Part shown: positions 1 to 64,000 of the stretch, piece after piece | How positions within the stretch are numbered: the stretch's first letter is position 1 | Layout: every line of letters begins with the position of its first letter | NCBI GenBank assembly: GCA_023910605.1 | Contig: JAAVVV010000001.1 | Location: forward strand, 2,718,698 to 2,782,697 | Direction: 5' to 3' | DNA length: 64,000 nt | DNA from: Bosea sp. (in: a-proteobacteria) | Lineage (GTDB): Bacteria; Pseudomonadota; Alphaproteobacteria; Rhizobiales; Beijerinckiaceae | Made by a program: the position numbers and the translations under genes | The notes under the pieces: model-generated | The model's input: the letters and a program-made list of their open reading frames with translations, nothing else | What the model was told of the DNA's origin: nothing | Database searches by the model: none

Positions 1-97
1 TTCTGCCATGGCTGCCTTGCGCGGGGGCGGGTCCGGCATCGTATGAGCATGGTCTGGACGGTTGTTGTCGTCCTTAAGCCTATGCGCAAGGACGGCT

Positions 98-511
98 ATG
101 GACACCCGGACGGAGATTATCAGCCAGGTTGAGCGCCGTCGTCGCTGGAGCGTCGAGGAGAAGGTGCGGCTTCTGGAGGCGACGATGCAGCCGGGCGCTT
201 CTGTGGCGGCGGTTGCGGATCGGCATGGGGTGAGCCGGAGCCTGCTGTTTTACTGGCGCAAGCAGGCGAAGGCGGGGCTGATGCCGGGCGTGACGCCGCT
301 GGCCTCGCTGGAGGCTCCGGTCTTCGCGCCTGTTGTCATCGCAGCCGAAGCGCAGCCGGGACAGAAGCCTTCACCAAAGCCCCCGCGCAAGATGGCTCCG
401 CGTGCCGACTGCACGGTGGAGGTCAGCTTGAGCAACGGCCGGGTGCTGAAGGCGGATGAGGGTATCGCGCCTGAGCGGCTTTCGGCTCTTGTCGCAGCGC
501 TCGACCGATGA
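98..511 (+). CDS. tnpA: IS66 family accessory protein TnpA
   Basis: The 137-residue protein opens with an HTH_Tnp_1 type helix-turn-helix (RRRWSVEEKVRLLEA, then VADRHGVSRSLLFYWRKQ, about residues 11-55), which presumably binds the element ends. The C-terminal part is basic and proline-rich, then ends in a short conserved tail (VEVSLSNGRVLKADEG). This is the normal size and shape of IS66 orf1. I chose ATG 98 (MDTRTEI) over an in-frame TTG at 62 because homology-like sequence starts there. Its stop overlaps the tnpB start (ATGA at 508-511), implying translational coupling. IS66 tnpA is usually needed with tnpB for transposition. Confidence 0.88.
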   Translation: MDTRTEIISQVERRRRWSVEEKVRLLEATMQPGASVAAVADRHGVSRSLLFYWRKQAKAGLMPGVTPLASLEAPVFAPVVIAAEAQPGQKPSPKPPRKMAPRADCTVEVSLSNGRVLKADEGIAPERLSALVAALDR

Positions 512-870
512 CGCCACAAACCCTGACCTCGCCTTTGGCGGGCGCGCGCATCTACATGGCGCTGGCACCTGTGGATATGAGGAAGGGCTTCGACGGGCTG
601 TCGATGGTGGTGCAGGATCTTTTGAAGAAGGATCCGTTCCGCGGCCACCTGTTCATTTTCCGGGGCAAGCGCGCTGATCTGGTGAAGATTCTGATGTGGG
701 ACGGCACGGGGCTTTGCCTGTTCGCCAAGCGGCTGGAGCGTGGCCGCTTCGTCTGGGCAGTGACGCAGGATGGCGAGGTTGTACTGACGCCCGCACAGCT
801 GTCGATGCTGCTCGAAGGCATCGACTGGCGCTCGCCGTTACGCACGGATCAGCCACGACGTGCGGGGTGA
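508..870 (+). CDS. tnpB: IS66 family accessory protein TnpB
   Basis: The 120-residue protein carries the IS66 Orf2 core almost end to end: VDMRKGFDGLS near residue 22, HLFIFRGKRADLVKIL in the middle, and WDGTGLCLFAKRLERGRF, followed by LTPAQLSMLLEGIDW. The family is small and near-universal in IS66 elements; its biochemical role is not settled, but it is needed for transposition in studied elements. It overlaps tnpA by 4 nt and lies 74 nt before tnpC. The length is normal and no frame disruption is seen. Confidence 0.92.
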   Translation: MTPQTLTSPLAGARIYMALAPVDMRKGFDGLSMVVQDLLKKDPFRGHLFIFRGKRADLVKILMWDGTGLCLFAKRLERGRFVWAVTQDGEVVLTPAQLSMLLEGIDWRSPLRTDQPRRAG

Positions 871-944
871 AGTGCTTCGCGCAAAAGGTCAAGATCGACA
901 TTGATTCAATAGCTTGACCCCATCTGCCCTGGTATCTTCACCTC

Positions 945-2549
945 ATGATCGAAGCAGCGGGACAAGATAGTGACGAGGTGGCGCGGCTTCGCGCGCTCGT
1001 CGCTGCGCAGGCTGCAGCGCTGAAGACGGCGCAGGCCGAAGCTGCCGCCGCCAAGGCCGGTCTTCTTGTCAAGAGCCTGGAGATCGAGAAGCTCAAGATC
1101 CAGATCGCGCGGCTCAGGCGCATGCAATTTGGCCGCTCCTCGGAGAAGCTCTCCCATGAGATCGAGCAACTGGAACTGCGGCTCGAGGAACTGGAGATGG
1201 TCGAGGCGGCGAACAATGCAGCCATCGACGAGATAGCTCCTGCCGCTGATGCAGCAACAGCCAAGCCGAAGGCCACGCGCCGCCCTTTGCCTGAGCATCT
1301 GCCGCGCATCGAGATCGTACACACGCCTGCCATCGTGAACGACCCTGCCTGTGCTTGTCCATCCTGCGGAACGGCAGGCAAGTGGCGCAAGGTGGATGAG
1401 GATGTCCGTGAAGTCCTGGAGTATGTGCCGGGCCGCTTCGAGGTTATCCGCCATGTGCGTCCCGCCTTCTCGTGCCGCACCTGCGAGAGCATGGCGCAAG
1501 CTCCGATGCCGAGCATGCCGATCGAGCGCGGCATGGCCGGACCGGGCCTGATCGCCCAGGTTCTGGTTGGCAAATACTGTGATCATCTCCCGCTTTATCG
1601 CCAGGCAGAGATCTTTGCCCGCGAGGGCGTCGAGATCGAGCGCTCGGTGATGGCCGGCTGGGTTGCCAAGGCCGCAGAGCTTGTCGCGCCACTGGTCGAG
1701 GCGGTCGGTGCCCATGTGATGCGGGCTGAGCGGCTGCATGCCGACGACACGCCCGTGCCAGTGCTGGCGCCGGGCCTCGGGCGCACGAAGACAGGGCGGC
1801 TCTGGGTGTATCTGCGCGATGAGCGACCCCGTGGCGGTCAAGACCCGCCCGCCGCGCTGTATCGCTACACGCCCGACCGCAAGGGAGAGCGACCGCGCGA
1901 GCACCTCAAGGCCTTTGCAGGATTCCTGCAGGCGGATGCCTATGCCGGATTCAACGAACTCTATGCGACGAGTGCCACGCGTTCAGCCGCCGCAACCGAG
2001 GTTGCCTGCTGGGCGCACGTCAGGCGCAACTTCCACGACGTTCACGCCGGGACAGGCTCGCCCCTGGCACTGGAGGCGATGACCCGCATTGGCAAGCTGT
2101 TCGAGGTTGAGCGCCTCATTCACGGCCAGCAGCCCGAGGATCGGCGCAAGGCTCGTCAGGATCTGGCGCTGCCCGTCATGACCGAACTCGCCAGCTTCCT
2201 CGACCATTCCCTCGCCCAGATCTCCGGCAAGAGCGACCTGGCCAAGGCCATTCGCTATGCCCGATCGCGCTGGGCAGCACTCACCCGCTATCTCGACGAC
2301 GGCACCCTCGATATCTCCAACAACGCCGCAGAACGCGCCATCAGGCCTCTCAAGCTCGGCGCCAAGAACTGGTTGTTCGCAGGGTCCGACGCAGGCGGCG
2401 AGCGCGCCGCCGCCATCTACACGCTCACCGAAACCGCAAAGCTCAACGGGCGAGACCCAGCGGGATATCTGCGAGCAGTCATCACCAGGATCGCCGATCA
2501 CCCCATCAACAAAATCGCCGACCTGTTGCCGTGGAACCTTATGCCGTAG
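945..2549 (+). CDS. tnpC: IS66 family transposase TnpC
   Basis: The 534-residue DDE transposase starts with a leucine-rich coiled coil (about 10-90). A four-cysteine zinc finger of zf-IS66 type follows (C138-P-S-C141 and C177-R-T-C180). The catalytic domain shows HADDTPVPV (D267/D268), LQADAYAGFNE (D331) and SNNAAERAIRPLK (E463), the expected DDE triad, and then the IS66_C tail ending near RITDHP-like sequence (ITRIADHPI). Nothing is truncated, so the element may be active if its left end is intact. ATG 945 is the first start after tnpB. Confidence 0.95.
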   Translation: MIEAAGQDSDEVARLRALVAAQAAALKTAQAEAAAAKAGLLVKSLEIEKLKIQIARLRRMQFGRSSEKLSHEIEQLELRLEELEMVEAANNAAIDEIAPAADAATAKPKATRRPLPEHLPRIEIVHTPAIVNDPACACPSCGTAGKWRKVDEDVREVLEYVPGRFEVIRHVRPAFSCRTCESMAQAPMPSMPIERGMAGPGLIAQVLVGKYCDHLPLYRQAEIFAREGVEIERSVMAGWVAKAAELVAPLVEAVGAHVMRAERLHADDTPVPVLAPGLGRTKTGRLWVYLRDERPRGGQDPPAALYRYTPDRKGERPREHLKAFAGFLQADAYAGFNELYATSATRSAAATEVACWAHVRRNFHDVHAGTGSPLALEAMTRIGKLFEVERLIHGQQPEDRRKARQDLALPVMTELASFLDHSLAQISGKSDLAKAIRYARSRWAALTRYLDDGTLDISNNAAERAIRPLKLGAKNWLFAGSDAGGERAAAIYTLTETAKLNGRDPAGYLRAVITRIADHPINKIADLLPWNLMP

Positions 2550-2567
2550 CCGTCAGAGGACGCTTAC

Positions 2568-2931
2568 CATCAAGTTGCTGTCCGCTGCTTCTGAAAACGC
2601 CGCATTTTGGAACGAACATGAGCTTCTTCCAGCGCCCCACATCACGACTGATGACATTCAGCGCTCTCAGCATAACGAGCGCCCACTCCAGAATCCGACC
2701 CCTGCCAGCGGTGCACAGACGGGAATGATCCTAGTCGGTCTAGGATCATGGGAGTGGGGTGAAAATTTTTTACCCACCTCCTGCGACCAAGGTGAAATCA
2801 CTTCCCGCCACGCCAACGGTATCAACTGCTCCACCCAGTCCAGGAAAATGCTTCCCAAGGCATTTTGTGACTTTCATGCCAACGGCGCAAACTTGGTCGA
2901 GCGACAGCAAGGCTGCTGAAGGATGCAGAAG
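2568..2931. other. Gene-free leader with two palindromes, candidate oriT region
   Basis: No convincing gene lies in these 364 bases. Two inverted repeats stand out. ATGATCCTAG at 2725-2734 and CTAGGATCAT at 2740-2749 form a perfect 10-bp stem with loop TCGGT. A second imperfect stem (GTGGGGT at 2754-2760 with ACCCAC at 2772-2777) encloses a run of A and T. In MobV plasmids the transfer origin, with inverted repeats, lies just upstream of the mob gene, which is the arrangement here. Assignment as oriT is inference; no known MobV nick sequence was recognised. Confidence 0.4.
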
Positions 2932-4167
2932 ATGACGACACAGTTCATCCACATCGACGGATTTCCCCAAGTGTCACGGGATGCACCTCATCGGAGCAGC
3001 CGCGGCATGATCGCCGAGCTTTCGCGCGAGGCCCACGCCTCGCAGCATATCGAATCCTACCACGCCAGCGGTGCACGGCTGATCTATGGCGACGACCCTT
3101 ACGAGCTTCTCGAGTTGGCTGAAAAGCAGGCGGCTGACGCCGTCGACCGTCGGGGCTTTAAAATCAAGAAAACCAGTAACATTCTTTTCGTTGCAGTCGC
3201 ATCATTTCCGTTTACGCGCATCGAGCGACAGGCTGACGATGGCTGGGTCGAAAGATATACGGCTTTCTCTGACCGAGTGGTCGCGTGGGCCCAGCGTCAC
3301 TGGAGGGGGCTTCGGATCGCGATCGTCGAACATGTCGACGAAGACAAGATCCATCTTCACATCGTCATCGTGCCTCCAGTTCTGGCGAATGGCCGGCTCG
3401 ATACCGGGACGGCTCATCCCGGCTTTGGCGCTGTCTCCAAGGTTCTCGATCGGCAGGCTCGAGAATTTAAGTTAAGTGAAGCCACACCGCGTGAGATCAA
3501 GGCTCGCCAGCGGCGCGCCTACTGCCATGCGATGCGTGAGTTTCAGAATGATTTTCACCGCCATGTCGGACATGCCAGCGGTCAGGCAAGGTTGTCGAAC
3601 TCCCCGCGCTCTCGAGTGACACGAGAGCAGGCATTGGTCGCCCAAGCCCAGCGCCAGCGCAATCACGATCTCAACTTGTCGGAGCGTGATCTTGTTGTCG
3701 ACCGTTTTCAGATGAACAGCAGGGAAGCTGCCGTCGCTGAAGCTGAAGCACGGATCGCCCGGCAAGCGGCCGAAGTCTTGGCGCAGCTGAACGCACTCAA
3801 AGCAGAGCGCCAGCGGCTCGCTGTGTTGGCCAACAAGATAATCCAGAGCATCGGTCAACGCGAAACAATGGCAAAGCCATCATCCATGATGGACGAAGCG
3901 CTCACTCGGCCAAACATGCCGATCAGCTATCAGCGTGTGGCGTCGCAGGATACGTCCAGAACAAATCTTACCTCGATGATCATTCCGCAGCTCACCCCTG
4001 ACGACGCTATCGTGTGGGAAGAAATGCCGCGGCCAGCAAACAAAATAGATGGCGAGGGCCAACACCAGCGCCCGAAACCGAAGCTCAATGTCTTCGAACC
4101 GGTGGAAATCGAAACCGCTGCAAATGATGATGACGATCATGTCGGCGGACCGAGGATGACAGCATGA
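2932..4167 (+). CDS. MobV/Pre-type relaxase (plasmid recombination/mobilization protein)
   Basis: The 411-residue protein has the metal-binding motif of the Pre/Mob family, H134-V-D136-E137 then H141-L-H143 followed by IVIVPP, which matches the HxDExxPHxH pattern apart from the proline. Such relaxases nick oriT and stay covalently attached to DNA during mobilization. An upstream hydrophilic segment and a C-terminal helical, arginine/glutamine-rich region (about 230-310) fit the family. ATG 2932 is preferred over 2923 because GAAGG at 2918-2922 is then correctly spaced. The next gene overlaps by 4 nt. No coupling protein, replication gene or integrase is visible nearby, so the module is mobilizable at best. 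Confidence 0.75.
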   Translation: MTTQFIHIDGFPQVSRDAPHRSSRGMIAELSREAHASQHIESYHASGARLIYGDDPYELLELAEKQAADAVDRRGFKIKKTSNILFVAVASFPFTRIERQADDGWVERYTAFSDRVVAWAQRHWRGLRIAIVEHVDEDKIHLHIVIVPPVLANGRLDTGTAHPGFGAVSKVLDRQAREFKLSEATPREIKARQRRAYCHAMREFQNDFHRHVGHASGQARLSNSPRSRVTREQALVAQAQRQRNHDLNLSERDLVVDRFQMNSREAAVAEAEARIARQAAEVLAQLNALKAERQRLAVLANKIIQSIGQRETMAKPSSMMDEALTRPNMPISYQRVASQDTSRTNLTSMIIPQLTPDDAIVWEEMPRPANKIDGEGQHQRPKPKLNVFEPVEIETAANDDDDHVGGPRMTA

Positions 4168-4793
4168 AGCCTTCCAGAAGCTACGCAGAGACCCAGGGCC
4201 TGAAAGTCGTCCGCCCTGCTTTATTCCCTCCCCGGCCAGCGCCAGCATGCGTGCCGATCAAGCCTTGCCAGCGCAACCTTGATTCAATCCATGCGAATGT
4301 TGTTTCCGAAAATGAGGGCCGCGAGCGGCTCGAAATTCGTCAACTCCCAGCGCCTGATGACGATTTTTCGGGGAAAGCCGTCAAGCAACACGAAGATCTG
4401 TATCGTCGCGGTCTGACGTGGCGCGATGCGGTATTCGTGTCGGAGTTTGATTCCAGATTGACACCGCCAGGGGGGCTTCTCAACGCCTTGCAGACTGAAT
4501 TGATCGTTGCGATCCACTCCATCGGAGCCCGCAAGGCTTGGCAGGGTCAGTCACTCAAGGCCATTCTGGACGGCCTGTCGTTGATGAACCACGCAATCAC
4601 CGAGCAGATCGACGCTGGGCTGGAAATGCCGCCGTTGTTGAATCCGACCGAATTGATCCGCGAGGCACCCTGGGGCTGTCTGCTGACGAAAGGACCAGAG
4701 CAGCCAGCGATCGGCCGATGGTTCCCGGGAGGCGGCTTGATCTATTCTGAAAATGGTCGGCTCTGGAAGGCGCTCACACCGCTGAGACAGTGA
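4164..4793 (+). CDS. Hypothetical protein of the mobilization module
   Basis: I do not recognise this 209-residue protein. It starts in an ATGA overlap with the relaxase stop, so the two are almost certainly translated together. There is no signal peptide or membrane segment. The middle (about 70-120) is the most ordered part, with KQHEDLYRRGLTWRDAVFVSE and NALQTELIVAIHSIGARKAW; the C-terminus is rich in glycine and proline. It may be an accessory to the relaxase, but that rests only on position. About 270 bases without a credible gene follow before the next CDS. Confidence 0.6.
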   Translation: MKPSRSYAETQGLKVVRPALFPPRPAPACVPIKPCQRNLDSIHANVVSENEGRERLEIRQLPAPDDDFSGKAVKQHEDLYRRGLTWRDAVFVSEFDSRLTPPGGLLNALQTELIVAIHSIGARKAWQGQSLKAILDGLSLMNHAITEQIDAGLEMPPLLNPTELIREAPWGCLLTKGPEQPAIGRWFPGGGLIYSENGRLWKALTPLRQ

Positions 4794-5067
4794 TGTTTTG
4801 CCGAGGTTGTATCGCTGGAAGGTCGTCCATAGCCCACCCCCCCTCGCCAGCGAACAAAGTTGAACAACGGCCGGAACCAAAACCCGAAGATGTACTGCAT
4901 TCGATCGAATCCGATCGTGCATCGATCGCTACATCCGCGGGCTTTTCTTGGGTTCAACCCTCTATTGTGCCATGGTGGAACTCCGCAATGACGCGGAAAT
5001 TCGGCTGCCAGCGGTGTTGCGAGCACCGCCAGCAGCCTGACCAGAACCGACCGTTAGGAGGTCAATC

Positions 5068-5439
5068 ATGGCTGCCACTATCTCTATCATCAATTCGAGC
5101 CGGCCTTCCACAGCCTCTGGTGCGCACTACGCCGCCATTGCCGAGGCACTCCACGGCCTTTCGCTGGAAGGGCTGCTGGTTGCCCATCAGCGTGTCCGTG
5201 CTGACATCGCTGATGCGGGTTTCAAGGTAAGCGACGCCGCCACCACGGGCATGATCGCCGAGGAAGAACGGTTGATCGCCGCTATCGCTGCGCTTCCGCC
5301 AGAGGGCATTCGGGACATCCGCCTGAAGGCCGAATGCTATCAGCAGACCTTCTGTGATGAAGGCCTGCCGACAAAGTCTTCTGCGATGCTCCACTCCGCC
5401 ATCGTATCGGATCTGCGTCTGCTTGAGCGGCGCGGCTGA
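5068..5439 (+). CDS. Hypothetical small protein near the element end
   Basis: A strong ribosome binding site (AGGAGGT at 5056-5062) precedes ATG 5068, which supports this 123-residue gene. The product is soluble, with alternating helices (HYAAIAEALHGLSLEGLLVAHQ, EEERLIAAIAALP) and a short C-terminal segment MLHSAIVSDLRLLERRG. No domain was recognised. It is the last gene before the tRNA-Gln att remnant, a position where integrative elements often carry small unknown genes. A strong hairpin follows three bases after the stop. Confidence 0.6.
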   Translation: MAATISIINSSRPSTASGAHYAAIAEALHGLSLEGLLVAHQRVRADIADAGFKVSDAATTGMIAEEERLIAAIAALPPEGIRDIRLKAECYQQTFCDEGLPTKSSAMLHSAIVSDLRLLERRG

Positions 5440-5442
5440 GAC

Positions 5443-5470
5443 GTGTCCCAATCGGGCTTGATTGGGACAC
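5443..5470. terminator. Perfect 11-bp hairpin after the last element gene
   Basis: GTGTCCCAATC (5443-5453) and GATTGGGACAC (5460-5470) are perfect inverted repeats around a 6-nt loop. The hairpin starts 3 nt after the stop at 5439. There is no T-run after it, so it is not a classical Rho-independent terminator. It could stop or protect the transcript, or be a protein-binding site near the element end. Confidence 0.45.
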
Positions 5471-5553
5471 AGAACCGGTACACATTGATCAGGTCGAACC
5501 TCAAACGACACGCGCAAGTCGCTGAAAACATGAGATATCGGAAGAGTGGCTAG

Positions 5554-5573
5554 GAATCCTGGCGCCCCAGCCA
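5554..5573 (+). other. Duplicated 3' end of tRNA-Gln, candidate right attachment site
   Basis: The 20 bases GAATCCTGGCGCCCCAGCCA match the end of the T-arm, the acceptor 3' strand and CCA of alphaproteobacterial tRNA-Gln, whose 5' end is TGGGGCG. No 5' half is present here, so this is a displaced tRNA 3' end. Integrases of tRNA-targeting elements leave exactly such a copy at the distal element boundary. GAGTGGCT at 5544-5551 and AGCCACTC at 5569-5576 form an 8-bp inverted repeat around it. The intact tRNA gene would be expected left of the window in the same orientation. Confidence 0.7.
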
Positions 5574-6064
5574 CTCCGCGCATGGCCGCCCCGTTTCCCG
5601 CCCTCCCCAACCTCACGCCGCTGATGACCAAACGCGAGCCGCCGCGTCTTCCCGCGCACGCCGATGTCTGAGACGGCGCAGGGCACTGTCTACGGTGGAC
5701 CGCTTCAAGCGCCTGAGCCGCGTCCCGGTGCCATGGGTCCAGGCGACCCTTGCCACCCGCGCATGATGACGCTAGCGTTGTCACAAATTTGTCATGGAAG
5801 CGCCCGGCAAAGGGTGCCTTGCCGGGAGGTGAAGCAAGCTGAATCGGATCGCCAGCTCCGTCTTTGCTGATCGTGAAGCCTGACAATGTCGGCCATAGGC
5901 GAAAGCCGCATCCGACCCGTTTGCTTTGGCCTGCATGGCCAGAAGTCCCGGCCAGATCCTGTCCTCCAGCGCCCGCAAGACAGTTCATTGCCTTGCATCC
6001 ATGGCGGCTCAACGCCTTAATTCAAACTGACAAACACAAGAACCCCCACAGAGGAACCACCCGA
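5574..6064. other. Intergenic region after the element boundary
   Basis: I see no credible gene in these 491 bases on either strand. They hold the leader of the first ABC binding-protein gene, with GAGGAA at 6051-6056 as its ribosome binding site. A palindromic core ACAAATTTGT lies near 5782-5791, flanked by two direct TTGTCA hexamers; it could be an operator, but no regulator can be linked to it. Confidence 0.5.
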
Positions 6065-7093
6065 ATGTCCATGACCCGTTGGCTGGCCGGCGCGGCCTTC
6101 ATCGCAATAGCCGGCACGGCGCCTGTCCAGGCGCAGGGCCAGCTCAATCTTTATTGCTCGGTTCAGGTTGAATGGTGCACCGCGATCGCGAACAATTTCC
6201 AGCGCGACACCGGCATCACTGTGAACATGACGCAGAAGGGCTCAGGCGAAACGCTGGCCCAGATCCGCGCCGAGGCGCAGAACCCCCGCGGTGACGTCTG
6301 GTTCGGCGGCACTGGCGACCCTCATCTGATCGTGGCGGAAGAAGGCCTGTCGGCGGAGTACAAGTCAGCCGCCATGGGCGAGCTTCAGCCCTGGGCCATC
6401 CGCCAGTATGACGCTGCCAAGGGCCGCTCGATCGGGGTCTATTCCGGCGCGGTCGGCTTTGGCTTCAACACCGAACTGCTGGCGCGCAAATCGATTCCCG
6501 CCCCTGCCTGCTGGGCCGATCTCGTAAAGCCGGAGTTCAAGGGCGAAATCCAGGTCGCGAACCCCAACTCTTCAGGGACGGCCTATGTCATCATAGCCAC
6601 GCTGGTTCAGCTCTGGGGCGAGGAGAAGGCCTTCGATTACATGAAGCAGCTCCACCCCAACATCAACGCCTATGCCCGCTCCGGCACCGGCCCCATCAAG
6701 GCCGTGGCGCGCGGGGAGACAGCCGTTTCGCTGTCCTTCGTGCACGACGCGGTGACCGAGAAGAATGCCGGCTTCCCCGTGGGCTACAACACGCCCTGCG
6801 AGGGCACCGGCTACGAGATCGGCTCGATGTCGATCATCAAGGGCGCGCGCAACATCGCCAATGCCCGGCGTTTCTATGACTGGGCGCTGACTCCCGCCGC
6901 CCAACGCATCGGGTTCGAGGTCGGCAAGCAGCTCCAGATGCCGTCGAACAAGAACGCGCCGCTGCCGCCTGGCGCTCCAGACCTCAGCCAGATGAAGCTC
7001 GTCGAGTATGACTTCGTGAAGTATGGGGCTGCCGCCGAACGGCGCCGCCTGCTCGGCAAGTGGGACGCCGAAATCGGCTCTCTGCCGCGCTGA
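6065..7093 (+). CDS. ABC transporter substrate-binding protein, AfuA/FbpA type (copy 1)
   Basis: The 342-residue periplasmic protein has a signal peptide (MSMTRWLAGAAFIAIAGTA, cleavage after VQAQ about residue 22). It has the fold signatures of extracellular binding proteins of the Fe(III)/2-aminoethylphosphonate/hexose-phosphate group: DVWFGGTGD, YSGAVGFGFNTELL, and NPNSSGTAYVIIATLVQLWG. The double tyrosine typical of FbpA iron sites is not obvious, so the ligand is open; AfuA-like sugar phosphates are an alternative. ATG 6065 is set by GAGGAA at 6051-6056. It is the first of two tandem paralogs feeding the downstream permease and ATPase. Confidence 0.85.
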   Translation: MSMTRWLAGAAFIAIAGTAPVQAQGQLNLYCSVQVEWCTAIANNFQRDTGITVNMTQKGSGETLAQIRAEAQNPRGDVWFGGTGDPHLIVAEEGLSAEYKSAAMGELQPWAIRQYDAAKGRSIGVYSGAVGFGFNTELLARKSIPAPACWADLVKPEFKGEIQVANPNSSGTAYVIIATLVQLWGEEKAFDYMKQLHPNINAYARSGTGPIKAVARGETAVSLSFVHDAVTEKNAGFPVGYNTPCEGTGYEIGSMSIIKGARNIANARRFYDWALTPAAQRIGFEVGKQLQMPSNKNAPLPPGAPDLSQMKLVEYDFVKYGAAAERRRLLGKWDAEIGSLPR

Positions 7094-7095
7094 CG

Positions 7096-7168
7096 CGTCA
7101 TCGCGAGCAAGGCGAAGCGATCCAGACCGGACACAAAGCTGGATGGCTTCGCTGCGCTCGCCATGACG
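7096..7168. repeat. Palindromic intergenic repeat between paralogous genes
   Basis: GTCATCGCGAGCAAGGCGAAGCGATCCAG-like sequence is mirrored by CTGGATGGCTTCGCTGCGCTCGCCATGAC, giving an imperfect palindrome of about 30-bp arms. It resembles the dispersed TCATTGCGAGGAGCGAAGC...CAATGAC repeats common in Bradyrhizobium-like genomes. It could fold as mRNA stem-loop and set the expression ratio of the two binding proteins. Confidence 0.7.
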
Positions 7169-7200
7169 ACAATGCCCCCGAAACACGACCGGAGATGACC

Positions 7201-8229
7201 ATGAACCGCCGACACCTGTTCACCGCGATTGCTGCCATCATAACATCATGGGCCGCATCACCTACCATGGCACAAGGCCAGCTCAACATGATCTGTGCTC
7301 CAGCCGCTGACTGGTGCGAAGCGATTGCCACTGGTTTCCAGCGCGATACGGGCGTCAAGGTCAACATGGTGCGCAAGTCGTCCGGTGAAATCCTGGCTCA
7401 GGTGAAAGCCGAGGCACAAAATCCGCGTCTCGATATCTGGTTTGGTGGCTCTGCAGAAACGCACATTACGGCAGCAGAAGAAAAGCTGCTGCAGACCTAC
7501 ACGTCGGCGAACATGGCGAACCTGCAGCCATGGGCAATCAAGGCGCATGAAGCGTCCAAGGGGTACTGCACCGGCGTCTCATCCGGCGCGATCGGCATTG
7601 TCTACAATCGCGAACTCGTGGCTCGCAAGAACCTGCCGATCCCGCGCACATGGGAAGACCTGCTCAACCCGGCCTACAAGGGCGAAGTGCAGATGCCGAA
7701 CCCCAACTCATCCGGCACGGCGTATACGATCATCGCCGGCCTCATCCAGATCTGGAACGAGGACAAGGCCTTCGAATATCTCAAGAAGCTGCATCCCAAC
7801 GTCAACGCCTATACCCGTTCCGGTGCGGCTCCGCTGCAATCGGTGGCGCGTGGCGAGAGCACCTTTGCGATCAGCTTCAATATGGAAACCATTTCGGCCC
7901 AGCAGGGCGGATTCCCGGTGGAGCTGACCTACCCCGCAGAGGGCACCAGCTATGAGGTGGCCTGCATGTCGATCATCCGCGGCGCCCGCAATGAACGCGA
8001 AGCGAAGCGGTTCTATGACTGGTACCTGACACCCGCAGCGATGGATATCGGCCCGAAGGTCAACCAGTTCCATTCTCCTGCGCACCGCAATGCGACGCCT
8101 GATCCGCGCTTGCCTGATCCAGCAAAAATCAAGCTGATCGACTATGATTTTGCCACCTATGGGGCTGCCGCCACGCGGCGGCGCATCCTGGCGCGCTGGG
8201 ATGCCGAAATCGGCTCTCTGCCGCGCTGA
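7201..8229 (+). CDS. ABC transporter substrate-binding protein, AfuA/FbpA type (copy 2)
   Basis: This is a paralog of the preceding gene, also 342 residues, starting at ATG 7201 (GGAG at 7191-7194 gives the better spacing than ATG 7195). The signal peptide is MNRRHLFTAIAAIITSWAAS with cleavage near PTMAQ. It shares LQPWAIK, PNPNSSGTAYTIIAGLIQIW and the identical C-terminus WDAEIGSLPR with copy 1. Differences cluster in the N-lobe (MICAPAADWCEAIA) and around ligand loops, so the two may bind different ligands. It uses more A/T-ending codons than its neighbours, e.g. around 7450-7500, hinting at a different history. Confidence 0.85.
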   Translation: MNRRHLFTAIAAIITSWAASPTMAQGQLNMICAPAADWCEAIATGFQRDTGVKVNMVRKSSGEILAQVKAEAQNPRLDIWFGGSAETHITAAEEKLLQTYTSANMANLQPWAIKAHEASKGYCTGVSSGAIGIVYNRELVARKNLPIPRTWEDLLNPAYKGEVQMPNPNSSGTAYTIIAGLIQIWNEDKAFEYLKKLHPNVNAYTRSGAAPLQSVARGESTFAISFNMETISAQQGGFPVELTYPAEGTSYEVACMSIIRGARNEREAKRFYDWYLTPAAMDIGPKVNQFHSPAHRNATPDPRLPDPAKIKLIDYDFATYGAAATRRRILARWDAEIGSLPR

Positions 8230-8259
8230 GACCGCATACCTCTTGCCGAGATCGCGTGC

Positions 8260-10554
8260 ATGACCGCAATCGCCCAGCGCCATCAGGCGGCGCCTGCCGC
8301 CGCGGTCGATCCCGCCATCTGGTGGTGGCTTGCCGCCGCCATCGGCGTGTGCGTGCTGCCCTGGCACATGCAGCAGGATGGATTGGGCCTGGGCGGCTTC
8401 GTCGCCCTGTTCAAGAGCGATGCCGAGGCGTCGAGCGCGCTTGGACAATCGCTGTTCCACAAGCGCTTCTGGTTCTGGCCGGTCATTGCGGCGCTGGCGG
8501 CTGCGCTCGCGGCGTTCCGGCCCGGGCTTGAGCGGCGCGGCCGCGGCAATCTCCTGCTCGCAGCCGGCCTTGCCGGGCTTGTCGCCATCATCGCGCAGGG
8601 CTGGTTCATCGGCGTGCGGGGCTGGAGCTATCCGTTCCTGGAACAGGCCTTCGGTGAACTTGATGATCGACAGTTCGGCATCGGCCTGGGTGGCGCCCTC
8701 GCCTTCGCCAGCTTCGCGGCGCTGGCCACCACAGGCCTCGCCTTGCGCGGCCTGTTCGGGGGCGATCGCTTCGTGGCCGGCTCCGTGGGGCTGCTCATCG
8801 CCTCTATCGTGCTGTTCACGGTGTGGCCGGTCCTGACCATCCTCGGCCAGGCGCTGCGCCCGCCCTCCGACATGACCTTCGCGGCGGCCTTCATGGACCG
8901 CATGTTCCACCCCAAGGTCTGGGGCCTTGCCTGCGTCTATTCGGGCTCATCGTGCGGCGTGGCGTGGAACACGCTGATGCTTGGCATGGCCACGGCCACC
9001 GCCTGCACCGTGCTTGGCCTTGCCTTTGCCCTCGTGGTCACGCGCACCGGTTTCAGGCTGAAAAAACCGCTGAGACTGCTCACCGTGCTGCCCATCATCA
9101 CCCCGCCCTTCGTGATTGGCCTCGGCCTCATCCTCATCTTCGGCCGTTCGGGCCTGATCAACCAGTGGGTCGCCGCGCTGACCGGCGTCGAGTTGGGCCG
9201 CTGGATCTATGGCTTCGATGGCGTCTGGCTGGCTCAGGTCTTTTCCTTCACCCCCACCGCCTTCCTCGTGCTGATTGGCGTGGTGCAAGGCATCTCGCCA
9301 ACCATGGAGGAAGCGTCCCAGACGCTGCGCGCAGACCGGATGCGCACCTTCACCTCGGTGACGCTGCCTCTGATGCGCCCGGGCCTCACGAACGCCTGGC
9401 TGGTGGTGTTTGTGGAAAGCCTCGCCGATTTCGGCAATCCCATCCTGCTGGGCGGCTCCTTCGGCGTGCTGTCCACCGAGATCTTCTTCGCCGTGGTCGG
9501 CGCCCAGGCCGATTTCGGCCGCGCCGGCACGCTCGCGCTGATCCTGCTCATCTTCGCGCTCATCGCCTTCATGGTGCAGCGCGCGGTGCTTGGCCGGGCG
9601 TCCTATGTGTCAATGAGCGGCAAGGGCGACAGCGGCCTGCCCACACCCCTTCCCGCCTCGGTCAAGGCGGCCGCCTACTGCATCGCGCTGCCCTGGGCGG
9701 CCATGACGATCTTCGTCTATGTCCTCGCCCTCGCCGGCGGCTTCGTGAAGGTCTGGGGCCGCGACTGGACGCCAACCCTGTCGCATTTCGGCAGGGCCTT
9801 CGCGCTCGAGTGGACGCCAAATGGCATCCTGTGGACAGGTGGGGCCTGGAGCTCCTTCTTCACCACCATCCAGTTGGCCGCGATCGCGGCGCCGATCACG
9901 GCCGTCATCGGCCTGCTGGCGGCCTGGGTGCTGTCGCGCCAGCAGTTCACCGGCAAGATCGTGCTGGAATTTGCGCTGATGCTGACCTTCTGCGTGCCGG
10001 GAACTGTGATCGGCGTCGCCTACATCCTCACCTACAACGTGCCCCCCGTGGAGATCACCGGCACGGCCATCATCCTCATCATCTGCTTTGTCTTCCGCAA
10101 CCTGCCCGTGGGCGTGCGCTCTGGCATGGCGGCCATGAGCCAGCTCGACAAGAGCCTCGACGAGGCCTCCACAACCTTGCGGGCCTCGACCTTCCGCACG
10201 CTGACGCGGGTGGTGATGCCCCTGCTCAAGCCCGCGATCGTGACGGCGCTGATCTATTCCTTCGTGCGAGCGATGACGACGGTGTCGGCCGTGATCTTCC
10301 TGGTCTCGGCGCAGTACGAGATGGCGACCGTCTTCATCATCAACCGGGCGATCAATGGCGATTACGGCATCGCCATCGCCTATTCCACGGCCCTGATCGT
10401 GTTGATGATGGTAGCGATCGGCCTCATCCAGCTCGTCGTGGGCGAGCGGCGGCTTGGCCGCCGCACAAGCACGCCCGCCCCCGATGCCGATGCGCCGGAC
10501 GCCGAGGCATCCACCGCCAAACCAGGCGCCATACCTGCCGGAGCACGCGCATGA
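8260..10554 (+). CDS. ABC transporter permease, two fused domains (AfuB/FbpB type)
   Basis: The 764-residue membrane protein contains two BPD_transp_1 domains in one chain. Each has an EAA-type ATPase contact loop: MEEASQTLRADRMRTF near 350 and LDEASTTLRASTFRTL near 630. An N-terminal extension of about 190 residues carries four or five extra membrane segments. This arrangement is known in AfuB/FbpB-like permeases, which act as one polypeptide rather than a dimer. It follows the second binding protein by 30 nt and overlaps the ATPase start by 4 nt. The C-terminal tail is alanine/proline-rich and cytoplasmic. Confidence 0.9.
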   Translation: MTAIAQRHQAAPAAAVDPAIWWWLAAAIGVCVLPWHMQQDGLGLGGFVALFKSDAEASSALGQSLFHKRFWFWPVIAALAAALAAFRPGLERRGRGNLLLAAGLAGLVAIIAQGWFIGVRGWSYPFLEQAFGELDDRQFGIGLGGALAFASFAALATTGLALRGLFGGDRFVAGSVGLLIASIVLFTVWPVLTILGQALRPPSDMTFAAAFMDRMFHPKVWGLACVYSGSSCGVAWNTLMLGMATATACTVLGLAFALVVTRTGFRLKKPLRLLTVLPIITPPFVIGLGLILIFGRSGLINQWVAALTGVELGRWIYGFDGVWLAQVFSFTPTAFLVLIGVVQGISPTMEEASQTLRADRMRTFTSVTLPLMRPGLTNAWLVVFVESLADFGNPILLGGSFGVLSTEIFFAVVGAQADFGRAGTLALILLIFALIAFMVQRAVLGRASYVSMSGKGDSGLPTPLPASVKAAAYCIALPWAAMTIFVYVLALAGGFVKVWGRDWTPTLSHFGRAFALEWTPNGILWTGGAWSSFFTTIQLAAIAAPITAVIGLLAAWVLSRQQFTGKIVLEFALMLTFCVPGTVIGVAYILTYNVPPVEITGTAIILIICFVFRNLPVGVRSGMAAMSQLDKSLDEASTTLRASTFRTLTRVVMPLLKPAIVTALIYSFVRAMTTVSAVIFLVSAQYEMATVFIINRAINGDYGIAIAYSTALIVLMMVAIGLIQLVVGERRLGRRTSTPAPDADAPDAEASTAKPGAIPAGARA

Positions 10555-11636
10555 ACGCGGTGACACCCCTTTCCACCCAGGCGCAGGCCGCGGAGGTGCG
10601 GCTTGAGAAGATCACCAAGCGCTACGGCAAGGTCACCGCCGTCAAGCCGCTTGATCTCGTCATTCCCGCCGGCAGCCTCGTGACGCTGCTTGGGCCCTCT
10701 GGCTGCGGCAAGACCACGCTGCTGCGCATGATCGCGGGGCTGGAGCGTTCCACCGAGGGCAAGCTCTCGATTGGCGGCAAGGATGTGACCCATCTCTCCG
10801 CCGGCGAACGCAATGTCTCGATGGTGTTCCAGTCCTATGCCCTGTTCCCGCACATGAACGTGCTCGACAACGTGGCCTATGGCCTGGTTTCGGGCGGCAT
10901 GAAGCGCGGCGAAGCCCACGCCAAGGCGCAGGAGGCCCTCGCCACCGTCGGCCTCAAGGGTTTCGGGCAGCGCCTGCCTTCCGAGATGAGCGGCGGCCAG
11001 CAGCAGCGCGTCGCGGTGGCGCGGGCGCTCGTCCTCAAGCCGGACGTGCTGCTGTTCGACGAGCCCTTGTCGAACCTCGACGCCCGCCTGCGCCGCTCCA
11101 TGCGCGAGGAGATCCGCGCGCTGCAGAAGGCGCTTGGCGTCACGGTGGTCTATGTCACGCACGACCAGTCAGAGGCGCTCGCCGTGTCCGATCTGATCGT
11201 CGTCATGCGCGCCGCCGAGATCGCCCAGATGGGCACGCCGCGCCAGCTCTACGAGGAGCCGGACAATGTCTTCGTCGCGACATTCATGGGCGAGGCGAAC
11301 CATGTGAGGGGCATCCTCGACGCAACCGACGCCGCGAAGGGCTTGGTCACGCTCGATGGGCTTCGCATCGCCCTGCCCCACCGCAATCTCCCCTCCGGCG
11401 ATGTCGATGTGGTGATCAGGCCCGAGGCCATCCGCTTCGTGGAGCCTGATGTGCAGGGCTGCCTCAAGGCCACGATCCGCACCGCGACCTACATGGGCGC
11501 TCATGCGGAGTACAATCTCGACACGGCCGTGGGGTCGCTCTTCGCCATTGCGCCGGAAGCGGCGTCCCTCAGGTCCGTCGGCACGCCTGTTGGTGTCATG
11601 CTCGCCGATCGCGGCGTGTTCGCCGTCAAGCCCTGA
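10551..11636 (+). CDS. ABC transporter ATP-binding protein, AfuC/FbpC type
   Basis: The 361-residue ATPase shows Walker A GPSGCGKTT, the Q-loop in VFQSYALFPHM, signature MSGGQQQRVAVARAL, Walker B VLLFDEPLSNLD and the switch histidine in VTHDQSEAL. A TOBE-like regulatory domain occupies about 240-361. It energises the preceding fused permease. ATG 10551 overlaps the permease stop (ATGA). This is the last gene of the transporter operon; about 290 bases separate it from the convergent phosphomutase gene. Confidence 0.93.
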   Translation: MNAVTPLSTQAQAAEVRLEKITKRYGKVTAVKPLDLVIPAGSLVTLLGPSGCGKTTLLRMIAGLERSTEGKLSIGGKDVTHLSAGERNVSMVFQSYALFPHMNVLDNVAYGLVSGGMKRGEAHAKAQEALATVGLKGFGQRLPSEMSGGQQQRVAVARALVLKPDVLLFDEPLSNLDARLRRSMREEIRALQKALGVTVVYVTHDQSEALAVSDLIVVMRAAEIAQMGTPRQLYEEPDNVFVATFMGEANHVRGILDATDAAKGLVTLDGLRIALPHRNLPSGDVDVVIRPEAIRFVEPDVQGCLKATIRTATYMGAHAEYNLDTAVGSLFAIAPEAASLRSVGTPVGVMLADRGVFAVKP

Positions 11637-11928
11637 TCAAGGACGATAAAGCGCCAGCGTCCAGATCGCGACCCCGCACCTCCAGTCCCGGCGAAAGCCT
11701 TGCAGCGCCCTCATTGTCTGAAACGATGGCCGGCCTGCCTTCGGCCCTGCGGCCATCAGGATGAAGGGCACAGCCTCTTCAGGGCTCGTCTGACGCACGA
11801 CCACCTGCGCTCCTGCCCGGATTCCCTCATCTTCAGGAAGAGCACAATGTCGAGCGTGTTGTGAGGAACGGGGCCGGTTGCGCCTCGAAACAGGAATGGT
11901 CACCGCTTCAGTCCAGCGGGGCGGGACG
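11637..11928. other. Intergenic region between convergent operons
   Basis: I find no supported gene, clear terminator or repeat here. A minus-strand reading frame covering most of it runs 74 bases into the phosphomutase gene and has no family features. Confidence 0.5.
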
Positions 11929-13362
11929 TCAGCCACTGCGGGAAGCCCATTCTCGCACCCGCGCCATCCCGCGGTCGGCCAGCAGCGCCGCGTCAGGGGC
12001 ATTCGCCGCCTCGACGTAGCAGCGCATTTCCGGCGCGTTGCCCGAAGGTCTGAGGTGGATGATGGCTCCGCCGGCCATGATGACCCTTAGCCCGTCCGTC
12101 AGATCGACGCGGGCGGCTTCGCCGAACGGCCGGAAGAACTCCCTGCGTTCGTTGTCATCAGCCACAAGCCGCCCGATGAGCGCCTGCGCGGTCTCGGTGG
12201 GAAACGGCCTGATCAGTCCGCTCTGGGCTGCGGGCAGTCCAAGCTGCGCCACGCCTTGGCTGATCGGCACACCTTGCGCGAGAGTCGCCGCAAGGGCGGC
12301 GAGCAATGGCAGCATGCAGTCGCGGGTCGGCAGCGGCGACAGCTCTGCCCGGCCCACAATGAAAGCCGTCTGCGTCAGGAGCCCGCCATTCGCCTCGAAG
12401 CCAAGGATGCGGGTCTTGCCCGCACGAGCCGCCTCATCCATCGCCGCGATCACGTAAGGCGAGCCGACGCGCGTTCGCATCACCGACCCTGGCGCGAGGC
12501 CCTCGATGCCCGAGCTCGATGTGATCGGCGTCACGATGACGCTGGCGTCAAGCTCGCGCGCAGCAATCAGCCCCACGACATCGCCCCGCACGCACTGGCC
12601 AGCCTCGTCGGCGAGAAGCGGTCTGTCGCCGTCGCCATCCGCCGTGACCAGCGCATCGAGCCGATGCTCCTGCGTCCAGCCGGCGATGAGCGCGCGCACC
12701 TCGTCCGTCACGGCTTCTGTATCGACAGGAATGAAGCTTTCGGAGCGTCCGAGCCGGACCAGCGTCGCGCCGGTGGACTCAAGCACGCGGGCAAGGACAT
12801 CGCGCGCCACGGTGCTGTGCTCATAGATGCCGATCCGGCAGCCTGCCAGCGCCCCATCGGCGATCACTCCGCGATAGCGCGTGACAAAGGCATCGGTCGC
12901 CGCTTGCTCCAGGGCGCCGTCAGGCTGGGGCAGGTTCGCGGAACTGCCCCAGCCTGCCCAACTCCCTGCCGCACCCTCGCCGATCGCGATCTCATCGGTC
13001 TTGTCGATTTCGCCATCGGGCCGGTAGAACTTCACCCCGTTGCGATCTGCCGGGATGTGCGAGCCCGTCACCATCAGGCTCGCGGCCTTCCGGCTCATGG
13101 CGTGGAAGGCCAGCGCCGGCGTGGGCAGCGCGCCGCAATCGACCGGAACGAGCCCCTCGGCTGCAAGCGCCGCCATGCACTGGGATGCGATGACCGGGCT
13201 CGAATCACGAAAATCGCGGCCGATGTAGACCGTGTCCCCGGCCCGGCTGGCGCCCCTCGCGATCAGGTGCCGGGCGAAGCCCCGGGCATGACGGGCGGCG
13301 GCGCCCTCGACCAGCTCCTCGATCAGGCCCCTGAGCCCGCTCGTTCCGAATTTCGCCGCCAT
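11929..13362 (-). CDS. Phosphomannomutase/phosphoglucomutase family enzyme
   Basis: The 477-residue alpha-D-phosphohexomutase interconverts hexose 1- and 6-phosphates. It opens with KFGTSGLRG. The catalytic phosphoserine loop is MVTGSHIPADRNGVKFY (about residue 100), the Mg-binding loop is ADGDGDRPLL (about 240), the sugar-binding loop is FEANGGLL, and the phosphate-binding C-terminal loop is RPSGNAPEMR. All four active-site regions are present. ManB/GlmM specificity cannot be settled, though TGSHIP with an altered sugar loop argues for a mannose/glucose enzyme supplying nucleotide sugars. It is monocistronic and convergent with the ABC operon. Confidence 0.88.
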   Translation of the reverse strand: MAAKFGTSGLRGLIEELVEGAAARHARGFARHLIARGASRAGDTVYIGRDFRDSSPVIASQCMAALAAEGLVPVDCGALPTPALAFHAMSRKAASLMVTGSHIPADRNGVKFYRPDGEIDKTDEIAIGEGAAGSWAGWGSSANLPQPDGALEQAATDAFVTRYRGVIADGALAGCRIGIYEHSTVARDVLARVLESTGATLVRLGRSESFIPVDTEAVTDEVRALIAGWTQEHRLDALVTADGDGDRPLLADEAGQCVRGDVVGLIAARELDASVIVTPITSSSGIEGLAPGSVMRTRVGSPYVIAAMDEAARAGKTRILGFEANGGLLTQTAFIVGRAELSPLPTRDCMLPLLAALAATLAQGVPISQGVAQLGLPAAQSGLIRPFPTETAQALIGRLVADDNERREFFRPFGEAARVDLTDGLRVIMAGGAIIHLRPSGNAPEMRCYVEAANAPDAALLADRGMARVREWASRSG

Positions 13363-13449
13363 GGTGGTCCTCGCTTGCTCATATGCTCACCCGTCGGCCC
13401 AGGGCCGATTCTCGGTCGGCAAGCTTAATCGGGCCTTTGTGCTTTGGCG

Positions 13450-13477
13450 CTTGCGACAACATTCTTGCGACAACATT
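13450..13477. repeat. Perfect tandem 14-bp repeat in a divergent promoter region
   Basis: CTTGCGACAACATT occurs twice back to back at 13450-13463 and 13464-13477. It lies between the phosphomutase start and the downstream aminotransferase gene. Direct repeats of this size can be operator sites, but no regulator is linked. Confidence 0.6.
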
Positions 13478-13646
13478 ATGGTCATGCCGTCAGCGCGCCC
13501 CTGTTTGGTGCGCCCTGTGACATATTCAGCAACCAATTTTGATTGGGCCGTGGCGTTTCAACGGCTTAACCAGCGATGGCCTCGCGCGGGTTCGCGGCGC
13601 GTGATTCGCCATGCGCCATTCTGGCGCCGTTCTGACAGGACCGCCC

Positions 13647-14783
13647 GTGACGTCCATCCCTTCCATCAACTTCATCGATCTCAACGCACAGCGCCAGCAT
13701 ATCGGCCCCGCCATGGATGAGGCTGTCCTGCGGGTCGTGCACGGCGGCCGCTACATCCTTGGCCCCGAGGTAGCGCAGTTCGAGCGCGAGCTTGCCGGTT
13801 TCTGCGGCGCGAGGCACGCGCTGGCGTGCGCGAACGGCACGGATGCGATTGCACTGTGCCTCATGGCCATGGCGTTCCGCCCCGGCGATGCGGTGATCTG
13901 CCCGAGCTTCACGTTTGCGGCCACAGCCGAGGTCGTGGCATGGCTTGGCGCGACCCCCGTTTTTGCCGACATCGAGGAAACCACCTACAATCTTGACCCG
14001 CGCGGGCTGGCCTCCGCCCTGTCGACGGCACGGCAGCTGGGACTCAAGCCGCGCGCCCTCATCGCGGTGGACCTGTTCGGCCACCCTGCGGATTACGACG
14101 CAATCGAGATGTTCTGCGCCGAGAACGACCTGGTGCTGATCGCAGATTCCGCACAGGGGTTTGGCGCCCGCTACAAGGGCCGCGTCGCAGGCGCGATTGG
14201 CCATTTCGCCACCACGAGCTTCTTTCCGGCCAAGCCGCTGGGCTGCTATGGCGATGGCGGCGCTGTGCTCACCGCGGATGAGGAGATGCTGTCGGTGATG
14301 CGCTCGCTCCACGTCCACGGCCAGGGCACGGACAAGTACGACAATGCACGCATCGGCGTGAACTCGCGTCTGGACACGATTCAGGCCGCCGTTCTCCTCG
14401 AGAAGCTGAAGGTTTTCGAGGACGAGATCGCGCGCCGGCAGATCGTGGCGGGCCGCTACGCCACCGGCCTTGGCGATGTCGCCATCGTGCCGACGGTGGC
14501 TGACGGCTGCGTCTCGACCTGGGCGCAATACACGATCCGCGTGCCGGCCGCCCGCCGTGCCGCTTTCATCGAGGCGTTGAAAGCCAGGGGCGTGCCGACC
14601 GCCATCTACTATCCCAAGCCGCTGCATCAACAGACCGCCTATCGCCGCTTCCCGGTGGCGGGAAATGGCCTGCCGGTTTCCGAGCGCCTGTGCCACGAGG
14701 TCGTGGCCCTGCCGATGCACCCCTATCTCGACGAGGCCACGCAAGGCTACATCATCGAGACGGCGCGCTCAGCGCTGGCTTGA
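13647..14783 (+). CDS. DegT/DnrJ/EryC1/StrS family PLP aminotransferase (WbpE-like)
   Basis: The 378-residue sugar aminotransferase carries the family hallmarks: INFIDLNAQ at the start, GTDAIALCLMAM, the PLP-contact region ADSAQGFGA, and the Schiff-base lysine in FFPAKPLGCYGDGGAV. Such enzymes convert UDP-3-keto or 4-keto sugars to amino sugars. GTG 13647 is preferred (ACAGGA at 13635-13640) because it gives the usual family N-terminus; ATG 13611 would add 12 non-conserved residues. The next gene is a WbpB-like dehydrogenase, so the pair probably makes a UDP-3-amino sugar for surface polysaccharide. Confidence 0.88.
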   Translation: MTSIPSINFIDLNAQRQHIGPAMDEAVLRVVHGGRYILGPEVAQFERELAGFCGARHALACANGTDAIALCLMAMAFRPGDAVICPSFTFAATAEVVAWLGATPVFADIEETTYNLDPRGLASALSTARQLGLKPRALIAVDLFGHPADYDAIEMFCAENDLVLIADSAQGFGARYKGRVAGAIGHFATTSFFPAKPLGCYGDGGAVLTADEEMLSVMRSLHVHGQGTDKYDNARIGVNSRLDTIQAAVLLEKLKVFEDEIARRQIVAGRYATGLGDVAIVPTVADGCVSTWAQYTIRVPAARRAAFIEALKARGVPTAIYYPKPLHQQTAYRRFPVAGNGLPVSERLCHEVVALPMHPYLDEATQGYIIETARSALA

Positions 14784-14917
14784 GCGCGGGACTTGACGCT
14801 CTGGACGGCCCCGTCTAGCTCCTCAGGAGGCTTGCGGCGCTGCCCGGCCTCTCGCCAGGCCCGTCCGCATCGGGGCGCGCCTCATCAGGACCCGAGTTTG
14901 AGCCAGGACAACGTTCC

Positions 14918-15874
14918 ATGATCAAGGCGAAGTCGCCCGTGCGCGTGGCCGTGATCGGCGGCGGCGCCATGGGACGCAACCATGCACGCATCCTCAGCCA
15001 CGCCGACCGCGCGGAGCTTGCGGCCGTGGTCGACCCCTCAGAAGCGGTGCGCGCCCAGGCCGTGGGGCATTTCGGCTGCCCGGCCTTCGCAACGGTGGAC
15101 GAGGCCATCGACCACGGCATGGATGCGGCGGTGGTCGCGGTCCCGACCGTCAATCACCACGAGACGGCGAGCCGCCTCATTGCAGCCGGCATCCATCTGC
15201 TTGTCGAGAAGCCCATCGCGGCGACGCTCGCCGAAGCCCATGACATGATCCGGCAGGCGGAAGCCCGCGGCGTCGTCCTCACAGTCGGGCATGTCGAGCG
15301 CTTCAACCCGGCGATCCGCACCCTCCACGAAACCATCGGCGACGAGCCGATCATCTCCATCGCCATCTCCCGCGTTGGCCCATTCCCGCCGCGCATCAGC
15401 GATGTCGGCATCGTCACCGACCTTGGCGTGCATGACATCGACCTGATCCGCTGGCTGGGCCGTTCCGAGATCGTGCAGAACCAGTCGCTGCTCACCCGCG
15501 CCCGCGGCCGCCATGAGGACATCGCCTTCCTGCAGTTCCGCCTTGCCAGCGGCGCGCTGGCGCACATCAACACCAACTGGCTGACCCCGTTCAAGGAGCG
15601 CCGCATCAGCGTCTCCACCGCCACGCGCTTCATCGTTTGCGACATGCTGCTGCGCACGGTGAACGAGTATTCGGGCTTCGCGCCCGACGCCAACCCCGGC
15701 AAGCTCAGCCATGGCAGCTTCGTCAGCCGCTCTCTGAGCGTGCCCTTCGTCGAGCCGCTGCGTGCGGAGCTGGACAGCTTCATCGACGCCATGGAGGGCA
15801 AGGGCCAGGTCGAAGTGACCGGGCACGACGCCACACGCAGCCTCGAAATCGCGCTCGAGTGCCTGGCGAGCTGA
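14918..15874 (+). CDS. Gfo/Idh/MocA family oxidoreductase (WbpB/WlbA-like)
   Basis: The 318-residue NAD(P)-dependent dehydrogenase has the Rossmann motif VAVIGGGAMGRNHAR at residues 9-23 and the conserved LLVEKPIA at about 92-99. The catalytic region TDLGVHDIDLIRW follows, with the expected histidine. Closest in style are WlbA/WbpB enzymes that oxidise C3 of UDP-N-acetylhexosaminuronate, which fits the neighbouring WbpE-like aminotransferase 134 nt upstream. A precise substrate cannot be read from sequence. Length is normal. Confidence 0.85.
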   Translation: MIKAKSPVRVAVIGGGAMGRNHARILSHADRAELAAVVDPSEAVRAQAVGHFGCPAFATVDEAIDHGMDAAVVAVPTVNHHETASRLIAAGIHLLVEKPIAATLAEAHDMIRQAEARGVVLTVGHVERFNPAIRTLHETIGDEPIISIAISRVGPFPPRISDVGIVTDLGVHDIDLIRWLGRSEIVQNQSLLTRARGRHEDIAFLQFRLASGALAHINTNWLTPFKERRISVSTATRFIVCDMLLRTVNEYSGFAPDANPGKLSHGSFVSRSLSVPFVEPLRAELDSFIDAMEGKGQVEVTGHDATRSLEIALECLAS

Positions 15875-15886
15875 ACGCCGCCTGTG

Positions 15887-16876
15887 TCAGGCGACGCCGC
15901 GCCGCATCAGTTCGCGCTCCCAGTCCAGCGCATGCGTCACGATGGTCGGAAGGTGGTCCAGCGCCGGCTTCCAGCCGAGCTGGCGTCTGAGGCGCTCTGC
16001 ATCCGCCACGATCGCCGGAGGGTCGCCGGCCCGCCTGGGCCCCTGCCGAACCTCGAAATCGACGCCCGAGACCGATCGCACCGTGTCGATCACCTCCCGC
16101 ACCGAGTAGCCGCGGCCATAGCCGGCGTTCACGACGAGGCTCTCCCCGCCTGCCTGCAGATGGTCGAGGGCGACCGCGTGCGCGGCGGCGAGGTCCGAGA
16201 CGTGGATGTAGTCGCGCACACAGGTGCCGTCGGGCGTGGGATAATCCTGACCGAACAGTTCAAGATAGGGCCGCTTGCCGAGCGCGGCCTGCGCCGCGAC
16301 CTTGATGAGATGCGTGGCCATGGGCGTGGACTGGCCGCATCGGCCCATGGGGTCGGCCCCGGCCACGTTGAAGTAGCGCAGCACGGCGTAGCGGAAGCCG
16401 TGCGCGGCAGCTGCGTCCCGCAGCATCATCTCGCTCATCCACTTGGAGGCGCCGTACGGCGAGAGGGGCGCCGGCGTCTGCGCCTCCGTCACGGGCTTGA
16501 GCGAGGTTTCGCCATAGACCGCCGCCGTGGATGAGAAGATGAACTCCTCGACGCCGCCCGCCACGGCGGCAGCCAGAAGGGCGCGTGTCTTCACGGTGTT
16601 GGCGAGATAGTAGCCGAGCGGATCGGCGACCGATTCAGGCACCACGATCCGGGCGGCGAAATGGATGATCGAACGCACCTTGTGCTGGCGGATAACACTG
16701 AGCGCGGTTTCGAAATCCCCGGAATCGCCCACAACGAGCGGCACCTGCGGCGGCGTCGCCCATCGGAATCCGGTGGAAAGATTGTCCAGCACGACGGAGG
16801 GGACACCGCGATCGGCCAGATTGAGCACCATATGCCCGCCGATATAGCCGGCGCCGCCTGAAACGAGGACAGTCAT
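15887..16876 (-). CDS. galE: UDP-glucose 4-epimerase
   Basis: The 329-residue extended short-chain dehydrogenase interconverts UDP-glucose and UDP-galactose. NAD-binding GGAGYIGGHM lies at the N-terminus, catalytic FSSTAAVYGE and YGASK (Tyr-x3-Lys) near 125-155, RYFNVAGAD and the GalE-specific DGTCVRDYIHVSDLA about 205-225. ATG 16876 is chosen over 16882 because AAGGA is then properly spaced. It is convergent with the WbpB-like gene (13 nt apart), forming a sugar-nucleotide block with its neighbours. Confidence 0.93.
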   Translation of the reverse strand: MTVLVSGGAGYIGGHMVLNLADRGVPSVVLDNLSTGFRWATPPQVPLVVGDSGDFETALSVIRQHKVRSIIHFAARIVVPESVADPLGYYLANTVKTRALLAAAVAGGVEEFIFSSTAAVYGETSLKPVTEAQTPAPLSPYGASKWMSEMMLRDAAAAHGFRYAVLRYFNVAGADPMGRCGQSTPMATHLIKVAAQAALGKRPYLELFGQDYPTPDGTCVRDYIHVSDLAAAHAVALDHLQAGGESLVVNAGYGRGYSVREVIDTVRSVSGVDFEVRQGPRRAGDPPAIVADAERLRRQLGWKPALDHLPTIVTHALDWERELMRRGVA

Positions 16877-16965
16877 GATCATTCCTTATGGTGGAAGCCG
16901 CCGGGCCCGGCGCCGGGACATGTCTAGCGCCTGACCGGTGAAAAACCTGTTGCCGGGCTGGCCGG

Positions 16966-17413
16966 TCAGGCGGGGGATGAACCTGCGGCGTCGGGAGGTT
17001 CCGGACGGCGCAGCGCGATGTCATGGAGCGCTTCCCCCTGCACGCAGAGATACGCGACCCGCCAACCGTCGCGCGCGGCGAGCTCCATCACCGCCTGATG
17101 CATACCGAATGCCCCTGACCCGGCCGGACCATCCGCGCAAAGTCGTTGAAGATCAACAGGCCGCCGGGGAGGACACGGATACAGTTGAAGGTCCGTGCGT
17201 TTCATCGCCCAGCAACCGCGTCATGGGCATCTGGTGCGCTGAGCCCGTTCAATCAGCCAGCACATCTGCTCAGAGCCCGTCGAACCTGCCATCGACACGG
17301 TGCAGCCCATGCAGAAAGCCGTCATCAAGCATGGCGGGATGGACGATCTTGAGCCGCTCGGGAGCGTGACGCCTGAGCCAGAGCGCGGCGCGGCTGGTGA
17401 GGTCCGCCGTCAT
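16966..17413 (-). pseudogene. Decayed class I SAM-dependent methyltransferase
   Basis: Three conserved pieces are split by a stop, a deletion and a frameshift. The N-terminus (MTADLTSRAALWLRRHAPE, then PAMLDDGFLHGLHRVDGRFDGL) starts at 17413 and stops at 17270. A later frame reads RVLPGGLLIFNDFARMVRPGQG, a methyltransferase strand 5/6 region. The C-terminus FGMHQAVMELAARDGW-RVAYLCVQGEALHDIALRR is in another frame ending at 16966. The start overlaps the anmK stop (ATGA), so the ancestor was the second gene of an anmK operon. The SAM-binding core is missing, so no activity is expected. Confidence 0.75.
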
Positions 17414-18525
17414 GGCGCTGGCCAGAAGCGGCCGCCCGGCATCGGCCCGGGCACGCCTGTCGTCGTCGGCAGGCTCAGCGGCAGGCCCTGGATCGAGCGC
17501 ACGGCGAGGTAGCCGAAGCACTGCGCCTCGATCAGATCACCCTCCAGCCCCAGCACCTCGACCGGCTCGACCGGCACGCCAAGGCGGCGGCGCAGCCCAT
17601 CCATGAAGAAGCCATTGAGACGCCCGCCCCCGGCGACCAGCCAGCGCACAGGACGAGCAGGCACATGGGCCAGCGCCGCAGCCGTGGCCTCTATGGTGAA
17701 AGCCGCCAGCGTGGCCACCGCATCGACAGGGCGCAGGGTCGACACGATCTTGGCCCGGGCATGAAAATCATTCCGGTCCAGAGACTTGGGCGGATTTGCT
17801 GCAAAGAACGGGTTCGCCAGCAACTGCGCCAGCATCGCCTTGTCCACAGTCCCTTGCCGCGCTATGGCCCCGTCCTTGTCGAAGGGCACGCCAAAGTGGC
17901 GGGCCACGAAATCATCGATCAGCGCCGAAGCCGGGCCGGTGTCGAAGGCGATGATGCGCTCGCCGTCGAGCCACGTCACATTGCCCACACCGCCGAGATT
18001 GAGCACCATCAGCGGCTTGGCAAGATCGCGCGCCAGCGCCGCATGATAGAGCGGCACGAGCGGCGCGCCCTGCCCGCCGCCCGAAACGTCGGCAAGGCGA
18101 AAGCCATCCACCACCGGCAAACGGAGGGCACGCGCCATGCGCGCGCCAAGACCAAGCTGCCGGGTGAAGCGTCGTTCCGGCCGGTGATAGACCGTCTGGC
18201 CATGCAAGCCGACAAGATCCACGCCGCCCTGGGCAGGAGGAGCCTCGCACAGGAACGCCGCGATAGCAGCGGTGAACGCGTCTGTGACGGCCTCCTCCAG
18301 TTCGGTCAGCGGCTCGGTCTCTGCCCGTTCCGGCGCTGTCAGGAACTCATGGAGCTGCGCGCGCAACGCTGCAGGATAGGAATAGGTGGCCCCGCCCAAC
18401 GCCACGACGTGATCGCGCCCATCGGTTTCAACCAGCGCCACGTCGATGCCATCCATGGAGGTGCCGCTGATGGCGCCTATGGCGCGCAGAGGCTGGCCGC
18501 TCCGCATCAGGTCATGAGGAATCAT
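17410..18525 (-). CDS. anmK: Anhydro-N-acetylmuramic acid kinase
   Basis: The 371-residue ASKHA-fold kinase phosphorylates and opens 1,6-anhydroMurNAc during peptidoglycan recycling. The signature IGAISGTSMDGIDVALVE begins near residue 16. LNLGGVGNVTWLDG (about 195) and AFDTGPASALIDDF are the family's ATP/sugar loops, and a glycine-rich VAGGGRLNGFFM lies near 305. ATG 18525 fits GGAG eight bases upstream; an earlier in-frame start at 18561 adds an unconserved stretch. Downstream, a methyltransferase pseudogene begins in a 4-nt overlap. Confidence 0.93.
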   Translation of the reverse strand: MIPHDLMRSGQPLRAIGAISGTSMDGIDVALVETDGRDHVVALGGATYSYPAALRAQLHEFLTAPERAETEPLTELEEAVTDAFTAAIAAFLCEAPPAQGGVDLVGLHGQTVYHRPERRFTRQLGLGARMARALRLPVVDGFRLADVSGGGQGAPLVPLYHAALARDLAKPLMVLNLGGVGNVTWLDGERIIAFDTGPASALIDDFVARHFGVPFDKDGAIARQGTVDKAMLAQLLANPFFAANPPKSLDRNDFHARAKIVSTLRPVDAVATLAAFTIEATAAALAHVPARPVRWLVAGGGRLNGFFMDGLRRRLGVPVEPVEVLGLEGDLIEAQCFGYLAVRSIQGLPLSLPTTTGVPGPMPGGRFWPAP

Positions 18526-18737
18526 CAGGATAACTCCGCTTGGCGCGGGATAATCGATCATCCTGCCGGGCGCAAACGCACCGTGAAGGCATCATCGGCA
18601 ATCCCCCCAACGCCGCGTAAAGGGTAAAGGCTTTGCCGGAAATCCTCCCCATGCTCGACCACGAGCAAGCTCTCGGTCTGCGCGTGTCTGGTTTCGCCCT
18701 TGACGCTCCGCCCCCCGCGTTCGCCATTTAGCAAGGG

Positions 18738-18782
18738 CAGCACCGAAATGATCTGCTCTTCCGTGAACCTTGCTCGCTTCAT
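18738..18782 (-). pseudogene. IS3-family OrfA N-terminal remnant
   Basis: Fifteen residues MKRARFTEEQIISVL match the start of IS3 (IS407-group) OrfA transposases. The match then stops and the reading becomes unrelated. It is a short scar beside an IS5 fragment. Together they occupy the 651-base stretch between anmK and uxuA, in which I see no intact gene. Confidence 0.55.
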
Positions 18783-18850
18783 CAGTCCGTCCCCGTCAGG
18801 GCCGGACGCTAACTCCATGTGGAGGAAATCTTCAGTGGCAGGTCAATGCC

Positions 18851-18988
18851 CATCGCGTCCTTCAATTTGTCCCCCGCATAACCGCCATCGGCGAAGATGT
18901 GACGCAGCCACGGGCAGCGGCATCGGATCGCCTTCAGCAGGTCAGGAGCGCCATCACGATCCTGAATGCCGGCCCCGCGGACCAGCAC
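18851..18988 (-). pseudogene. IS5-family transposase internal fragment
   Basis: The minus-strand segment LVRGAGIQDRDGAPDLLKAI and WLRHIFADGGYAGDKLKDAM is the central catalytic part of an IS5-group transposase, including the D of FADGGYAGDK. Both the N-terminal HTH region and the C-terminal WVVERT motif are absent. The sequence diverges abruptly at about 18850, next to the IS3 remnant. Confidence 0.7.
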
Positions 18989-19176
18989 GAAGATCGGCAA
19001 GCCGGGTGTGCCGGTCAGATCGCCTGGAAAACGCAAGCGATCACGGTCATGCCCGGCACGAGCGATAGCAGCCCAGGCAATCGGAAACCCCACTTGATCC
19101 AACACCAAAAGGGAATCATAACCTGCTACTATCGCTCAACTATTTTTAAATCGGGCTCTAAGGCCGGTGCGCACCA

Positions 19177-20364
19177 TCAAAGGCCAAGCGTCTCCACCGT
19201 GCGCATGATGCCGCGCAGTTCGGCGAGGCCCTTCAGGCGGCCGATCGCGCTGTAGCCCGGCGTCACGGACCTGCCGAGATCATCGAGCATGCGGTGCCCG
19301 TGATCGGGCCGCATGATGATGGCATTCTCGGCCGAGCGCGTGCGGTTCTGCTCCATCAGCGCCATCACGATGCGCACCATGTCGATGTCGCCGTCGAGAT
19401 GGTCGCTTTCATGGAAGCTGCCATCAACCTCGCGGCGCGTCGCGCGCAGATGGGCGAAATGGATGCGTGGAGCGAACTGGCGAACCATGGCGGGCAGGTC
19501 GTTGTCCGCTCGCACCCCAAGGCTGCCCGTGCAGAAGCACATGCCGTTGGCCGGCGACGGCACGGCGTCAAACAGCGCCGCGTAATCCGCGGCCGTCGAG
19601 GCCACGCGCGGCAGGCCGAACAGTGGCCGCGGCGGATCGTCGGGATGCAGCGTCAGCTTCACCCCCAGCCGTTCCGCATGGGGCGTCACGGCCTCGAGGA
19701 ACTGGACGAGATGCTGGCGAAGCCGTGCATGGTCGATGCCCCGATACTGCTTCAGCCGCTCGCGGAAGGCCGGGATCGTCATCGGCTCGGTCGTCGAACC
19801 GGGCAGCGCGCTGGCGATGACATGGATGAGGTAGTCGATCGCGCCCTGATCCATGGCCTCGAAGGCCAGCCGCGCCCGGACCCTCGTCGCTTCGTCAAAG
19901 TCGCGCTCCGCGCCCTCACGCTCGAGGATGAAGAGCTCGAACGCCGCGAACCGGTCATTGTCGAAGCGCAGGGCTTTCGCGCCATTCGGCAAGGGCCAGT
20001 CGAGATCGGTGCGCGCCCAGTCGACCACGGGCATGAAGTTATAGCAGATGACCCGGATGTCGTTCGCCGCGGCGGCTTCGAGGCTGGCGATCCAGGCCTC
20101 GATCGAGGCCTTGGCGGCGGCGCCCGTGCGCTTCACGTCATCGGGGATCGGGATGGATTCGATCACGCTCCAGCGCAGGCTGGTCCGGCCCTGCGGCGCG
20201 TTCTCGATCAGCGCCTTGTGGGCGGCCACGTCGGCCGCGCTCCAGGCCGCGCCGATCGGCAGGTGATGGAGCGAACTCACCACCTCCCGCGCGCCCGCCT
20301 GGCGCACATCGTCGAGGGACACCGGGTCCTTCGGGCCAAACCATCGCCAGCCTTGCCGCATCAT
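19177..20364 (-). CDS. uxuA: Mannonate dehydratase
   Basis: The 395-residue TIM-barrel enzyme dehydrates D-mannonate to 2-keto-3-deoxygluconate. MMRQGWRWFGPKDPVSL at the start, SLHHLPIGAAW, LHPDDPPRPLFGLPR, GMCFCTGSLG, HLRATRR and the terminal MRPDHGHRML are family hallmarks that include the metal-binding Cys and His residues. Length equals the usual 394-395. ATG 20364 follows an AAAGAGG site; in-frame sequence further upstream is unconserved. It sits 11 nt after the gntR gene on the same strand, with the isomerase and reductase of the same pathway across the divergent promoter. Confidence 0.95.
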   Translation of the reverse strand: MMRQGWRWFGPKDPVSLDDVRQAGAREVVSSLHHLPIGAAWSAADVAAHKALIENAPQGRTSLRWSVIESIPIPDDVKRTGAAAKASIEAWIASLEAAAANDIRVICYNFMPVVDWARTDLDWPLPNGAKALRFDNDRFAAFELFILEREGAERDFDEATRVRARLAFEAMDQGAIDYLIHVIASALPGSTTEPMTIPAFRERLKQYRGIDHARLRQHLVQFLEAVTPHAERLGVKLTLHPDDPPRPLFGLPRVASTAADYAALFDAVPSPANGMCFCTGSLGVRADNDLPAMVRQFAPRIHFAHLRATRREVDGSFHESDHLDGDIDMVRIVMALMEQNRTRSAENAIIMRPDHGHRMLDDLGRSVTPGYSAIGRLKGLAELRGIMRTVETLGL

Positions 20365-20375
20365 CTTGGCCTCTT

Positions 20376-21095
20376 TCAGCAGAAATAGTCGGGAAACTGC
20401 GCCCGAACCGTCTCGGCGTCGGGCAGAACCGCATTGAGATGCCGCGTCATAGCAGCTTGCGCGGCCGCCCTGCGGCGGCGGCGCAACGCATCCAGAATGG
20501 TGCGGTGATCGGCTATGACATGCCGCATGCGGCCTGGAACAGGCAAGGTCAGCCTGCGGCAGCGATCGATCTGGATCTTGGTCTGCTGCGCCAGACGCCA
20601 CAGGCCGGGATGGCGCGCCGCCTGGGCGATGCGCTCATGGAACACCTCGTCGCCGGCATGAAAGCCGTCGCGGTCATCGAGCGAGGCCATCGCCTCCTGC
20701 CGGGCGATCACGGCCTCCAGCGCGGCGATGTCGGCCGCGTCCGCGCGTTCGATGGCAAGCCCGACCGCCGCGCCTTCGAGCGCCTGCCGGATCACCACCG
20801 CCTCGGGAAGGCCTTGGAAGGGGATGCGCGCCACATACGTGCCCGACTGCGGAAAGATATCGACGAGCCCCTCCTCCGCAAGCCGCATCAGGGCCTCGCG
20901 GACCGGCGTGCGGCTGACGCCGAAGCGCGCCGTCAGCACCTTCTCCGCCAGCGGCTCGGCAGGACGCAGGGCCATCGACAGGATGTCCTGCCTGAGCACG
21001 CCGAGAATGCTGCTCGCAGCCGTGACACGGGCCAGCGGAACCCTGGGGGCTTCCCCATCCTCGCTCGCGCCCGGCGTCGCCAATGAATGGTTCAT
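20376..21095 (-). CDS. GntR family regulator, FadR/FCD subfamily (hexuronate regulator)
   Basis: The 239-residue regulator has an N-terminal winged helix (FGVSRTPVREALMRLAEEGLVDIFPQSGTYV) and a C-terminal helical FCD ligand domain. FCD regulators such as UxuR/ExuR sense sugar acids and repress their catabolic genes. It is co-directional with uxuA and faces uxaC; an 18-bp perfect palindrome lies 67 bp upstream of its start. ATG 21095 (MNHSLATP) is a cautious choice; in-frame starts at 21128 and 21164 exist. Repression of both arms by fructuronate- or glucuronate-sensitive binding is inferred. Confidence 0.85.
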   Translation of the reverse strand: MNHSLATPGASEDGEAPRVPLARVTAASSILGVLRQDILSMALRPAEPLAEKVLTARFGVSRTPVREALMRLAEEGLVDIFPQSGTYVARIPFQGLPEAVVIRQALEGAAVGLAIERADAADIAALEAVIARQEAMASLDDRDGFHAGDEVFHERIAQAARHPGLWRLAQQTKIQIDRCRRLTLPVPGRMRHVIADHRTILDALRRRRRAAAQAAMTRHLNAVLPDAETVRAQFPDYFC

Positions 21096-21157
21096 GTGCC
21101 TTGCGTCGTCCCCTGCCGACCTCGCCATTCGCGGGATGAACCCACGACATGGCCTCG

Positions 21158-21180
21158 TTGACATACTAATATATTAGTAT
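21158..21180. promoter_or_regulatory. Palindromic operator overlapping a -35 box in the uxu divergent promoter
   Basis: ATACTAATATATTAGTAT at 21163-21180 is a perfect 18-bp palindrome, strikingly AT-rich in this GC-rich DNA. TTGACA at 21158-21163 abuts it and would be the -35 element toward uxaC; I cannot place a -10 at ideal spacing. It lies between gntR-uxuA and uxaC, as expected for the binding site of the adjacent FCD regulator. Confidence 0.75.
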
Positions 21181-21246
21181 ATCGACAAGCGCGATCAGCA
21201 ACGAAAGTGGCTCGCGAAGGAGCGGGCCCGGCAAGGGCGAACTGGC

Positions 21247-22650
21247 ATGGGGCTCCATCCCGACAGGCTGTTTCCGGCTGATGAGAGCGCCCGCAACATT
21301 GCGCGGCGGCTTCATGCGTCGATCGCCGAACTACCGATCATCAGCCCTCACGGCCACACCGAGCCGCGCTGGTTCGCCGGGGATGAAGCCTTCACCGATC
21401 CGGCGACCCTGTTCGTCAAGCCCGACCATTACATCTTCAGGATGCTCTACTCCCAGGGCGTGCCGCTCGAGTCGCTCGGCGTGCCTGCGCGCGGCGACAG
21501 GGCAGTCGAGATCGATAATCGCGCGATCTGGCAGCTTTTTGCGCGCCACATGCCGCTCTTCCGCGGCACGCCTTCGCGGCTGTGGTTCGAGCACGCCATG
21601 GAGCAGGTCTTCGGCATCGAGGAAAGGCTGTGCGAGGCCAATGCCGACCGGCTCTATGACCGCATCAGCGAAGCCCTTGCGACTCCCGCCTGCCGTCCAC
21701 GCGCCCTTTACGCGCGCTTCAACATCGAGGTGATCGCCACCACAGATTCGGCTCTGGACGACCTGGCGCACCATGACACGGTGCGCGCCTCCGGCTGGTC
21801 AGGCCGCGTCGTGCCCACCTATCGTCCTGACGCCGTGGTTGACCCCGAATTCGATGGCTTTGCGGCCAATCTGGCGGCGCTTGGCGCGTTGACAGGCGAG
21901 GACACCATGAGCTGGAGCGGCTACCTCGCCGCTCATCGCCAGCGGCGTCAGCATTTCATCGCTCGCGGCGCCACCGCGTCCGATCATGGCCACGCCACCG
22001 CAAGGACCGCCGATCTTCCGCAAGGCGATGCCGCCGCGCTCTTCGCGAAGGTCGCCTCGGGCCGCTTCATGGCTGACGAAGCCGACCTGTTCCGCGGGCA
22101 GATGCTCACCGAGATGGCGCGCATGAGCCTCGATGACGGACTCGTGATGCAGATCCATCCCGGTTCCTTCCGCAATCACAACGCACTGGTCCATGCCCGC
22201 TTCGGCCGCGACAAGGGCGCGGACATTCCCCTCCAGACCGAGTATGTCCGGGCGCTCAAGCCGCTGCTGGATGCGGTGGGCAACGAGCCCGGCCTCACCA
22301 TCATCCTGTTCACCCTCGATGAAACCGCCTACAGCCGCGAGCTTGCGCCGCTGGCCGGGCACTATCCTGCGCTTCGCCTCGGCCCGGCATGGTGGTTCTT
22401 CGACGCGCCCGAAGGCATGCGCCGCTTCCGCGAACTCACGACCGAGACGGCCGGCTTTCACAACACGGTCGGCTTCAACGACGACACGCGCGCCTATCTC
22501 TCGATTCCCGCGCGCCATGACATGGCGCGTCGCTGCGACTGCGCCTTCCTGGCCCGCCTCGTGGCCGAACATCGCCTCGATGAAGACGAAGCCCGGATCA
22601 TCGCCCACGATCTCGCCTACCGCCTCGCCAAGGAGGCCTACCGTCTCTGA
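21247..22650 (+). CDS. uxaC: Glucuronate isomerase
   Basis: The 467-residue amidohydrolase-fold isomerase converts D-glucuronate to D-fructuronate (or galacturonate to tagaturonate). Family motifs are ISPHGHTEPRWFAGDEAF (metal histidines), FVKPDHYIFRMLYSQGV, FNIEVIATTDSALDDL, MQIHPGSFRNHN and GFNDDTRAYLSIPARHDMARR. Length is close to the E. coli enzyme. It is first in an operon with the TRAP transporter and uxuB and is presumably controlled by the adjacent palindrome. Confidence 0.96.
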   Translation: MGLHPDRLFPADESARNIARRLHASIAELPIISPHGHTEPRWFAGDEAFTDPATLFVKPDHYIFRMLYSQGVPLESLGVPARGDRAVEIDNRAIWQLFARHMPLFRGTPSRLWFEHAMEQVFGIEERLCEANADRLYDRISEALATPACRPRALYARFNIEVIATTDSALDDLAHHDTVRASGWSGRVVPTYRPDAVVDPEFDGFAANLAALGALTGEDTMSWSGYLAAHRQRRQHFIARGATASDHGHATARTADLPQGDAAALFAKVASGRFMADEADLFRGQMLTEMARMSLDDGLVMQIHPGSFRNHNALVHARFGRDKGADIPLQTEYVRALKPLLDAVGNEPGLTIILFTLDETAYSRELAPLAGHYPALRLGPAWWFFDAPEGMRRFRELTTETAGFHNTVGFNDDTRAYLSIPARHDMARRCDCAFLARLVAEHRLDEDEARIIAHDLAYRLAKEAYRL

Positions 22651-22720
22651 TCCTTCGGGGCCTGAGGCGCACGATTTTTCCCGAAGGCGCGAAACAGCGC
22701 CCGCAACATGGAGGACGACC

Positions 22721-23707
22721 ATGACGACACGACGCAACACCCTGAGATACGCCCTGGCAGCAGGCGCTCTTGCCCTGTCGATGGCCACGGCGAGCGCCCA
22801 GTCCGTGACGCTGCGCTCGGCCGACACCCACCCCGATGGCTACCCAACCGTCGAGGCCGTGAAGTTCATGAGCCAGCTGATAGAGCAGCGCACCAATGGC
22901 CGCTTCAAGATCCAGATCTTCGCCAACTCGACGCTGGGCCAGGAGAAGGACACGGTCGAGCAGACCCGCTTCGGCGTCATCGACATGAACCGCGTCAACA
23001 TGGCGCCGCTCAACAACCTCATTCCCGAGACCAACATCCCCGGCCTGCCCTTCGTGTTCCGCTCGGTCGAGCACATGCGCAAGGTCATGGACGGTGCGAT
23101 CGGCGATGAGATACTCAAGGCCTTCGAGCCGCATGGCATGGTCGGGCTCGCCTTCTACGATTCCGGCGCGCGGTCCTTCTACAATTCAAAGCGCCCGGTC
23201 ACGAAGCTCGAGGATCTCAAGGGCCTCAAGATCCGCGTGCAGCAGTCGGACATGTTCATAGCGCTGGTGAACGCGCTTGGCGCCAACGCGACCCCGATGC
23301 CTTTCGGCGAAGTCTTCTCCGCGCTCCAGACGGGCGTGATCGACGGCGCGGAGAACAACTGGCCATCCTATGAATCGACCCGCCACTTCGAGGTCGCCAA
23401 GCACTATTCGCAGACCGAGCACTCCATGACGCCGGAAGTCCTCGTGATGTCCAAGCGCTCGTGGGACCGGCTGGCGCCAGCCGACCAGGCCATCTTCCGC
23501 GCGGCTGCCAAGGAATCCGTCGCCAGGATGCGTGAGCTCTGGGAAGCGCGCGAGAAGACCGCCGAAGCCGCCGTCAAGGCCAGGGGCGCGATGATCACCA
23601 CAGTCGACAAGGCGCCCTTCATCGCCGCGATGAAGCCCGTTTATGACCGCTTCGTCACCGACGCCAGGCTCAAGGACCTGCTGGCCCGCATTCAGGCGGT
23701 GCAGTGA
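22721..23707 (+). CDS. TRAP transporter substrate-binding protein, DctP family
   Basis: The 328-residue periplasmic protein has a signal peptide (about 1-27, ending ATASAQ). It then shows DctP features: LRSADTHPDGYPTVEAV, NSTLGQEKDTVEQTRFGVIDM, the ligand arginine region LKGLKIRVQQSDMF and GEVFSALQTGVIDGAENNWPSY. DctP proteins bind carboxylates and sugar acids through that arginine. The context (uxaC upstream, uxuB downstream) points to glucuronate or galacturonate as ligand. ATG 22721 follows GGAGGA. Confidence 0.93.
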   Translation: MTTRRNTLRYALAAGALALSMATASAQSVTLRSADTHPDGYPTVEAVKFMSQLIEQRTNGRFKIQIFANSTLGQEKDTVEQTRFGVIDMNRVNMAPLNNLIPETNIPGLPFVFRSVEHMRKVMDGAIGDEILKAFEPHGMVGLAFYDSGARSFYNSKRPVTKLEDLKGLKIRVQQSDMFIALVNALGANATPMPFGEVFSALQTGVIDGAENNWPSYESTRHFEVAKHYSQTEHSMTPEVLVMSKRSWDRLAPADQAIFRAAAKESVARMRELWEAREKTAEAAVKARGAMITTVDKAPFIAAMKPVYDRFVTDARLKDLLARIQAVQ

Positions 23708-23806
23708 GGCTATAGGAGCGGCCCCTGCAGGGCCGCCTGCCGGCCTGATCATGCCATGGCCGTCGCCGGCCATGGCCTTCCTTTCCGCAAGCAAGGCGAG
23801 AAGCCC

Positions 23807-24352
23807 ATGGTTCCACTTGCGAGATCGCTCGCGCGCATCCTTGCGCCGATCAGCCGCGCCTGCCTCTGGCTCGCCGCCATCGGCCTCGTGGCGATGACGG
23901 TCATCGTCGCGTGGCAGGTCTTCGGGCGGAAGGTCCTTAATGACTCGCCAAGCTGGACCGAGCCCAGCGCGCTGCTGCTGATGAGCTGGTTCATCCTGCT
24001 CGGCGGCGCCGTCGGCGTCCGCGAGGGCGATCATCTCGGCTTCGAGATCGGCCTTCACCATGCCACGAGGCCCCTGCGCCTGCTGATGCGGATCACCACC
24101 CACTCGCTGGTCGCCGTTTTCGGCATCTGCATGGTCATCTATGGCTGGCAGCTGACAGCGAGCACGTGGAGCGCGAAGATGGCGGGCGTCAATATCCCGC
24201 AAGGCATGGATTATCTGCCCCTTGTCGGCGGCGGCGCTCTCATCGCGCTGTTTTCGATCGAGAATCTGGTGAAGCTCCTGGCGCTGGGCGATGGGCCCCC
24301 CGTGCACGACCCGGCGCCTGCCCCCGCCCACGTGACCTCTTCGGTGGAATGA
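23807..24352 (+). CDS. TRAP transporter small permease, DctQ family
   Basis: The 181-residue inner membrane protein has four hydrophobic segments (about 20-40, 55-75, 95-118, 135-155) and the DctQ signature VIVAWQVFGRKVLNDSPSWTEPSALLLMSW. It pairs with the DctM protein encoded five bases downstream. ATG 23807 (MVPLARSL) is preferred over an upstream in-frame start at 23756 because the added residues are unconserved and AAGGCGAG lies in position. Confidence 0.9.
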   Translation: MVPLARSLARILAPISRACLWLAAIGLVAMTVIVAWQVFGRKVLNDSPSWTEPSALLLMSWFILLGGAVGVREGDHLGFEIGLHHATRPLRLLMRITTHSLVAVFGICMVIYGWQLTASTWSAKMAGVNIPQGMDYLPLVGGGALIALFSIENLVKLLALGDGPPVHDPAPAPAHVTSSVE

Positions 24353-24356
24353 CGCG

Positions 24357-25637
24357 ATGGAGCTATGGGTCCTTTTCGGCGTCTTCACCGTCCTGCTGCT
24401 GATCGGCACGCCGGTCGCGTTCTGCCTCGGCCTCGCGTCGCTCGCGACCGTGCTCTACATGGGCCTGCCGCCGGTGGTCGTGTTCCAGCAGCTCAACAGC
24501 GGCATGAACGCCTTCGCCATGATGGCGATCCCCTTCTTCATTTTCGCGGGCGACCTGATGATCCGCGGCGGCATCGCGGAGCGCCTTGTCGGTTTCGCGG
24601 CCACGATGTTCGGCCATCTCCGGGGTGGGCTTGGCCAGGTCAATGTCGTGACCTGCACGCTGTTCGGCGGCATTTCGGGCTCCGCCGTCGCGGACGCATC
24701 GGCGGTCGGAGGCCTGATGATCCCGCAGATGAAAGCGCGTGGCTATGATGCGGATTACGCCGTGAACGTCACGGCGAACGCAGCCATCATCGCCCTGCTC
24801 ATTCCGCCTTCGCACAACATGATCATCTATTCGCTCTCGGCGGGCGGCAACCTCTCGATCGCGGACCTGTTCACCGCCGGCGTGGTTCCCGGGCTGATGC
24901 TCGCCGGCGCGCTGATGATCGCGGCCTATGTCGTTGCGGTGCGGCGCGGATATCCCGCAGGCGTGTTTCCCGGCTTCGCAGCGGTCGGCCGGTCTTTGGC
25001 CGTCGCCACGCCCGGCCTCCTGCTGATCTTCATCATCTTCGGTGGCGTGCGCTCCGGCTGGTTCACCGCCACGGAGAGTTCCTGCATCGCGGTTCTCTAC
25101 GCCTTCCTGATCGCGGCGCTGGTGTATCGCAGGCTCGGCTGGTCCGATTTCGTCGAAGCCACCCACGGCGCCGTCCGCACCACGGCGATGGTGCTTCTGG
25201 TGATCGGGGCGGCCGGCTCATTCGGCTGGCTGATGGCCTTCCTGCAGGTTCCGCAGACCGCCGTCGCGGCGATGAAGGCCGTCTCCGACGATCCGACCAC
25301 CATCCTCCTGATGATCAACCTTATCTTGCTGGTGCTCGGCACCTTCATGGACATGGCGCCCATGATCATCATCTGCACGCCGATCTTCCTGCCTGTCGTC
25401 ACGGCCTTCGGCGTGGACCCCATCCACTTCGGCGTGATCCTGATCCTCAATGCAGGGATCGGGCTGAACACGCCGCCGGTGGGTTCGGTGCAGTTCGTCG
25501 CATGCGCCGTCGGCAAGATATCGATCGGCGAATCCATGAAGACGATCTGGCCCTTCTACGGCGCGAGCGTGGCTGTCCTCATGCTGGTCACCTACGTGCC
25601 TGCATTCTCCCTCTGGCTGCCGGGCGTGTTCAAATGA
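24357..25637 (+). CDS. TRAP transporter large permease, DctM family
   Basis: The 426-residue protein has about 12 membrane segments and DctM motifs: FFIFAGDLMIRGGIAERLVGFA, LFGGISGSAVADASAVGG (the sodium-binding hairpin region), IPPSHNMIIYSLSAGG and GIGLNTPPVGSVQF near the end. It forms the sodium-driven translocation channel with DctQ. It overlaps the uxuB start by 4 nt, so import and reduction of the hexuronate are translationally coupled. Confidence 0.95.
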   Translation: MELWVLFGVFTVLLLIGTPVAFCLGLASLATVLYMGLPPVVVFQQLNSGMNAFAMMAIPFFIFAGDLMIRGGIAERLVGFAATMFGHLRGGLGQVNVVTCTLFGGISGSAVADASAVGGLMIPQMKARGYDADYAVNVTANAAIIALLIPPSHNMIIYSLSAGGNLSIADLFTAGVVPGLMLAGALMIAAYVVAVRRGYPAGVFPGFAAVGRSLAVATPGLLLIFIIFGGVRSGWFTATESSCIAVLYAFLIAALVYRRLGWSDFVEATHGAVRTTAMVLLVIGAAGSFGWLMAFLQVPQTAVAAMKAVSDDPTTILLMINLILLVLGTFMDMAPMIIICTPIFLPVVTAFGVDPIHFGVILILNAGIGLNTPPVGSVQFVACAVGKISIGESMKTIWPFYGASVAVLMLVTYVPAFSLWLPGVFK

Positions 25638-27151
25638 GCCTTCAACGCCTCTCCAACGCCAGCCTTGCCGCACTCCCCCGCTCGATTGCAAGGCCAGCTT
25701 ATGATCGCGCCGGCATCACGCCGGGCATCGTGCATCTGGGCGTCGGCGCGTTCCATCGCGCGCATCAGGCCGTGGTGGTGGATGACAGGCTGGCGGCCGG
25801 CGAGACAAGCTGGGGCATCATCGCTGCATCTCTGCGCTCCGCCGACACGCGCGATGCGCTCGCGCCGCAGGACGGGCTCTACACCATGGCGGTGCGCGAC
25901 GGCGCTGCGACGTCGCTGCGCGTCATCGGCGCCATTCAGGAGGTCATCGTCGCGCCAGAGGCGCGTGAGCGCCTGATCGCGGCCATGGCCGATCCGCGCA
26001 TCCGCATCGTCTCGCTCACCATCACCGAAAAGGGCTATTGCCGCGCTGCGGGCTCTGGCCTGCTCAACGATGACCACCCCGACATCCGCCACGATCTCGC
26101 CTCCCCGCTTGCGCCCGTCAGCGCGCCCGGCCTGATCGTCGAGGCGCTGCGCCGCCGCCGCAGCGAGAGCGTGGCGCCCTTCACCGTGCTGTGCTGCGAC
26201 AACCTGCCCGCCAATGGCCGCACCGTGCATCGCGTTCTGTCCGACTTCGCAGCGCTGCGCGACATGGATCTCGGCCGCCATGTCGAGGCCGAACTCGTCT
26301 GCCCCTCGACCATGGTCGACCGCATTGTTCCGGCCACCACGGATGCGGATCGGGCAGCCGTCGCTGCCGCGCTCGGCGTCACGGATGCCTGGCCGGTCAT
26401 GACCGAACCCTTCATCCAATGGGTGGTGGAGGACCGCTTCGGGGCGGGGCGCCCGCGCTTCGAGGAGGCCGGAGTCGAGATCGTCGGCGAGGTCGCGCCC
26501 CATGAACTGATGAAGCTCAGACTGCTCAATGGCACGCACTCGACCATGGCCTATCTCGGGCAGTTGTCGGGGCTGGAGACAATCTCCGACGTGGTCGGCC
26601 AACCCGATTTCGCCCGCGTCGTGCGCGCCATGATGGATGAGGAGCTTGGGCCCACCATCCCCGGCTTCACCCGCGCGCAGCTCGATGCCTACAAGGATGC
26701 GCTCTTCGGCCGCTACCGCAACACCGCGCTTCGCCACCGCACGGCGCAGATCGCCATGGACGGCACGCAGAAGATTCCGCAGCGCCTCGTCAACACCGCC
26801 CGCGAACGCCTGGCAACCGGCCAGCCCATCGCCCGGATCGGCCTCGCCATCGCCGCCTTCTGCCGCTTCATGACCGGCACGGGCGAGGACGGGGCGACCC
26901 TGCCGATCAACGATCCGCTGGCGGCCCGCTTCGCCGAGGCCAGCGCCGCTGCGGGCGCGACCGGCGTGGCGCGCACCGGCAACCCCGCCGATGCCGCTGC
27001 CCTCGCTGAAAGACTGGCCCCGGCAATGCTTGGGATCGCCGACGTCTTCGGCGAGATCGGGCGCGACCCCGCCTTGCTGGCTGCGGTCAAGGCGCCTTTG
27101 GCGCGGCTTTATGCAGATGGCGCCCGCGCCACCGTCGCCGCCTTCGCCTGA
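25634..27151 (+). CDS. uxuB: Mannitol dehydrogenase family, D-mannonate oxidoreductase (fructuronate reductase)
   Basis: The 505-residue NAD-dependent polyol dehydrogenase has IVHLGVGAFHRAHQAVVVD at the N-terminus (nucleotide binding). The catalytic Lys-x4-Asn-x2-His appears as KLRLLNGTHS at about 295. Next to uxaC and uxuA, the activity is best read as fructuronate to mannonate (UxuB) rather than mannitol oxidation. ATG 25634 overlaps the dctM stop. Its 3' end overlaps the convergent FAD oxidoreductase gene by 43 nt. Confidence 0.9.
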   Translation: MSLQRLSNASLAALPRSIARPAYDRAGITPGIVHLGVGAFHRAHQAVVVDDRLAAGETSWGIIAASLRSADTRDALAPQDGLYTMAVRDGAATSLRVIGAIQEVIVAPEARERLIAAMADPRIRIVSLTITEKGYCRAAGSGLLNDDHPDIRHDLASPLAPVSAPGLIVEALRRRRSESVAPFTVLCCDNLPANGRTVHRVLSDFAALRDMDLGRHVEAELVCPSTMVDRIVPATTDADRAAVAAALGVTDAWPVMTEPFIQWVVEDRFGAGRPRFEEAGVEIVGEVAPHELMKLRLLNGTHSTMAYLGQLSGLETISDVVGQPDFARVVRAMMDEELGPTIPGFTRAQLDAYKDALFGRYRNTALRHRTAQIAMDGTQKIPQRLVNTARERLATGQPIARIGLAIAAFCRFMTGTGEDGATLPINDPLAARFAEASAAAGATGVARTGNPADAAALAERLAPAMLGIADVFGEIGRDPALLAAVKAPLARLYADGARATVAAFA

Positions 27152-28536
27152 CGCGCGGCAGCTTCGCCGGCGATGTAGCCGTAGCCGACCGCCGTCAGGA
27201 GGCCGTTGCCGGAGAGATAGCCCGAAGCCTGCGCACCCGACACGCCGCAGGCCGCGCCGCCGGCAGCGAACAGATTGGGGAACCCGTCGCCGCTCGTGCT
27301 CACCACCCGCGCCTCGTGATCAACCACCAGCCCGCCCTGGGTGTGGAACAGCGCGCCCGTGACACGGACGGCATGGAAGGGCGGCGACAGCGGCGCGATG
27401 CCCGCCCATCTGCGCCCGAAGCGATCGGTTCCGCCGGCGCGCTTGAGGGCCTCGACCTCGGCATGGGTGGCGGCGAGACTGTCTGCCGGCAGCCGCATCA
27501 TCGCGGCGAGGACTTCGAGGCTTTCCGCGCACAGCACCGCCCCTGCCGCTTCCGCCTGACGGAAATCCTCGAATTGCCGCGCAATACCAGCGATGCGACC
27601 ATCGAACAGGCTCCAGCCCAGCCCCTCCGGTTGAGCGAGGATGCTGGCCGCCGCCTCCGAATATCCCAGCGCCTCGTTGGCGAAGCGTGCGCCAGCGAGG
27701 TTCACCTGATAGCCGCCCTCGACATTGGTGGCCCAGGTGATGAGGATGCCGTGGGGATGGGCCACCGAGCCGTGACCCTGATGGCCGGAGAGATGCCGCG
27801 TGGCGGCTCCAAGCCTGCGGCCCCACACCAGGGCATCGCCCTGGTTGCCGGGATGCCCGAAATACAGCGCCTCCGCCATCGGCGGAATCTCGGCGGCGAC
27901 CAGGTCCTTCGCGCCGCCATAGCCGTTCGAGGCCAGCACCAGAGCCTCGCAGCCGATGCGGTCGCGCGAGCCATCGGGTCTCGCGATCTCCACCCCGGCG
28001 ACCCGCTGGCCATCGCACAGCAGCGCCGCAGCCAGGGCCTCGGTCACGATGTCGACGCCCGCAGCTTCCGCCGCGCTGCGCAACCGGTCCATCAGTTCCG
28101 CGCCGGAACGGCTCGGCAGGCCATGCATGCGGCAGGCCGAATGGCCAGGATAGGTGAAGTTGGTGATGATGGAAAACGGCAGGCCATGCCGATCGGCAAG
28201 CCATTCCAGCACCTCGCCCGCCACGGCGGCGACACGCTCCACCTGCGCGCGTTCAGGTTCGTCATGAGCCTTGGCCATGATGTCGGCGACGAAGCTCGCC
28301 GTGCTGTCCGCGACGCCAGCTTCGCCCTGGAATCGCGTGCCGGCGGCGGGGATCAGCCCGGCGGAGAGCGCGGTGGAGCCGCGGGGCACGGCGTCGCGCT
28401 CGATGACCAGCACCTCGCAGCCCGCCTCGCGCGCCCGCAGCGCTGCAACCAGCCCGGCAGCGCCCGCCCCGATGATCAGCACGTCGCATCGGGCCTCGAA
28501 CGGAAGGCCCGCAGACGGCAGGATCGCCGCGCTCAC
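27109..28536 (-). CDS. FAD-dependent oxidoreductase, fumarate reductase/TcuA-like flavoprotein family
   Basis: The 475-residue flavoprotein begins with a dinucleotide-binding motif (DVLIIGAGAAGLVAALRAREAGCEVLVIERD at about 18-48) and keeps FAD_binding_2 features: GSTALSAGLIPAAGTRFQ, LASNGYGGAKDL, GHQGHGS and a C-terminal LFAAGGAACGVSGAQASGYLSGNGLLTA. Relatives oxidise or reduce C-C bonds next to carboxylates (fumarate reductase, tricarballylate dehydrogenase) or ketosteroids. It is divergent from the HutC regulator and catabolic operon, sharing a palindromic operator, so it probably belongs to that pathway. No signal peptide is seen. Confidence 0.85.
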   Translation of the reverse strand: MSAAILPSAGLPFEARCDVLIIGAGAAGLVAALRAREAGCEVLVIERDAVPRGSTALSAGLIPAAGTRFQGEAGVADSTASFVADIMAKAHDEPERAQVERVAAVAGEVLEWLADRHGLPFSIITNFTYPGHSACRMHGLPSRSGAELMDRLRSAAEAAGVDIVTEALAAALLCDGQRVAGVEIARPDGSRDRIGCEALVLASNGYGGAKDLVAAEIPPMAEALYFGHPGNQGDALVWGRRLGAATRHLSGHQGHGSVAHPHGILITWATNVEGGYQVNLAGARFANEALGYSEAAASILAQPEGLGWSLFDGRIAGIARQFEDFRQAEAAGAVLCAESLEVLAAMMRLPADSLAATHAEVEALKRAGGTDRFGRRWAGIAPLSPPFHAVRVTGALFHTQGGLVVDHEARVVSTSGDGFPNLFAAGGAACGVSGAQASGYLSGNGLLTAVGYGYIAGEAAARQAKAATVARAPSA

Positions 28537-28601
28537 AGGACATGCCCCTTCAGTCCACGCAGCCTTGCGCCTTGTCTCGTCATCTTCTTGCCTCCGGGAC
28601 C

Positions 28602-28635
28602 TTGACGTGACGCATCTGTGCTAGATGTAATACAT
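28602..28635 (+). promoter_or_regulatory. Promoter with palindromic operator for the regulator and catabolic operon
   Basis: TTGACG (28602-28607) and TGTAAT (28626-28631) with an 18-bp spacer form a plausible sigma-70 promoter toward the HutC-type gene. ATGTAATACAT at 28625-28635 is a perfect palindrome (5+1+5) covering the -10. GntR/HutC repressors bind such sites, so autoregulation and control of the divergent FAD gene are likely. Confidence 0.65.
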
Positions 28636-28658
28636 ATAGGCAAGCCGGAGCCCCCGCA

Positions 28659-29519
28659 TTGGACGCCATCGAGACATCCAAGACCCATCGGCTGTATCTG
28701 CTTCTCAAGGATCGGATCACGAGCGGCGCTCTGGGTCCAGGCCAACGCTTGCCGAGCGAGCCCAACCTCGCCGCGACCCACGGCCTCTCGCGCGTGACGA
28801 TCCGGCGGGCGCTCGATGGCCTGGCCCGTGACGGCCTCATCACCCGCCAGCCGGGCGCTGGAACCTTCGTCAATGGCGCAAAGACGCACGCGCCGCTCGT
28901 TGCTAACCTGTCGGATCTCATGGGCCACCTCGTGGCCATGGGCCGCGCCACCCGCGTGAAGCTGCTCTCGTTCGATTACGTCGATCCCGCCCCCGCCGTC
29001 GCCGCCGCGCTTCGGCTCGAGCCGGGCGAGCGCACGCAGCTTTGCGTGCGCGTGCGCTATCTCGACGACAAGCCGTTCTCGCATCTCACCACCCACGTTC
29101 CCGAGCGCATCGGCGCCACCTATTGCGAGGCCGATCTGGCGCGCACGCCGCTGCTTGCGCTGCTGGAGCGCTCCGGCGTCGTGGCGGACCGGGCCGGCCA
29201 GACCATATCGGCCACACTGGCGGGGCCGGAGACTGCCGCAGCACTGGATGTGGAGATCGGCTCGGCGCTGATCTCGCTCACCCGCGTTGTGGTGGATGCG
29301 GAAGGCTGCGGCATCGAGCATCTTTCGGCTCTCTACCGGCCCGACATGCATGCCTTCCACATGGACATGCTGCGCACCGGCGACGGCGCGAACCGGCATT
29401 GGCGGCCCACAGCTTCGGGTTTGCCGAGACTGACGCCCCCATTGAACCCAACCGGCATCCAGACAACTGCGGCAAAGAGCGACCGCAGAGGGCCGACCAC
29501 AGCGAGGAGAAGACCATGA
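28659..29519 (+). CDS. GntR family regulator, HutC/UTRA subfamily
   Basis: The 286-residue regulator has a GntR winged helix (about 8-72; LPSEPNLAATHGLSRVTIRRALDGLARDGLI) and a UTRA ligand-binding domain (about 90-235). The start is TTG 28659, supported by CCGGAG at 28645-28650 and by the promoter just upstream. The last 40 residues are low-complexity and basic. Its stop overlaps the start of the transporter binding protein (ATGA), so it is the first gene of the catabolic operon and probably its repressor, with the imported compound or an intermediate as inducer. Confidence 0.88.
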   Translation: MDAIETSKTHRLYLLLKDRITSGALGPGQRLPSEPNLAATHGLSRVTIRRALDGLARDGLITRQPGAGTFVNGAKTHAPLVANLSDLMGHLVAMGRATRVKLLSFDYVDPAPAVAAALRLEPGERTQLCVRVRYLDDKPFSHLTTHVPERIGATYCEADLARTPLLALLERSGVVADRAGQTISATLAGPETAAALDVEIGSALISLTRVVVDAEGCGIEHLSALYRPDMHAFHMDMLRTGDGANRHWRPTASGLPRLTPPLNPTGIQTTAAKSDRRGPTTARRRP

Positions 29520-30718
29520 CCACCCATCGTCGCACCATCCTGCGCGGCGCCGCCGCAACAGGCGCGCTGCTTGCCATGCCGGGCCTCGTGAGGGCCCAGT
29601 CGCCCGCGATCAAGATCGGCATCCTCCAGCCCGTGACCGGCGCGCTGGCGCAGGACGGCGAATATGGCCGCCTCGGCGCGGAGATCGCGCTGAACGAGAT
29701 CAACAATGCCGGCGGCATCAAGTCGATGGGCGGCGCGCGGCTGCAAATGGTCTTCGGCGACGCGCGCTCCAATCCCGAGGGCGGCACGGCCGAGGTCGAG
29801 CGCATGCAGGCCGAGGGCGTGGCGGCCATCGTGGGCGGCTTCGCCTCCCCCATCGTGCTGGCCGCCAGCCAGGCCGCTTCGCGCTATGACATCCCCTACA
29901 TCTGCGATGTGGGCGTCTCCGACCAGATCGTCGGGCGCGGGCTGAAGAACACCTTCCGTTTCGGGCCCGGCTTCGGCAACGTCACCTCCACCGCGCTGGA
30001 GAACCTCGTCAAGCTGAACGACGCCGCCGGCAAGCCGGCCCGAACCGTCGTCATTGTCCATGAAGACGGCCTGTTCGGCGCCGGCATGGCCAAGCTGCTC
30101 CAGACCCAGCTGCCTCCGCGCGGCTTCGAGATCCTCGAGACCATTGCTCACCCGACGCCTTCGCGCGACATGTCGAACGTGGCCCTGCGCATCCGCGCGC
30201 TGAACCCCGATCTCGTCATCCCGTCGAGCTACTATGCCGAGTTCGTGCTGCTGGCCCGCACCATGCAGCAGCAGCGCATCCGTCCCAAGGGCGTCTACGC
30301 CATCCTGAACGGCGCAGCCTCCAACTTCCGCTTCGTGAAGGAGTTTTCCGACGCGGCCAACCTCGTCATGGACTGCAACCACTGGGCCGATCCGCGCAAG
30401 CCCAAGACGGCGCAGGTCAAGGCGCAGGCCGAGCAGGGCGGCCGGTTCTGGCTCTACAACACCCCGCTCAACTACTCCTGCGTGAGGCTGCTGGCGGACG
30501 CCATCGAGCGCGCCGGCTCGGCCGATCGCGCCAGGGTCACCGAAGCACTCGCCAACTCCGCCTTCTCCGACCACATCATGCCCTATGGCCCGACCAGGTT
30601 CGTCAACGGCCAGAACCAGGGCGCGGCGCCGGTGAACACCCAGGTGCAGAATGGCGATATCAAGGTCATCTTCCCGACCGAGTTCGCCGACGCAAAGCCG
30701 GTCTTCCCGGCGGTCTGA
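29516..30718 (+). CDS. Branched-chain amino acid-type ABC transporter substrate-binding protein
   Basis: The 400-residue protein has a twin-arginine-like signal (HRRTILRGAAATGALLAMPGLVRA) and then a Peripla_BP_6 fold: IKIGILQPVTGALAQDGEYGRLGAEIALNEIN at the mature N-terminus, AIVGGFASPIVLAASQAA and RTVVIVHEDGLFGAGMAK. Such LivJ-like proteins bind amino acids, but also amides, urea and aromatic acids. The ligand here must be judged from the downstream hydantoinase and lyase genes, and is unknown. It is followed by a 188-bp gap holding a palindromic repeat before the permease. Confidence 0.9.
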   Translation: MTTHRRTILRGAAATGALLAMPGLVRAQSPAIKIGILQPVTGALAQDGEYGRLGAEIALNEINNAGGIKSMGGARLQMVFGDARSNPEGGTAEVERMQAEGVAAIVGGFASPIVLAASQAASRYDIPYICDVGVSDQIVGRGLKNTFRFGPGFGNVTSTALENLVKLNDAAGKPARTVVIVHEDGLFGAGMAKLLQTQLPPRGFEILETIAHPTPSRDMSNVALRIRALNPDLVIPSSYYAEFVLLARTMQQQRIRPKGVYAILNGAASNFRFVKEFSDAANLVMDCNHWADPRKPKTAQVKAQAEQGGRFWLYNTPLNYSCVRLLADAIERAGSADRARVTEALANSAFSDHIMPYGPTRFVNGQNQGAAPVNTQVQNGDIKVIFPTEFADAKPVFPAV

Positions 30719-30796
30719 GGCACAAGGCCTCACCCTGCACCTCCACGAGGCGCAGGGTGAGGGCGGCCTGACTGCAAAGGCTGCGATCATTTCACG

Positions 30797-30900
30797 GTGT
30801 CATCCCCGGCGGCGCTTGCAAGGCGCCGGGAAGGGGATCCACCATGCCGATATGCGAATGGATCCCCTTCCCGGCCCGTCGGGCCGCCGGGGATGACGCC
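30797..30900. repeat. Long palindromic repeat inside the transporter operon
   Basis: GTCATCCCCGGC...GGGAAGGGGATCCA (left arm, about 30799-30842) is mirrored by TGGATCCCCTTCCC...GCCGGGGATGAC (right arm, 30859-30898). It resembles dispersed GTCATCCC-type repeats of Rhizobiales. It forms a strong stem-loop between the binding-protein gene and the permease, where it could stabilise the upstream mRNA and raise binding protein over membrane components. It is a different family from the repeat at 7096-7168. Confidence 0.75.
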
Positions 30901-30906
30901 TCGATC

Positions 30907-31779
30907 ATGCTCAAGCTCGACATCTTCCTGTCCGCGCTCGCGAACGGTCTCATGACCGGAGCCGTCTATGCGCTGATCGCGCTGGGGCTGACGCTCGTCT
31001 ATGGCGTGCTTCACATCATCAACTTCGCCCATGGCGCCACGCTGACGGCAGCGATGTTTGCCGTCTTCGTGATGCACAACGCCTTCGGCATCGATCCGTA
31101 CTTTGCGATATTCATCCTCACGCCGCTCTTCTTCGCGCTGGGCTACGGCGTGCAGCGCTTCGTCATCAACCCGGCCAGCCACGGCGATGACAGCAACATC
31201 CTGCTCGTCACGCTGGGCCTCTCCATCATCATCGAGAACGCCCTGCTGGCCGGATTTCGCTCCGACACCCGCTCGATCGACGTGCCTTACGGCTTCTCCG
31301 TCGTCGAGGTGGGCAACCTGTTCTTGTCCACGCCCAAGCTCGTCGCCTTCGGCGCCTCGTTCGTCGTGGCGGGCGCCCTCTGGCTTCTGCTCGCGCGCAC
31401 CGACACGGGCAAGGCCATCCGCGCCGTGGCGCGCGAGAAGACCGGCGCTTCGCTGTCAGGCATCAATGTTGACCACATCTATGCCGTGACTTTCGGCATC
31501 GGCGCGGCCTGCCTCGCCATCGCCGCCTGCCTGCTGATGCCGACCTTCCTCGTCAATCCGCGCATCGGCAACGCCTTCGTGCTCGTCGCCTTCACCATCG
31601 TGGTGCTCGGCGGCATGGGCTCGATCACCGGCGCGCTCATCGGCGGCCTCATCATCGGCGTGGTGGAAAGCCTGTCCGGGCTGTATTTCGGCGAGAGCCT
31701 CGGCCAGATCGGCATCTTCCTGATCTTCATCCTGGTGCTGCTGTTCAAACCCACCGGCCTGTTCGGAGCGCGGGCATGA
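30907..31779 (+). CDS. Branched-chain amino acid-type ABC permease (LivH family)
   Basis: The 290-residue membrane protein has eight or so membrane segments and LivH motifs: NGLMTGAVYALIALGLTLVYGVLHIINFAHG near the start, GLSIIIENALLAGF and a C-terminal VLGGMGSITGALIGGLIIGVVES. ATG 30907 is chosen because an earlier in-frame ATG (30844) lies inside the palindromic repeat and would add an artificial leader. It overlaps the LivM-like gene by 4 nt. Confidence 0.92.
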   Translation: MLKLDIFLSALANGLMTGAVYALIALGLTLVYGVLHIINFAHGATLTAAMFAVFVMHNAFGIDPYFAIFILTPLFFALGYGVQRFVINPASHGDDSNILLVTLGLSIIIENALLAGFRSDTRSIDVPYGFSVVEVGNLFLSTPKLVAFGASFVVAGALWLLLARTDTGKAIRAVAREKTGASLSGINVDHIYAVTFGIGAACLAIAACLLMPTFLVNPRIGNAFVLVAFTIVVLGGMGSITGALIGGLIIGVVESLSGLYFGESLGQIGIFLIFILVLLFKPTGLFGARA

Positions 31780-32768
31780 GCGGCGAAAGCAATTCCATGG
31801 CGCCCTGGCTGCCGATCATCGCCGTCGTCGCCGCGCTTGCCCTGCTGCCGCTTGGGCTAGGCTCGAACACCGTCCTCAACTTCCTCAGCTTCGCGATGAT
31901 CATCACCATCGCGGCCCAGGGCTGGAACATCCTCGGCGGCTATGGCGGCCAGTTCTCCTTCGGCCATGCCGTGTTCTTCGGCACGGGGGCCTATGCCATG
32001 GCGCTGCTTCAGGTGCGGTTCGGCATCAATCCCTGGCTCGCCCTGCCCCTTTCCATGGCGCTGGGCGCGCTGGTCGGCTTCGCCATCGGCTTTCTCAGCT
32101 TCCGTGCTCGTCTGCGCGGCTCCTACTTCGCCCTGGTGACGCTCGCCTTCGCCGAGCTGTTCCGCATCAGCGCCAATGCCTCTGGCTTCACCGGCGGGGC
32201 GGCGGGCGTGCTCGTGCCGCTCAGGCTTGATCCGGCGCAGATGCAGTTCGCCGACAAGCGCGTGGCCTACTGGCTGGCGCTGTGCTTCGTGGCTGCGGGA
32301 CTTGCGCTGACGCTGGCTCTGGCACGCTCCCGCTTCGGCGCACAACTCGTCGCCGTGCGCGAGAACGAGGAGGCGGCCCGCGCTCTCGGCGTCGATGCGC
32401 TTGGCGTCAAGCTCAAGGCCATCACGCTGTCGGGCGCGATCACCGCCAGCGCCGGCTGCCTCTACACCCAGAAATTCCTCTATCTGGACGCCAACCTCGC
32501 CTACGGGCCATGGGTCTCCGTCGAGGCGCTGCTGGCGCCGATCATAGGCGGGCTTGGCACCGTGTTCGGGCCGTTGGTGGGCGCGGTCGTGCTGCTGGGC
32601 CTCGGAGAGGTAACCAAGACCGTGTTCGCCAATCTGATGGGCGGCTCCATCCCCGGCGTCGATCTCGTGGTGTTCGGCGTGCTTCTGATCCTCTGCGTGG
32701 CCCATGCGCCGCGCGGCGTGCTGGGCCTTGCCGGCCGCCTTCTCGGCAAAGGGAGGGCGAGGCCATGA
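31776..32768 (+). CDS. Branched-chain amino acid-type ABC permease (LivM family)
   Basis: The 330-residue membrane protein shows LivM features: GWNILGGYGGQFSFGHAVFFGTGAYA, AFLSFRARLRGSYFALVTLAFAELFR-like sequence, the cytoplasmic loop RFGAQLVAVRENEEAARALGVD and PIIGGLGTVFGPLVGAVVLLGLGE. It forms the translocation pore with the LivH-like protein. It overlaps its upstream and downstream neighbours by 4 nt each. Confidence 0.92.
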   Translation: MSGESNSMAPWLPIIAVVAALALLPLGLGSNTVLNFLSFAMIITIAAQGWNILGGYGGQFSFGHAVFFGTGAYAMALLQVRFGINPWLALPLSMALGALVGFAIGFLSFRARLRGSYFALVTLAFAELFRISANASGFTGGAAGVLVPLRLDPAQMQFADKRVAYWLALCFVAAGLALTLALARSRFGAQLVAVRENEEAARALGVDALGVKLKAITLSGAITASAGCLYTQKFLYLDANLAYGPWVSVEALLAPIIGGLGTVFGPLVGAVVLLGLGEVTKTVFANLMGGSIPGVDLVVFGVLLILCVAHAPRGVLGLAGRLLGKGRARP

Positions 32769-33583
32769 CCCCCCTTCTCTCGGTCAAGGAGGTCAGCAAG
32801 CGTTTCGGCGGCCTGGTCGCGGTCGATCATGCCTCGCTCGAGGTCCGGCAGGGCTCCATCACCGGCCTGATCGGCCCGAACGGCGCGGGCAAGACCACGC
32901 TCTTCACCATCATCGCCGGTTTCGAGCCGGCGACGGCCGGCCAGGTGGCGTTCGAGGGGCGTGAGATCACCGCCCTGCCCGCCCACAAGCGCGCCGCGCT
33001 GGGCATCGCCCGCACCTTCCAGATCGTGCAGCCCTTCGCGGGGCTCAGCGTGCGCGAGAACATCGCGGTCGGGGCCTTCCTGCGCCATGCCGCACGCTCC
33101 GATGCGCTGGCGAGGGCCGACGCTGTAGGGCGCGAGGTCGGCCTCGGCGCGCTTCTCGACCAGCCGGCCGGCGAACTCACCGTGGCGGGCCGCAAGCGGC
33201 TCGAACTTGCCCGCGCGCTGGCCACGGAGCCGAGGCTGCTGCTGCTCGACGAGGTGCTGGCGGGACTCAACCCGTCGGAAATCCGCGACATGATGCCAGT
33301 GGTGCAGGCCATCCGCGCCCGCGGCGTCACCATCCTCATCGTCGAGCATGTGATGCAGGCCGTGATGAGCCTGTGCGACATGGTCCATGTGCTGGCCCAG
33401 GGCCGCATCATCGCCTCGGGCCCGCCCGGCGCCGTCTCGCGCGATGCCAGCGTCGTCGAGGCCTATCTCGGCCATGGCGCCGCCGCGCGCATGCAGGAGC
33501 AGGAGAGCAAGGCCCGCCAGATGCCGGCGTCAGACGCGTCCGCGACGCCTCGCCCCTCACCGGGTGGAGCGCCCCATGCTTGA
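32765..33583 (+). CDS. Branched-chain amino acid-type ABC ATPase (LivG family)
   Basis: The 272-residue ATPase has Walker A GPNGAGKTT (about 37-45), RTFQIVQPFAGLSVRENIAVG, a degenerate signature (LTVAGRKRLELARAL), Walker B LLLLDEVLAGLN and the switch histidine VEHVMQAV. The signature AGR in place of SGG is within the LivG range. The C-terminus (about 245-272) is a non-conserved, charged tail. ATG 32765 is set by overlap with the LivM-like stop. Confidence 0.92.
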   Translation: MTPLLSVKEVSKRFGGLVAVDHASLEVRQGSITGLIGPNGAGKTTLFTIIAGFEPATAGQVAFEGREITALPAHKRAALGIARTFQIVQPFAGLSVRENIAVGAFLRHAARSDALARADAVGREVGLGALLDQPAGELTVAGRKRLELARALATEPRLLLLDEVLAGLNPSEIRDMMPVVQAIRARGVTILIVEHVMQAVMSLCDMVHVLAQGRIIASGPPGAVSRDASVVEAYLGHGAAARMQEQESKARQMPASDASATPRPSPGGAPHA

Positions 33584-34277
33584 GATCAGGGAGCTTCAGG
33601 CAGGTTATGGCGGCGTGGCCGTGCTCCGCGGCGTGTCGCTGGATGTGCAGCCCGGCGAGATCGTGGCCGTCCTCGGCGCCAATGGCGTGGGCAAGACCAC
33701 GCTGAACCGCGCAGTCTCCGGCCTGATTCGCGCCAGCGCCGGCACGGTGCGCTTCGATGGCGCCTCGATCACGGGCCTGCCCGCCCCCGACATCATGGGC
33801 CGGGGCCTCATCCATGTTCCGGAAGGACGCAAGATCTTCCCCAACATGAGCGTGCGGGAGAACCTCGAACTTGGCAGCTACCGCCGCGCCCGCGCCAACC
33901 GTGCGGTCAATCTGGAGCGCGCCTTCACCATCTTCCCGCGCCTGCGCGAGCGTGCCGCGCAGCTTGCCGGGACCCTTTCGGGCGGCGAGCAGCAGATGCT
34001 CGCCATCGGCCGCGGGCTGATGGCCGAGCCACGCCTCATCATCATGGACGAGCCGTCCCTCGGCCTGTCTCCGCTGCTCGTGGAGGAGATGTTCGCGCTG
34101 ATCGCCCGCATCGCAGCCGAGGGGCTCGCCGTCATGCTCGTGGAGCAGAACGTGGTGCAGTCGCTGGAACTCGCCAGCCGCGCCTATGTGCTGGAGAACG
34201 GCACGGTCGTGATGAAAGGCCCTGCCGAAACCCTCAAGCGCGATCCGCGCCTGATGACCACCTATCTGGGGATGTGA
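33576..34277 (+). CDS. Branched-chain amino acid-type ABC ATPase (LivF family)
   Basis: The 233-residue ATPase has Walker A GANGVGKTT, the LivF-type HVPEGRKIFPNMSVRENLELG, signature LSGGEQQMLAIGRGLM, Walker B LIIMDEPSLGLSP and VEQNVVQSLELASRAYVLENG. It completes the five-gene importer. It overlaps the LivG-like gene by 8 nt and precedes the PrpD-family gene by 3 nt. Confidence 0.93.
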   Translation: MLEIRELQAGYGGVAVLRGVSLDVQPGEIVAVLGANGVGKTTLNRAVSGLIRASAGTVRFDGASITGLPAPDIMGRGLIHVPEGRKIFPNMSVRENLELGSYRRARANRAVNLERAFTIFPRLRERAAQLAGTLSGGEQQMLAIGRGLMAEPRLIIMDEPSLGLSPLLVEEMFALIARIAAEGLAVMLVEQNVVQSLELASRAYVLENGTVVMKGPAETLKRDPRLMTTYLGM

Positions 34278-34280
34278 CGT

Positions 34281-35663
34281 ATGGCCATCATGACCGCTGG
34301 CGTTCTGCCCGCCTCCGTGCTCGTCAACGGTCGCACCCCGGCCTGGTTGAAGCGCTGGTCGCGATTCGCGCGGGGGCTGCGCTTCGAGGACCTGCCCCCG
34401 GACGCCGTGGAACGCGCGCGGCTGGTCATGCTCGATTGCCTTGGAGCGATCATAGCGGGCCGGGCGGAGCCGGAGGTCAGCAAGGCCGCCAAGGCGCTTG
34501 CGCGGACAGCGCGCGGCCAACGCACCGGCTCGCCGCTGGTGACAGCATTCCTGGACGGCACGGCCGGCACCATGCTGGAGATCGACGAGGGCAACCAGTA
34601 CGCCCGCGGCCATCCAGGCATCCATGTCGTGCCCGCCCTGCTCGCAGCGGCGCGCCTCAGGCGCGTCAGCGGACGCGACGCCATCACCGCCCTGGCGCTC
34701 GGCTATGAGATCGGCGCGCGCATCGGCCTATCCTCGAAGCTCAGGGTCATGATGCACCCGCATGGGGTCTGGGGCGTCGTTGGCGCGGCGGTGTCCGTGG
34801 CCAAGCTGAACCGCGCCAGCGCGGCCGACTTCGCAAGCGTGATCAACCTGTCCTCCTCCTTCGGCCTGACCACGAGCCGGCGCACCATGCTGGAGGGCGC
34901 GACCGTGCGGAACACCTATGCCGGCGCCTCGAACATGCTCGGGCTTATCGCCTGGGATCTGGTCAAGGCAGGCTTCACCGGAGAGGCGGACGGGCTTGGC
35001 TCGATCTATGGTGGCATCGCCGCCGATGACTGGCAGCCGGACGAGATGGTCCAAGATCTTGGCGAGCGCTGGGAGATCGCGCGCAATTACTTCAAGCGCC
35101 ATGCCGCCTGCCGCTATAATCACGGCGCGCTGGACGCACTTTCCCGCATCGTCGCCGAAGCGGGCGGCCGCATCGCGCCGGACGACGTCGCGTCGATCGT
35201 GGTCGACACCTATGTCTGGGCCGCGCAGCTCGATCACCCGGCCCCGCAGAACATGCTGGCTGCCAAGTTCTCGATGCCCTTTTCGCTGGCCACCTTCATC
35301 GTGAACGGAGCGGCGAGCCTCGACGCCTTCCGCGATGCTGCCCGCAACGACGCCGCGACCCGCGCGCTGGCCCAGCGGATCACCATCGACGAGGACCCCG
35401 GCCTGACCGCCCGCCTGCCCGCGGAGCGTCCCGCCCGGGTGCGCGTGACGCTCACGGATGGCCGCGTGCTGCTGGCCGAGGCGCTGACCAACAAGGGCGA
35501 CACCGAGGACCCGTACACCGCAGCGGAGGTCGCGGAGAAGTTCATCGACATCACGACGCCGCATCTTGGCCCGGACCGCGCTTCGGCCCTGGCGCAGGCC
35601 GTGCTGACGCTCGACCAGGCAGCAACGCTTTCACACCTCCTCGAACTCGGCTCCCCAGCATGA
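34281..35663 (+). CDS. MmgE/PrpD family protein
   Basis: The 460-residue protein belongs to the 2-methylcitrate dehydratase (PrpD)/cis-aconitate decarboxylase/iminodisuccinate epimerase family. It shows DCLGAIIAGRAEPE, FLDGTAGTMLEIDEGNQYARGHPGIHVVPALLA, MMHPHGVWGVVGAAVSVAKL and FKRHAACRYNHGALDAL, all family regions around the active site. These enzymes act on citrate-like and other polycarboxylic acids. With an isocitrate-lyase-type gene overlapping downstream and LeuCD-like genes later, a dehydration or isomerisation step on a branched polycarboxylate is likely. Confidence 0.85.
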   Translation: MAIMTAGVLPASVLVNGRTPAWLKRWSRFARGLRFEDLPPDAVERARLVMLDCLGAIIAGRAEPEVSKAAKALARTARGQRTGSPLVTAFLDGTAGTMLEIDEGNQYARGHPGIHVVPALLAAARLRRVSGRDAITALALGYEIGARIGLSSKLRVMMHPHGVWGVVGAAVSVAKLNRASAADFASVINLSSSFGLTTSRRTMLEGATVRNTYAGASNMLGLIAWDLVKAGFTGEADGLGSIYGGIAADDWQPDEMVQDLGERWEIARNYFKRHAACRYNHGALDALSRIVAEAGGRIAPDDVASIVVDTYVWAAQLDHPAPQNMLAAKFSMPFSLATFIVNGAASLDAFRDAARNDAATRALAQRITIDEDPGLTARLPAERPARVRVTLTDGRVLLAEALTNKGDTEDPYTAAEVAEKFIDITTPHLGPDRASALAQAVLTLDQAATLSHLLELGSPA

Positions 35664-36529
35664 CCGCAACGCTCAAGGCCCGCCTCGCTTCAAGGCCCAT
35701 CGTGCTGGCGCCGGGGGTCTATGATCCGCTGACGGCCTTGCTCGCAACCGATGCGGGGGCAGAGGCGCTTTACCTCTCCGGCGCCGCGATCGCCTACACC
35801 CGCCTCGGCCGCCCCGACATCGGCCTCGTCTCGATGAGCGAGGTGGTGGACACGATCGTGCTGATCCGCGACCGGGTGCCGACGCCGCTGGTCGTCGACG
35901 CTGACAATGGCTATGGCAACGCGCTGAACATGCAGCGCACCATGCGCCTGTTCGAACGGGCCGGCGCAAACGCACTCCAGATCGAGGACCAGAGCTATCC
36001 CAAGCGCTGCGGGCACCTTGCCGAAAAGCGCCTGATCCCCGCGGCCGAGATGGCCGGCAAGATCAAGGCCGCGGTGGATGCGCGCAGTTCGGCAGAGACC
36101 CTGGTCATCGCCAGGACCGATGCCGTCGCGGTCGAAGGCTTTTCGGCCGCAATCGAGCGCGCCGGCCTGTATGCCGACGCCGGCGCGGACGTGCTCTTCG
36201 TCGAGGCGCCCGGCTCGCGCGAGGAGCTTGTCGCGGTGCGAGACGCGCTGGGCGGGCGCGCGCCGCTGATGGCGAACATGGTCGAAGGTGGCAAGACGCC
36301 GATCCTGAGCGCCGCAGAGCTCGAAGGGCTGGGCTATGCGCTTGTGATCTTCCCCGGCGGCATCGTGCGCGCCATCGCCCATGCGGCCCGCGATTTCTAC
36401 GAAGGCCTCACGCGCGACGGCACCACGGCCGCCTTTCGCAGCCGGATGTTCGACTTCAACCAGCTCAACGAAGTGATTGGAACGAATCGCATGCTCGACC
36501 TTGGCAAGTCCTATGGCGGGGATGTCTGA
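35660..36529 (+). CDS. Isocitrate lyase/PEP mutase family lyase (2-methylisocitrate lyase-like)
   Basis: The 289-residue TIM-barrel protein has DADNGYGNALN (metal-binding Asp at about 80-82), IEDQ, and K115-R-C117-G-H119, the active-site loop that marks C-C lyases (KKCGH in methylisocitrate lyase) rather than phosphonate mutases. ARTDAVAVEGFSAAIERAGLYADAGADVLFVEAP follows as in PrpB. Expected chemistry is retro-aldol cleavage of a 2-hydroxy-dicarboxylate or tricarboxylate to pyruvate or a similar keto acid plus another acid. 2,3-dimethylmalate lyase is a relative. It overlaps both neighbours. Confidence 0.85.
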   Translation: MTATLKARLASRPIVLAPGVYDPLTALLATDAGAEALYLSGAAIAYTRLGRPDIGLVSMSEVVDTIVLIRDRVPTPLVVDADNGYGNALNMQRTMRLFERAGANALQIEDQSYPKRCGHLAEKRLIPAAEMAGKIKAAVDARSSAETLVIARTDAVAVEGFSAAIERAGLYADAGADVLFVEAPGSREELVAVRDALGGRAPLMANMVEGGKTPILSAAELEGLGYALVIFPGGIVRAIAHAARDFYEGLTRDGTTAAFRSRMFDFNQLNEVIGTNRMLDLGKSYGGDV

Positions 36530-38271
36530 TGAGCGCGCTTGACCCCGTCACCTTCGCCATCCTTACCGGGCGGCTGGAGCAGATCGCCGACGAGATGGAT
36601 GCGACGCTCTACCGATCGGCCTTCAACCCGATCATCGCGGAGGCGCGCGACGCCTGCCACGGGCTCTACCATGCCACCACGGGCGCGACTCTGGTTCAGG
36701 GCGCCAAGGGCCTGCCGATCTTCGTGGGCGCCATGGCTTTCGCCGTGAAGGCCGTCATCGACAAGGTCGAGGCTGCGGGCCCCGGCGCCGTCGAAGCCGG
36801 CGACACCTTCATCTTCAACGATCCGTATGCCGGCGGCACGCATCTCAACGACATGCGGCTGGTGCGCCCGTTGATGCGCGGCGGGTGCATCTTCGCCTGG
36901 CTCGCCTCGGTGGGCCATTGGCTCGACATCGGCGGCAACGTGCCGGGCGGCTACAACCCGCAGGCCACCGAGAGCTTCCAGGAAGGTGTGCTGATCCCCC
37001 CGGTGAAGCTGTTCAGGAAAGGGGTGCTCCAACAGGACATTGTGGACATACTCCAGGCCAACACGCGCCTGCCGCGCTCCAACTGGGGCGACCTCAACGG
37101 CCAGCTCAACGCGCTCGACCTCGGGGAGCGTCGCTTCCATGCGCTGATCGACGAATACGGCGACGAGGTTGTCAGCGCTGCGCTCGAGGCGGCGTCCGCC
37201 AGGGCGGAAGCGCTGATGCGCGAGAACATCGCGGCCTTGCCCGACGGCGTCTATTCCTTCGAGGATTATCTCGACAATGACGGCATCGTTGACGAGAAGC
37301 TGACCATCGCGCTCGACCTCACCATTGCGGGGGATCGCATGAAGCTCGATTTCTCGCGCTCGTCGGCGCCCTGCCGGGGGCCGGTCAACATCGCTCGCTC
37401 GACCGCGGTGGCCTGCTGCTATGTCGCGCTCAAGCATGTGTTCACGGCCGTTCCCGCCAATGCCGGCTGCCTGCGTCCGATCGACTTCGACATCCCCGAC
37501 ACGACCTTCCTCGGCGTGAGCGCGCCGCGGCCGGTCGCCGGTTACACAGAAACCATCCTGCGCATGATCGGCGTCGTCTTCGGCGCGCTGGCCAAGGCCG
37601 ACCCGGCCTGCGCCACGGCCGCTCCATTCGGGACCATCAACGCACTCTCCATCGCCGGGCACAGGCCGGACGGCGAGCGCTGGGTCATGTTCTCCTTCTT
37701 TGGCGGCGGGCTTGGCGGCAATCCGCAATCCGATGGGCTCAACCACGCCAACAACCCGATCTCGACCGCCACCATCCCCCCGGCCGAGATCCTCGAGGCT
37801 TCATACCCCGTGATGTTCACCCAATGGGCCCTGCGTCCCGACAGCGCCGGACCTGGCTCCCATCGCGGCGGCTTCGGCGCCATCTACGAGATCGAGATCC
37901 TGTCCCCGGGCGGCGCCGACGTGTCGCTGCTGGGCGAGCGCGGCCGCCACGCCCCCTTCGGCGTCGCCGGCGGCGGCAGCGCCGCCCTGAACCGCTTCAC
38001 GTGGGACAGCGATGACGGGCCGCGCACCGCCCCCATGACCTCCAAGGTCACGGGCGTGAAGCTCAGACAAGGCCAGCGGCTGCGGCTCGAATCGCCTGGC
38101 GGCGGCGGCTATGGCGATCCGGCGCGGCGCGCCCCTGAGGCGGTGCTCCGCGATGTGCGGCGCGGCTTCATCACTCCGGCAAGCGCCGCCGAAGTTTATG
38201 GCGTCATCCTCGACGGCGCGGGCGCTGTCGACTCAGCCGCAACTGCAGCCCGCCGCGGAGGCACGCCATGA
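36529..38271 (+). CDS. Hydantoinase B/oxoprolinase family protein
   Basis: The 580-residue protein is a HyuB/oxoprolinase B-type subunit. It has DPVTFAILTGRLEQIADEMDATLYRSAFNPIIAEARD at the N-terminus, FIFNDPYAGGTHLNDMRLVRP, SVGHWLDIGG and the C-terminal LRLESPGGGGYGDPARR. With HyuA it forms ATP-dependent ring-opening amidases (hydantoinase, 5-oxoprolinase, caprolactamase) or carboxylases (acetone, acetophenone). The stop of the lyase and its start share one base (TGATG). The HyuA gene overlaps by 4 nt. Confidence 0.92.
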   Translation: MSALDPVTFAILTGRLEQIADEMDATLYRSAFNPIIAEARDACHGLYHATTGATLVQGAKGLPIFVGAMAFAVKAVIDKVEAAGPGAVEAGDTFIFNDPYAGGTHLNDMRLVRPLMRGGCIFAWLASVGHWLDIGGNVPGGYNPQATESFQEGVLIPPVKLFRKGVLQQDIVDILQANTRLPRSNWGDLNGQLNALDLGERRFHALIDEYGDEVVSAALEAASARAEALMRENIAALPDGVYSFEDYLDNDGIVDEKLTIALDLTIAGDRMKLDFSRSSAPCRGPVNIARSTAVACCYVALKHVFTAVPANAGCLRPIDFDIPDTTFLGVSAPRPVAGYTETILRMIGVVFGALAKADPACATAAPFGTINALSIAGHRPDGERWVMFSFFGGGLGGNPQSDGLNHANNPISTATIPPAEILEASYPVMFTQWALRPDSAGPGSHRGGFGAIYEIEILSPGGADVSLLGERGRHAPFGVAGGGSAALNRFTWDSDDGPRTAPMTSKVTGVKLRQGQRLRLESPGGGGYGDPARRAPEAVLRDVRRGFITPASAAEVYGVILDGAGAVDSAATAARRGGTP

Positions 38272-40328
38272 GCCGCCTGCCACGCACGCTCGTCGGCGTC
38301 GATGTCGGCGGAACCTTCACCGACCTCGCCTTCTTCGACGAGGAGACGAGGGCCTTCCGCATCGCCAAGGCGCCCTCGAACCGGGGCGACGAAGCCGTCG
38401 GCTTCATCGAGGGGCTGGGGCGGCTCGGCGACATCGCCGGCCTCGGCGCGATCATCCACGGCACGACCGTGGGCACCAATGCGCTGCTGGAGCGCAAGGG
38501 CGCCCGCATCGGCATCATCACCACGCCCGGCTTCCGCGATGCGCTGGAAATGCGCCGCCGCGACCGGCCGAACACCTGGGGCCTCTGGGGCGATTTCGAG
38601 CCCGTCGCCACGCGCGAAATGCGCGTTGAGGTACCCGAGCGCACCCTTGCCGACGGCACGATCCGCACACCGGTCGATGTCGAGGCCGTGCGTGAGGCCT
38701 GCCGCACCCTCCTGAAAGCCGGCGCGGAGGCACTCGCCATCATCTTCGTCAACGCCTACGCCAATGCCGCCAACGAGCGCGCGGCCTATGATGCGGCGCT
38801 GGCGGCCTGGCCAAACCCGCATGTCGCGCACTCGGCCCAGATCCTGCCCGAGATCCGGGAGTTCGAGCGCACCTCGACCACGGCCCTCAACGCCTATCTC
38901 CAGCCGGTCGTGGCAAGCTATCTTGCACGGCTCGAGGCCGGCCTCTCGGCGCAGGGCTTTCCGGGCTCCTTCCACATCGTGCAGTCCAATGGCGGGGTCA
39001 TGTCAACGGCCACGGCACGGAAGTTCCCGGTCCGCACCGCCCTCTCCGGCCCGGCCGCTGGCGTGATCGCGGCAGCCGAGATCGCCGGGGCGGCAGGCTT
39101 CCCCGACATCATCACGGCTGATCTGGGCGGCACTTCCTTCGACGTGTCGCTGGTGGCCGGCGGCCAGACCTCGCTCGCGGCGCAGACCACCATCGACTTC
39201 GGCATGGTGATCCGCACGCCGATGATCGAGATCACCACCATTGGCGCGGGCGGGGGCTCTATTGCGCATGTCGACGCAGGCGGCCTGCTCGCGGTCGGCC
39301 CTGAAAGCGCGGGTTCGAGGCCAGGGCCGGTGGCCTACGGGCAGGGCAACGACCGGCCTACCCTCACCGATGCCAACATCGTGCTCGGCCGCATCAATGC
39401 CGAGCGGCCCATCGGCGGCAAGCTGGCCCGGCTCGATGTCGAGGCGGCGCGCAAGGCGCTGCTCGACCGCGTCGGCGCGCCGCTCGGCCTCTGCGCCGAG
39501 GAGGCGGCGGAGGCGGTGGTGCGCATCGCCAATGCGCGCATGGCCGGCGCCATCCGGCTCGTCTCCATCGAGCGGGGGCACGATCCCTCGCGTTTCACCG
39601 CCGTTCCCTTCGGCGGCGGAGGCGCGCTCCATGTCGGCGCGCTCATCAAGGATGTGGGGCTCAAATCGGCGCTGGTGCCGCGCTATCCGGGCATCACCTC
39701 GGCGCTTGGCTGCATCATCGCCGACATCCGGCATGATCAGGTCGCCACCGTCAACCTCATGCTGGACGGGCTGGACGCCATGGCGCTCGATCGCCGCATG
39801 ATGCAGGCGGGCGGCGAGGCCCGCGCCGTGGTCGAAGCTTCTGGCCTCACCGTGGAGCGCATCGACGTCACCTTCGAGCTCGACATGCATTACCAGGGGC
39901 AGACCCACACGGTCGCCGTGCCGTTGCCGGTCACCCTGCACGCTTCGAGCACGGGCATCAGCGAGGCGATCGCGCGCGCTGCCTTCGAGGCCGCCTATGC
40001 GCGCGCCTTCTCACGCCTGCTGCCGGGCATTCCGGTGCGCATCGTCAACCTGCGCACCGCCGCCATCGGCCGCCGTCCGCCCTTTGATCTCAAGGCATTG
40101 GCGCCGCAAGCGGATTCAAGTCTTGAAGCTGCGCGGCTCGGCTCGCGGCAGGTCTGGTTTGATGGCGGCTGGCATGAGACGAGCATCTGGGACAGGCTGG
40201 CCCTGCCCGTGGACGCCCGGATCGATGGCCCCGCCATCCTGGAACAGTCCGACGCCACGACCGTGATCGATCCCGGCCTGAGCGCCCGCGTCGACGCGTT
40301 CGGCAACCTGATCGTGGAGCGCCGGTGA
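38268..40328 (+). CDS. Hydantoinase A/oxoprolinase family protein
   Basis: The 686-residue HyuA-type subunit has the ASKHA ATP-binding start GVDVGGTFTDLAFFDEET, IHGTTVGTNALLERKGAR, TADLGGTSFDVSL, EITTIGAGGGSIAHVDAGG and RPGPVAYG. In this family it phosphorylates or otherwise activates the substrate before HyuB completes the reaction. Length is standard and no motif is lost. It lies in the middle of the catabolic operon; substrate specificity is not readable. Confidence 0.93.
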   Translation: MSRLPRTLVGVDVGGTFTDLAFFDEETRAFRIAKAPSNRGDEAVGFIEGLGRLGDIAGLGAIIHGTTVGTNALLERKGARIGIITTPGFRDALEMRRRDRPNTWGLWGDFEPVATREMRVEVPERTLADGTIRTPVDVEAVREACRTLLKAGAEALAIIFVNAYANAANERAAYDAALAAWPNPHVAHSAQILPEIREFERTSTTALNAYLQPVVASYLARLEAGLSAQGFPGSFHIVQSNGGVMSTATARKFPVRTALSGPAAGVIAAAEIAGAAGFPDIITADLGGTSFDVSLVAGGQTSLAAQTTIDFGMVIRTPMIEITTIGAGGGSIAHVDAGGLLAVGPESAGSRPGPVAYGQGNDRPTLTDANIVLGRINAERPIGGKLARLDVEAARKALLDRVGAPLGLCAEEAAEAVVRIANARMAGAIRLVSIERGHDPSRFTAVPFGGGGALHVGALIKDVGLKSALVPRYPGITSALGCIIADIRHDQVATVNLMLDGLDAMALDRRMMQAGGEARAVVEASGLTVERIDVTFELDMHYQGQTHTVAVPLPVTLHASSTGISEAIARAAFEAAYARAFSRLLPGIPVRIVNLRTAAIGRRPPFDLKALAPQADSSLEAARLGSRQVWFDGGWHETSIWDRLALPVDARIDGPAILEQSDATTVIDPGLSARVDAFGNLIVERR

Positions 40329-40939
40329 TGCGCCAACCCTTCGATGTCAGCGCCACGGGTCTTCTGCTGTGCGACCTGCAGAACGACTTCATCCACCCCG
40401 ACGGCGCTTATGCCCGGGGCGGCCAGTCCGCGCCGGAGATCGGGGCGCTGCCCGGGCGCATCAGGCCGCTGGCCGAACTGATGCGCGCCCGCGGCGGCGT
40501 CGTCATCTCGACCCAGTTCACGCTCGTGCCGGGACGGGGCGGCGAGCCGATGATCTCGCCTCATCTCAGGCAGCTCAGGCCATTCCTCTCCAGAGGCGAC
40601 TTCGCGCCGGGCTCGTGGGGCAACGCCACCGTGGATGAGCTTCAGCCAGTGGATGTGACAGTGGAGAAGGTGGCCTATTCGGCCTTCTACATGAGCCGTC
40701 TCGAGTGGGTGATCCGCAAGCTCGGGCTTACGCGGCTCCTCATAGCCGGCATCGTGACCAACGGCGGCGTGGCCTCGACCCTGCGTGATGCGCATGTGCG
40801 CGACATCGACGCCATCTTGCTTGAGGATGGCTGCGCGGCCTTCTCGCCTCGCACTCACCATATCGCGATCGACGCCTTGCGCCCGGTGGGGCGCGTCGCC
40901 ACCATCGCGGAGATGATTGCGGAGATCCAGGCGGCATGA
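40328..40939 (+). CDS. Isochorismatase-fold hydrolase lacking the catalytic cysteine
   Basis: The 203-residue protein has the fold's catalytic aspartate (LLCDLQNDF, D16) and lysine (VEKVAYSAFYMSRL, K114). Where amidases such as N-carbamoylsarcosine amidase carry the nucleophilic cysteine (TxxCV), it reads T144-N-G-G147-V. Loss of this Cys is typical of true isochorismatases, which hydrolyse a vinyl ether. An amidase role beside HyuAB therefore cannot be assumed. ATG 40328 overlaps the HyuA stop by one base; GTG 40325 is possible. It overlaps the LeuC-like gene by 4 nt. Confidence 0.83.
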   Translation: MRQPFDVSATGLLLCDLQNDFIHPDGAYARGGQSAPEIGALPGRIRPLAELMRARGGVVISTQFTLVPGRGGEPMISPHLRQLRPFLSRGDFAPGSWGNATVDELQPVDVTVEKVAYSAFYMSRLEWVIRKLGLTRLLIAGIVTNGGVASTLRDAHVRDIDAILLEDGCAAFSPRTHHIAIDALRPVGRVATIAEMIAEIQAA

Positions 40940-42345
40940 CGGCCAGCCCAAAGCCTCGCACGCTTTTCGACAAGCTCTGGGACCGGCACGTCGTCGCCGT
41001 CCGCGAGGATGGCGAGACGCTGCTCTGGGTCGATCGTCACTTCGTGCACGAGGGCTCCCACCATGCCTTCCGCAAGCTGGACGAGCGTGGCCGCGCCGTC
41101 GCCGAGCCCTCCCTGACCTTCGGCGTGGCGGACCACTACGTGCCGACGCGCGGACGACCCCGCATAGCCGACCCGGAAGTGGCCGGCATGGTGGACCGTC
41201 TCAGCGCCAACGCCGCGCGCCATGGCTTTCGCCTGTTCGGGCTCGATGACCCCGCGCAAGGCATCGTCCATGTGGTGGGGCCGGAACAGGGACTGACGCT
41301 TCCGGGCCTGCTCATCGTCTGCGGCGACAGTCACACCTCGACCCATGGCGCCTTCGGAGCCTTCGCCTTCGGGATCGGCGCCTCCGAGGTCGCGCATGTG
41401 CTGATGACGCAGACGCTCTGGCAGCGGAAGCCCAAGCGCATGCGCATCACCGTCACGGGCGCGCTGGGGCCACATGTCAGCGCCAAGGACCTGGCCCTGT
41501 TCATCATCGCGGAAATCGGCGCCAACGGCGCTCAGGGGCACGCCGTGGAATATGCCGGGCCCGCCATAGCCGCGCTGTCGATGGAGGCGCGGCTGACATT
41601 GTGCAACATGTCGATCGAGGCCGGCGCCCGCTGCGCCCTCGTCGCGCCCGACAACACGACCTTCGCGTTTCTGCGCGGCCGCCCCTTCGCTCCGGAGGGA
41701 GAGGCGCTCAGCCGCGCCATCGCGGACTGGCGCACGCTTGCGACGGATGACGGCGCGCCGTTCGACCGCGACATCGTCATCGACGGGGCCGAGGTCGCGC
41801 CAATCGTGACCTGGGGCGTGAGCCCCGAGGATGCGCTGCCCATCACCGGCGCCGCCCCGCAAGCGGGTGCCGACCCCTTGCGCGCGGCCCATGTCACCGA
41901 AGCGCTGGCCTATATGGGCCTGAACCCGGGCCAGAAGCTGACGGACATCGCCGTCGACCGGGTGTTCATCGGCTCATGCACAAATGCGCGGCTGGAGGAT
42001 CTGCGAGCAGCGGCGGCCGTGCTGCGGGGCCGAAAGGCACGGGTGCCAGGGCTCATCTCGCCCGGCTCAAGCCCGGTCAAGCGGGCCGCCGAGGCTGAAG
42101 GCCTTGATCGCATCTTCATGGATGCGGGGCTCACCTGGGCGGAATCGGGATGTTCGATGTGCGTTGGCATGAATGGCGACCTGGTGGCCTCCGGCGAGCG
42201 CTGCGCCTCGACCACGAACCGCAACTTCCGCGGCCGACAGGGCCTTGGCGCACGAACGCATCTCATGTCGCCCGCCATGGTCGCGGCCGCCGCCGTGACC
42301 GGTCGGCTGACGGATGTGCGCACCTTGCCCCCCGTGGAGGGTTGA
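40936..42345 (+). CDS. leuC: 3-isopropylmalate dehydratase large subunit-like (aconitase family)
   Basis: The 469-residue aconitase-superfamily protein binds a [4Fe-4S] cluster through FIGSCTNARLEDLR and ESGCSMCVGMN (three cysteines). CGDSHTSTHGAFGAFAFGIGASEVAHV is the LeuC signature. Sitting inside a transporter-lyase-hydantoinase operon rather than with leuB, it is more likely a catabolic paralog (like 2,3-dimethylmalate dehydratase large subunit) than the biosynthetic enzyme, but that is inference. It overlaps the isochorismatase-fold gene and lies 3 nt before leuD. Confidence 0.85.
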   Translation: MTASPKPRTLFDKLWDRHVVAVREDGETLLWVDRHFVHEGSHHAFRKLDERGRAVAEPSLTFGVADHYVPTRGRPRIADPEVAGMVDRLSANAARHGFRLFGLDDPAQGIVHVVGPEQGLTLPGLLIVCGDSHTSTHGAFGAFAFGIGASEVAHVLMTQTLWQRKPKRMRITVTGALGPHVSAKDLALFIIAEIGANGAQGHAVEYAGPAIAALSMEARLTLCNMSIEAGARCALVAPDNTTFAFLRGRPFAPEGEALSRAIADWRTLATDDGAPFDRDIVIDGAEVAPIVTWGVSPEDALPITGAAPQAGADPLRAAHVTEALAYMGLNPGQKLTDIAVDRVFIGSCTNARLEDLRAAAAVLRGRKARVPGLISPGSSPVKRAAEAEGLDRIFMDAGLTWAESGCSMCVGMNGDLVASGERCASTTNRNFRGRQGLGARTHLMSPAMVAAAAVTGRLTDVRTLPPVEG

Positions 42346-42348
42346 GCG

Positions 42349-42960
42349 ATGGAGCGCTTCACCCGCCTCAGCGCCAAGGCCTGCCCGCTCGGACTGGCCA
42401 ATGTCGACACTGACCAGCTCATTCCTGCCCGCTTCATGAAACGCTCGCGCGCCGATGGTTATGGTCAGTTCCTGCTGCATGACCTGCGCTTTGCACCCGA
42501 TGGCGCGCCGGTTCAGGGTTTGCCGCTCTCCGATCCGCGTTATGCGGACGCACGCATCATCGTCGCCCAGCGCAATTTTGGCACCGGCTCCTCACGCGAG
42601 GCTGCGGTCTATGCGCTCTGGGATTATGGCGTGCGCTGCGTGATCGCGCCGTCCTTCGGCGACATCTTCGCGTCAAATGCGGTCAAGAACGGACTGCTGC
42701 CCGCCATCATGGCCGAAGCTGACGTGGAGACACTTCTGGCCCGTTTGACTGTGGAGCCCTCGCTGGCGGAGGTCGATCTCGAAGCGCAGACGGTGCGGTG
42801 CGGCGACCTGAACCTCGGCTTCGCCATCGACCCCGTCCGCCGGCTGCAACTGCTCAATGGCTGGGATGATCTCGACCTGACGCTCCGCCATGTCGAGGAC
42901 ATCGCGCGCTATCGCGCCCGCCGGCTGGCCGACGAGCCATGGGCGATGCCGGGCGGCTGA
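42349..42960 (+). CDS. leuD: 3-isopropylmalate dehydratase small subunit-like
   Basis: The 203-residue swivel-domain subunit has ANVDTDQLIPARFMK near the start and the substrate loop RNFGTGSSREAAVYALWDYG near 80, with APSFGDIFASNAVKNGLLP. It pairs with the preceding LeuC-like protein. It is the last gene of the operon; the next gene is on the opposite strand five bases on. Biosynthetic LeuD cannot be excluded by sequence alone. Confidence 0.87.
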   Translation: MERFTRLSAKACPLGLANVDTDQLIPARFMKRSRADGYGQFLLHDLRFAPDGAPVQGLPLSDPRYADARIIVAQRNFGTGSSREAAVYALWDYGVRCVIAPSFGDIFASNAVKNGLLPAIMAEADVETLLARLTVEPSLAEVDLEAQTVRCGDLNLGFAIDPVRRLQLLNGWDDLDLTLRHVEDIARYRARRLADEPWAMPGG

Positions 42961-42965
42961 GCCTG

Positions 42966-43424
42966 TCAGGCCACGAAGCTGTAGGTCTGCACAATGGATG
43001 GGCGGTGTTTGAGCTGGATCTGCGAGGCGCGGACCTGCTCGGCGGCCGAGGCTGCGCTGACCATCAGCACAAGCTCGCCGCCCCTGAGGCAGTCCAGGAT
43101 CGCGCGTGATTGCACCCTGGTCATCCAGGGAGCGAATGGTTGCTCGGCCGAGGCAGCGTCATGCCAGACCTGATCGAACAGGTCGGGCCGGGTGACTTCG
43201 ACCTCCTCGCCCGCGATGCGCCGGCGCTGGGTCGTCGCAGCGCCCCCTGGCCATTTGCCGATCATGCATAGCTGGCTGTCGGAAAGCCCGCCATTGGACA
43301 GGTCGAGCCGCGCCGAGGCCGCCTCGTCGGGCGCCGCGTAGGCTCCGATCACGATGCGGAACAGTTGCTTCGACTCGTCCACCATCGTGGCGCTCATCAT
43401 CAGATTGGTCCGATGCAGTGACAT
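42966..43424 (-). CDS. Hypothetical protein downstream of the FixK-type regulator
   Basis: I do not recognise this 152-residue protein. It starts at ATG 43424, sharing one base with the regulator stop (TGATG), so it is co-translated with it. The N-terminal half (FRIVIGAYAAPDEAASARLDLSNGGLSDSQLCMIG) looks like a small alpha/beta fold; the C-terminal half has SAASAAEQVRASQIQLKHRP. No signal peptide or membrane helix is seen. An accessory to oxygen or redox regulation is conceivable from position only. Confidence 0.65.
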   Translation of the reverse strand: MSLHRTNLMMSATMVDESKQLFRIVIGAYAAPDEAASARLDLSNGGLSDSQLCMIGKWPGGAATTQRRRIAGEEVEVTRPDLFDQVWHDAASAEQPFAPWMTRVQSRAILDCLRGGELVLMVSAASAAEQVRASQIQLKHRPSIVQTYSFVA

Positions 43425-44134
43425 CAGTCGCGGTCGCCTTCACCGGCAGCCAACGCCCTCAACTTCGCACGATCGCGGAAAACCACGACGTTGTGCTGAT
43501 CCATCGCAATCAGGCCGGCTTCCTTGAAACGGGTGAAGGTGCGGGACACGGTCTCGATGGTGAGGCCCAGGAAATCGGCGATGTCGATGCGCTTCATCGG
43601 CAGCAGCACGCTCATCGCGCTCAGGCCCCTCGCCTCGTTGCGGCGCGACAGCGCCATCAGGAAGCTCGCCAGCCGCTCATTGGCGGAGAGCTTCGAGATC
43701 ACCACCACGTGCTGGTAGGCTGCCGTGAGAGCGTTCGCGATCTGGAGCGACGCCTGTCGGCCGAATTCGATATCTTCGGCCACGGCGCGATTGAAGGCGG
43801 CGGCGGGGATGGCCTCCAGGCGGGTGAGCTGAACCGTATGCGCATCGCACGGATGCAAGTCGGCACCGAGGCCGATGATGTCGCCGGGATAGGCGAAGTC
43901 GAGCACAATCCGCCGGCCATTGGGCAAGGTGCGCGAAAGGCAGACTGCGCCGGTGCGGATGATGAAGATATGCGAGCGCTCCTCGCCTTCGCACCACAGC
44001 GTCTCGCTGGCCGCGATCTTGCGGCTGGCCGCCGAGTGCAGGCCTTTCGCCATGAGCAGCGCGCTGATGGGCATGTCGCCAGGGGCGAGGTCCACGGGCT
44101 GGGCAGCCTTGAAGTTATGGGCGGCGACGTTCAT
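43424..44134 (-). CDS. Crp/Fnr family regulator, FixK-like
   Basis: The 236-residue protein has a cNMP-binding-type beta roll (about 45-130), a dimer helix and an HTH at 181-210 (MKRIDIADFLGLTIETVSRTFTRFKEAGLI), whose IETVSR recognition helix is the FNR/FixK type. Cysteines occur only at 48, 65 and 96; the N-terminal Fe-S cysteine cluster of FNR/FnrN is missing. It therefore fits FixK-type regulators that depend on upstream signalling. ATG 44134 has GGAGAC upstream. The matching TTGAC-N4-ATCAA site lies before ccoN, 3.1 kb away. Confidence 0.85.
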   Translation of the reverse strand: MNVAAHNFKAAQPVDLAPGDMPISALLMAKGLHSAASRKIAASETLWCEGEERSHIFIIRTGAVCLSRTLPNGRRIVLDFAYPGDIIGLGADLHPCDAHTVQLTRLEAIPAAAFNRAVAEDIEFGRQASLQIANALTAAYQHVVVISKLSANERLASFLMALSRRNEARGLSAMSVLLPMKRIDIADFLGLTIETVSRTFTRFKEAGLIAMDQHNVVVFRDRAKLRALAAGEGDRD

Positions 44135-44287
44135 CACAGCGTGTCTCCTCGTCTGGTCGGCGTCAGGTTGACGAGACGGTTTTAGACAGTTCAAACCTGC
44201 GGTGATGCGACGGCTCTTCGACTTTGAGTGTCGTCGTGTGACGAATTGTAACAAGCTGCCACCCGATACGCAGCCTATACTGGGGTC

Positions 44288-45016
44288 ATGAATCTGCGCG
44301 CCCAGCACATTTTGGTCGTGGACGATGACGAGGCCATCCGCGCCCTGCTGCGCGATTGCCTCGAACTCGACGGCTTTCAGGTGTCGGAGGCGGCCGACAG
44401 CCTTGGCATGCATGGCGTGCTCGGAGCGGGCGGCATCGACCTCGTGACGCTGGATCTGATGCTCGGCGGGGAGAACGGCCTGGCGCTGGCCCGCCAGATC
44501 CGGGCCTCCCACGACATCCCCATCGTCATGATCAGCGGCAAGGGCGACACGATCGATCGCGTGGTCGGGCTCGAGATCGGCGCCGATGACTACATCTCAA
44601 AGCCTTTTCACCCCCGCGAGGTGATCGCCCGCATCCGCGCCGTGCTACGCCGCAAGCCGCCAGCCGCTGTCGCCACCCCGGAAAGCACGCCGGCCTCGGA
44701 ACGGCTCAGCTTCGCCGGCTGGAGCCTGGACATCGGCAGCCGCGAGCTGTTCGGCCCCGACAAGGCGCGACACATGCTCACCACCGCAGAGTTCAACCTG
44801 CTTGAGGCCCTGGTGCGCCGCCCGCAGCGCGTGCTGTCGCGCGACACGATCATGGACCTGCTCAAGGGCCATGACTGGACCCCGTTCGACCGGTCGATCG
44901 ACGCCCTCGTTTCCCGCCTGCGACGCAAGATAGAGGTTGATGCGAGGGATCCCCGTCTGGTCAAGACCGTGCGGGGCGTGGGCTACATGCTCGCCTGCAC
45001 CGTGGAACGGAGCTGA
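44288..45016 (+). CDS. OmpR/PhoB family response regulator
   Basis: The 242-residue regulator has a receiver domain (about 7-120) with acidic pocket VVDDDEA, phosphoacceptor D56 in LVTLDLMLG and the conserved lysine in DYISKPFHPRE. A C-terminal winged helix follows (about 145-238; SRDTIMDLLKGHDWTPFDRSIDALVSRLRRKIE ... VKTVRGVGYML). It is divergent from the FixK-like gene and convergent with the hybrid kinase (21 nt between stops). The kinase is its likely partner. Target genes are unknown. Confidence 0.92.
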   Translation: MNLRAQHILVVDDDEAIRALLRDCLELDGFQVSEAADSLGMHGVLGAGGIDLVTLDLMLGGENGLALARQIRASHDIPIVMISGKGDTIDRVVGLEIGADDYISKPFHPREVIARIRAVLRRKPPAAVATPESTPASERLSFAGWSLDIGSRELFGPDKARHMLTTAEFNLLEALVRRPQRVLSRDTIMDLLKGHDWTPFDRSIDALVSRLRRKIEVDARDPRLVKTVRGVGYMLACTVERS

Positions 45017-45037
45017 TCAGCCGCACAGGCCCGGGCT

Positions 45038-47035
45038 TCAGCCAAGGGCCTCGCGGATGGCCTGGGCGAGTTCCGCCGTGGCGTAGGGCTTGCGCAGGAT
45101 CTTCAGCGAATCCGCATCGCTCTCGCCATGGGCGGCCACGCGGTCGGCGAAGCCGGAGGTCAGCAGGATCTTCATCTCAGGCTTGCGCGCGGCCACCCAC
45201 CGCGCGAGATCATAGCCCGACATGCCGCCTGCCATCATGATGTCGCTGAACACGAGATCGACCGTGACGCCGCTGTCGATCACAGCGATCGCGGAAGGGC
45301 CGCCTTCGCTGGACAATACCCGGTAGCCAAGCTTTTCAAGCCGCGCCGTGGTCACTTCCCTCACCTCGGCATTGTCCTCGACGACGAGGATCGTCGAGCC
45401 GCAAGCGGACTGTTGCGGCTTCGCGGCTTCCGCGGCATGGGCCGCTGCCGGCGCGCCCCCCACGCGCGGCAGATAAAGATTGACCGTCGTGCCCTTGCCC
45501 GGTTCGCTGTAGATGGTTGCGCCGCCATTGGACTGGCGCGTGAACCCATAGATGCTGGCAAGTCCCAGCCCTGTGCCGCGGCCGGGCTCCTTGGTGGTGA
45601 AGAACGGCTCGAAAGCCCGCGACAGCACCTCCGGCGACATGCCCGCGCCCGTGTCGGAGACGGACAGTCGCACATAGCGCCCAGGGTTGATGCGGTCGAT
45701 CTGCCCTGACTGGCTGAAATCATCGTCGATGGTGACGTTCGAAGTCTCTATGACGAGCTTGCCGCCCGCGCTCATCGCGTCGCGCGCATTGATCGCGAGG
45801 TTGAGGATGGCGTTCTCGATCTCGCTGGCATCAGCCTTGACCTCGCCGAGGTCGGGCGCAAGGTCCGATGAGATGGCGATGCTCTCGCCGATGGACCGGC
45901 GCAGCAGGTCGATCACGCCGACGACCTGATCATTGAGGTTGAGCAACTGCGGCTCGAGCTTGCTGCGGCGCGCGAAGCTGAGCAGCCGGCGCGTGAGCCG
46001 CGCGCCCATGTCGACCGCATCGATGGCCCGCTTGAGCACACGCTTGTGGCGCGCGTCGGCGACATGGTCATCGAGCAGCTCGAGGTTGCCGCCGATCACT
46101 GTGAGCAGGTTATTGAAGTCATGGGCGATACCGCCGGTGAGCTGCCCGTAGGCTTCCATGCGCTGCACACGCACCAGCGTTCCCTGCGCCTGCTCGCGGC
46201 GCTCGATTTCCGCCTTCAGGGCCGCCGTGCGCTCTGCAACGCGCTCTTCGAGCAGTTGCTGGAGGGCCTTCTGCTCGGTGATGTCCTGAACCGCGCCGAA
46301 CAGGCGCGGCCACGGCCCGTCCTCGGGCGAGCGCGACGCCACGGCACGCACCCAGCGCAGGACCCCGTCGGTGCGGCGCACGCGGTATTCGATCTCCGCC
46401 TTGTGGCCGGTTTGCGTCACCATTCGGATGCTGTACGCCACACGCGGCGCATCCTGCGGATCAATCAGCGCGTACCAGCGCTCCAACGCAAGCACAGGCT
46501 CCGAGACCCCGAGGATCAATCCGGCATGGCCGAGCAGCCTGACCTGTTCGCTGACCTGATCGAGTTCGAAGCCGCCGATGCGGCCCGCATCCATCGCCGA
46601 GCGCAGCCGGTCGCTCTCGATTCGTCGCTCCTGCTCGCGCTGGAAGCGGTCCGAGACGTCGCGCAGCACGACCGTGTAGACAGCCTCGCCCTCCACGATG
46701 ATCTTGCTGATGCTGGCATCGGCCGGGAACTCGCGGCCATCCTTGCGCAGCGCGAACACCGCCTGCCGGTCAGCCATGTGCCGTGAAGTCGGCCTGCCGC
46801 CGGCGAAGCTCGCGACATGGCCGGCATGGGCGTTGCGGAATCGCTCCGGCAACAGCAACTCGATCCGCTGGCCCATGACCTCGCTGGCCGCGTAGCCGAA
46901 CACACGCTCGGCGCCCTCGTTGAAGAGCGTGATCTGACGCGCCTTGTCGATGCAGATGATTGCGTCTGCCGAGATGGCGACGATGCGTGCAAGGCGCCCC
47001 TCATTCTGCCTGATCTCGTCGAGCGTCCGGTCCAT
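45038..47035 (-). CDS. Hybrid sensor histidine kinase with two PAS domains and a receiver
   Basis: The 665-residue protein is cytoplasmic with no membrane segment. Order: PAS (about 15-130), PAS_3-type PAS (150-255), coiled coil, HisKA with H305 (GGIAHDFNNLL), HATPase (N box NLAINARDAM about 412-421; DTGAGM; GTGLGL) and a C-terminal receiver (548-662) with D598 and K649. The first PAS has the FixL-like stretch LLPERFRNAHAGH, but this is common in non-heme PAS domains, so oxygen sensing is not proven. ATG 47035 is the first start where homology begins. It diverges from ccoN. Confidence 0.9.
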   Translation of the reverse strand: MDRTLDEIRQNEGRLARIVAISADAIICIDKARQITLFNEGAERVFGYAASEVMGQRIELLLPERFRNAHAGHVASFAGGRPTSRHMADRQAVFALRKDGREFPADASISKIIVEGEAVYTVVLRDVSDRFQREQERRIESDRLRSAMDAGRIGGFELDQVSEQVRLLGHAGLILGVSEPVLALERWYALIDPQDAPRVAYSIRMVTQTGHKAEIEYRVRRTDGVLRWVRAVASRSPEDGPWPRLFGAVQDITEQKALQQLLEERVAERTAALKAEIERREQAQGTLVRVQRMEAYGQLTGGIAHDFNNLLTVIGGNLELLDDHVADARHKRVLKRAIDAVDMGARLTRRLLSFARRSKLEPQLLNLNDQVVGVIDLLRRSIGESIAISSDLAPDLGEVKADASEIENAILNLAINARDAMSAGGKLVIETSNVTIDDDFSQSGQIDRINPGRYVRLSVSDTGAGMSPEVLSRAFEPFFTTKEPGRGTGLGLASIYGFTRQSNGGATIYSEPGKGTTVNLYLPRVGGAPAAAHAAEAAKPQQSACGSTILVVEDNAEVREVTTARLEKLGYRVLSSEGGPSAIAVIDSGVTVDLVFSDIMMAGGMSGYDLARWVAARKPEMKILLTSGFADRVAAHGESDADSLKILRKPYATAELAQAIREALG

Positions 47036-47405
47036 CCCATCCCCAGTCAGTGAAGATCCAGCCTGGCCGCGTGCGCTGCGAAGCGCCACGAGGCTTGGGC
47101 GCAACAACGCGCGCGGCGCCGCTCGCGAGCGCCCGCCCCTGCAATGAAACGAGTAAACACGCGTAAAAACACTTAGCCATACGTAGAACTGCGGAGGCCG
47201 AGCCTCGCTCACGGCCCGGCTCGCTGCATCGGCATTGGCCAGCAATGTCGGCGCTGCCCCGCCCTTGACATGGATCAACACGTCCGTGCCGCACCGCAGC
47301 ACTGTGCCGCCAGAGGGGAATCCCGGCCTGTCGGCTGGCTCCCGTGCATCGGATGAGGGGCAGATGGCGACCACATTACCCACAGGACAGGTCAGGGGCA
47401 CGGAC
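47036..47405. other. Divergent regulatory region between the kinase gene and ccoN
   Basis: These 370 bases hold no gene I can support. They contain the FNR/FixK box at 47265-47278 and, nearer the kinase, a short imperfect direct repeat GTAAACAC/GTAAAAACAC around 47152-47171. In-frame codons upstream of ccoN run through this region but show no conserved protein. Confidence 0.6.
47265..47278. promoter_or_regulatory. FNR/FixK box upstream of ccoNOQP
   Basis: TTGAC-ATGG-ATCAA matches the anaerobox TTGAT-N4-ATCAA at nine of ten arm positions; TTGAC is an accepted FixK variant. If centred at -41.5, transcription would start near 47313, upstream of both possible ccoN starts. Control by the FixK-like regulator at 43424-44134 is the natural reading. 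Confidence 0.8.
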
Positions 47406-49019
47406 ATGGCGGCCGGCGTCGCCTTCGGCGCGTTGGCGCTGGTGGCGCTGATCGTTTCTGGCAAGACCGACTACCCGGCCTATGCTTTTCACGCGCTGCT
47501 CTTCGCGATCGCGGGAGCCTGGGCCTGCTTCAAGGTGTTCGACCACGCGACCGATCGCGCCGACCATCCGCCTCAGGAGATCGGCGGCAAACCCAATTAC
47601 AACATGGACCCCGTGAAGTTCGCCACCATCGCAGCGATGTTCTGGGGCATAGCGGGGTTCACGGTCGGCCTTGTCATCGCCCTGCAACTGGCCTTCCCGG
47701 TGCTTAACTTCGACCTGCCCTGGATCAGTTTCGGCCGCCTGCGCCCGCTCCATACCTCTGCGGTGATCTTCGCCTTCGGCGGCAATGTGCTGATCGGCAC
47801 CTCGTTCTACGTCGTGCAGAAGACGAGCCGCGCGCGCCTCGCCGGCGATATCGCGCCCTGGTTCGTGGTGCTCGGCTACAATCTTTTCATCGTGATCGCC
47901 GGCACCGGTTACCTGCTTGGGATCACCCAGGGCAAGGAATACGCCGAGCCCGAGTGGTATGCCGATCTGTGGCTCACCGTGGTGTGGGTGGCCTATCTGC
48001 TGGTGTTCCTGGCGACGTTGTGGAAGCGCAGGGAACCGCACATCTACGTGGCGAACTGGTTCTATCTCGGCTTCATCGTGACGATCGCCGTGCTGCACCT
48101 GGGCAACAACGCCACCATCCCGGTCTCGATCTTCTCGCCCAAGAGCTACATCGTCTGGTCTGGCGTGCAGGATGCGATGTTCCAGTGGTGGTACGGCCAC
48201 AACGCGGTCGGCTTCTTCCTCACCGCCGGCTTCCTGGCCATCATGTACTACTTCATCCCCAAGCGGGCCGAGCGGCCGGTCTATTCCTACCGTCTCTCGA
48301 TCATCCATTTCTGGTCGCTGATCTTCCTCTACATCTGGGCCGGTCCCCACCACCTGCACTACACGGCCCTGCCCGATTGGGCGCAGACCCTCGGCATGGC
48401 GTTCTCGGTCATGCTCTGGATGCCCTCGTGGGGCGGCATGATCAACGGGCTGCTGACGCTGTCGGGCGCCTGGGACAAGCTGCGCACCGACCCCGTGCTG
48501 CGCATGATGGTCGTAAGCCTCGCGTTTTACGGCATGTCCACATTCGAAGGCCCGCTGATGTCCATCAAGGCGGTCAACTCGCTGAGCCACTACACCGACT
48601 GGACGATCGGGCACGTGCATTCAGGCGCGCTCGGCTGGGTCGGCTACATCTCCTTCGGCGCCATCTACTGCCTCGTGCCATGGCTGTGGAACAAGAAGGA
48701 ACTCTACTCCCTCAAGCTCGTGAACTGGCACTTCTGGATCTCGACCCTCGGCATCGTTCTCTACATCACCGCGATGTGGGTCTCCGGCATCCTCCAGGGC
48801 CTGATGTGGCGCGCCTACACCCCGCTCGGCTTCCTCGAATACTCCTTCATCGAGACGGTCGCCGCCATGAAGCCCTTCTACGTGATCCGCGCGCTGGGCG
48901 GGGGACTGTTCCTCGCCGGGGCCCTGATCATGGCCTACAATCTCTGGATGACGGTGCGTGGCGCACCCGAGGCTCGCGAAGCGGGCATCGGCGACGCCCT
49001 CCCTGCGGCAGCCCGCTAA
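47406..49019 (+). CDS. ccoN: cbb3-type cytochrome c oxidase subunit I
   Basis: The 537-residue, about 12-helix catalytic subunit reduces oxygen with high affinity. Heme and copper ligands are visible: [15 protein letters not shown] (low-spin heme His), [16 protein letters not shown] with MYYF (CuB His and cross-linked Tyr region), WAGPHHLHY (two CuB His) and [11 protein letters not shown] (both heme His). ATG 47406 is chosen from AGGGG at 47394-47398; ATG 47364 would add 14 residues but has poor spacing. It is first of eight genes for oxidase and assembly. Confidence 0.96.
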
Positions 49020-49036
49020 CCGGCTGAGGACCCATC

Positions 49037-49804
49037 ATGACAAACGCAACCATCACGCCGCCGCGCAAGCCATCCCTGTGGTCACGCCACAAGATATTCG
49101 AAACCAACTCCATCATCCTGATCCTGGGCGTCCTGCTCGTGATCTCGGTGGGGGGCCTGGTCGAGATCGCGCCGCTCTTCTACCTGCAGAGCACGATCGA
49201 GAAGGTGAAGGGCATGCGCCCCTACTCGCCGCTCGAACTGGCGGGCCGGGCCATCTATGTCCGCGAGGGCTGCTACAACTGCCACAGCCAGATGATCCGC
49301 CCGCTTCGCGACGAGGTCGAACGCTACGGCCATTACAGCCTCGCTGCGGAAAGCATGTACGACAAGCCCTTCCAGTGGGGCTCCAAGCGCACGGGCCCTG
49401 ACCTCGCCCGCGTCGGCGGCAAGTTCTCGGATGAATGGCAGCTTAGGCACCTCAACGACCCCCGTTCAGTGTCGCCCCAGTCGATCATGCCGGCCTATCC
49501 ATGGCTTGCCAAGACCGAGCTGAACTTCGCCGACATCGCCACCGAGTTGAAGGTGAACCGCCTCTCCGGCGTGCCCTACACCGACGAGATGATCGCCAAC
49601 GCCGCCGTCGACCTGCGTGCGCAGATCGATCCGGAACATCCAGGCGCCGCCGCTCTCGAGAAGCGTTACCCGAAGGCGCAGATCAGGCCCTTCGTGGGCG
49701 ACCCCAGGAAGGTCACCGAAGCCGATGCGCTGATTGCCTACCTGCAGGTTCTCGGCACGCTGGTGGACTTAAAGCTCTACGACAACAAAGCCAATCTGAG
49801 GTGA
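49037..49804 (+). CDS. ccoO: cbb3-type cytochrome c oxidase subunit II, mono-heme cytochrome c
   Basis: The 255-residue protein has an N-terminal membrane anchor ([21 protein letters not shown], about 30-50) and one heme c site, [24 protein letters not shown], at about 80. [12 protein letters not shown] supplies the likely axial Met. It relays electrons from CcoP to CcoN. ATG 49037 has CTGAGGA six bases upstream. Confidence 0.96.
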
Positions 49805-49808
49805 CGCC

Positions 49809-49964
49809 ATGGCCAACATGTACGCATCCCTGGCCGGCATCGCCCAATCGGTGGGGCTGGTCTACTTCGTCGGAATCTTCGCGATCGTCTGCGCCTACGC
49901 ACTCTGGCCCAGCAATGGCGAGCGCTTCAAGCGCGCCGCATCCATGCCGTTGAATGAGGACTGA
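49809..49964 (+). CDS. ccoQ: cbb3-type oxidase small subunit CcoQ
   Basis: A 51-residue protein starting MANMYASLAGIAQ has one membrane helix (about 16-34, LVYFVGIFAIVCAYALWP) and a short basic, then acidic tail (RFKRAASMPLNED). Size, topology and position between ccoO and ccoP identify CcoQ/FixQ, which stabilises the oxidase. It starts 4 nt after ccoO and ends 3 nt before ccoP. Confidence 0.92.
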   Translation: MANMYASLAGIAQSVGLVYFVGIFAIVCAYALWPSNGERFKRAASMPLNED

Positions 49965-49967
49965 GCC

Positions 49968-50855
49968 ATGGCTGACAAGATAAACCCGGAGCCCGAACTG
50001 GATCGCGTCACCGGCATCCACACCACCGGCCACGAATGGGACGGCATCAAGGAACTCAACACGCCGCTCCCGCGCTGGTGGCTCTGGACCTTCTACGCCA
50101 CCATCATCTGGGCGATCGGCTACATGATCGTCTATCCGGCAGTGCCGCTGATCAGCTCCCACACAGTCGGCCTGCTCGGCTACACCAACCGCGCAGCCGT
50201 GGCCGTGGAGATCGAGAAGCTGCAGGCCCAGCGAAACGCGCAGGCTGCGGGCCTGGCCGACGCCAGTTTCGAGCAGATCAGGGCATCCGCTGACCTCACC
50301 CGAATCGCCCTGGCGCGAGGAAAGGCGGCCTTCGGCGACAACTGCATGGCGTGCCACGGCACGGGCGGCATGGGCTTCACCGGCTATCCCAACCTGGCCG
50401 ATGATGACTGGATCTGGGGCGGCGCCCCTGAGCAGATCCAGCAGACCATCCTGCACGGCATCCGCTGGGAACCCGCGCCCGAAACCCGCGCCGGAAACAT
50501 GCCCGCCTTTGGCCGTACCGGCATGCTGAAGAAGGACGAGATTGCCGAGGCTGTCGAATATGTCCGCTCCATCGCGGGGCTGGACGTGGCCGCCGGCGCT
50601 GGCCTCGCCAAGGGCAAGGAGGTCTATGCGGCCAATTGCGCGAGCTGCCATGGCGACGAAGGCAAGGGCAACCAGGATCTCGGCGCACCGAGCCTGACCG
50701 ACGCCATCTGGCTTTATGGCAATTCCCGAGCGGCGATGACCGAGGGCCTGCAGAACGGACGCGGCGGGCAGATGCCCGCCTGGAATGGCCGCCTCGATGC
50801 CGTCACGATCAAGGCCCTGACCGTCTATGTCACCAGCCTCGGAGGCGGACAGTGA
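49968..50855 (+). CDS. ccoP: cbb3-type cytochrome c oxidase subunit III, di-heme cytochrome c
   Basis: The 295-residue protein has a cytoplasmic start with HEWDGIKELNTPLPRWWLW (family signature), one or two membrane helices and two cytochrome c domains with CMACH (about 123) and CASCH (about 223). Axial Met candidates are in GNMPAF and GQMPAW. It accepts electrons from soluble cytochromes and passes them to CcoO. Its stop overlaps the ccoG start (GTGA). Confidence 0.96.
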   Translation: MADKINPEPELDRVTGIHTTGHEWDGIKELNTPLPRWWLWTFYATIIWAIGYMIVYPAVPLISSHTVGLLGYTNRAAVAVEIEKLQAQRNAQAAGLADASFEQIRASADLTRIALARGKAAFGDNCMACHGTGGMGFTGYPNLADDDWIWGGAPEQIQQTILHGIRWEPAPETRAGNMPAFGRTGMLKKDEIAEAVEYVRSIAGLDVAAGAGLAKGKEVYAANCASCHGDEGKGNQDLGAPSLTDAIWLYGNSRAAMTEGLQNGRGGQMPAWNGRLDAVTIKALTVYVTSLGGGQ

Positions 50856-52309
50856 GCACGACCCCGGCGCAGGGCGCTTACACCGACGATGACGACATCC
50901 CGCTGTTCGCGCCCACGCCGAAGGTCTATCCGCAGAAGGTCAGCGGCTTTTACCGCCGCCTGAAGTGGGGGCTGCTGATCGTCGGCATGGCGATCTACTA
51001 CCTGCTGCCCTTTGTCCGCTGGGAACGTGGCCCCAACCTGCCCGACCAGGCGGTGCTGATCGATTTCGAGCGTCGCCGGTTCTACTTCTTCTTCATCGAG
51101 CTGTGGCCCCAGGAGGTCTATTACTTCACGGGGTTGCTCATCCTCGCCGCGATCATCCTGTTTTTGATGAATGCGTTGGCCGGGCGCATCTGGTGCGGAT
51201 ATCTGTGCCCGCAGACGGTCTGGACCGACCTCTTCCTCAAGGTCGAGCGCGTCTTCGAGGGCAATCGCCGCGACCGCATCAAGCTCGACGCCGCGCCGTG
51301 GACGCCCGACAAGATTGTCCGCAAGGCGGGCAAGCATTTCGTGTGGCTGATGATCGCCTGGTGGACGGGCGGCGCATGGGTCCTTTATTTCTCTGACGCG
51401 CCGACGCTGGTGCGGGACCTTGCGACACTGCAGGCGCCCTTCACGGCCTATCTCTGGATCGGCATTCTCACCGCCACGACCTATGTGCTGGCCGGTCATC
51501 TGCGCGAGCAGGTCTGCCTGCATATGTGCCCGTGGCCGCGCATTCAGGCGGCGCTGACCGATGAGCACGCGCTCAACGTCTCCTATCGCTATGATCGCGG
51601 CGAGCCGCGCATGTCGGTCAAGGAAGCCAGTCGCGCCAAGGCGCAGGAACTTCCCGCCGGCGACTGCATCGATTGCCATCAATGCGTCGCGGTCTGCCCC
51701 ACGGGCGTGGACATCCGCCACGGCGCCCAGCTGGGCTGCATCCAGTGCGGCCTGTGCATCGATGCCTGCGACAGCGTCATGGCCAAGGTCGGCTATCCAA
51801 CCGGCCTCATCGCCTATGACACCGACGATGCCATCAAGGCCCGCGAGGCGGGCAAGGAGCCGGTTTACAGGCTCATTCGTGCCCGCACGATCCTCTACGC
51901 TGCCGTGATCGCCTTGGTCGGCGGCGCGATGATCTACCAACTCGCCACGCGCTCCTTCCTCGGCTTGAACCTGATCCACGACCGCACGCCGCTGTTCGTC
52001 ACGCTCCGCGATGGCTCGATCCGCAACGCCTACACCGTCCGCCTCATCAACAAGCGCTCCGAGAGCCGGCAGGTCGCGCTCACCGTCGATGGACCGCCGG
52101 GCGTCACCATGGAGGTGCAGGGCGCGACGCGGACCGTGGACTGGCGACCCATTGTCGTGGTGGAGCCGTCCACCACCCGCGAGGTCCGCGTGCTGGTGAC
52201 GGCGTCGCGCGCCTCTCTCGCCTCCGGCACAAATCTGATCCGGATCAAGGCAGCCGACCTGTTTGCAGGCGAGACTGTGACTGTGGAGGAGAATTTCTTC
52301 GCGCCGTGA
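50852..52309 (+). CDS. ccoG: cbb3 oxidase assembly ferredoxin-like protein CcoG/FixG
   Basis: The 485-residue membrane protein carries CGYLCPQ and CLHMCPW motifs in membrane regions, then two ferredoxin 4Fe-4S sites (CIDCHQCVAVCP and CIQCGLCIDACD), and a C-terminal periplasmic Ig-like FixG_C domain (about 370-485). CcoG reduces Cu(II) for oxidase metallation. The start is GTG 50852, within the ccoP stop overlap. Confidence 0.95.
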   Translation: MSTTPAQGAYTDDDDIPLFAPTPKVYPQKVSGFYRRLKWGLLIVGMAIYYLLPFVRWERGPNLPDQAVLIDFERRRFYFFFIELWPQEVYYFTGLLILAAIILFLMNALAGRIWCGYLCPQTVWTDLFLKVERVFEGNRRDRIKLDAAPWTPDKIVRKAGKHFVWLMIAWWTGGAWVLYFSDAPTLVRDLATLQAPFTAYLWIGILTATTYVLAGHLREQVCLHMCPWPRIQAALTDEHALNVSYRYDRGEPRMSVKEASRAKAQELPAGDCIDCHQCVAVCPTGVDIRHGAQLGCIQCGLCIDACDSVMAKVGYPTGLIAYDTDDAIKAREAGKEPVYRLIRARTILYAAVIALVGGAMIYQLATRSFLGLNLIHDRTPLFVTLRDGSIRNAYTVRLINKRSESRQVALTVDGPPGVTMEVQGATRTVDWRPIVVVEPSTTREVRVLVTASRASLASGTNLIRIKAADLFAGETVTVEENFFAP

Positions 52310-52346
52310 GGCGCGGCTCCGCATCCTGCAAACCCGGAGTCATCCG

Positions 52347-52898
52347 ATGAGCTGCTGTGGAGCCTTTGTCATGCTCGTTGACCTGATCCCCTCCCCGATC
52401 GCTCAGGCGGCGCCGGAAAAGTCCTTCACGCTCACAGGCTGGCATGTGCTGAGCGGGTTCATCGCGTTCTTTGTCACGGTCGTGTCCGTGAACGGCTTCA
52501 TGATGTATTCGGCCATCAGCACCATGCCTGGCCTCGACGCAGGGCGGAACGGCTACGAGGTCAGCCAGCGCTACAACGGCGAGATCGAGGCCGCCGCCGC
52601 CCAGCAGGCGCGCGGATGGACAGGCGAGCTCGAACTGGTGCGCAGCGAGGCTGGCGCCAACGCACTCATCCGCTTCACCGACAGCACTGGCGCGCCCATC
52701 GACGGGCTTCAGGTGGAATTGAAGCTGCTTCATCCGACAAGCCGCCAGTTGGACCACGTGGTGATGCTGACGCCGGGCGCGAGCGGCGTCTACGCCGCCC
52801 GGATCGATGGCGTCACAGTCGGCATCTGGGACGCGTCCCTCACCGCCACGCGCGGTGGCGAGCGCCTTTACCAGAGCCGCAACCGCAAGCGGCTGTGA
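52347..52898 (+). CDS. ccoH: FixH family protein CcoH
   Basis: The 183-residue protein has one membrane helix (about 33-57, WHVLSGFIAFFVTVVSVNGFMM) followed by the FixH periplasmic domain with YEVSQRYNGEIEAAAAQQARGW and a beta-rich region to the C-terminus. CcoH stabilises the cbb3 complex during assembly. ATG 52347 has GGAG about eight bases upstream; the first 20 residues, including CC, are unconserved, so ATG 52371 is an alternative. Confidence 0.92.
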   Translation: MSCCGAFVMLVDLIPSPIAQAAPEKSFTLTGWHVLSGFIAFFVTVVSVNGFMMYSAISTMPGLDAGRNGYEVSQRYNGEIEAAAAQQARGWTGELELVRSEAGANALIRFTDSTGAPIDGLQVELKLLHPTSRQLDHVVMLTPGASGVYAARIDGVTVGIWDASLTATRGGERLYQSRNRKRL

Positions 52899-52925
52899 AC
52901 TCCCTCCCCGGATAGTGCCGCGATC

Positions 52926-55094
52926 ATGACAGCGACCGATTTCTCCACCTTCGTCCGCCGCAAGGATGGCCTTGCCGCCATGGATCTCGCAGTCGACGGC
53001 ATCCAGTGCGCGGGGTGCATGACGACGATCGAGAAGGGGCTCAGGAACGAACCGGGCCTTGTCTCGGCCCGCGTCAACCTCACCAGCAAGCGCGTCACCA
53101 TCGCCTGGGCCGACGGCGCGGAGAATCCTGCCGGCGTCATCGAGCGCCTCGATGACATGGGGTTCCGCGCCTATCCCTTCGCGGTCGAGAAGGTTCTCTC
53201 CGCAGAGGCGAAGGAAGAACGCCGCCTGCTGCGCTGCCTCGGCATCGCCGGATTTGCCGCGATGAACGTGATGATGTTCTCGGTGCCGGTCTGGTCGGGC
53301 CACGAAACCGGCATGACAGCCGAGATGCGGACGCTGTTTCACTGGATCTCGGCCCTGATCGCCCTGCCGACCGCCGCCTATGCTGGCCGCCCCTTCTTCG
53401 AGAGCGCCATGCGCGCCCTGCGGGCCGGCGCGGTCAACATGGATGTGCCGATCACGCTCGGCGTGGTGCTGGCGCTCGGCATGTCGGTCTTCGAGACGCT
53501 GAACCATGGCGAGCACGCCTATTTCGACGGCGTCGTGATGCTGCTTTTCTTCCTGCTGATCGGCCGTTACCTCGATCAGGCCATGCGGCGACGCACCCGC
53601 GACACGGCCGGCAACCTCGCTGCGCTGCGCTCGGAAACCGCAGTCAGATTCATGTCAGGTCAGGAGCTGTGCGAGGTGCCGATCGCGGCGGTGCAGGCTG
53701 GCGATCTCGTGCTCGTGCGGCCGGGCCAGCGGGTCTCGGTGGACGGCGTGGTCGAATCCGGCCGCTCCGACATCGACCAGAGCCTGGTCACGGGCGAAAC
53801 GCGCCCCGTCACGGTCGATTCAGGCTCGCCCGTCTATGCCGGCACCATGAACATGACCGGGGCCCTGCGCATCCGCGTCAGCAAGGCGGCCGAAGGCACG
53901 TTGCTCGACGAGGTCGAGAAGCTCCTCGCCCGCGCCACGGAAAGCCGCTCTGCCTATGTCAAGCTGGCTGACCGGGCAGCCAGGCTTTACGCGCCGGTGG
54001 TCCATGCCGTTTCGCTTGCCACCTTCCTTGGCTGGATGCTGATGGGGCTGTCCTGGCAGCCGGCTCTCGTCATTGCCATCACGGTGCTGATCATCACCTG
54101 TCCTTGCGCGCTCGGCCTTGCCATTCCCGCCGTGCAGGTCGTGGCCGCAGGGTCCCTCTTCCGGCGGGGCATACTGCTGGCCTCGGGCGATGCGCTTGAA
54201 CGGCTCGCGGCTGTCGACATGGTCGTCTTCGACAAGACCGGCACGCTGACAATGCCCAACGCCTCGCTCGCCAACGCCGACGAGGTCGACCCTGCGGACC
54301 TGGCCCTGGCCGGGCGGCTCGCCCTGTCAAGCACTCATCCGCTGGCGATGGTGCTGGCCCGCGCGGCCGGCGCCGACAAGCCGCTGGATGGCGTGCGCGA
54401 GAAGCCGGGTTTCGGCCTCGAGGCCGACCATGGCGGTGAGAAGCTGCGCCTTGGCAGCCCGCAGCATTGCAGCTGCGAGGCAGACGCTGCGGCTCTGGCC
54501 GAGCGCTTTCCCGACGCCTCGTTCATCGCATTCGCGAAGGGCAAGCGCAGCGTGATCTTCGCGGTGGCGCAGGCGCTGCGCCCCGATGCGGTCGCCGTGG
54601 CCGGGAAACTGCGGGGGCTTGGCGCACAGATCGCGATCCTGTCCGGTGACCGGGCGGAGCCCGTGGCCCGCGTGGCGCGTGCGCTCAGCGTCAGATCCAG
54701 CGTTGCGAGCCTGAAGCCCGCTGACAAGATCGCAGCCATCGAGGCGATGCGCGCTGAGGGCCGGAACGTTCTGATGGTCGGCGACGGCATCAATGACGCC
54801 CCCGCCCTGGCCGCCGCCAACGTCTCGATGTCGCCGGCGAGCGCGGCGCAGTTGACCCAGACGGCCGCCGATGCGGTGTTTCTCGGCGACAGGCTGGCGC
54901 CCGTGATCGAGGCCCTGGTGATCGCGCGGCGGGCCCGGCGCATCATGGTCGAGAACCTGTGGCTTGCAGTTGCCTACAATGCGATTGCGGTCCCCATCGC
55001 GGTCGCCGGCTATGCCACGCCCCTCGTCGCGGCGCTCGCCATGTCAGGTTCGTCGATCCTTGTCACGCTCAACGCCCTGCGCGCCCGCGCCTGA
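52926..55094 (+). CDS. ccoI: Copper-translocating P-type ATPase CcoI/FixI
   Basis: The 722-residue P1B-type ATPase has an N-terminal metal-binding domain (GIQCAGC, C28 and C31), a transmembrane CPC in IITCPCALGLAIP, phosphorylation site VFDKTGTLTM, STHPLAM and MVGDGINDAPALAAANVS. CcoI exports copper for insertion into the cbb3 CuB site. It lies 27 nt after ccoH. The stop falls in a short GCCTGA repeat. Confidence 0.95.
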   Translation: MTATDFSTFVRRKDGLAAMDLAVDGIQCAGCMTTIEKGLRNEPGLVSARVNLTSKRVTIAWADGAENPAGVIERLDDMGFRAYPFAVEKVLSAEAKEERRLLRCLGIAGFAAMNVMMFSVPVWSGHETGMTAEMRTLFHWISALIALPTAAYAGRPFFESAMRALRAGAVNMDVPITLGVVLALGMSVFETLNHGEHAYFDGVVMLLFFLLIGRYLDQAMRRRTRDTAGNLAALRSETAVRFMSGQELCEVPIAAVQAGDLVLVRPGQRVSVDGVVESGRSDIDQSLVTGETRPVTVDSGSPVYAGTMNMTGALRIRVSKAAEGTLLDEVEKLLARATESRSAYVKLADRAARLYAPVVHAVSLATFLGWMLMGLSWQPALVIAITVLIITCPCALGLAIPAVQVVAAGSLFRRGILLASGDALERLAAVDMVVFDKTGTLTMPNASLANADEVDPADLALAGRLALSSTHPLAMVLARAAGADKPLDGVREKPGFGLEADHGGEKLRLGSPQHCSCEADAAALAERFPDASFIAFAKGKRSVIFAVAQALRPDAVAVAGKLRGLGAQIAILSGDRAEPVARVARALSVRSSVASLKPADKIAAIEAMRAEGRNVLMVGDGINDAPALAAANVSMSPASAAQLTQTAADAVFLGDRLAPVIEALVIARRARRIMVENLWLAVAYNAIAVPIAVAGYATPLVAALAMSGSSILVTLNALRARA

Positions 55095-55110
55095 GCCTGA
55101 GCCTGAGCCT
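55089..55110. repeat. Short tandem GCCTGA repeat at the ccoI stop
   Basis: GCCTGA is repeated three times, then GCCT, at 55089-55110. The first unit supplies the ccoI stop codon (TGA 55092-55094). Slippage here would move or extend only the last residues, so effect is probably small. Confidence 0.7.
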
Positions 55111-55133
55111 TCCCCCCAACGCGGAGACAGACC

Positions 55134-55274
55134 ATGGATGTGCTGATCGTGCTGATGCCCCTGGCGATCGCAATGGGCCTTCTCGGGCTCCTCGCCTTTC
55201 TGTGGTCCTTGCGCAACCGGCAGTTCGACGATCTGGAAGGCGCCGCCTGGCGAGGCATCGCCGACGATGAATGA
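55134..55274 (+). CDS. ccoS: cbb3-type oxidase assembly protein CcoS
   Basis: The 46-residue protein has one N-terminal membrane helix (VLIVLMPLAIAMGLLGLLAFLWSL) followed by the CcoS signature RNRQFDDLEGAAWR and an acidic end. CcoS is needed for cofactor insertion in cbb3 oxidase. ATG 55134 follows GGAGAC. It completes the ccoNOQP-GHIS set. About 260 gene-free bases follow; a weak GAACCT/AGGTTC hairpin just after the stop has no T-run. Confidence 0.93.
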   Translation: MDVLIVLMPLAIAMGLLGLLAFLWSLRNRQFDDLEGAAWRGIADDE

Positions 55275-55537
55275 ACCTTCGGGATGAGAGGTTCCGCAAT
55301 CTCCCACAAACAGTTTCCTTAAGCGCAGACTAACCCTGTTTCTGACGAGAGCCCCAGATAAAGCCTTCTTAATTCAGAGCGATGACCCTTTATTCAGTTT
55401 GACGGGACCGTGATGGCATCCGTCGATCAAGCCCTGATTCACTCGCCCCCTGCAAGGATGGGCAGCTGGAGTTGGCGCTCCCGCAGGACTTGAGCGGACT
55501 GGCCATGCAGGCCACGGAAATCAGGCACGTTCGCCGC

Positions 55538-56506
55538 TCAGGCGCCGGTTCGAGCTGATGAGAGCGCCGGTGACACATATGCAGGGTCATGCTCGAAAGG
55601 CAGCGGCCTGCCCTGCCTGATCGCGTCCAGCACCGCAGCGAAATCGGTGCGGCACCTGAAGCCCAGCGCCGCTTCGGCGTCACCTGGATCATAGACCCGC
55701 CCGATGCTTCGGGGCAGAGCCCATCCGCGCCGCGCGTAAAGCTGAGCCACATCAGGGTAGATCTCGCGCAGCACCGCCGGCGCATCACGCTTCAGCGCGA
55801 CAGCCTGCTCCGGCGCGAAGGGTGGCGGCGCCGATATGATGAAGATGCCGAAGCCGATGGCCGTCGCCCGCTCCAGCGCCGCGACATGGGCCTCGGCAGC
55901 ATCCGCCACGGTCAGCCGCCGGTTCAGGAATTCGTTGGCCTTCAGGTTCTCGCCGGAGAGCGCGCGATGCGTGTCGTCATCCTCGGGAAAGAAGCGGGCA
56001 GTCCTGAGCACGATGATGTTGAGGCCTCGCTCGGCGTGGTGCACCCGGCAGAGCCCTTCGGCCGCAAGCTTGGTCACGCCATAGATGTTGCGCGGCGCAA
56101 GCGGCCCGGAACGCTCATCGAGCCACGCTGCCCGGTCAGACACCTCGTCCCGGATCGCGCGGGAGATCATCACAGAGGTCGTGGAGGTGAAGATGAAACG
56201 CTCATGACCAGCATCGGCCGCCGCCTCCAGCAGGTTGAGCGTGCCTGTCACGTTGACGTCGATGAAGGCCTGCGTGCTGTGGCGGGCGATGTCGGGCTTG
56301 TGCAACGCGCCAGCGTGGATCACCGCCTCGATGTCATTGGTGGCGATGACGCGCCGCACGAAGCCCCCGTCCGCCACGCTGCCGACAGCACTGGTGTCCC
56401 GCCCCGGCGCGATGTCGAGGCCGACCACATCATGGCCACATTCCCGAAGGCGGATGGCGAGATGTCGCCCCAGCCAGCCGGATGACCCCGTGAGAAGGAT
56501 GCGCAT
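55538..56506 (-). CDS. NAD-dependent epimerase/dehydratase family protein
   Basis: The 322-residue extended short-chain dehydrogenase has the nucleotide motif LLTGSSGWLGRHLA at the N-terminus, FTSTTSVM and the catalytic YGVTK (Tyr-x3-Lys) at about 140. It resembles nucleotide-sugar epimerases and uronate dehydrogenases, but the substrate is not evident. ATG 56506 is supported by TGGAGG eight bases upstream. It stands alone between the cbb3 operon and bfr. Confidence 0.82.
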   Translation of the reverse strand: MRILLTGSSGWLGRHLAIRLRECGHDVVGLDIAPGRDTSAVGSVADGGFVRRVIATNDIEAVIHAGALHKPDIARHSTQAFIDVNVTGTLNLLEAAADAGHERFIFTSTTSVMISRAIRDEVSDRAAWLDERSGPLAPRNIYGVTKLAAEGLCRVHHAERGLNIIVLRTARFFPEDDDTHRALSGENLKANEFLNRRLTVADAAEAHVAALERATAIGFGIFIISAPPPFAPEQAVALKRDAPAVLREIYPDVAQLYARRGWALPRSIGRVYDPGDAEAALGFRCRTDFAAVLDAIRQGRPLPFEHDPAYVSPALSSARTGA

Positions 56507-56653
56507 GATGGGGGCCTCCAGGCTGCGCCGGTCACACGCCGCTTGCGCAGGAACCAGTCTGGCAGCGGCGCGGCAACTCCGCTGTGACAGAACCGCAAGC
56601 CCGGCGCAACGGCGCAATGCCGCAGCGGCGAACACTTGACCGGGAGCGCATAG

Positions 56654-56670
56654 TCTGGAATTATTCTAAA
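56654..56670. promoter_or_regulatory. Possible iron-responsive (Irr/ICE-like) site upstream of bfr
   Basis: TCTGGAATTATTCTAAA contains a good TTCTAAA half-site and a weaker inverted TCTGGAA half. Irr controls bfr through ICE motifs with TTCTAA arms in Rhizobiales. The second half-site is poor, so this is tentative. Confidence 0.35.
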
Positions 56671-56710
56671 CAACGCAGGCCCGGTCCGGGCACATCACGA
56701 AGGAGCCGCC

Positions 56711-57220
56711 ATGAAGGGCGACAGCAAGGTCATCGAGTATCTCAACCGCGGCTTGCGCAGCGAACTCACCGCCATTAGCCAGTACTGGCTGCATTACCGG
56801 CTGCTGGACAATTGGGGCCTCGGCACGCTCGCCAGGAAATGGCGCGAGGAATCCGTCGAGGAAATGCAGCATGCCGACCGCTTCGTGGATCGCATCCTCT
56901 TTCTGGAGGGGCACCCCAACATGCAGGTGCTGGACCCGCTGCGAATTGGCCAGAACGTCACCGAAGTGCTGGAGGCGGATCTCAGGGCCGAGGTCGAGGC
57001 GCGCGCGCTTTATCAGGAGGCCGCAGCCTATTGCCAGTCGATCAATGACCACCCGTCAAAGAAGCTGTTCGAGGAACTGATGGCGGACGAGGAAGGGCAT
57101 ATCGATTTTCTCGAGACGCAGCTCGAACTGGTGAAAAGGCTTGGCGAGCCGCTTTACATGCAGGCGCATCTGGGCGGCCTTGGCGAAGGCGGCACGCCCG
57201 GCCTGCGCGCAGAAGGCTGA
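56711..57220 (+). CDS. bfr: Bacterioferritin
   Basis: The 169-residue four-helix ferritin stores iron in a 24-mer with bound heme. [26 protein letters not shown], the heme-ligand Met52 in [22 protein letters not shown] and [12 protein letters not shown] give the ferroxidase ligands E18, E51, H54 and later E/H residues. It is about ten residues longer than E. coli Bfr through a glycine-rich tail. ATG 56711 follows an AAGGAG site. Confidence 0.96.
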
Positions 57221-57267
57221 CGCCTCGAACCAGGAGGCACAGGCCGGGCTTGTCGATCACGGATCCG

Positions 57268-57283
57268 TGTGTTGAATCACACA
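57268..57283. promoter_or_regulatory. CRP-type operator upstream of the MBL hydrolase gene
   Basis: TGTGT-TGAATC-ACACA is a perfect palindrome in its five-base arms with the CRP geometry TGTGN-N6-NCACA. It shares 12 of 16 bases with the site at 62318-62333. It lies 122 bp before GTG 57405. Confidence 0.7.
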
Positions 57284-57404
57284 GACCCGTTGCGCGCCGG
57301 CTGTCATGATCGGCGCGAGGATCGGACAGGCTCCTGAAGCGCCGCCATGCGAAGGCGGGCGCCGGAGGGGCCGGTTCGCAGCGCAGGACGAGTGGACCCG
57401 ACCC

Positions 57405-58298
57405 GTGACCCATCACGCAGCGTTCCCCGGCGAAGGACAGCTCAGCGCGCCGGAACTTGTGTTCTGGGGCGTGCGCGGCTCCGTCGCCGTGCCGGGGCCA
57501 GACACGGTGGTCTATGGCGGCAACACCGCCTGCATCGAAGTCATCAACGCGAACAGCCGGCTCATCGTCGATGCCGGCACGGGAATCGTTGCGCTGGGCA
57601 AGCAGGGCGGCTGGGCCGGCGACGAGCCGATCCATATCCTGCTGACCCACCTGCACCACGACCACGTGCAGGGCCTGCCCTTCTTCGCGCCGGCTTATCG
57701 GAAGGATCGCGAGATCCATCTCTGGTGCGGCAACCTCGACGGCGACGATCCGGCCGGAATGCTCGAACGCATGTTCGCGCCCCCGCTCTTCCCCTTGCGC
57801 CTGACCGATGCACCGGCGCGCATCCTCTTCCACGGATTCCGCGCCGGCGAAACTCTGGAGATCGGCTCCGAGCGCATCCGAACTGCGCTGCTCGATCACC
57901 CCTCCGGCGCCACCGGCTATCGCTTCGACGGCCCTGGCGGCTCCGCAGCGATCATTACCGACATCGAGCACCACGCAGGCGGCCCCGCGCCGGATGTTGT
58001 GGGGCTGTGCGAGGGTGTGGACACGCTCGTCTACGACATGATGCTGGAGGCCTGCGATTATGGCGCGTGCAAGGGCTGGGGCCATTCGACCGCAGAGGCC
58101 GCCATCGCTCTGGCGGACGCCGCCGGCGCTCGGCGCCTTGTGGGCTTCCATCATTCGCCCGGCCATTGCGACACGGCCATGACCCGCCGGGAGCGTCACC
58201 TTCAGGAGGCCCGCGCCGGGTCGCTGATGGCGCGAGAGGGGCTGAGGCTGGTCTGCGCCCCCTCCGCCGTGGACGGCGCTGCGGTCGTCACCCGGTAA
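57405..58298 (+). CDS. MBL-fold metallo-hydrolase
   Basis: The 297-residue protein begins with the family pattern ELVFWGVRGSVAVPGPDTVVYGGNTACIEV and carries THLHHDHVQG (H82, H84, D86, H87), the dinuclear metal motif, plus later DIEHH and FHHSPGH. Such cyclic-nucleotide-phosphodiesterase-like and RNase Z-like MBL proteins often accompany signalling modules. GTG 57405 is preferred: an ATG at 57306 would add a low-complexity leader and probably lies upstream of the transcription start implied by the CRP-type site at 57268-57283. Its last 97 bases overlap the convergent cyclase gene. Confidence 0.82.
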   Translation: MTHHAAFPGEGQLSAPELVFWGVRGSVAVPGPDTVVYGGNTACIEVINANSRLIVDAGTGIVALGKQGGWAGDEPIHILLTHLHHDHVQGLPFFAPAYRKDREIHLWCGNLDGDDPAGMLERMFAPPLFPLRLTDAPARILFHGFRAGETLEIGSERIRTALLDHPSGATGYRFDGPGGSAAIITDIEHHAGGPAPDVVGLCEGVDTLVYDMMLEACDYGACKGWGHSTAEAAIALADAAGARRLVGFHHSPGHCDTAMTRRERHLQEARAGSLMAREGLRLVCAPSAVDGAAVVTR

Positions 58299-60088
58299 AG
58301 GATTTCCCCGCCCGGCGCCTCCTGGAGGCGCGCCAGCCCTTCGAGCGGCAGCGACAGGCGCCGCCGCGTCGTCTCTGTGAGCCCCAGCACCACGCTGTCC
58401 GTTCCCATCATCGACTTCAGCGCAGCCTGCGTCCGCTGGGCGAGGTTCACGGTCCGGCCGACCACCGTGTAATCCATGCGGCCTTTGAAGCCGAGGTCGC
58501 CCGCCAGCACACGGCCTGAATGGAGGCCGATGCGCATGCGGCAGTTGCGCGGGTCGGCAGCCAGCATGCGGTCCATCTCCGGCGCCATGGCCTCGCGGAT
58601 CGACAGCGCCGCGCCCCAGGCCCTCTCCGCATGGTCAGGGTCCTCGGTCAGCGCGCCCCAGACAGCCAGCAGCCCGTCGCCAGTATACTTGTCGATCGTG
58701 CCGCCGCCCTGCTCGATGATCGGGCCAACTTGTGCGAAGATCCCGTTGAGATAGCTCGCGACCGCTTCGGCGCTGCGGCCATTGGCGAAGGCGGTGTAGC
58801 CGGCCAGGTCAAGAAAGAGGATGGTCACATCCCGGTCCTGCGCCAGTGTGCGGTCATGGCCCAGTGTCATCAATTGCTGGATCAGCACGCGCGGCACATA
58901 GGTTTGAAAGCGCTTGAGCGCGAGCGCGGCGCGGCTCAACGCATGGGCGGTGTCGCGAACCTCCGCCACGCGGCTCGCTTCCAGCTCCGGCCTGCGGACT
59001 GCATCGAACTCCAGACCCTCCAGCGCGCGCGCAGCCCTGGCGATGCCTTCCGCCGGCCTTGCGGCAAGGCGGCCCATGAACCAGGCCAGCGCCATGACAA
59101 CGAGCAGGACCAGCCCCGAGCCATAGAACAGCGCCTCCACCACCAAGCGCTCGCGGAAGGTGGCGAGGGAGTTCTGGTGAAAGCCCACGATCCACGGATA
59201 GGGCCCATAGCCGGCGATCTCGCGGTAATGATATTGATAGGCCGAATAGCCGGCACCCACCCAACTCCAGTGGGTCTGGGCGCGGGCATGGGGATCGCGC
59301 AGGGTTGGCCGGCGCGGATCGGTCCAGATGGCTGCAAGCGCCGGATCGCTCACGGCCGCGATGCCCGGCAGACCCTTGCCCTGGATCATCGCGTTGCGGA
59401 TGTTCGGATGCACGATCACCGTGTCGCGATCCACGAGCACGAAGGGTGTGATCCCCGAATTCATGTTCATCACGAAGTCGGAGATCGAGTCGGACGTCAG
59501 CGCCGTCATCAGGACGCCGAGCAGGCGCCCCTCGCGCAGCACGGGCTGACGATGCAGGATGACCGGCGTCTGTGTGATCTCGCTGACGAAAGGCCGATGC
59601 CAGACCGGACCCTCCCCTGTCACAGCAGAGGTCCAGATCTCCTCGGCGCCAGGAGCGGTCTTTCGCGGCTCGATCGTCTCCTCGGCTCGATCGCGGCTCC
59701 ATCGGCGAAACGGGCCTTCAGCCTCGAGAAAGGCGATGCCGACGATATGGCTCTGGCCCGTCACCACGCCGATCATGAAGCGGCGGAATTCCTCGCGGCT
59801 TTGCGGATCGATGCGGCCCGAACCGATGTAGCGGGCGACCGTCGCCATCTGGAGAGAGACAGGATCGAGCGTCGCGCGAAGCTGCTCCTCAAGCCCGTCC
59901 ACCACCGCATCGCTGGATGCGCGCAGGAGCCGCGTCGTGTTGTCCCGCGCGCCGAGAAACCCGGCCGCCATCACGGGAAGCAGAGCGAGTAGCATGAGCA
60001 GGCCGAGCCCGGCCGGCAGGAGCTTCTGAAGGGAGTAGGCTCCTTCACCTCTGGTTTTGCGGATGGCGCGCAAGCGACGGTCGGGCAA
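58202..60088 (-). CDS. Membrane-bound class III adenylate/guanylate cyclase with periplasmic sensor domain
   Basis: The 628-residue protein has a membrane helix near the N-terminus (LLPAGLGLLMLLALLPVMAAGFLGA), a large periplasmic dCache-like domain (about 50-310), a second helix (about 318-340), a HAMP-like linker and a class III cyclase domain (about 410-590). VTILFLDLAGYTAFANGRSAE holds one metal aspartate; KYTGDGLLAVWGA holds the second; VVGRTVNLAQR is the transition-state region. Start codons are uncertain: TTG 60088 has AAGG upstream; TTG 60154 is possible. cAMP versus cGMP cannot be told by eye. A Crp-like gene lies 1.5 kb away. Confidence 0.88.
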   Translation of the reverse strand: MPDRRLRAIRKTRGEGAYSLQKLLPAGLGLLMLLALLPVMAAGFLGARDNTTRLLRASSDAVVDGLEEQLRATLDPVSLQMATVARYIGSGRIDPQSREEFRRFMIGVVTGQSHIVGIAFLEAEGPFRRWSRDRAEETIEPRKTAPGAEEIWTSAVTGEGPVWHRPFVSEITQTPVILHRQPVLREGRLLGVLMTALTSDSISDFVMNMNSGITPFVLVDRDTVIVHPNIRNAMIQGKGLPGIAAVSDPALAAIWTDPRRPTLRDPHARAQTHWSWVGAGYSAYQYHYREIAGYGPYPWIVGFHQNSLATFRERLVVEALFYGSGLVLLVVMALAWFMGRLAARPAEGIARAARALEGLEFDAVRRPELEASRVAEVRDTAHALSRAALALKRFQTYVPRVLIQQLMTLGHDRTLAQDRDVTILFLDLAGYTAFANGRSAEAVASYLNGIFAQVGPIIEQGGGTIDKYTGDGLLAVWGALTEDPDHAERAWGAALSIREAMAPEMDRMLAADPRNCRMRIGLHSGRVLAGDLGFKGRMDYTVVGRTVNLAQRTQAALKSMMGTDSVVLGLTETTRRRLSLPLEGLARLQEAPGGEILYRVTTAAPSTAEGAQTSLSPSRAISDPARAS

Positions 60089-60262
60089 TGGATCGGCCTT
60101 GCAGGGAACTGGGGGCTTGGCCCGCGCACGCCGGGCACCGGGCGCCGGGCCCAAAGGTTATCGCGTCTGCGAGGCAGTGCGGCAACCCCCGGGCCCTGCT
60201 CGCGGCAGCGCTTGCGCCACAGGCACGATCACATCGCTGTCATTATGGTTCGCCGTGACGCC

Positions 60263-60586
60263 TCAATGGCTGGGTGAACCCAAATCCATGCTGCCGGCAT
60301 GACGCGGCGGCGTGACCACGAAGTCCTCGATCGGAACGATGCGGAACGGCATGTCCTCAGCATAGCGCCCCTCGATCAGCAGCCGGGCCGGAGCATCTGG
60401 CAGGATGTCGAAGGCGGACGCCCCGTTCTCGTTCGAACCCGCCGGCACGCTGGCGAGCCCGGCCGCAAGCACCGCCGCAGCAGCCACGACGCCAAGCCGG
60501 ACAGCGATCTGCAATGGCGTTGCCCGCCCAGCACGGTGAACGGGACAGCAAGACAGCGGTGAGGTCCGGGACGATGCACTGTTCAT
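60263..60586 (-). CDS. Hypothetical exported or membrane-anchored small protein
   Basis: The 107-residue product has a basic N-terminus and one hydrophobic segment (about 28-48, IAVRLGVVAAAAVLAAGLASV) that could be a signal peptide or anchor. The remainder (FDILPDAPARLLIEGRYAEDMPFRIVPIEDFVVTPPR) is not recognised. It is divergent from the protease gene, with a CRP-type palindrome 36 bp upstream of its start, so it may share control. Coding status is moderately supported. Confidence 0.5.
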   Translation of the reverse strand: MNSASSRTSPLSCCPVHRAGRATPLQIAVRLGVVAAAAVLAAGLASVPAGSNENGASAFDILPDAPARLLIEGRYAEDMPFRIVPIEDFVVTPPRHAGSMDLGSPSH

Positions 60587-60621
60587 GCATCCACACCTGC
60601 CCGATCGCGGGCGCCGGGCGC

Positions 60622-60637
60622 TGTGCGAGGGCGCACA
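60622..60637. promoter_or_regulatory. CRP-type operator between the small exported protein and protease genes
   Basis: TGTGC-GAGGGC-GCACA has perfect arms (extended TGTGCG/CGCACA). It lies 80 bp before ATG 60718 and 36 bp before the divergent start at 60586, and shares its arms with the site at 62317-62334. Confidence 0.72.
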
Positions 60638-60717
60638 ATGCGTCGCCTATACCAGCCCGCCGCCGCGCTGGCTTGTTCTGGACAGAGGCCCATGCCGCAG
60701 GCACAGTCAATGCCATC

Positions 60718-61500
60718 ATGACGAACCCGTTGCCGTTCACGATCAGGCCTGCCCGCCCTTGCTCTCCGAGCCGGGCGGGAGCGGCCTGCATGGCCCTGCT
60801 GGCGGCTGCCGCATCCCTTGGAGCGTCGCCCGCCCGGGCCGTGCTGATGGAGCCGGACCGGCGCGTGGAAAGCTCCGGGCTTCATAGCGCCACAGGCCAT
60901 GTCTCCTGCGGGTCGGGCTCCGGCACGGCGCAGCTTGTCGGCTCGGGCGGCACCATCGTGACTGCGGCGCATGTCCTGTTCGGGCGCAATGGCCTGAGGG
61001 CGGATTCGCGCAATTGCCGCTTCGAAATCATCGTGGACGGCGCGCGCCTGACCGCCCCCATCGATGTCACGCGCGTACGGGCCGGCACATCGGACCCCTA
61101 CAAGGCGCACGCCTCGCATGATTGGGCGGTGGCGCGGCTGGCGGCGCCGTTGCGGGGCGTCGCGCCGTATAACCTGGGCGCCATGCCAAGCCCCGGCCAG
61201 AGCGTGACGCTGGTGAGCGGGCGCACGCTCGGCCAGACGGGCTCCGTCATGCGCGAGAGCTGCCAGGTGCGGGCCCTGCGCCGGGCGGAAGGCGGCAACG
61301 AGGTGATGATCGACTGCAGCGCCCAGGCCGGGGATTCAGGCGCCGCCCTGTTCGACCGGGCCGGCCGCGTGACGGCTGTCTATGTCGGGTTTCGCAGCAC
61401 CGCGCCGCAGCTGCGTCAGTCGTTCTCGACCGAACACTACAACTTCGCCGTGGCGGTCTCCGCATCCATGCGGGCGGCGCTGGCGGAACTGTCGCAGTGA
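60718..61500 (+). CDS. Secreted trypsin-like serine protease
   Basis: The 260-residue chymotrypsin-fold protease has a signal peptide (about 1-41, hydrophobic AACMALLAAAASLGASPARA). The catalytic triad is visible: H85 in TIVTAAHVLFG, D135 in HASHDWAVARL, and S207 in AQAGDSGAALFD. Cysteines at 64, 100, 182 and 200 could form disulfides, consistent with export. ATG 60718 gives a clean signal peptide; upstream in-frame sequence is unconserved. A CRP-type site lies in its promoter region. Confidence 0.87.
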   Translation: MTNPLPFTIRPARPCSPSRAGAACMALLAAAASLGASPARAVLMEPDRRVESSGLHSATGHVSCGSGSGTAQLVGSGGTIVTAAHVLFGRNGLRADSRNCRFEIIVDGARLTAPIDVTRVRAGTSDPYKAHASHDWAVARLAAPLRGVAPYNLGAMPSPGQSVTLVSGRTLGQTGSVMRESCQVRALRRAEGGNEVMIDCSAQAGDSGAALFDRAGRVTAVYVGFRSTAPQLRQSFSTEHYNFAVAVSASMRAALAELSQ

Positions 61501-61595
61501 TCCATCGGCTTGACCGGCGCGAGGAACGGGATGTCGCCAGCGCCCGCGGCGTGAGAACACGATAATCCCACCCGCCTGGACCAAAGGACCGCACC

Positions 61596-62291
61596 ATGAC
61601 CGCGAGCGCGCCGGACCTCGATGACATCCAGCTGTTCAAGGATGCGGAGCCGGACATCCTGCGTCGCTATGCCGGCCGCGAGCGCTGGGCCAGCTATGAG
61701 CCCGGCTCGCTCGTCGTCGATTTCGACGATGTCTCGACCGATGTCTTCTTCATCGTCACGGGCGCGGTCCGTGCCGTGGTGCGCACTGCGGGCGGGCGGG
61801 AGGTGATTTTGGGCGATCTCGGCGCCGGCCAGGTCTTCGGCGAGATGTCGGCGATCGATGAGGCGCCGCGTTCCGCCAGCATATCGGTCCTCAACCGCGC
61901 CAGCGTTGCCCGTATGGCCGGGCCCGCCTTCATGGAACTGGCCACCCATTCGCCCATCATCGCCCGGCGGCTGATGCACATACTGGCCGAACGCGTGCGC
62001 CTCGGCAATGGCCGGCTGGTGGAGCACTCGTCGCTCACCATCCGCTATCGCCTTTTCGCAGAACTGCTGCGCGAGGCGAAGCCCCGCAAGGGCGGCGGTG
62101 ACGAACTCATCATCAGCCCGCCGCCGACGCAGCAGATTCTCGCCGGGCGCATCGGCGGCCGGCGGGAAGCGGTGTCGCGGGAAATCGCCGACCTGCTGCG
62201 ACGCGAAATCCTGGAGCGGACGCCGGCGGCGCTGGTGATCCGCAAGCCGCAATGGCTGCGCGACGCGATCGAGCGGGAACTGCAGGATTGA
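61596..62291 (+). CDS. Crp/Fnr family regulator with cyclic-nucleotide-binding cassette
   Basis: The 231-residue regulator has an N-terminal cNMP-binding domain (about 10-125) with the phosphate-binding cassette G82-E83-M-S-A-I-D-E-A-P-R92-S93-A, whose Gly-Glu and Arg-Ser bind cyclic nucleotide phosphate in true CRP proteins. A C-terminal winged helix (about 170-205, QQILAGRIGGRREAVSREIADLLRREIL) follows. Unlike the FixK-like protein at 43424, this one should bind cAMP or cGMP. Three CRP-geometry palindromes within 5 kb are its probable targets. ATG 61596 follows a run with AAAGGA. Confidence 0.88.
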   Translation: MTASAPDLDDIQLFKDAEPDILRRYAGRERWASYEPGSLVVDFDDVSTDVFFIVTGAVRAVVRTAGGREVILGDLGAGQVFGEMSAIDEAPRSASISVLNRASVARMAGPAFMELATHSPIIARRLMHILAERVRLGNGRLVEHSSLTIRYRLFAELLREAKPRKGGGDELIISPPPTQQILAGRIGGRREAVSREIADLLRREILERTPAALVIRKPQWLRDAIERELQD

Positions 62292-62316
62292 GCCTTTAGC
62301 CGCCGCCTGTGGGCTC

Positions 62317-62334
62317 CTGTGCGGCATCGCACAG
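62317..62334. promoter_or_regulatory. CRP-type operator upstream of the small secreted protein gene
   Basis: CTGTGCG-GCAT-CGCACAG is a perfect 7-bp inverted repeat and fits TGTGC-N6-GCACA. It lies 26 bp after the Crp-like gene stop and 109 bp before ATG 62443. Confidence 0.75.
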
Positions 62335-62442
62335 TGAGCAGCGAGGCGTCGGGGTAGAAAGGGTCATCGCAGCAACGCAGCCAGACCGGCAGCCGCGCAG
62401 CCCGGATCATACCGGACCCGACAACCAGCACAGGAGATCATC

Positions 62443-62706
62443 ATGACCAGCATCAAGACCCTTCTCGCCGCCGCTTTCGTCGCCGGCGCCTCGACCGCCG
62501 CCCTCGCCCAGAGCGACAACGCCATCGACCTTTACGCCACCATCGGCGACCGTCCTGTCGCGCAGAGCCTTGAAGGTCGCAACGCTGTGATCGAAAGCCG
62601 CAACGTGGTGATCGAAGGCCGCAACGCAGCTGAAGCCGCCCGCGCCTATCAGTTCGCACCCGTCGCCGGCGACATTGTGGTCGACCCCGCCCGCAACCCG
62701 AACTGA
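62443..62706 (+). CDS. Small secreted protein with short internal repeats
   Basis: The 87-residue protein has a clear signal peptide (MTSIKTLLAAAFVAGASTAALAQ, cleavage after ALA-Q near 22-23). The mature part has three consecutive seven-residue repeats, GRNAVIE, SRNVVIE and GRNAAEA (about 45-65), and ends VVDPARNPN. I recognise no family. An upstream CRP-type palindrome and a strong downstream terminator mark it as a single-gene transcript. Confidence 0.78.
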   Translation: MTSIKTLLAAAFVAGASTAALAQSDNAIDLYATIGDRPVAQSLEGRNAVIESRNVVIEGRNAAEAARAYQFAPVAGDIVVDPARNPN

Positions 62707-62732
62707 GCACGGTTTTCCATCAAGGCGAGCAG

Positions 62733-62759
62733 GCCCGGCTGGCGACAGTCGGGCTTTTT
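62733..62759 (+). terminator. Rho-independent terminator after the small secreted protein gene
   Basis: GCCCGGCTG (62733-62741) pairs over nine positions, one a G-U wobble, with CAGTCGGGC (62746-62754) around loop GCGA, directly followed by TTTTT (62755-62759). It begins 26 nt after the stop. Confidence 0.9.
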
Positions 62760-62790
62760 CTTGGTCGCGACACATCGCGGAACCAGCCCC

Positions 62791-63081
62791 ATGAGCGCCT
62801 TCCGCGTGCTGCATGAGAAGGTCGATTCCCGCGTGAAGGGCTCGTGGTGGGAGGGCTATGCGAATCCGGCCGTCGAGGCCCTGCTCGACCAGGCGCGCCG
62901 CACCATCGATGCCAATGCGAGGCGGGCACTGCGCTGCGAGACCTATCGCCTGCTCCAGCAGGATCCGCCCTGGCTCTATGTCTACAACCACCGCCGCCGC
63001 ATCGGCCTCGCAGGCAGCCATCCTGTCTATGCGATGCGGTTCGATGGCGTGCTGGACGTGCGCACGCTGCCGGAGCTGTGA
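62791..63081 (+). pseudogene. Truncated peptide/opine-type ABC substrate-binding protein (C-terminal remnant)
   Basis: Only the last 96 codons of a family 5 extracellular solute-binding protein remain: WWEGYANPAVEALLDQARRT, RLLQQDPPWLYVYNHRRRIG and MRFDGVLDVRTLPEL are typical C-terminal motifs. The preceding 400 or more residues, including the signal peptide, are missing; a terminator lies just upstream instead. It sits 11 nt before the GntR regulator, so the ancestor was probably in the same transporter operon. Confidence 0.75.
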
Positions 63082-63092
63082 GGAAAGCGCCC

Positions 63093-63782
63093 ATGTCCGC
63101 CGCGACGCCCGACCATGAACCCGCCCTGGCAACAGCGCGCTCGCCGGCCTCGCTGCTGGGCCAGTCAACCTATGAGCGCCTGCGCGGCATGATCCTCAGC
63201 GGCACGCTTCCCATCGGCTCAGGCCTGAACGAGAAGCGCCTTGCCGAGCGGCTGGGCGTATCGCGTACGCCGGTGCGCGAGGCCATGACCCGCCTGATGA
63301 GCGAGGGCCTGATCACGCGCGAAGCGGGCGGCGCGCCGACCGTTCGCCGCATCTCCATCCACGAGATCGTCGAGATCCTGCACATGCGCCGCCTGCTCGA
63401 GGTCGAGGCGGCCGGCATGGCCGCCACGCGCGGGGGCTCGGCCGGGCTCGCCGCCTTGCGTGAACGCTTCGTCGCCTTTCGGGATGGCCCGCCGCCTGCG
63501 GTGGAGGACCACGTCGGAGCCGATGATCGGCTTCATGGCCTGCTCGCCGAGATGGCGGGGTCGCGCCTTCTCGCCAGCCTGATCAGCGACCTGCGGCTCA
63601 AGACCCGCATCTTCGACACCCGCCTCGTGCCCGAACGTCTGCGCCCCGGAGCGGTGGAGCATCTGGCCATCATCGACGCCGTGCTGGCAGGCAACGTGCC
63701 CGCAGCGGAAGATGCGATGCGCACGCATGTCGGCAATGTCAGGGCGAGCGTGCTGTCCCATCTCGACGCCCTGTTCCGCTGA
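63093..63782 (+). CDS. GntR family regulator, FadR/FCD subfamily
   Basis: The 229-residue regulator has a GntR winged helix (about 24-90, LNEKRLAERLGVSRTPVREAMTRLMSEGLI) and a C-terminal FCD domain (about 100-225) with helices rich in histidine and acidic residues that usually bind a metal and a carboxylate. GAGGAAA precedes ATG 63093. It follows the truncated binding-protein remnant and faces an ABC permease gene, so it probably regulates uptake of an organic acid or peptide. Confidence 0.9.
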   Translation: MSAATPDHEPALATARSPASLLGQSTYERLRGMILSGTLPIGSGLNEKRLAERLGVSRTPVREAMTRLMSEGLITREAGGAPTVRRISIHEIVEILHMRRLLEVEAAGMAATRGGSAGLAALRERFVAFRDGPPPAVEDHVGADDRLHGLLAEMAGSRLLASLISDLRLKTRIFDTRLVPERLRPGAVEHLAIIDAVLAGNVPAAEDAMRTHVGNVRASVLSHLDALFR

Positions 63783-63904
63783 GCGGAAACATCGTGACGC
63801 CGGAATGTGGATGCGCTCCAGGCTGCCGCAGCGATCTGTCCAGCCATTGCGGCGCGTTGGAACGACGAACCCTGCCGGCGGGAGGCGATGGACGACCTGC
63901 CGCC

Positions 63905-64000
63905 TCAGTTCGCAGCCTTCCATCGGAGCAGCCACGTCTCGGCATGACGCAGCGCGACATTGATGATCGCGCCCACGACGCCAAGGAGCACAAGCCCCGC
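63905..64000 (-). CDS. ABC transporter permease, C-terminal end (partial)
   Basis: The last 31 codons read AGLVLLGVVGAIINVALRHAE then TWLLRWKAAN and a stop at 63905-63907. The pattern GVVGxxxNxxLRxxExxLLRW is the usual end of SsuC/TauC-type (taurine, sulfonate, nitrate) permeases, with the last membrane helix and a basic tail. The rest lies to the right of the window. Confidence 0.7.
   Translation of the reverse strand, partial: AGLVLLGVVGAIINVALRHAETWLLRWKAAN

Follow-up and report, generated by a model that had tools for sequence, protein, structure and literature searches.

What compound may be imported and broken down by a bacterial gene cluster that joins an ABC importer to hydantoinase-type, isochorismatase-fold, aconitase-type and carbon–carbon lyase proteins? 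The unit in question occupies positions 27109–42960 of a 64,000-nucleotide stretch of a Bosea sp. genome (the window, on which all unlabelled coordinates are given), and comprises 14 genes: 13 packed on the forward strand and a divergent flavoprotein gene. Domain searches recovered every component named in the original prediction, which had read the locus as an undescribed catabolic pathway, at its place and on its strand: GntR/UTRA, Peripla_BP_6, two BPD_transp_2, two ABC ATPase, MmgE/PrpD, PEP_mutase/ICL (with a KRCGH motif), Hydantoinase_B, Hydantoinase_A, Isochorismatase, Aconitase and Aconitase_C domains in the packed genes, and FAD_binding_2 in the divergent one. The tight packing holds as well, with −8 to +3 nucleotides at 11 of the 12 junctions, the exception being that between the binding protein and LivH. 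As predicted, the cluster has no citrate-synthase-type gene; that family is represented by one gene in the whole genome.

The same set recurs, as far as the contigs reach, in all 16 loci that a search with the PrpD-like protein retrieved (58–76% identity), and in five stretches from the same genus, four of which include LeuCD while the fifth ends beside the GntR gene. This recurrence confirms that the gene set is real rather than a product of chance. The interpretation as one catabolic unit is supported. The claim that it is undescribed also stands for the literature searched (titles and abstract openings, with few subscription journals), which yielded no such unit. The unit is distributed patchily within the genus, where 10 of 37 genomes, that of the window included, contain a close match to PrpD (E ≤ 1e-140). 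Across the Alphaproteobacteria the marker gene was found in 26 of 385 genomes, and the unit recurs there in variable gene order. Beyond this class the unit is rare, as only 8 of 398 genomes were positive in the phylum scan, just one of them (G782) outside the Alphaproteobacteria, and G782 is itself the sole positive among 369 genomes of its own class. Plasmids of Paraburkholderia and Variovorax also carry the unit, and its carriers are various soil, freshwater and marine bacteria.

The smallest form that we read, in a Paraburkholderia record, consists of the regulator, the importer, HyuBA, the isochorismatase-fold protein, LeuCD and the PrpB-like lyase, with neither the flavoprotein nor PrpD. 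Partial loci, several of which end at contig or stretch limits, have no lyase and LeuCD in the stretch (L082, L084, L088 and L089, with HyuBA missing too from L084 and L089), no LeuCD (L065, L070, L076, L081 and L083) or no lyase in the stretch (L067, L069 and L090); L032, L098 and L137 likewise have no LeuCD within the stretch read. Gene content in these and the class-scan loci was counted by a minimum identity per gene and 40% coverage, with loci L035 and L131/L132 tabled separately. The original prediction had placed PrpD among the core steps, a role at odds with its absence from the smallest set and its presence in just 2 of the 26 class-scan loci. The protein (34281..35663; PF03972, PF19305) does belong to the MmgE/PrpD family; as a methylcitrate dehydratase it falls far short (26.4 bits against a cut-off of 950). 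Its nearest solved relatives are Bacillus subtilis IRG1 and iminodisuccinate epimerase, and we infer that it is an accessory isomerase or epimerase.

At the centre of the unit, HyuB (36529..38271; PF02538, 1.7e-166) and HyuA (38268..40328; PF01968, PF05378, PF19278) carry the domains of both subunits of the hydantoinase/oxoprolinase HyuAB family. They are followed by the isochorismatase-fold protein (40325..40939; PF00857), in which the catalytic Cys is replaced by Gly148. Residue conservation was counted over 61 loci, with L069 and L139 being one Tistrella record, so that one locus is counted twice. At position 148 the window and 56 of 57 relatives have Gly and the remaining relative has Ala, with no Cys in any of them, and Cys-bearing paralogs align at this very site; Asp17 and Lys115 are kept in all 57. 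Hence, the isochorismatase fold of the original prediction stands, together with its Asp and Lys, whereas the nucleophilic Cys does not, and a reading as an ordinary Cys amidase was rejected on the site alignment. From its sequence, normal amidase activity cannot be assumed, and a conserved enzyme of this fold lacking the Cys is of interest to enzymologists. Isochorismatases proper (EntB/PhzD) are characterised by a Cys-less site together with a vinyl-ether substrate.

The PrpB-like carbon–carbon lyase (35660..36529; PF13714, 1.4e-42) bears KRCGH at residues 115–119, a motif shared by 52 of 53 relatives, with KKCGH in the other, which places it among the KRCGH lyases. It scores 284 bits against the methylisocitrate lyase model, under the cut-off of 354.4; its nearest solved relative is the methylisocitrate lyase 3eoo (8.4e-55), and the 2,3-dimethylmalate lyase 3fa3 is also among its solved relatives. 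The LeuC paralog (40936..42345; PF00330, 1.1e-153), an aconitase-type large subunit, retains its three Fe-S Cys, as do 43 of 44 relatives, the last being cut short there; the small subunit, a LeuD paralog (42349..42960; PF00694), follows. Both pass curated cut-offs (TIGR00170, 624.9 against 560.25; TIGR00171, 169.8 against 116.25). The assignment to LeuC is borne out, yet it is a second copy in the genome, 56% identical to the other at C1:3164543, and the position of the cluster pair argues for a catabolic role rather than leucine biosynthesis. Many relatives of the module use a short, second-type LeuCD. This pairing is reminiscent of the tail of nicotinate fermentation in Eubacterium barkeri, in which dimethylmaleate hydratase DmdAB is followed by 2,3-dimethylmalate lyase: in both, an aconitase-type hydratase would act on a dialkylmaleate before a PEP-mutase/ICL-family lyase yields pyruvate and an acid. 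They differ in the ring opening, here assigned to HyuBA and the Cys-less protein, and in the acid, which is propionate in E. barkeri and is suggested to be glutarate here.

The suggestion of glutarate comes from Tistrella, where the unit additionally encodes a CoA-transferase of the succinate:glutarate type and a second glutaryl-CoA dehydrogenase; the presence of both inside the unit makes glutarate a likely product in this one lineage. The dehydrogenase (L067) matches the solved 1sir at 2.6e-186 and misses the NCBIfam GlutCoADH_Des model (215 against 470). For the transferases of L067 and L071, the succinate–glutarate CoA-transferase model is the best by more than 200 bits, with scores of 537 and 513 that miss its cut-off of 750.

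From the observed gene content, conservation, missing Cys and homologies we infer every reaction, and the substrate, as follows. In our assessment, the chances are evenly balanced that the unit serves the inducible breakdown of a cyclic imide that has a five-membered ring, of the maleimide or succinimide type, and a side chain bearing a carboxylate. The Liv-type ABC system would import the imide and, were the ring to arrive reduced, the FAD protein might oxidise it to the maleimide. HyuAB could then open it at the expense of ATP to a substituted maleamate, from which the Cys-less protein would release ammonia. The known maleamate amidase of aerobic nicotinate and nicotine breakdown, NicF/Ami, uses a Cys for this purpose (4l08 is titled C149A); unlike it, the enzyme considered here, with no nucleophile of its own, may rely on the adjacent cis-carboxylate that the substrate itself supplies, Asp17 and Lys115 serving as acid/base. 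LeuCD would add water to the cis-dialkylmaleate so formed, giving a 2,3-dialkylmalate to be cleaved by the KRCGH lyase into a 2-oxo acid and a carboxylate; if the latter were glutarate, the CoA-transferase and glutaryl-CoA dehydrogenase could complete its breakdown. The original prediction of an imported cyclic amide or imide that feeds a polycarboxylate to the hydratase and lyase is retained here and its hydantoin variant is not; added to it are the probable formation of glutarate in one lineage, the kinship of the binding protein with a pyroglutamate binder (discussed below) and a specific candidate substrate. By the above steps, pyruvate and glutarate would arise from hematinic acid, 3-(4-methyl-2,5-dioxopyrrol-3-yl)propanoate, or its dihydro form, which are one-ring remnants of heme, bilins and chlorophyll. 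Hematinic acid is our best guess, a speculative one, and the wider idea that hematinic and dihydrohematinic acid are widely mineralised to pyruvate and glutarate via the Cys-less step is possible but doubtful. If true, it would show how the remains of pigments return to central metabolism.

The importer bears on the first alternative. Its periplasmic binding protein (29516..30718; PF13458) has a moderate structure model (pLDDT 80) and a sole strong solved relative, which is also its closest, SAR11_0655 (8wch; 30% identity over 358 aligned residues), bound according to its PDB title to L-pyroglutamate; a literature search for it yielded one paper, from 2007, and the further titles and abstract openings searched do not mention SAR11_0655. 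The kinship with a pyroglutamate binder would suit a lactam route, in which HyuAB acts as a 5-oxoprolinase on a pyroglutamate-like substrate, the amine being left to the flavoprotein or PrpD, and it is in keeping with this that the best NCBIfam matches of HyuA and HyuB are caprolactamase models. However, these miss the cut-off of 1000 (305 and 504, respectively), the opening would yield an amino acid rather than a LeuCD substrate, the isochorismatase-fold protein would be left with no second C–N bond, and both the flavoprotein and PrpD are missing from the smallest unit; we consider this route rather unlikely.

Also unlikely is a hydantoin route, in which ring opening of a 5-substituted hydantoin by HyuAB gives an N-carbamoyl amino acid, the isochorismatase-fold protein decarbamoylates it and the remaining enzymes degrade the amino acid. 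Its appeal lies in the N-methylhydantoinase that is the nearest solved relative of HyuB, in the biuret, triuret and RutB hydrolases nearest to the isochorismatase-fold model (pLDDT 93), and in the Asp/Glu/hydantoin racemase-family genes of some loci. The creatinine pathway, via N-methylhydantoinase and N-carbamoylsarcosine amidohydrolase, is similar in that HyuBA adjoins an isochorismatase-fold gene, but the present protein lacks the Cys responsible for cleaving carbamoyl groups of this kind, and a hydratase and lyase come after it. These two would be superfluous for ordinary amino acids, and nothing evident in the gene set could use the amino acid released; no transaminase or ammonia lyase is annotated within the operon in six annotated records.

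The enzyme logic of the preferred imide reading would be unchanged for a six-membered ring derived from a pyridine, such as citrazinate, the imide of aconitate, passing through aconitamide, aconitate and isocitrate to glyoxylate and succinate. The Paraburkholderia locus has genes of the xanthine-dehydrogenase family, which includes pyridine hydroxylases, about 8.6 kb downstream of its lyase (L140, 22140-24567), but the stretches read in the five other records have no molybdenum hydroxylase among their annotations. As aconitate requires no dedicated LeuCD or lyase, the glutaryl-CoA dehydrogenase would go unexplained, and the titles and abstract openings searched gave no such gene cluster, this version is quite improbable. 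Still less credible is a HyuAB acting as an ATP-dependent carboxylase in the degradation of a ketone or other nitrogen-free compound: there are distant matches to acetophenone carboxylase subunits, but both subunits match caprolactamase models with much better scores, as HyuB does N-methylhydantoinase and hydantoinase chains, and the pyroglutamate-type binding protein would be unexplained. A methylcitrate-type propionate pathway, suggested by the PrpD- and PrpB-family proteins and their shared cleavage logic, is largely refuted and was rejected, as the unit has no PrpC, the genome's citrate synthase is a single gene, both family proteins lie below their cut-offs, and the importer and HyuBA would be left without a role.

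In terms of reach, among 8,000 candidates scored, at least 7,968 relatives of the marker protein (90% clusters; E ≤ 1e-40; the best 120 inspected) were found, and annotation presently calls them nicotinamidase-related amidase, ureidoacrylate hydrolase or cysteine hydrolase. The unit thus seems to be a part of carbon and nitrogen metabolism that is common yet has no name.

The flavoprotein (27109..28536, reverse strand; PF00890, 7.8e-51) belongs to the flavocytochrome c/fumarate and urocanate reductase superfamily. Its earlier description as TcuA-like proves loose, since two TcuA models give 143 and 109 bits against cut-offs of 369 and 373; the flavocytochrome c model gives 217 against 285, and no TcuB-like family is present among the 14 genes. 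Arg375 and His398, which align with the FxR and HTMGG of fumarate reductase, are kept in all 41 relatives, and the Arg of ANRLGGN is replaced, the segment reading GYLSGNG. We propose that it interconverts succinimide and maleimide, or succinate and maleate, forms. In many relatives its gene lies downstream of that for the isochorismatase-fold protein. Gene order seems to speak against independent regulation, because the GntR gene leads the operon and the flavoprotein gene is either divergent or behind the isochorismatase-fold gene, depending on the lineage.

This GntR/UTRA (HutC-like) regulator (28659..29519; PF00392, PF07702) has a TTG start and scores 109.5 bits against the HutC model, under the cut-off of 220. 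The stretch between it and the flavoprotein (28600..28640) is promoter/operator-like, with TTGACG at 28602 and the palindrome ATGTAATACAT at 28625. A consensus promoter scan found none here, and shuffled sequences had more sites resembling promoters or terminators than the real one. An exact operator palindrome common to the loci was rejected, as it was not found beside GntR elsewhere; by eye, TTGAC occurs in each of the 15 relatives compared as well as in the window, and TAATAC in the window and 9 of those relatives. The remaining importer genes encode LivM (31776..32768; PF02653), LivG (32765..33583; PF00005, PF12399), LivF (33576..34277; PF00005) and LivH (30907..31779; PF02653), whose frame opens at 30844 and whose conserved start is Met22, with alignments of many relatives beginning near residues 20–22. 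The gap before LivH measures 188 nucleotides to this start at 30907, 185 with LivH at 30904 and 125 for the longest frame, and a perfect 16-base inverted repeat lies at 30826..30874.

The stretch at 27109–42960 holds a flavoprotein gene on the opposite strand, divergent from thirteen plus-strand genes that encode, in order, a GntR/UTRA regulator, a binding protein, LivH, LivM, LivG, LivF, an MmgE/PrpD protein, a PEP-mutase/ICL-type lyase (KRCGH), HyuB, HyuA, an isochorismatase-fold protein (Iso; 40325–40939), LeuC and LeuD. Eleven of the 12 junctions lie between −8 and +3 nt, with a wider gap between the binding-protein gene and LivH. A perfect 16-base inverted repeat at this gap (30826–30874) overlaps the long LivH ORF in its 5' portion, and no second copy was found in the window at ≤3 mismatches. 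The host genome comprises 3.76 Mb in two contigs, and one of the close relatives of Iso is a protein named as from Bosea. This gene set is a real unit: a scan with the PrpD-like protein, using one genome per species, recovered 16 loci, by title nearly all from Hyphomicrobiales, each with the window's gene set up to the contig limits. The lyase is present in all 16, HyuB, HyuA, Iso, LeuC and LeuD each in 14, and the flavoprotein and GntR regulator in 12, the missing genes falling where contigs stop. Two Phreatobacter-like loci have LeuCD upstream and carry the flavoprotein gene after Iso; both are therefore part of the unit. The unit's distribution is patchy within the genus of the window: of 37 genomes, 10 carry a close match to PrpD. 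A pond or Lac Pavin is mentioned in the titles of seven of the 16 records.

With Iso as the marker, matches, all at ≥54% identity, appear in 26 of 385 Alphaproteobacteria (22 of 277 genera). The 26 loci around them, counted with the window left out and with set thresholds per gene, encode HyuB (23), HyuA (23), the lyase (19), LeuC (16), the flavoprotein (13), GntR (10), LivF (7), PrpD (2) and the binding protein (0, an uninformative zero since the stretch stops at the permeases in all seven Liv-bearing loci). LeuC falls into two kinds across 44 loci: 28 are 66–84% identical to the window's protein and 16 are shorter, at 34–39%. Outside Alphaproteobacteria the unit is rare. A plasmid search gave 30 matching records, six of which were read: an Azospirillum oryzae plasmid record has the full unit without PrpD, and a Paraburkholderia record holds no more than GntR, importer, LeuCD, HyuBA, Iso and lyase. 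In Sulfitobacter, TRAP genes replace the Liv importer. We regard the Paraburkholderia set as the core and PrpD, the flavoprotein, a tautomerase-like protein and genes of the Asp/Glu racemase family as apparent additions. The small tautomerase-like protein, which by eye has a Met-Pro start, a tautomerase-like N end and a second domain, travels with the unit in several lineages (L137, 12631–13122; L138, 7669–8235, annotated as tautomerase family; L101, 5333–5887; L131, 10858–11349). On Tistrella mobilis pTM2 (L139, 6868–8979) a HyuA-like sequence is present with no HyuA gene in the gene table, and at L069 the HyuA match is split in two; HyuA is possibly broken in this strain, or the gene table has a gap. 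At L088, another variant of the unit, the neighbours of HyuBA-Iso are two CaiB-type genes, one PrpD-like gene and a gene for an isochorismatase-fold protein that does carry the Cys. A distinct cluster (L035, in G056), with a related PrpD (44%), importer, GntR and Asp/Glu racemase-family gene, may represent a sister pathway whose importer is related; HyuBA, Iso and lyase were not found in its stretch.

As to the substrate, the relatives of HyuA and HyuB are, judged by homology, enzymes that open cyclic amides: the nearest solved relative of HyuB is N-methylhydantoinase, and the best NCBIfam models for both are caprolactamase, with scores below cut-off. The one solved protein strongly related to the binding protein is SAR11_0655, whose crystal contained L-pyroglutamate, and locus L065 carries an extra PuuE-type cyclic-amide hydrolase. 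A five-membered imide acid fits as the substrate class, because it has a C–N bond for each of two proteins and would end as a cis-dicarboxylate, the kind of compound on which aconitase-type hydratases act. In the flavoprotein, an Arg and a His that align with catalytic residues of fumarate reductase are conserved in 41/41 relatives, but the second carboxylate-binding Arg is not kept; this pattern fits a substrate with a C=C bond beside carbonyl groups, not fumarate itself.

In Iso, a Gly-Gly pair stands in the loop that carries the catalytic Cys in its relatives. Of 46 sequences, 45 read TNGG and one TNGA; a recount over all loci found Gly148 in 56 of 57 sequences, Ala in the remaining one, and both Asp17 and Lys115 in all 57, and among 120 homologs in the matches listed, 118 have GIVTNGGV, one ILTNGGV and one no such stretch. 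In two paralogs from these loci that do carry the Cys, it aligns with this Gly. EntB and PhzD likewise have no Cys, and dialkylmaleamic acids break down through their own carboxylate; we therefore propose that the substrate itself would supply the nucleophile. The predicted Iso model (pLDDT 93.3) has biuret, triuret and ureidoacrylate hydrolases as its nearest matches, with maleamate amidase and PhzD-type proteins next.

A clue to the product comes from three Tistrella genomes (G093, G222 and G320), where the genes after Iso encode an acyl-CoA dehydrogenase, a CoA-transferase of CaiB type and LeuCD. Solved glutaryl-CoA dehydrogenases match this dehydrogenase very closely, and its score is below the cut-off of the sole NCBIfam model of that name; each genome has another glutaryl-CoA dehydrogenase elsewhere (74–75% identical), the cluster-borne one being an extra copy. 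The best model for the transferase is succinate--glutarate CoA-transferase, again under cut-off, and G307, from another family, has a like CoA-transferase between Iso and LeuCD (L071). The lyase ortholog of these three genomes sits at a second locus, accompanied in the two read (G222 and G093) by flavoprotein, GntR, importer, PrpD and racemase; G222 also has another flavoprotein and a tautomerase-like gene there. Given these neighbours of Iso and the second-locus lyase, glutarate is a likely product of the lyase in at least this lineage. In the class sample, glutaryl-CoA dehydrogenase occurs in 23 of 26 Iso-positive genomes versus 194 of 359 others (p 4e-4), a weak comparison that ignores genome size and ancestry and takes two class samples as the same.

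Were the lyase products pyruvate and glutarate, its substrate would be 2-methyl-3-(2-carboxyethyl)malate, one carbon longer than methylisocitrate, the substrate of the lyase's nearest solved relatives. The dehydrated form of this compound is ring-opened hematinic acid, which is why we advance hematinic acid, a product of heme, bilin or chlorophyll oxidation, as a tentative candidate from gene content and homology. A literature search over titles and abstract openings found neither the gene set nor a bacterial hematinic acid pathway described.

Several points stand against the imide reading. The Iso model is structurally nearest to ureido-type hydrolases, the racemase genes of some lineages hint at hydantoins, PrpD is left without a firm step, and the cluster-borne glutaryl-CoA dehydrogenase is confined to one genus. 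Xanthine-dehydrogenase family genes some kilobases off the Paraburkholderia unit would suit a pyridine route. Casual inspection of the loci revealed no pigment-related neighbor genes.

Large ORFs upstream of the window (L134, 4628–13079), by eye including a helicase-like protein, might belong to a defence or mobile region. Three ORFs at 62–2549 of the window resemble, by motif, an IS66-type transposase set. Adjoining the unit, at 20376–27151, a TRAP permease (DctM), a mannitol-dehydrogenase family protein and, by eye, uronate-isomerase-like and GntR-type ORFs suggest hexuronate use.
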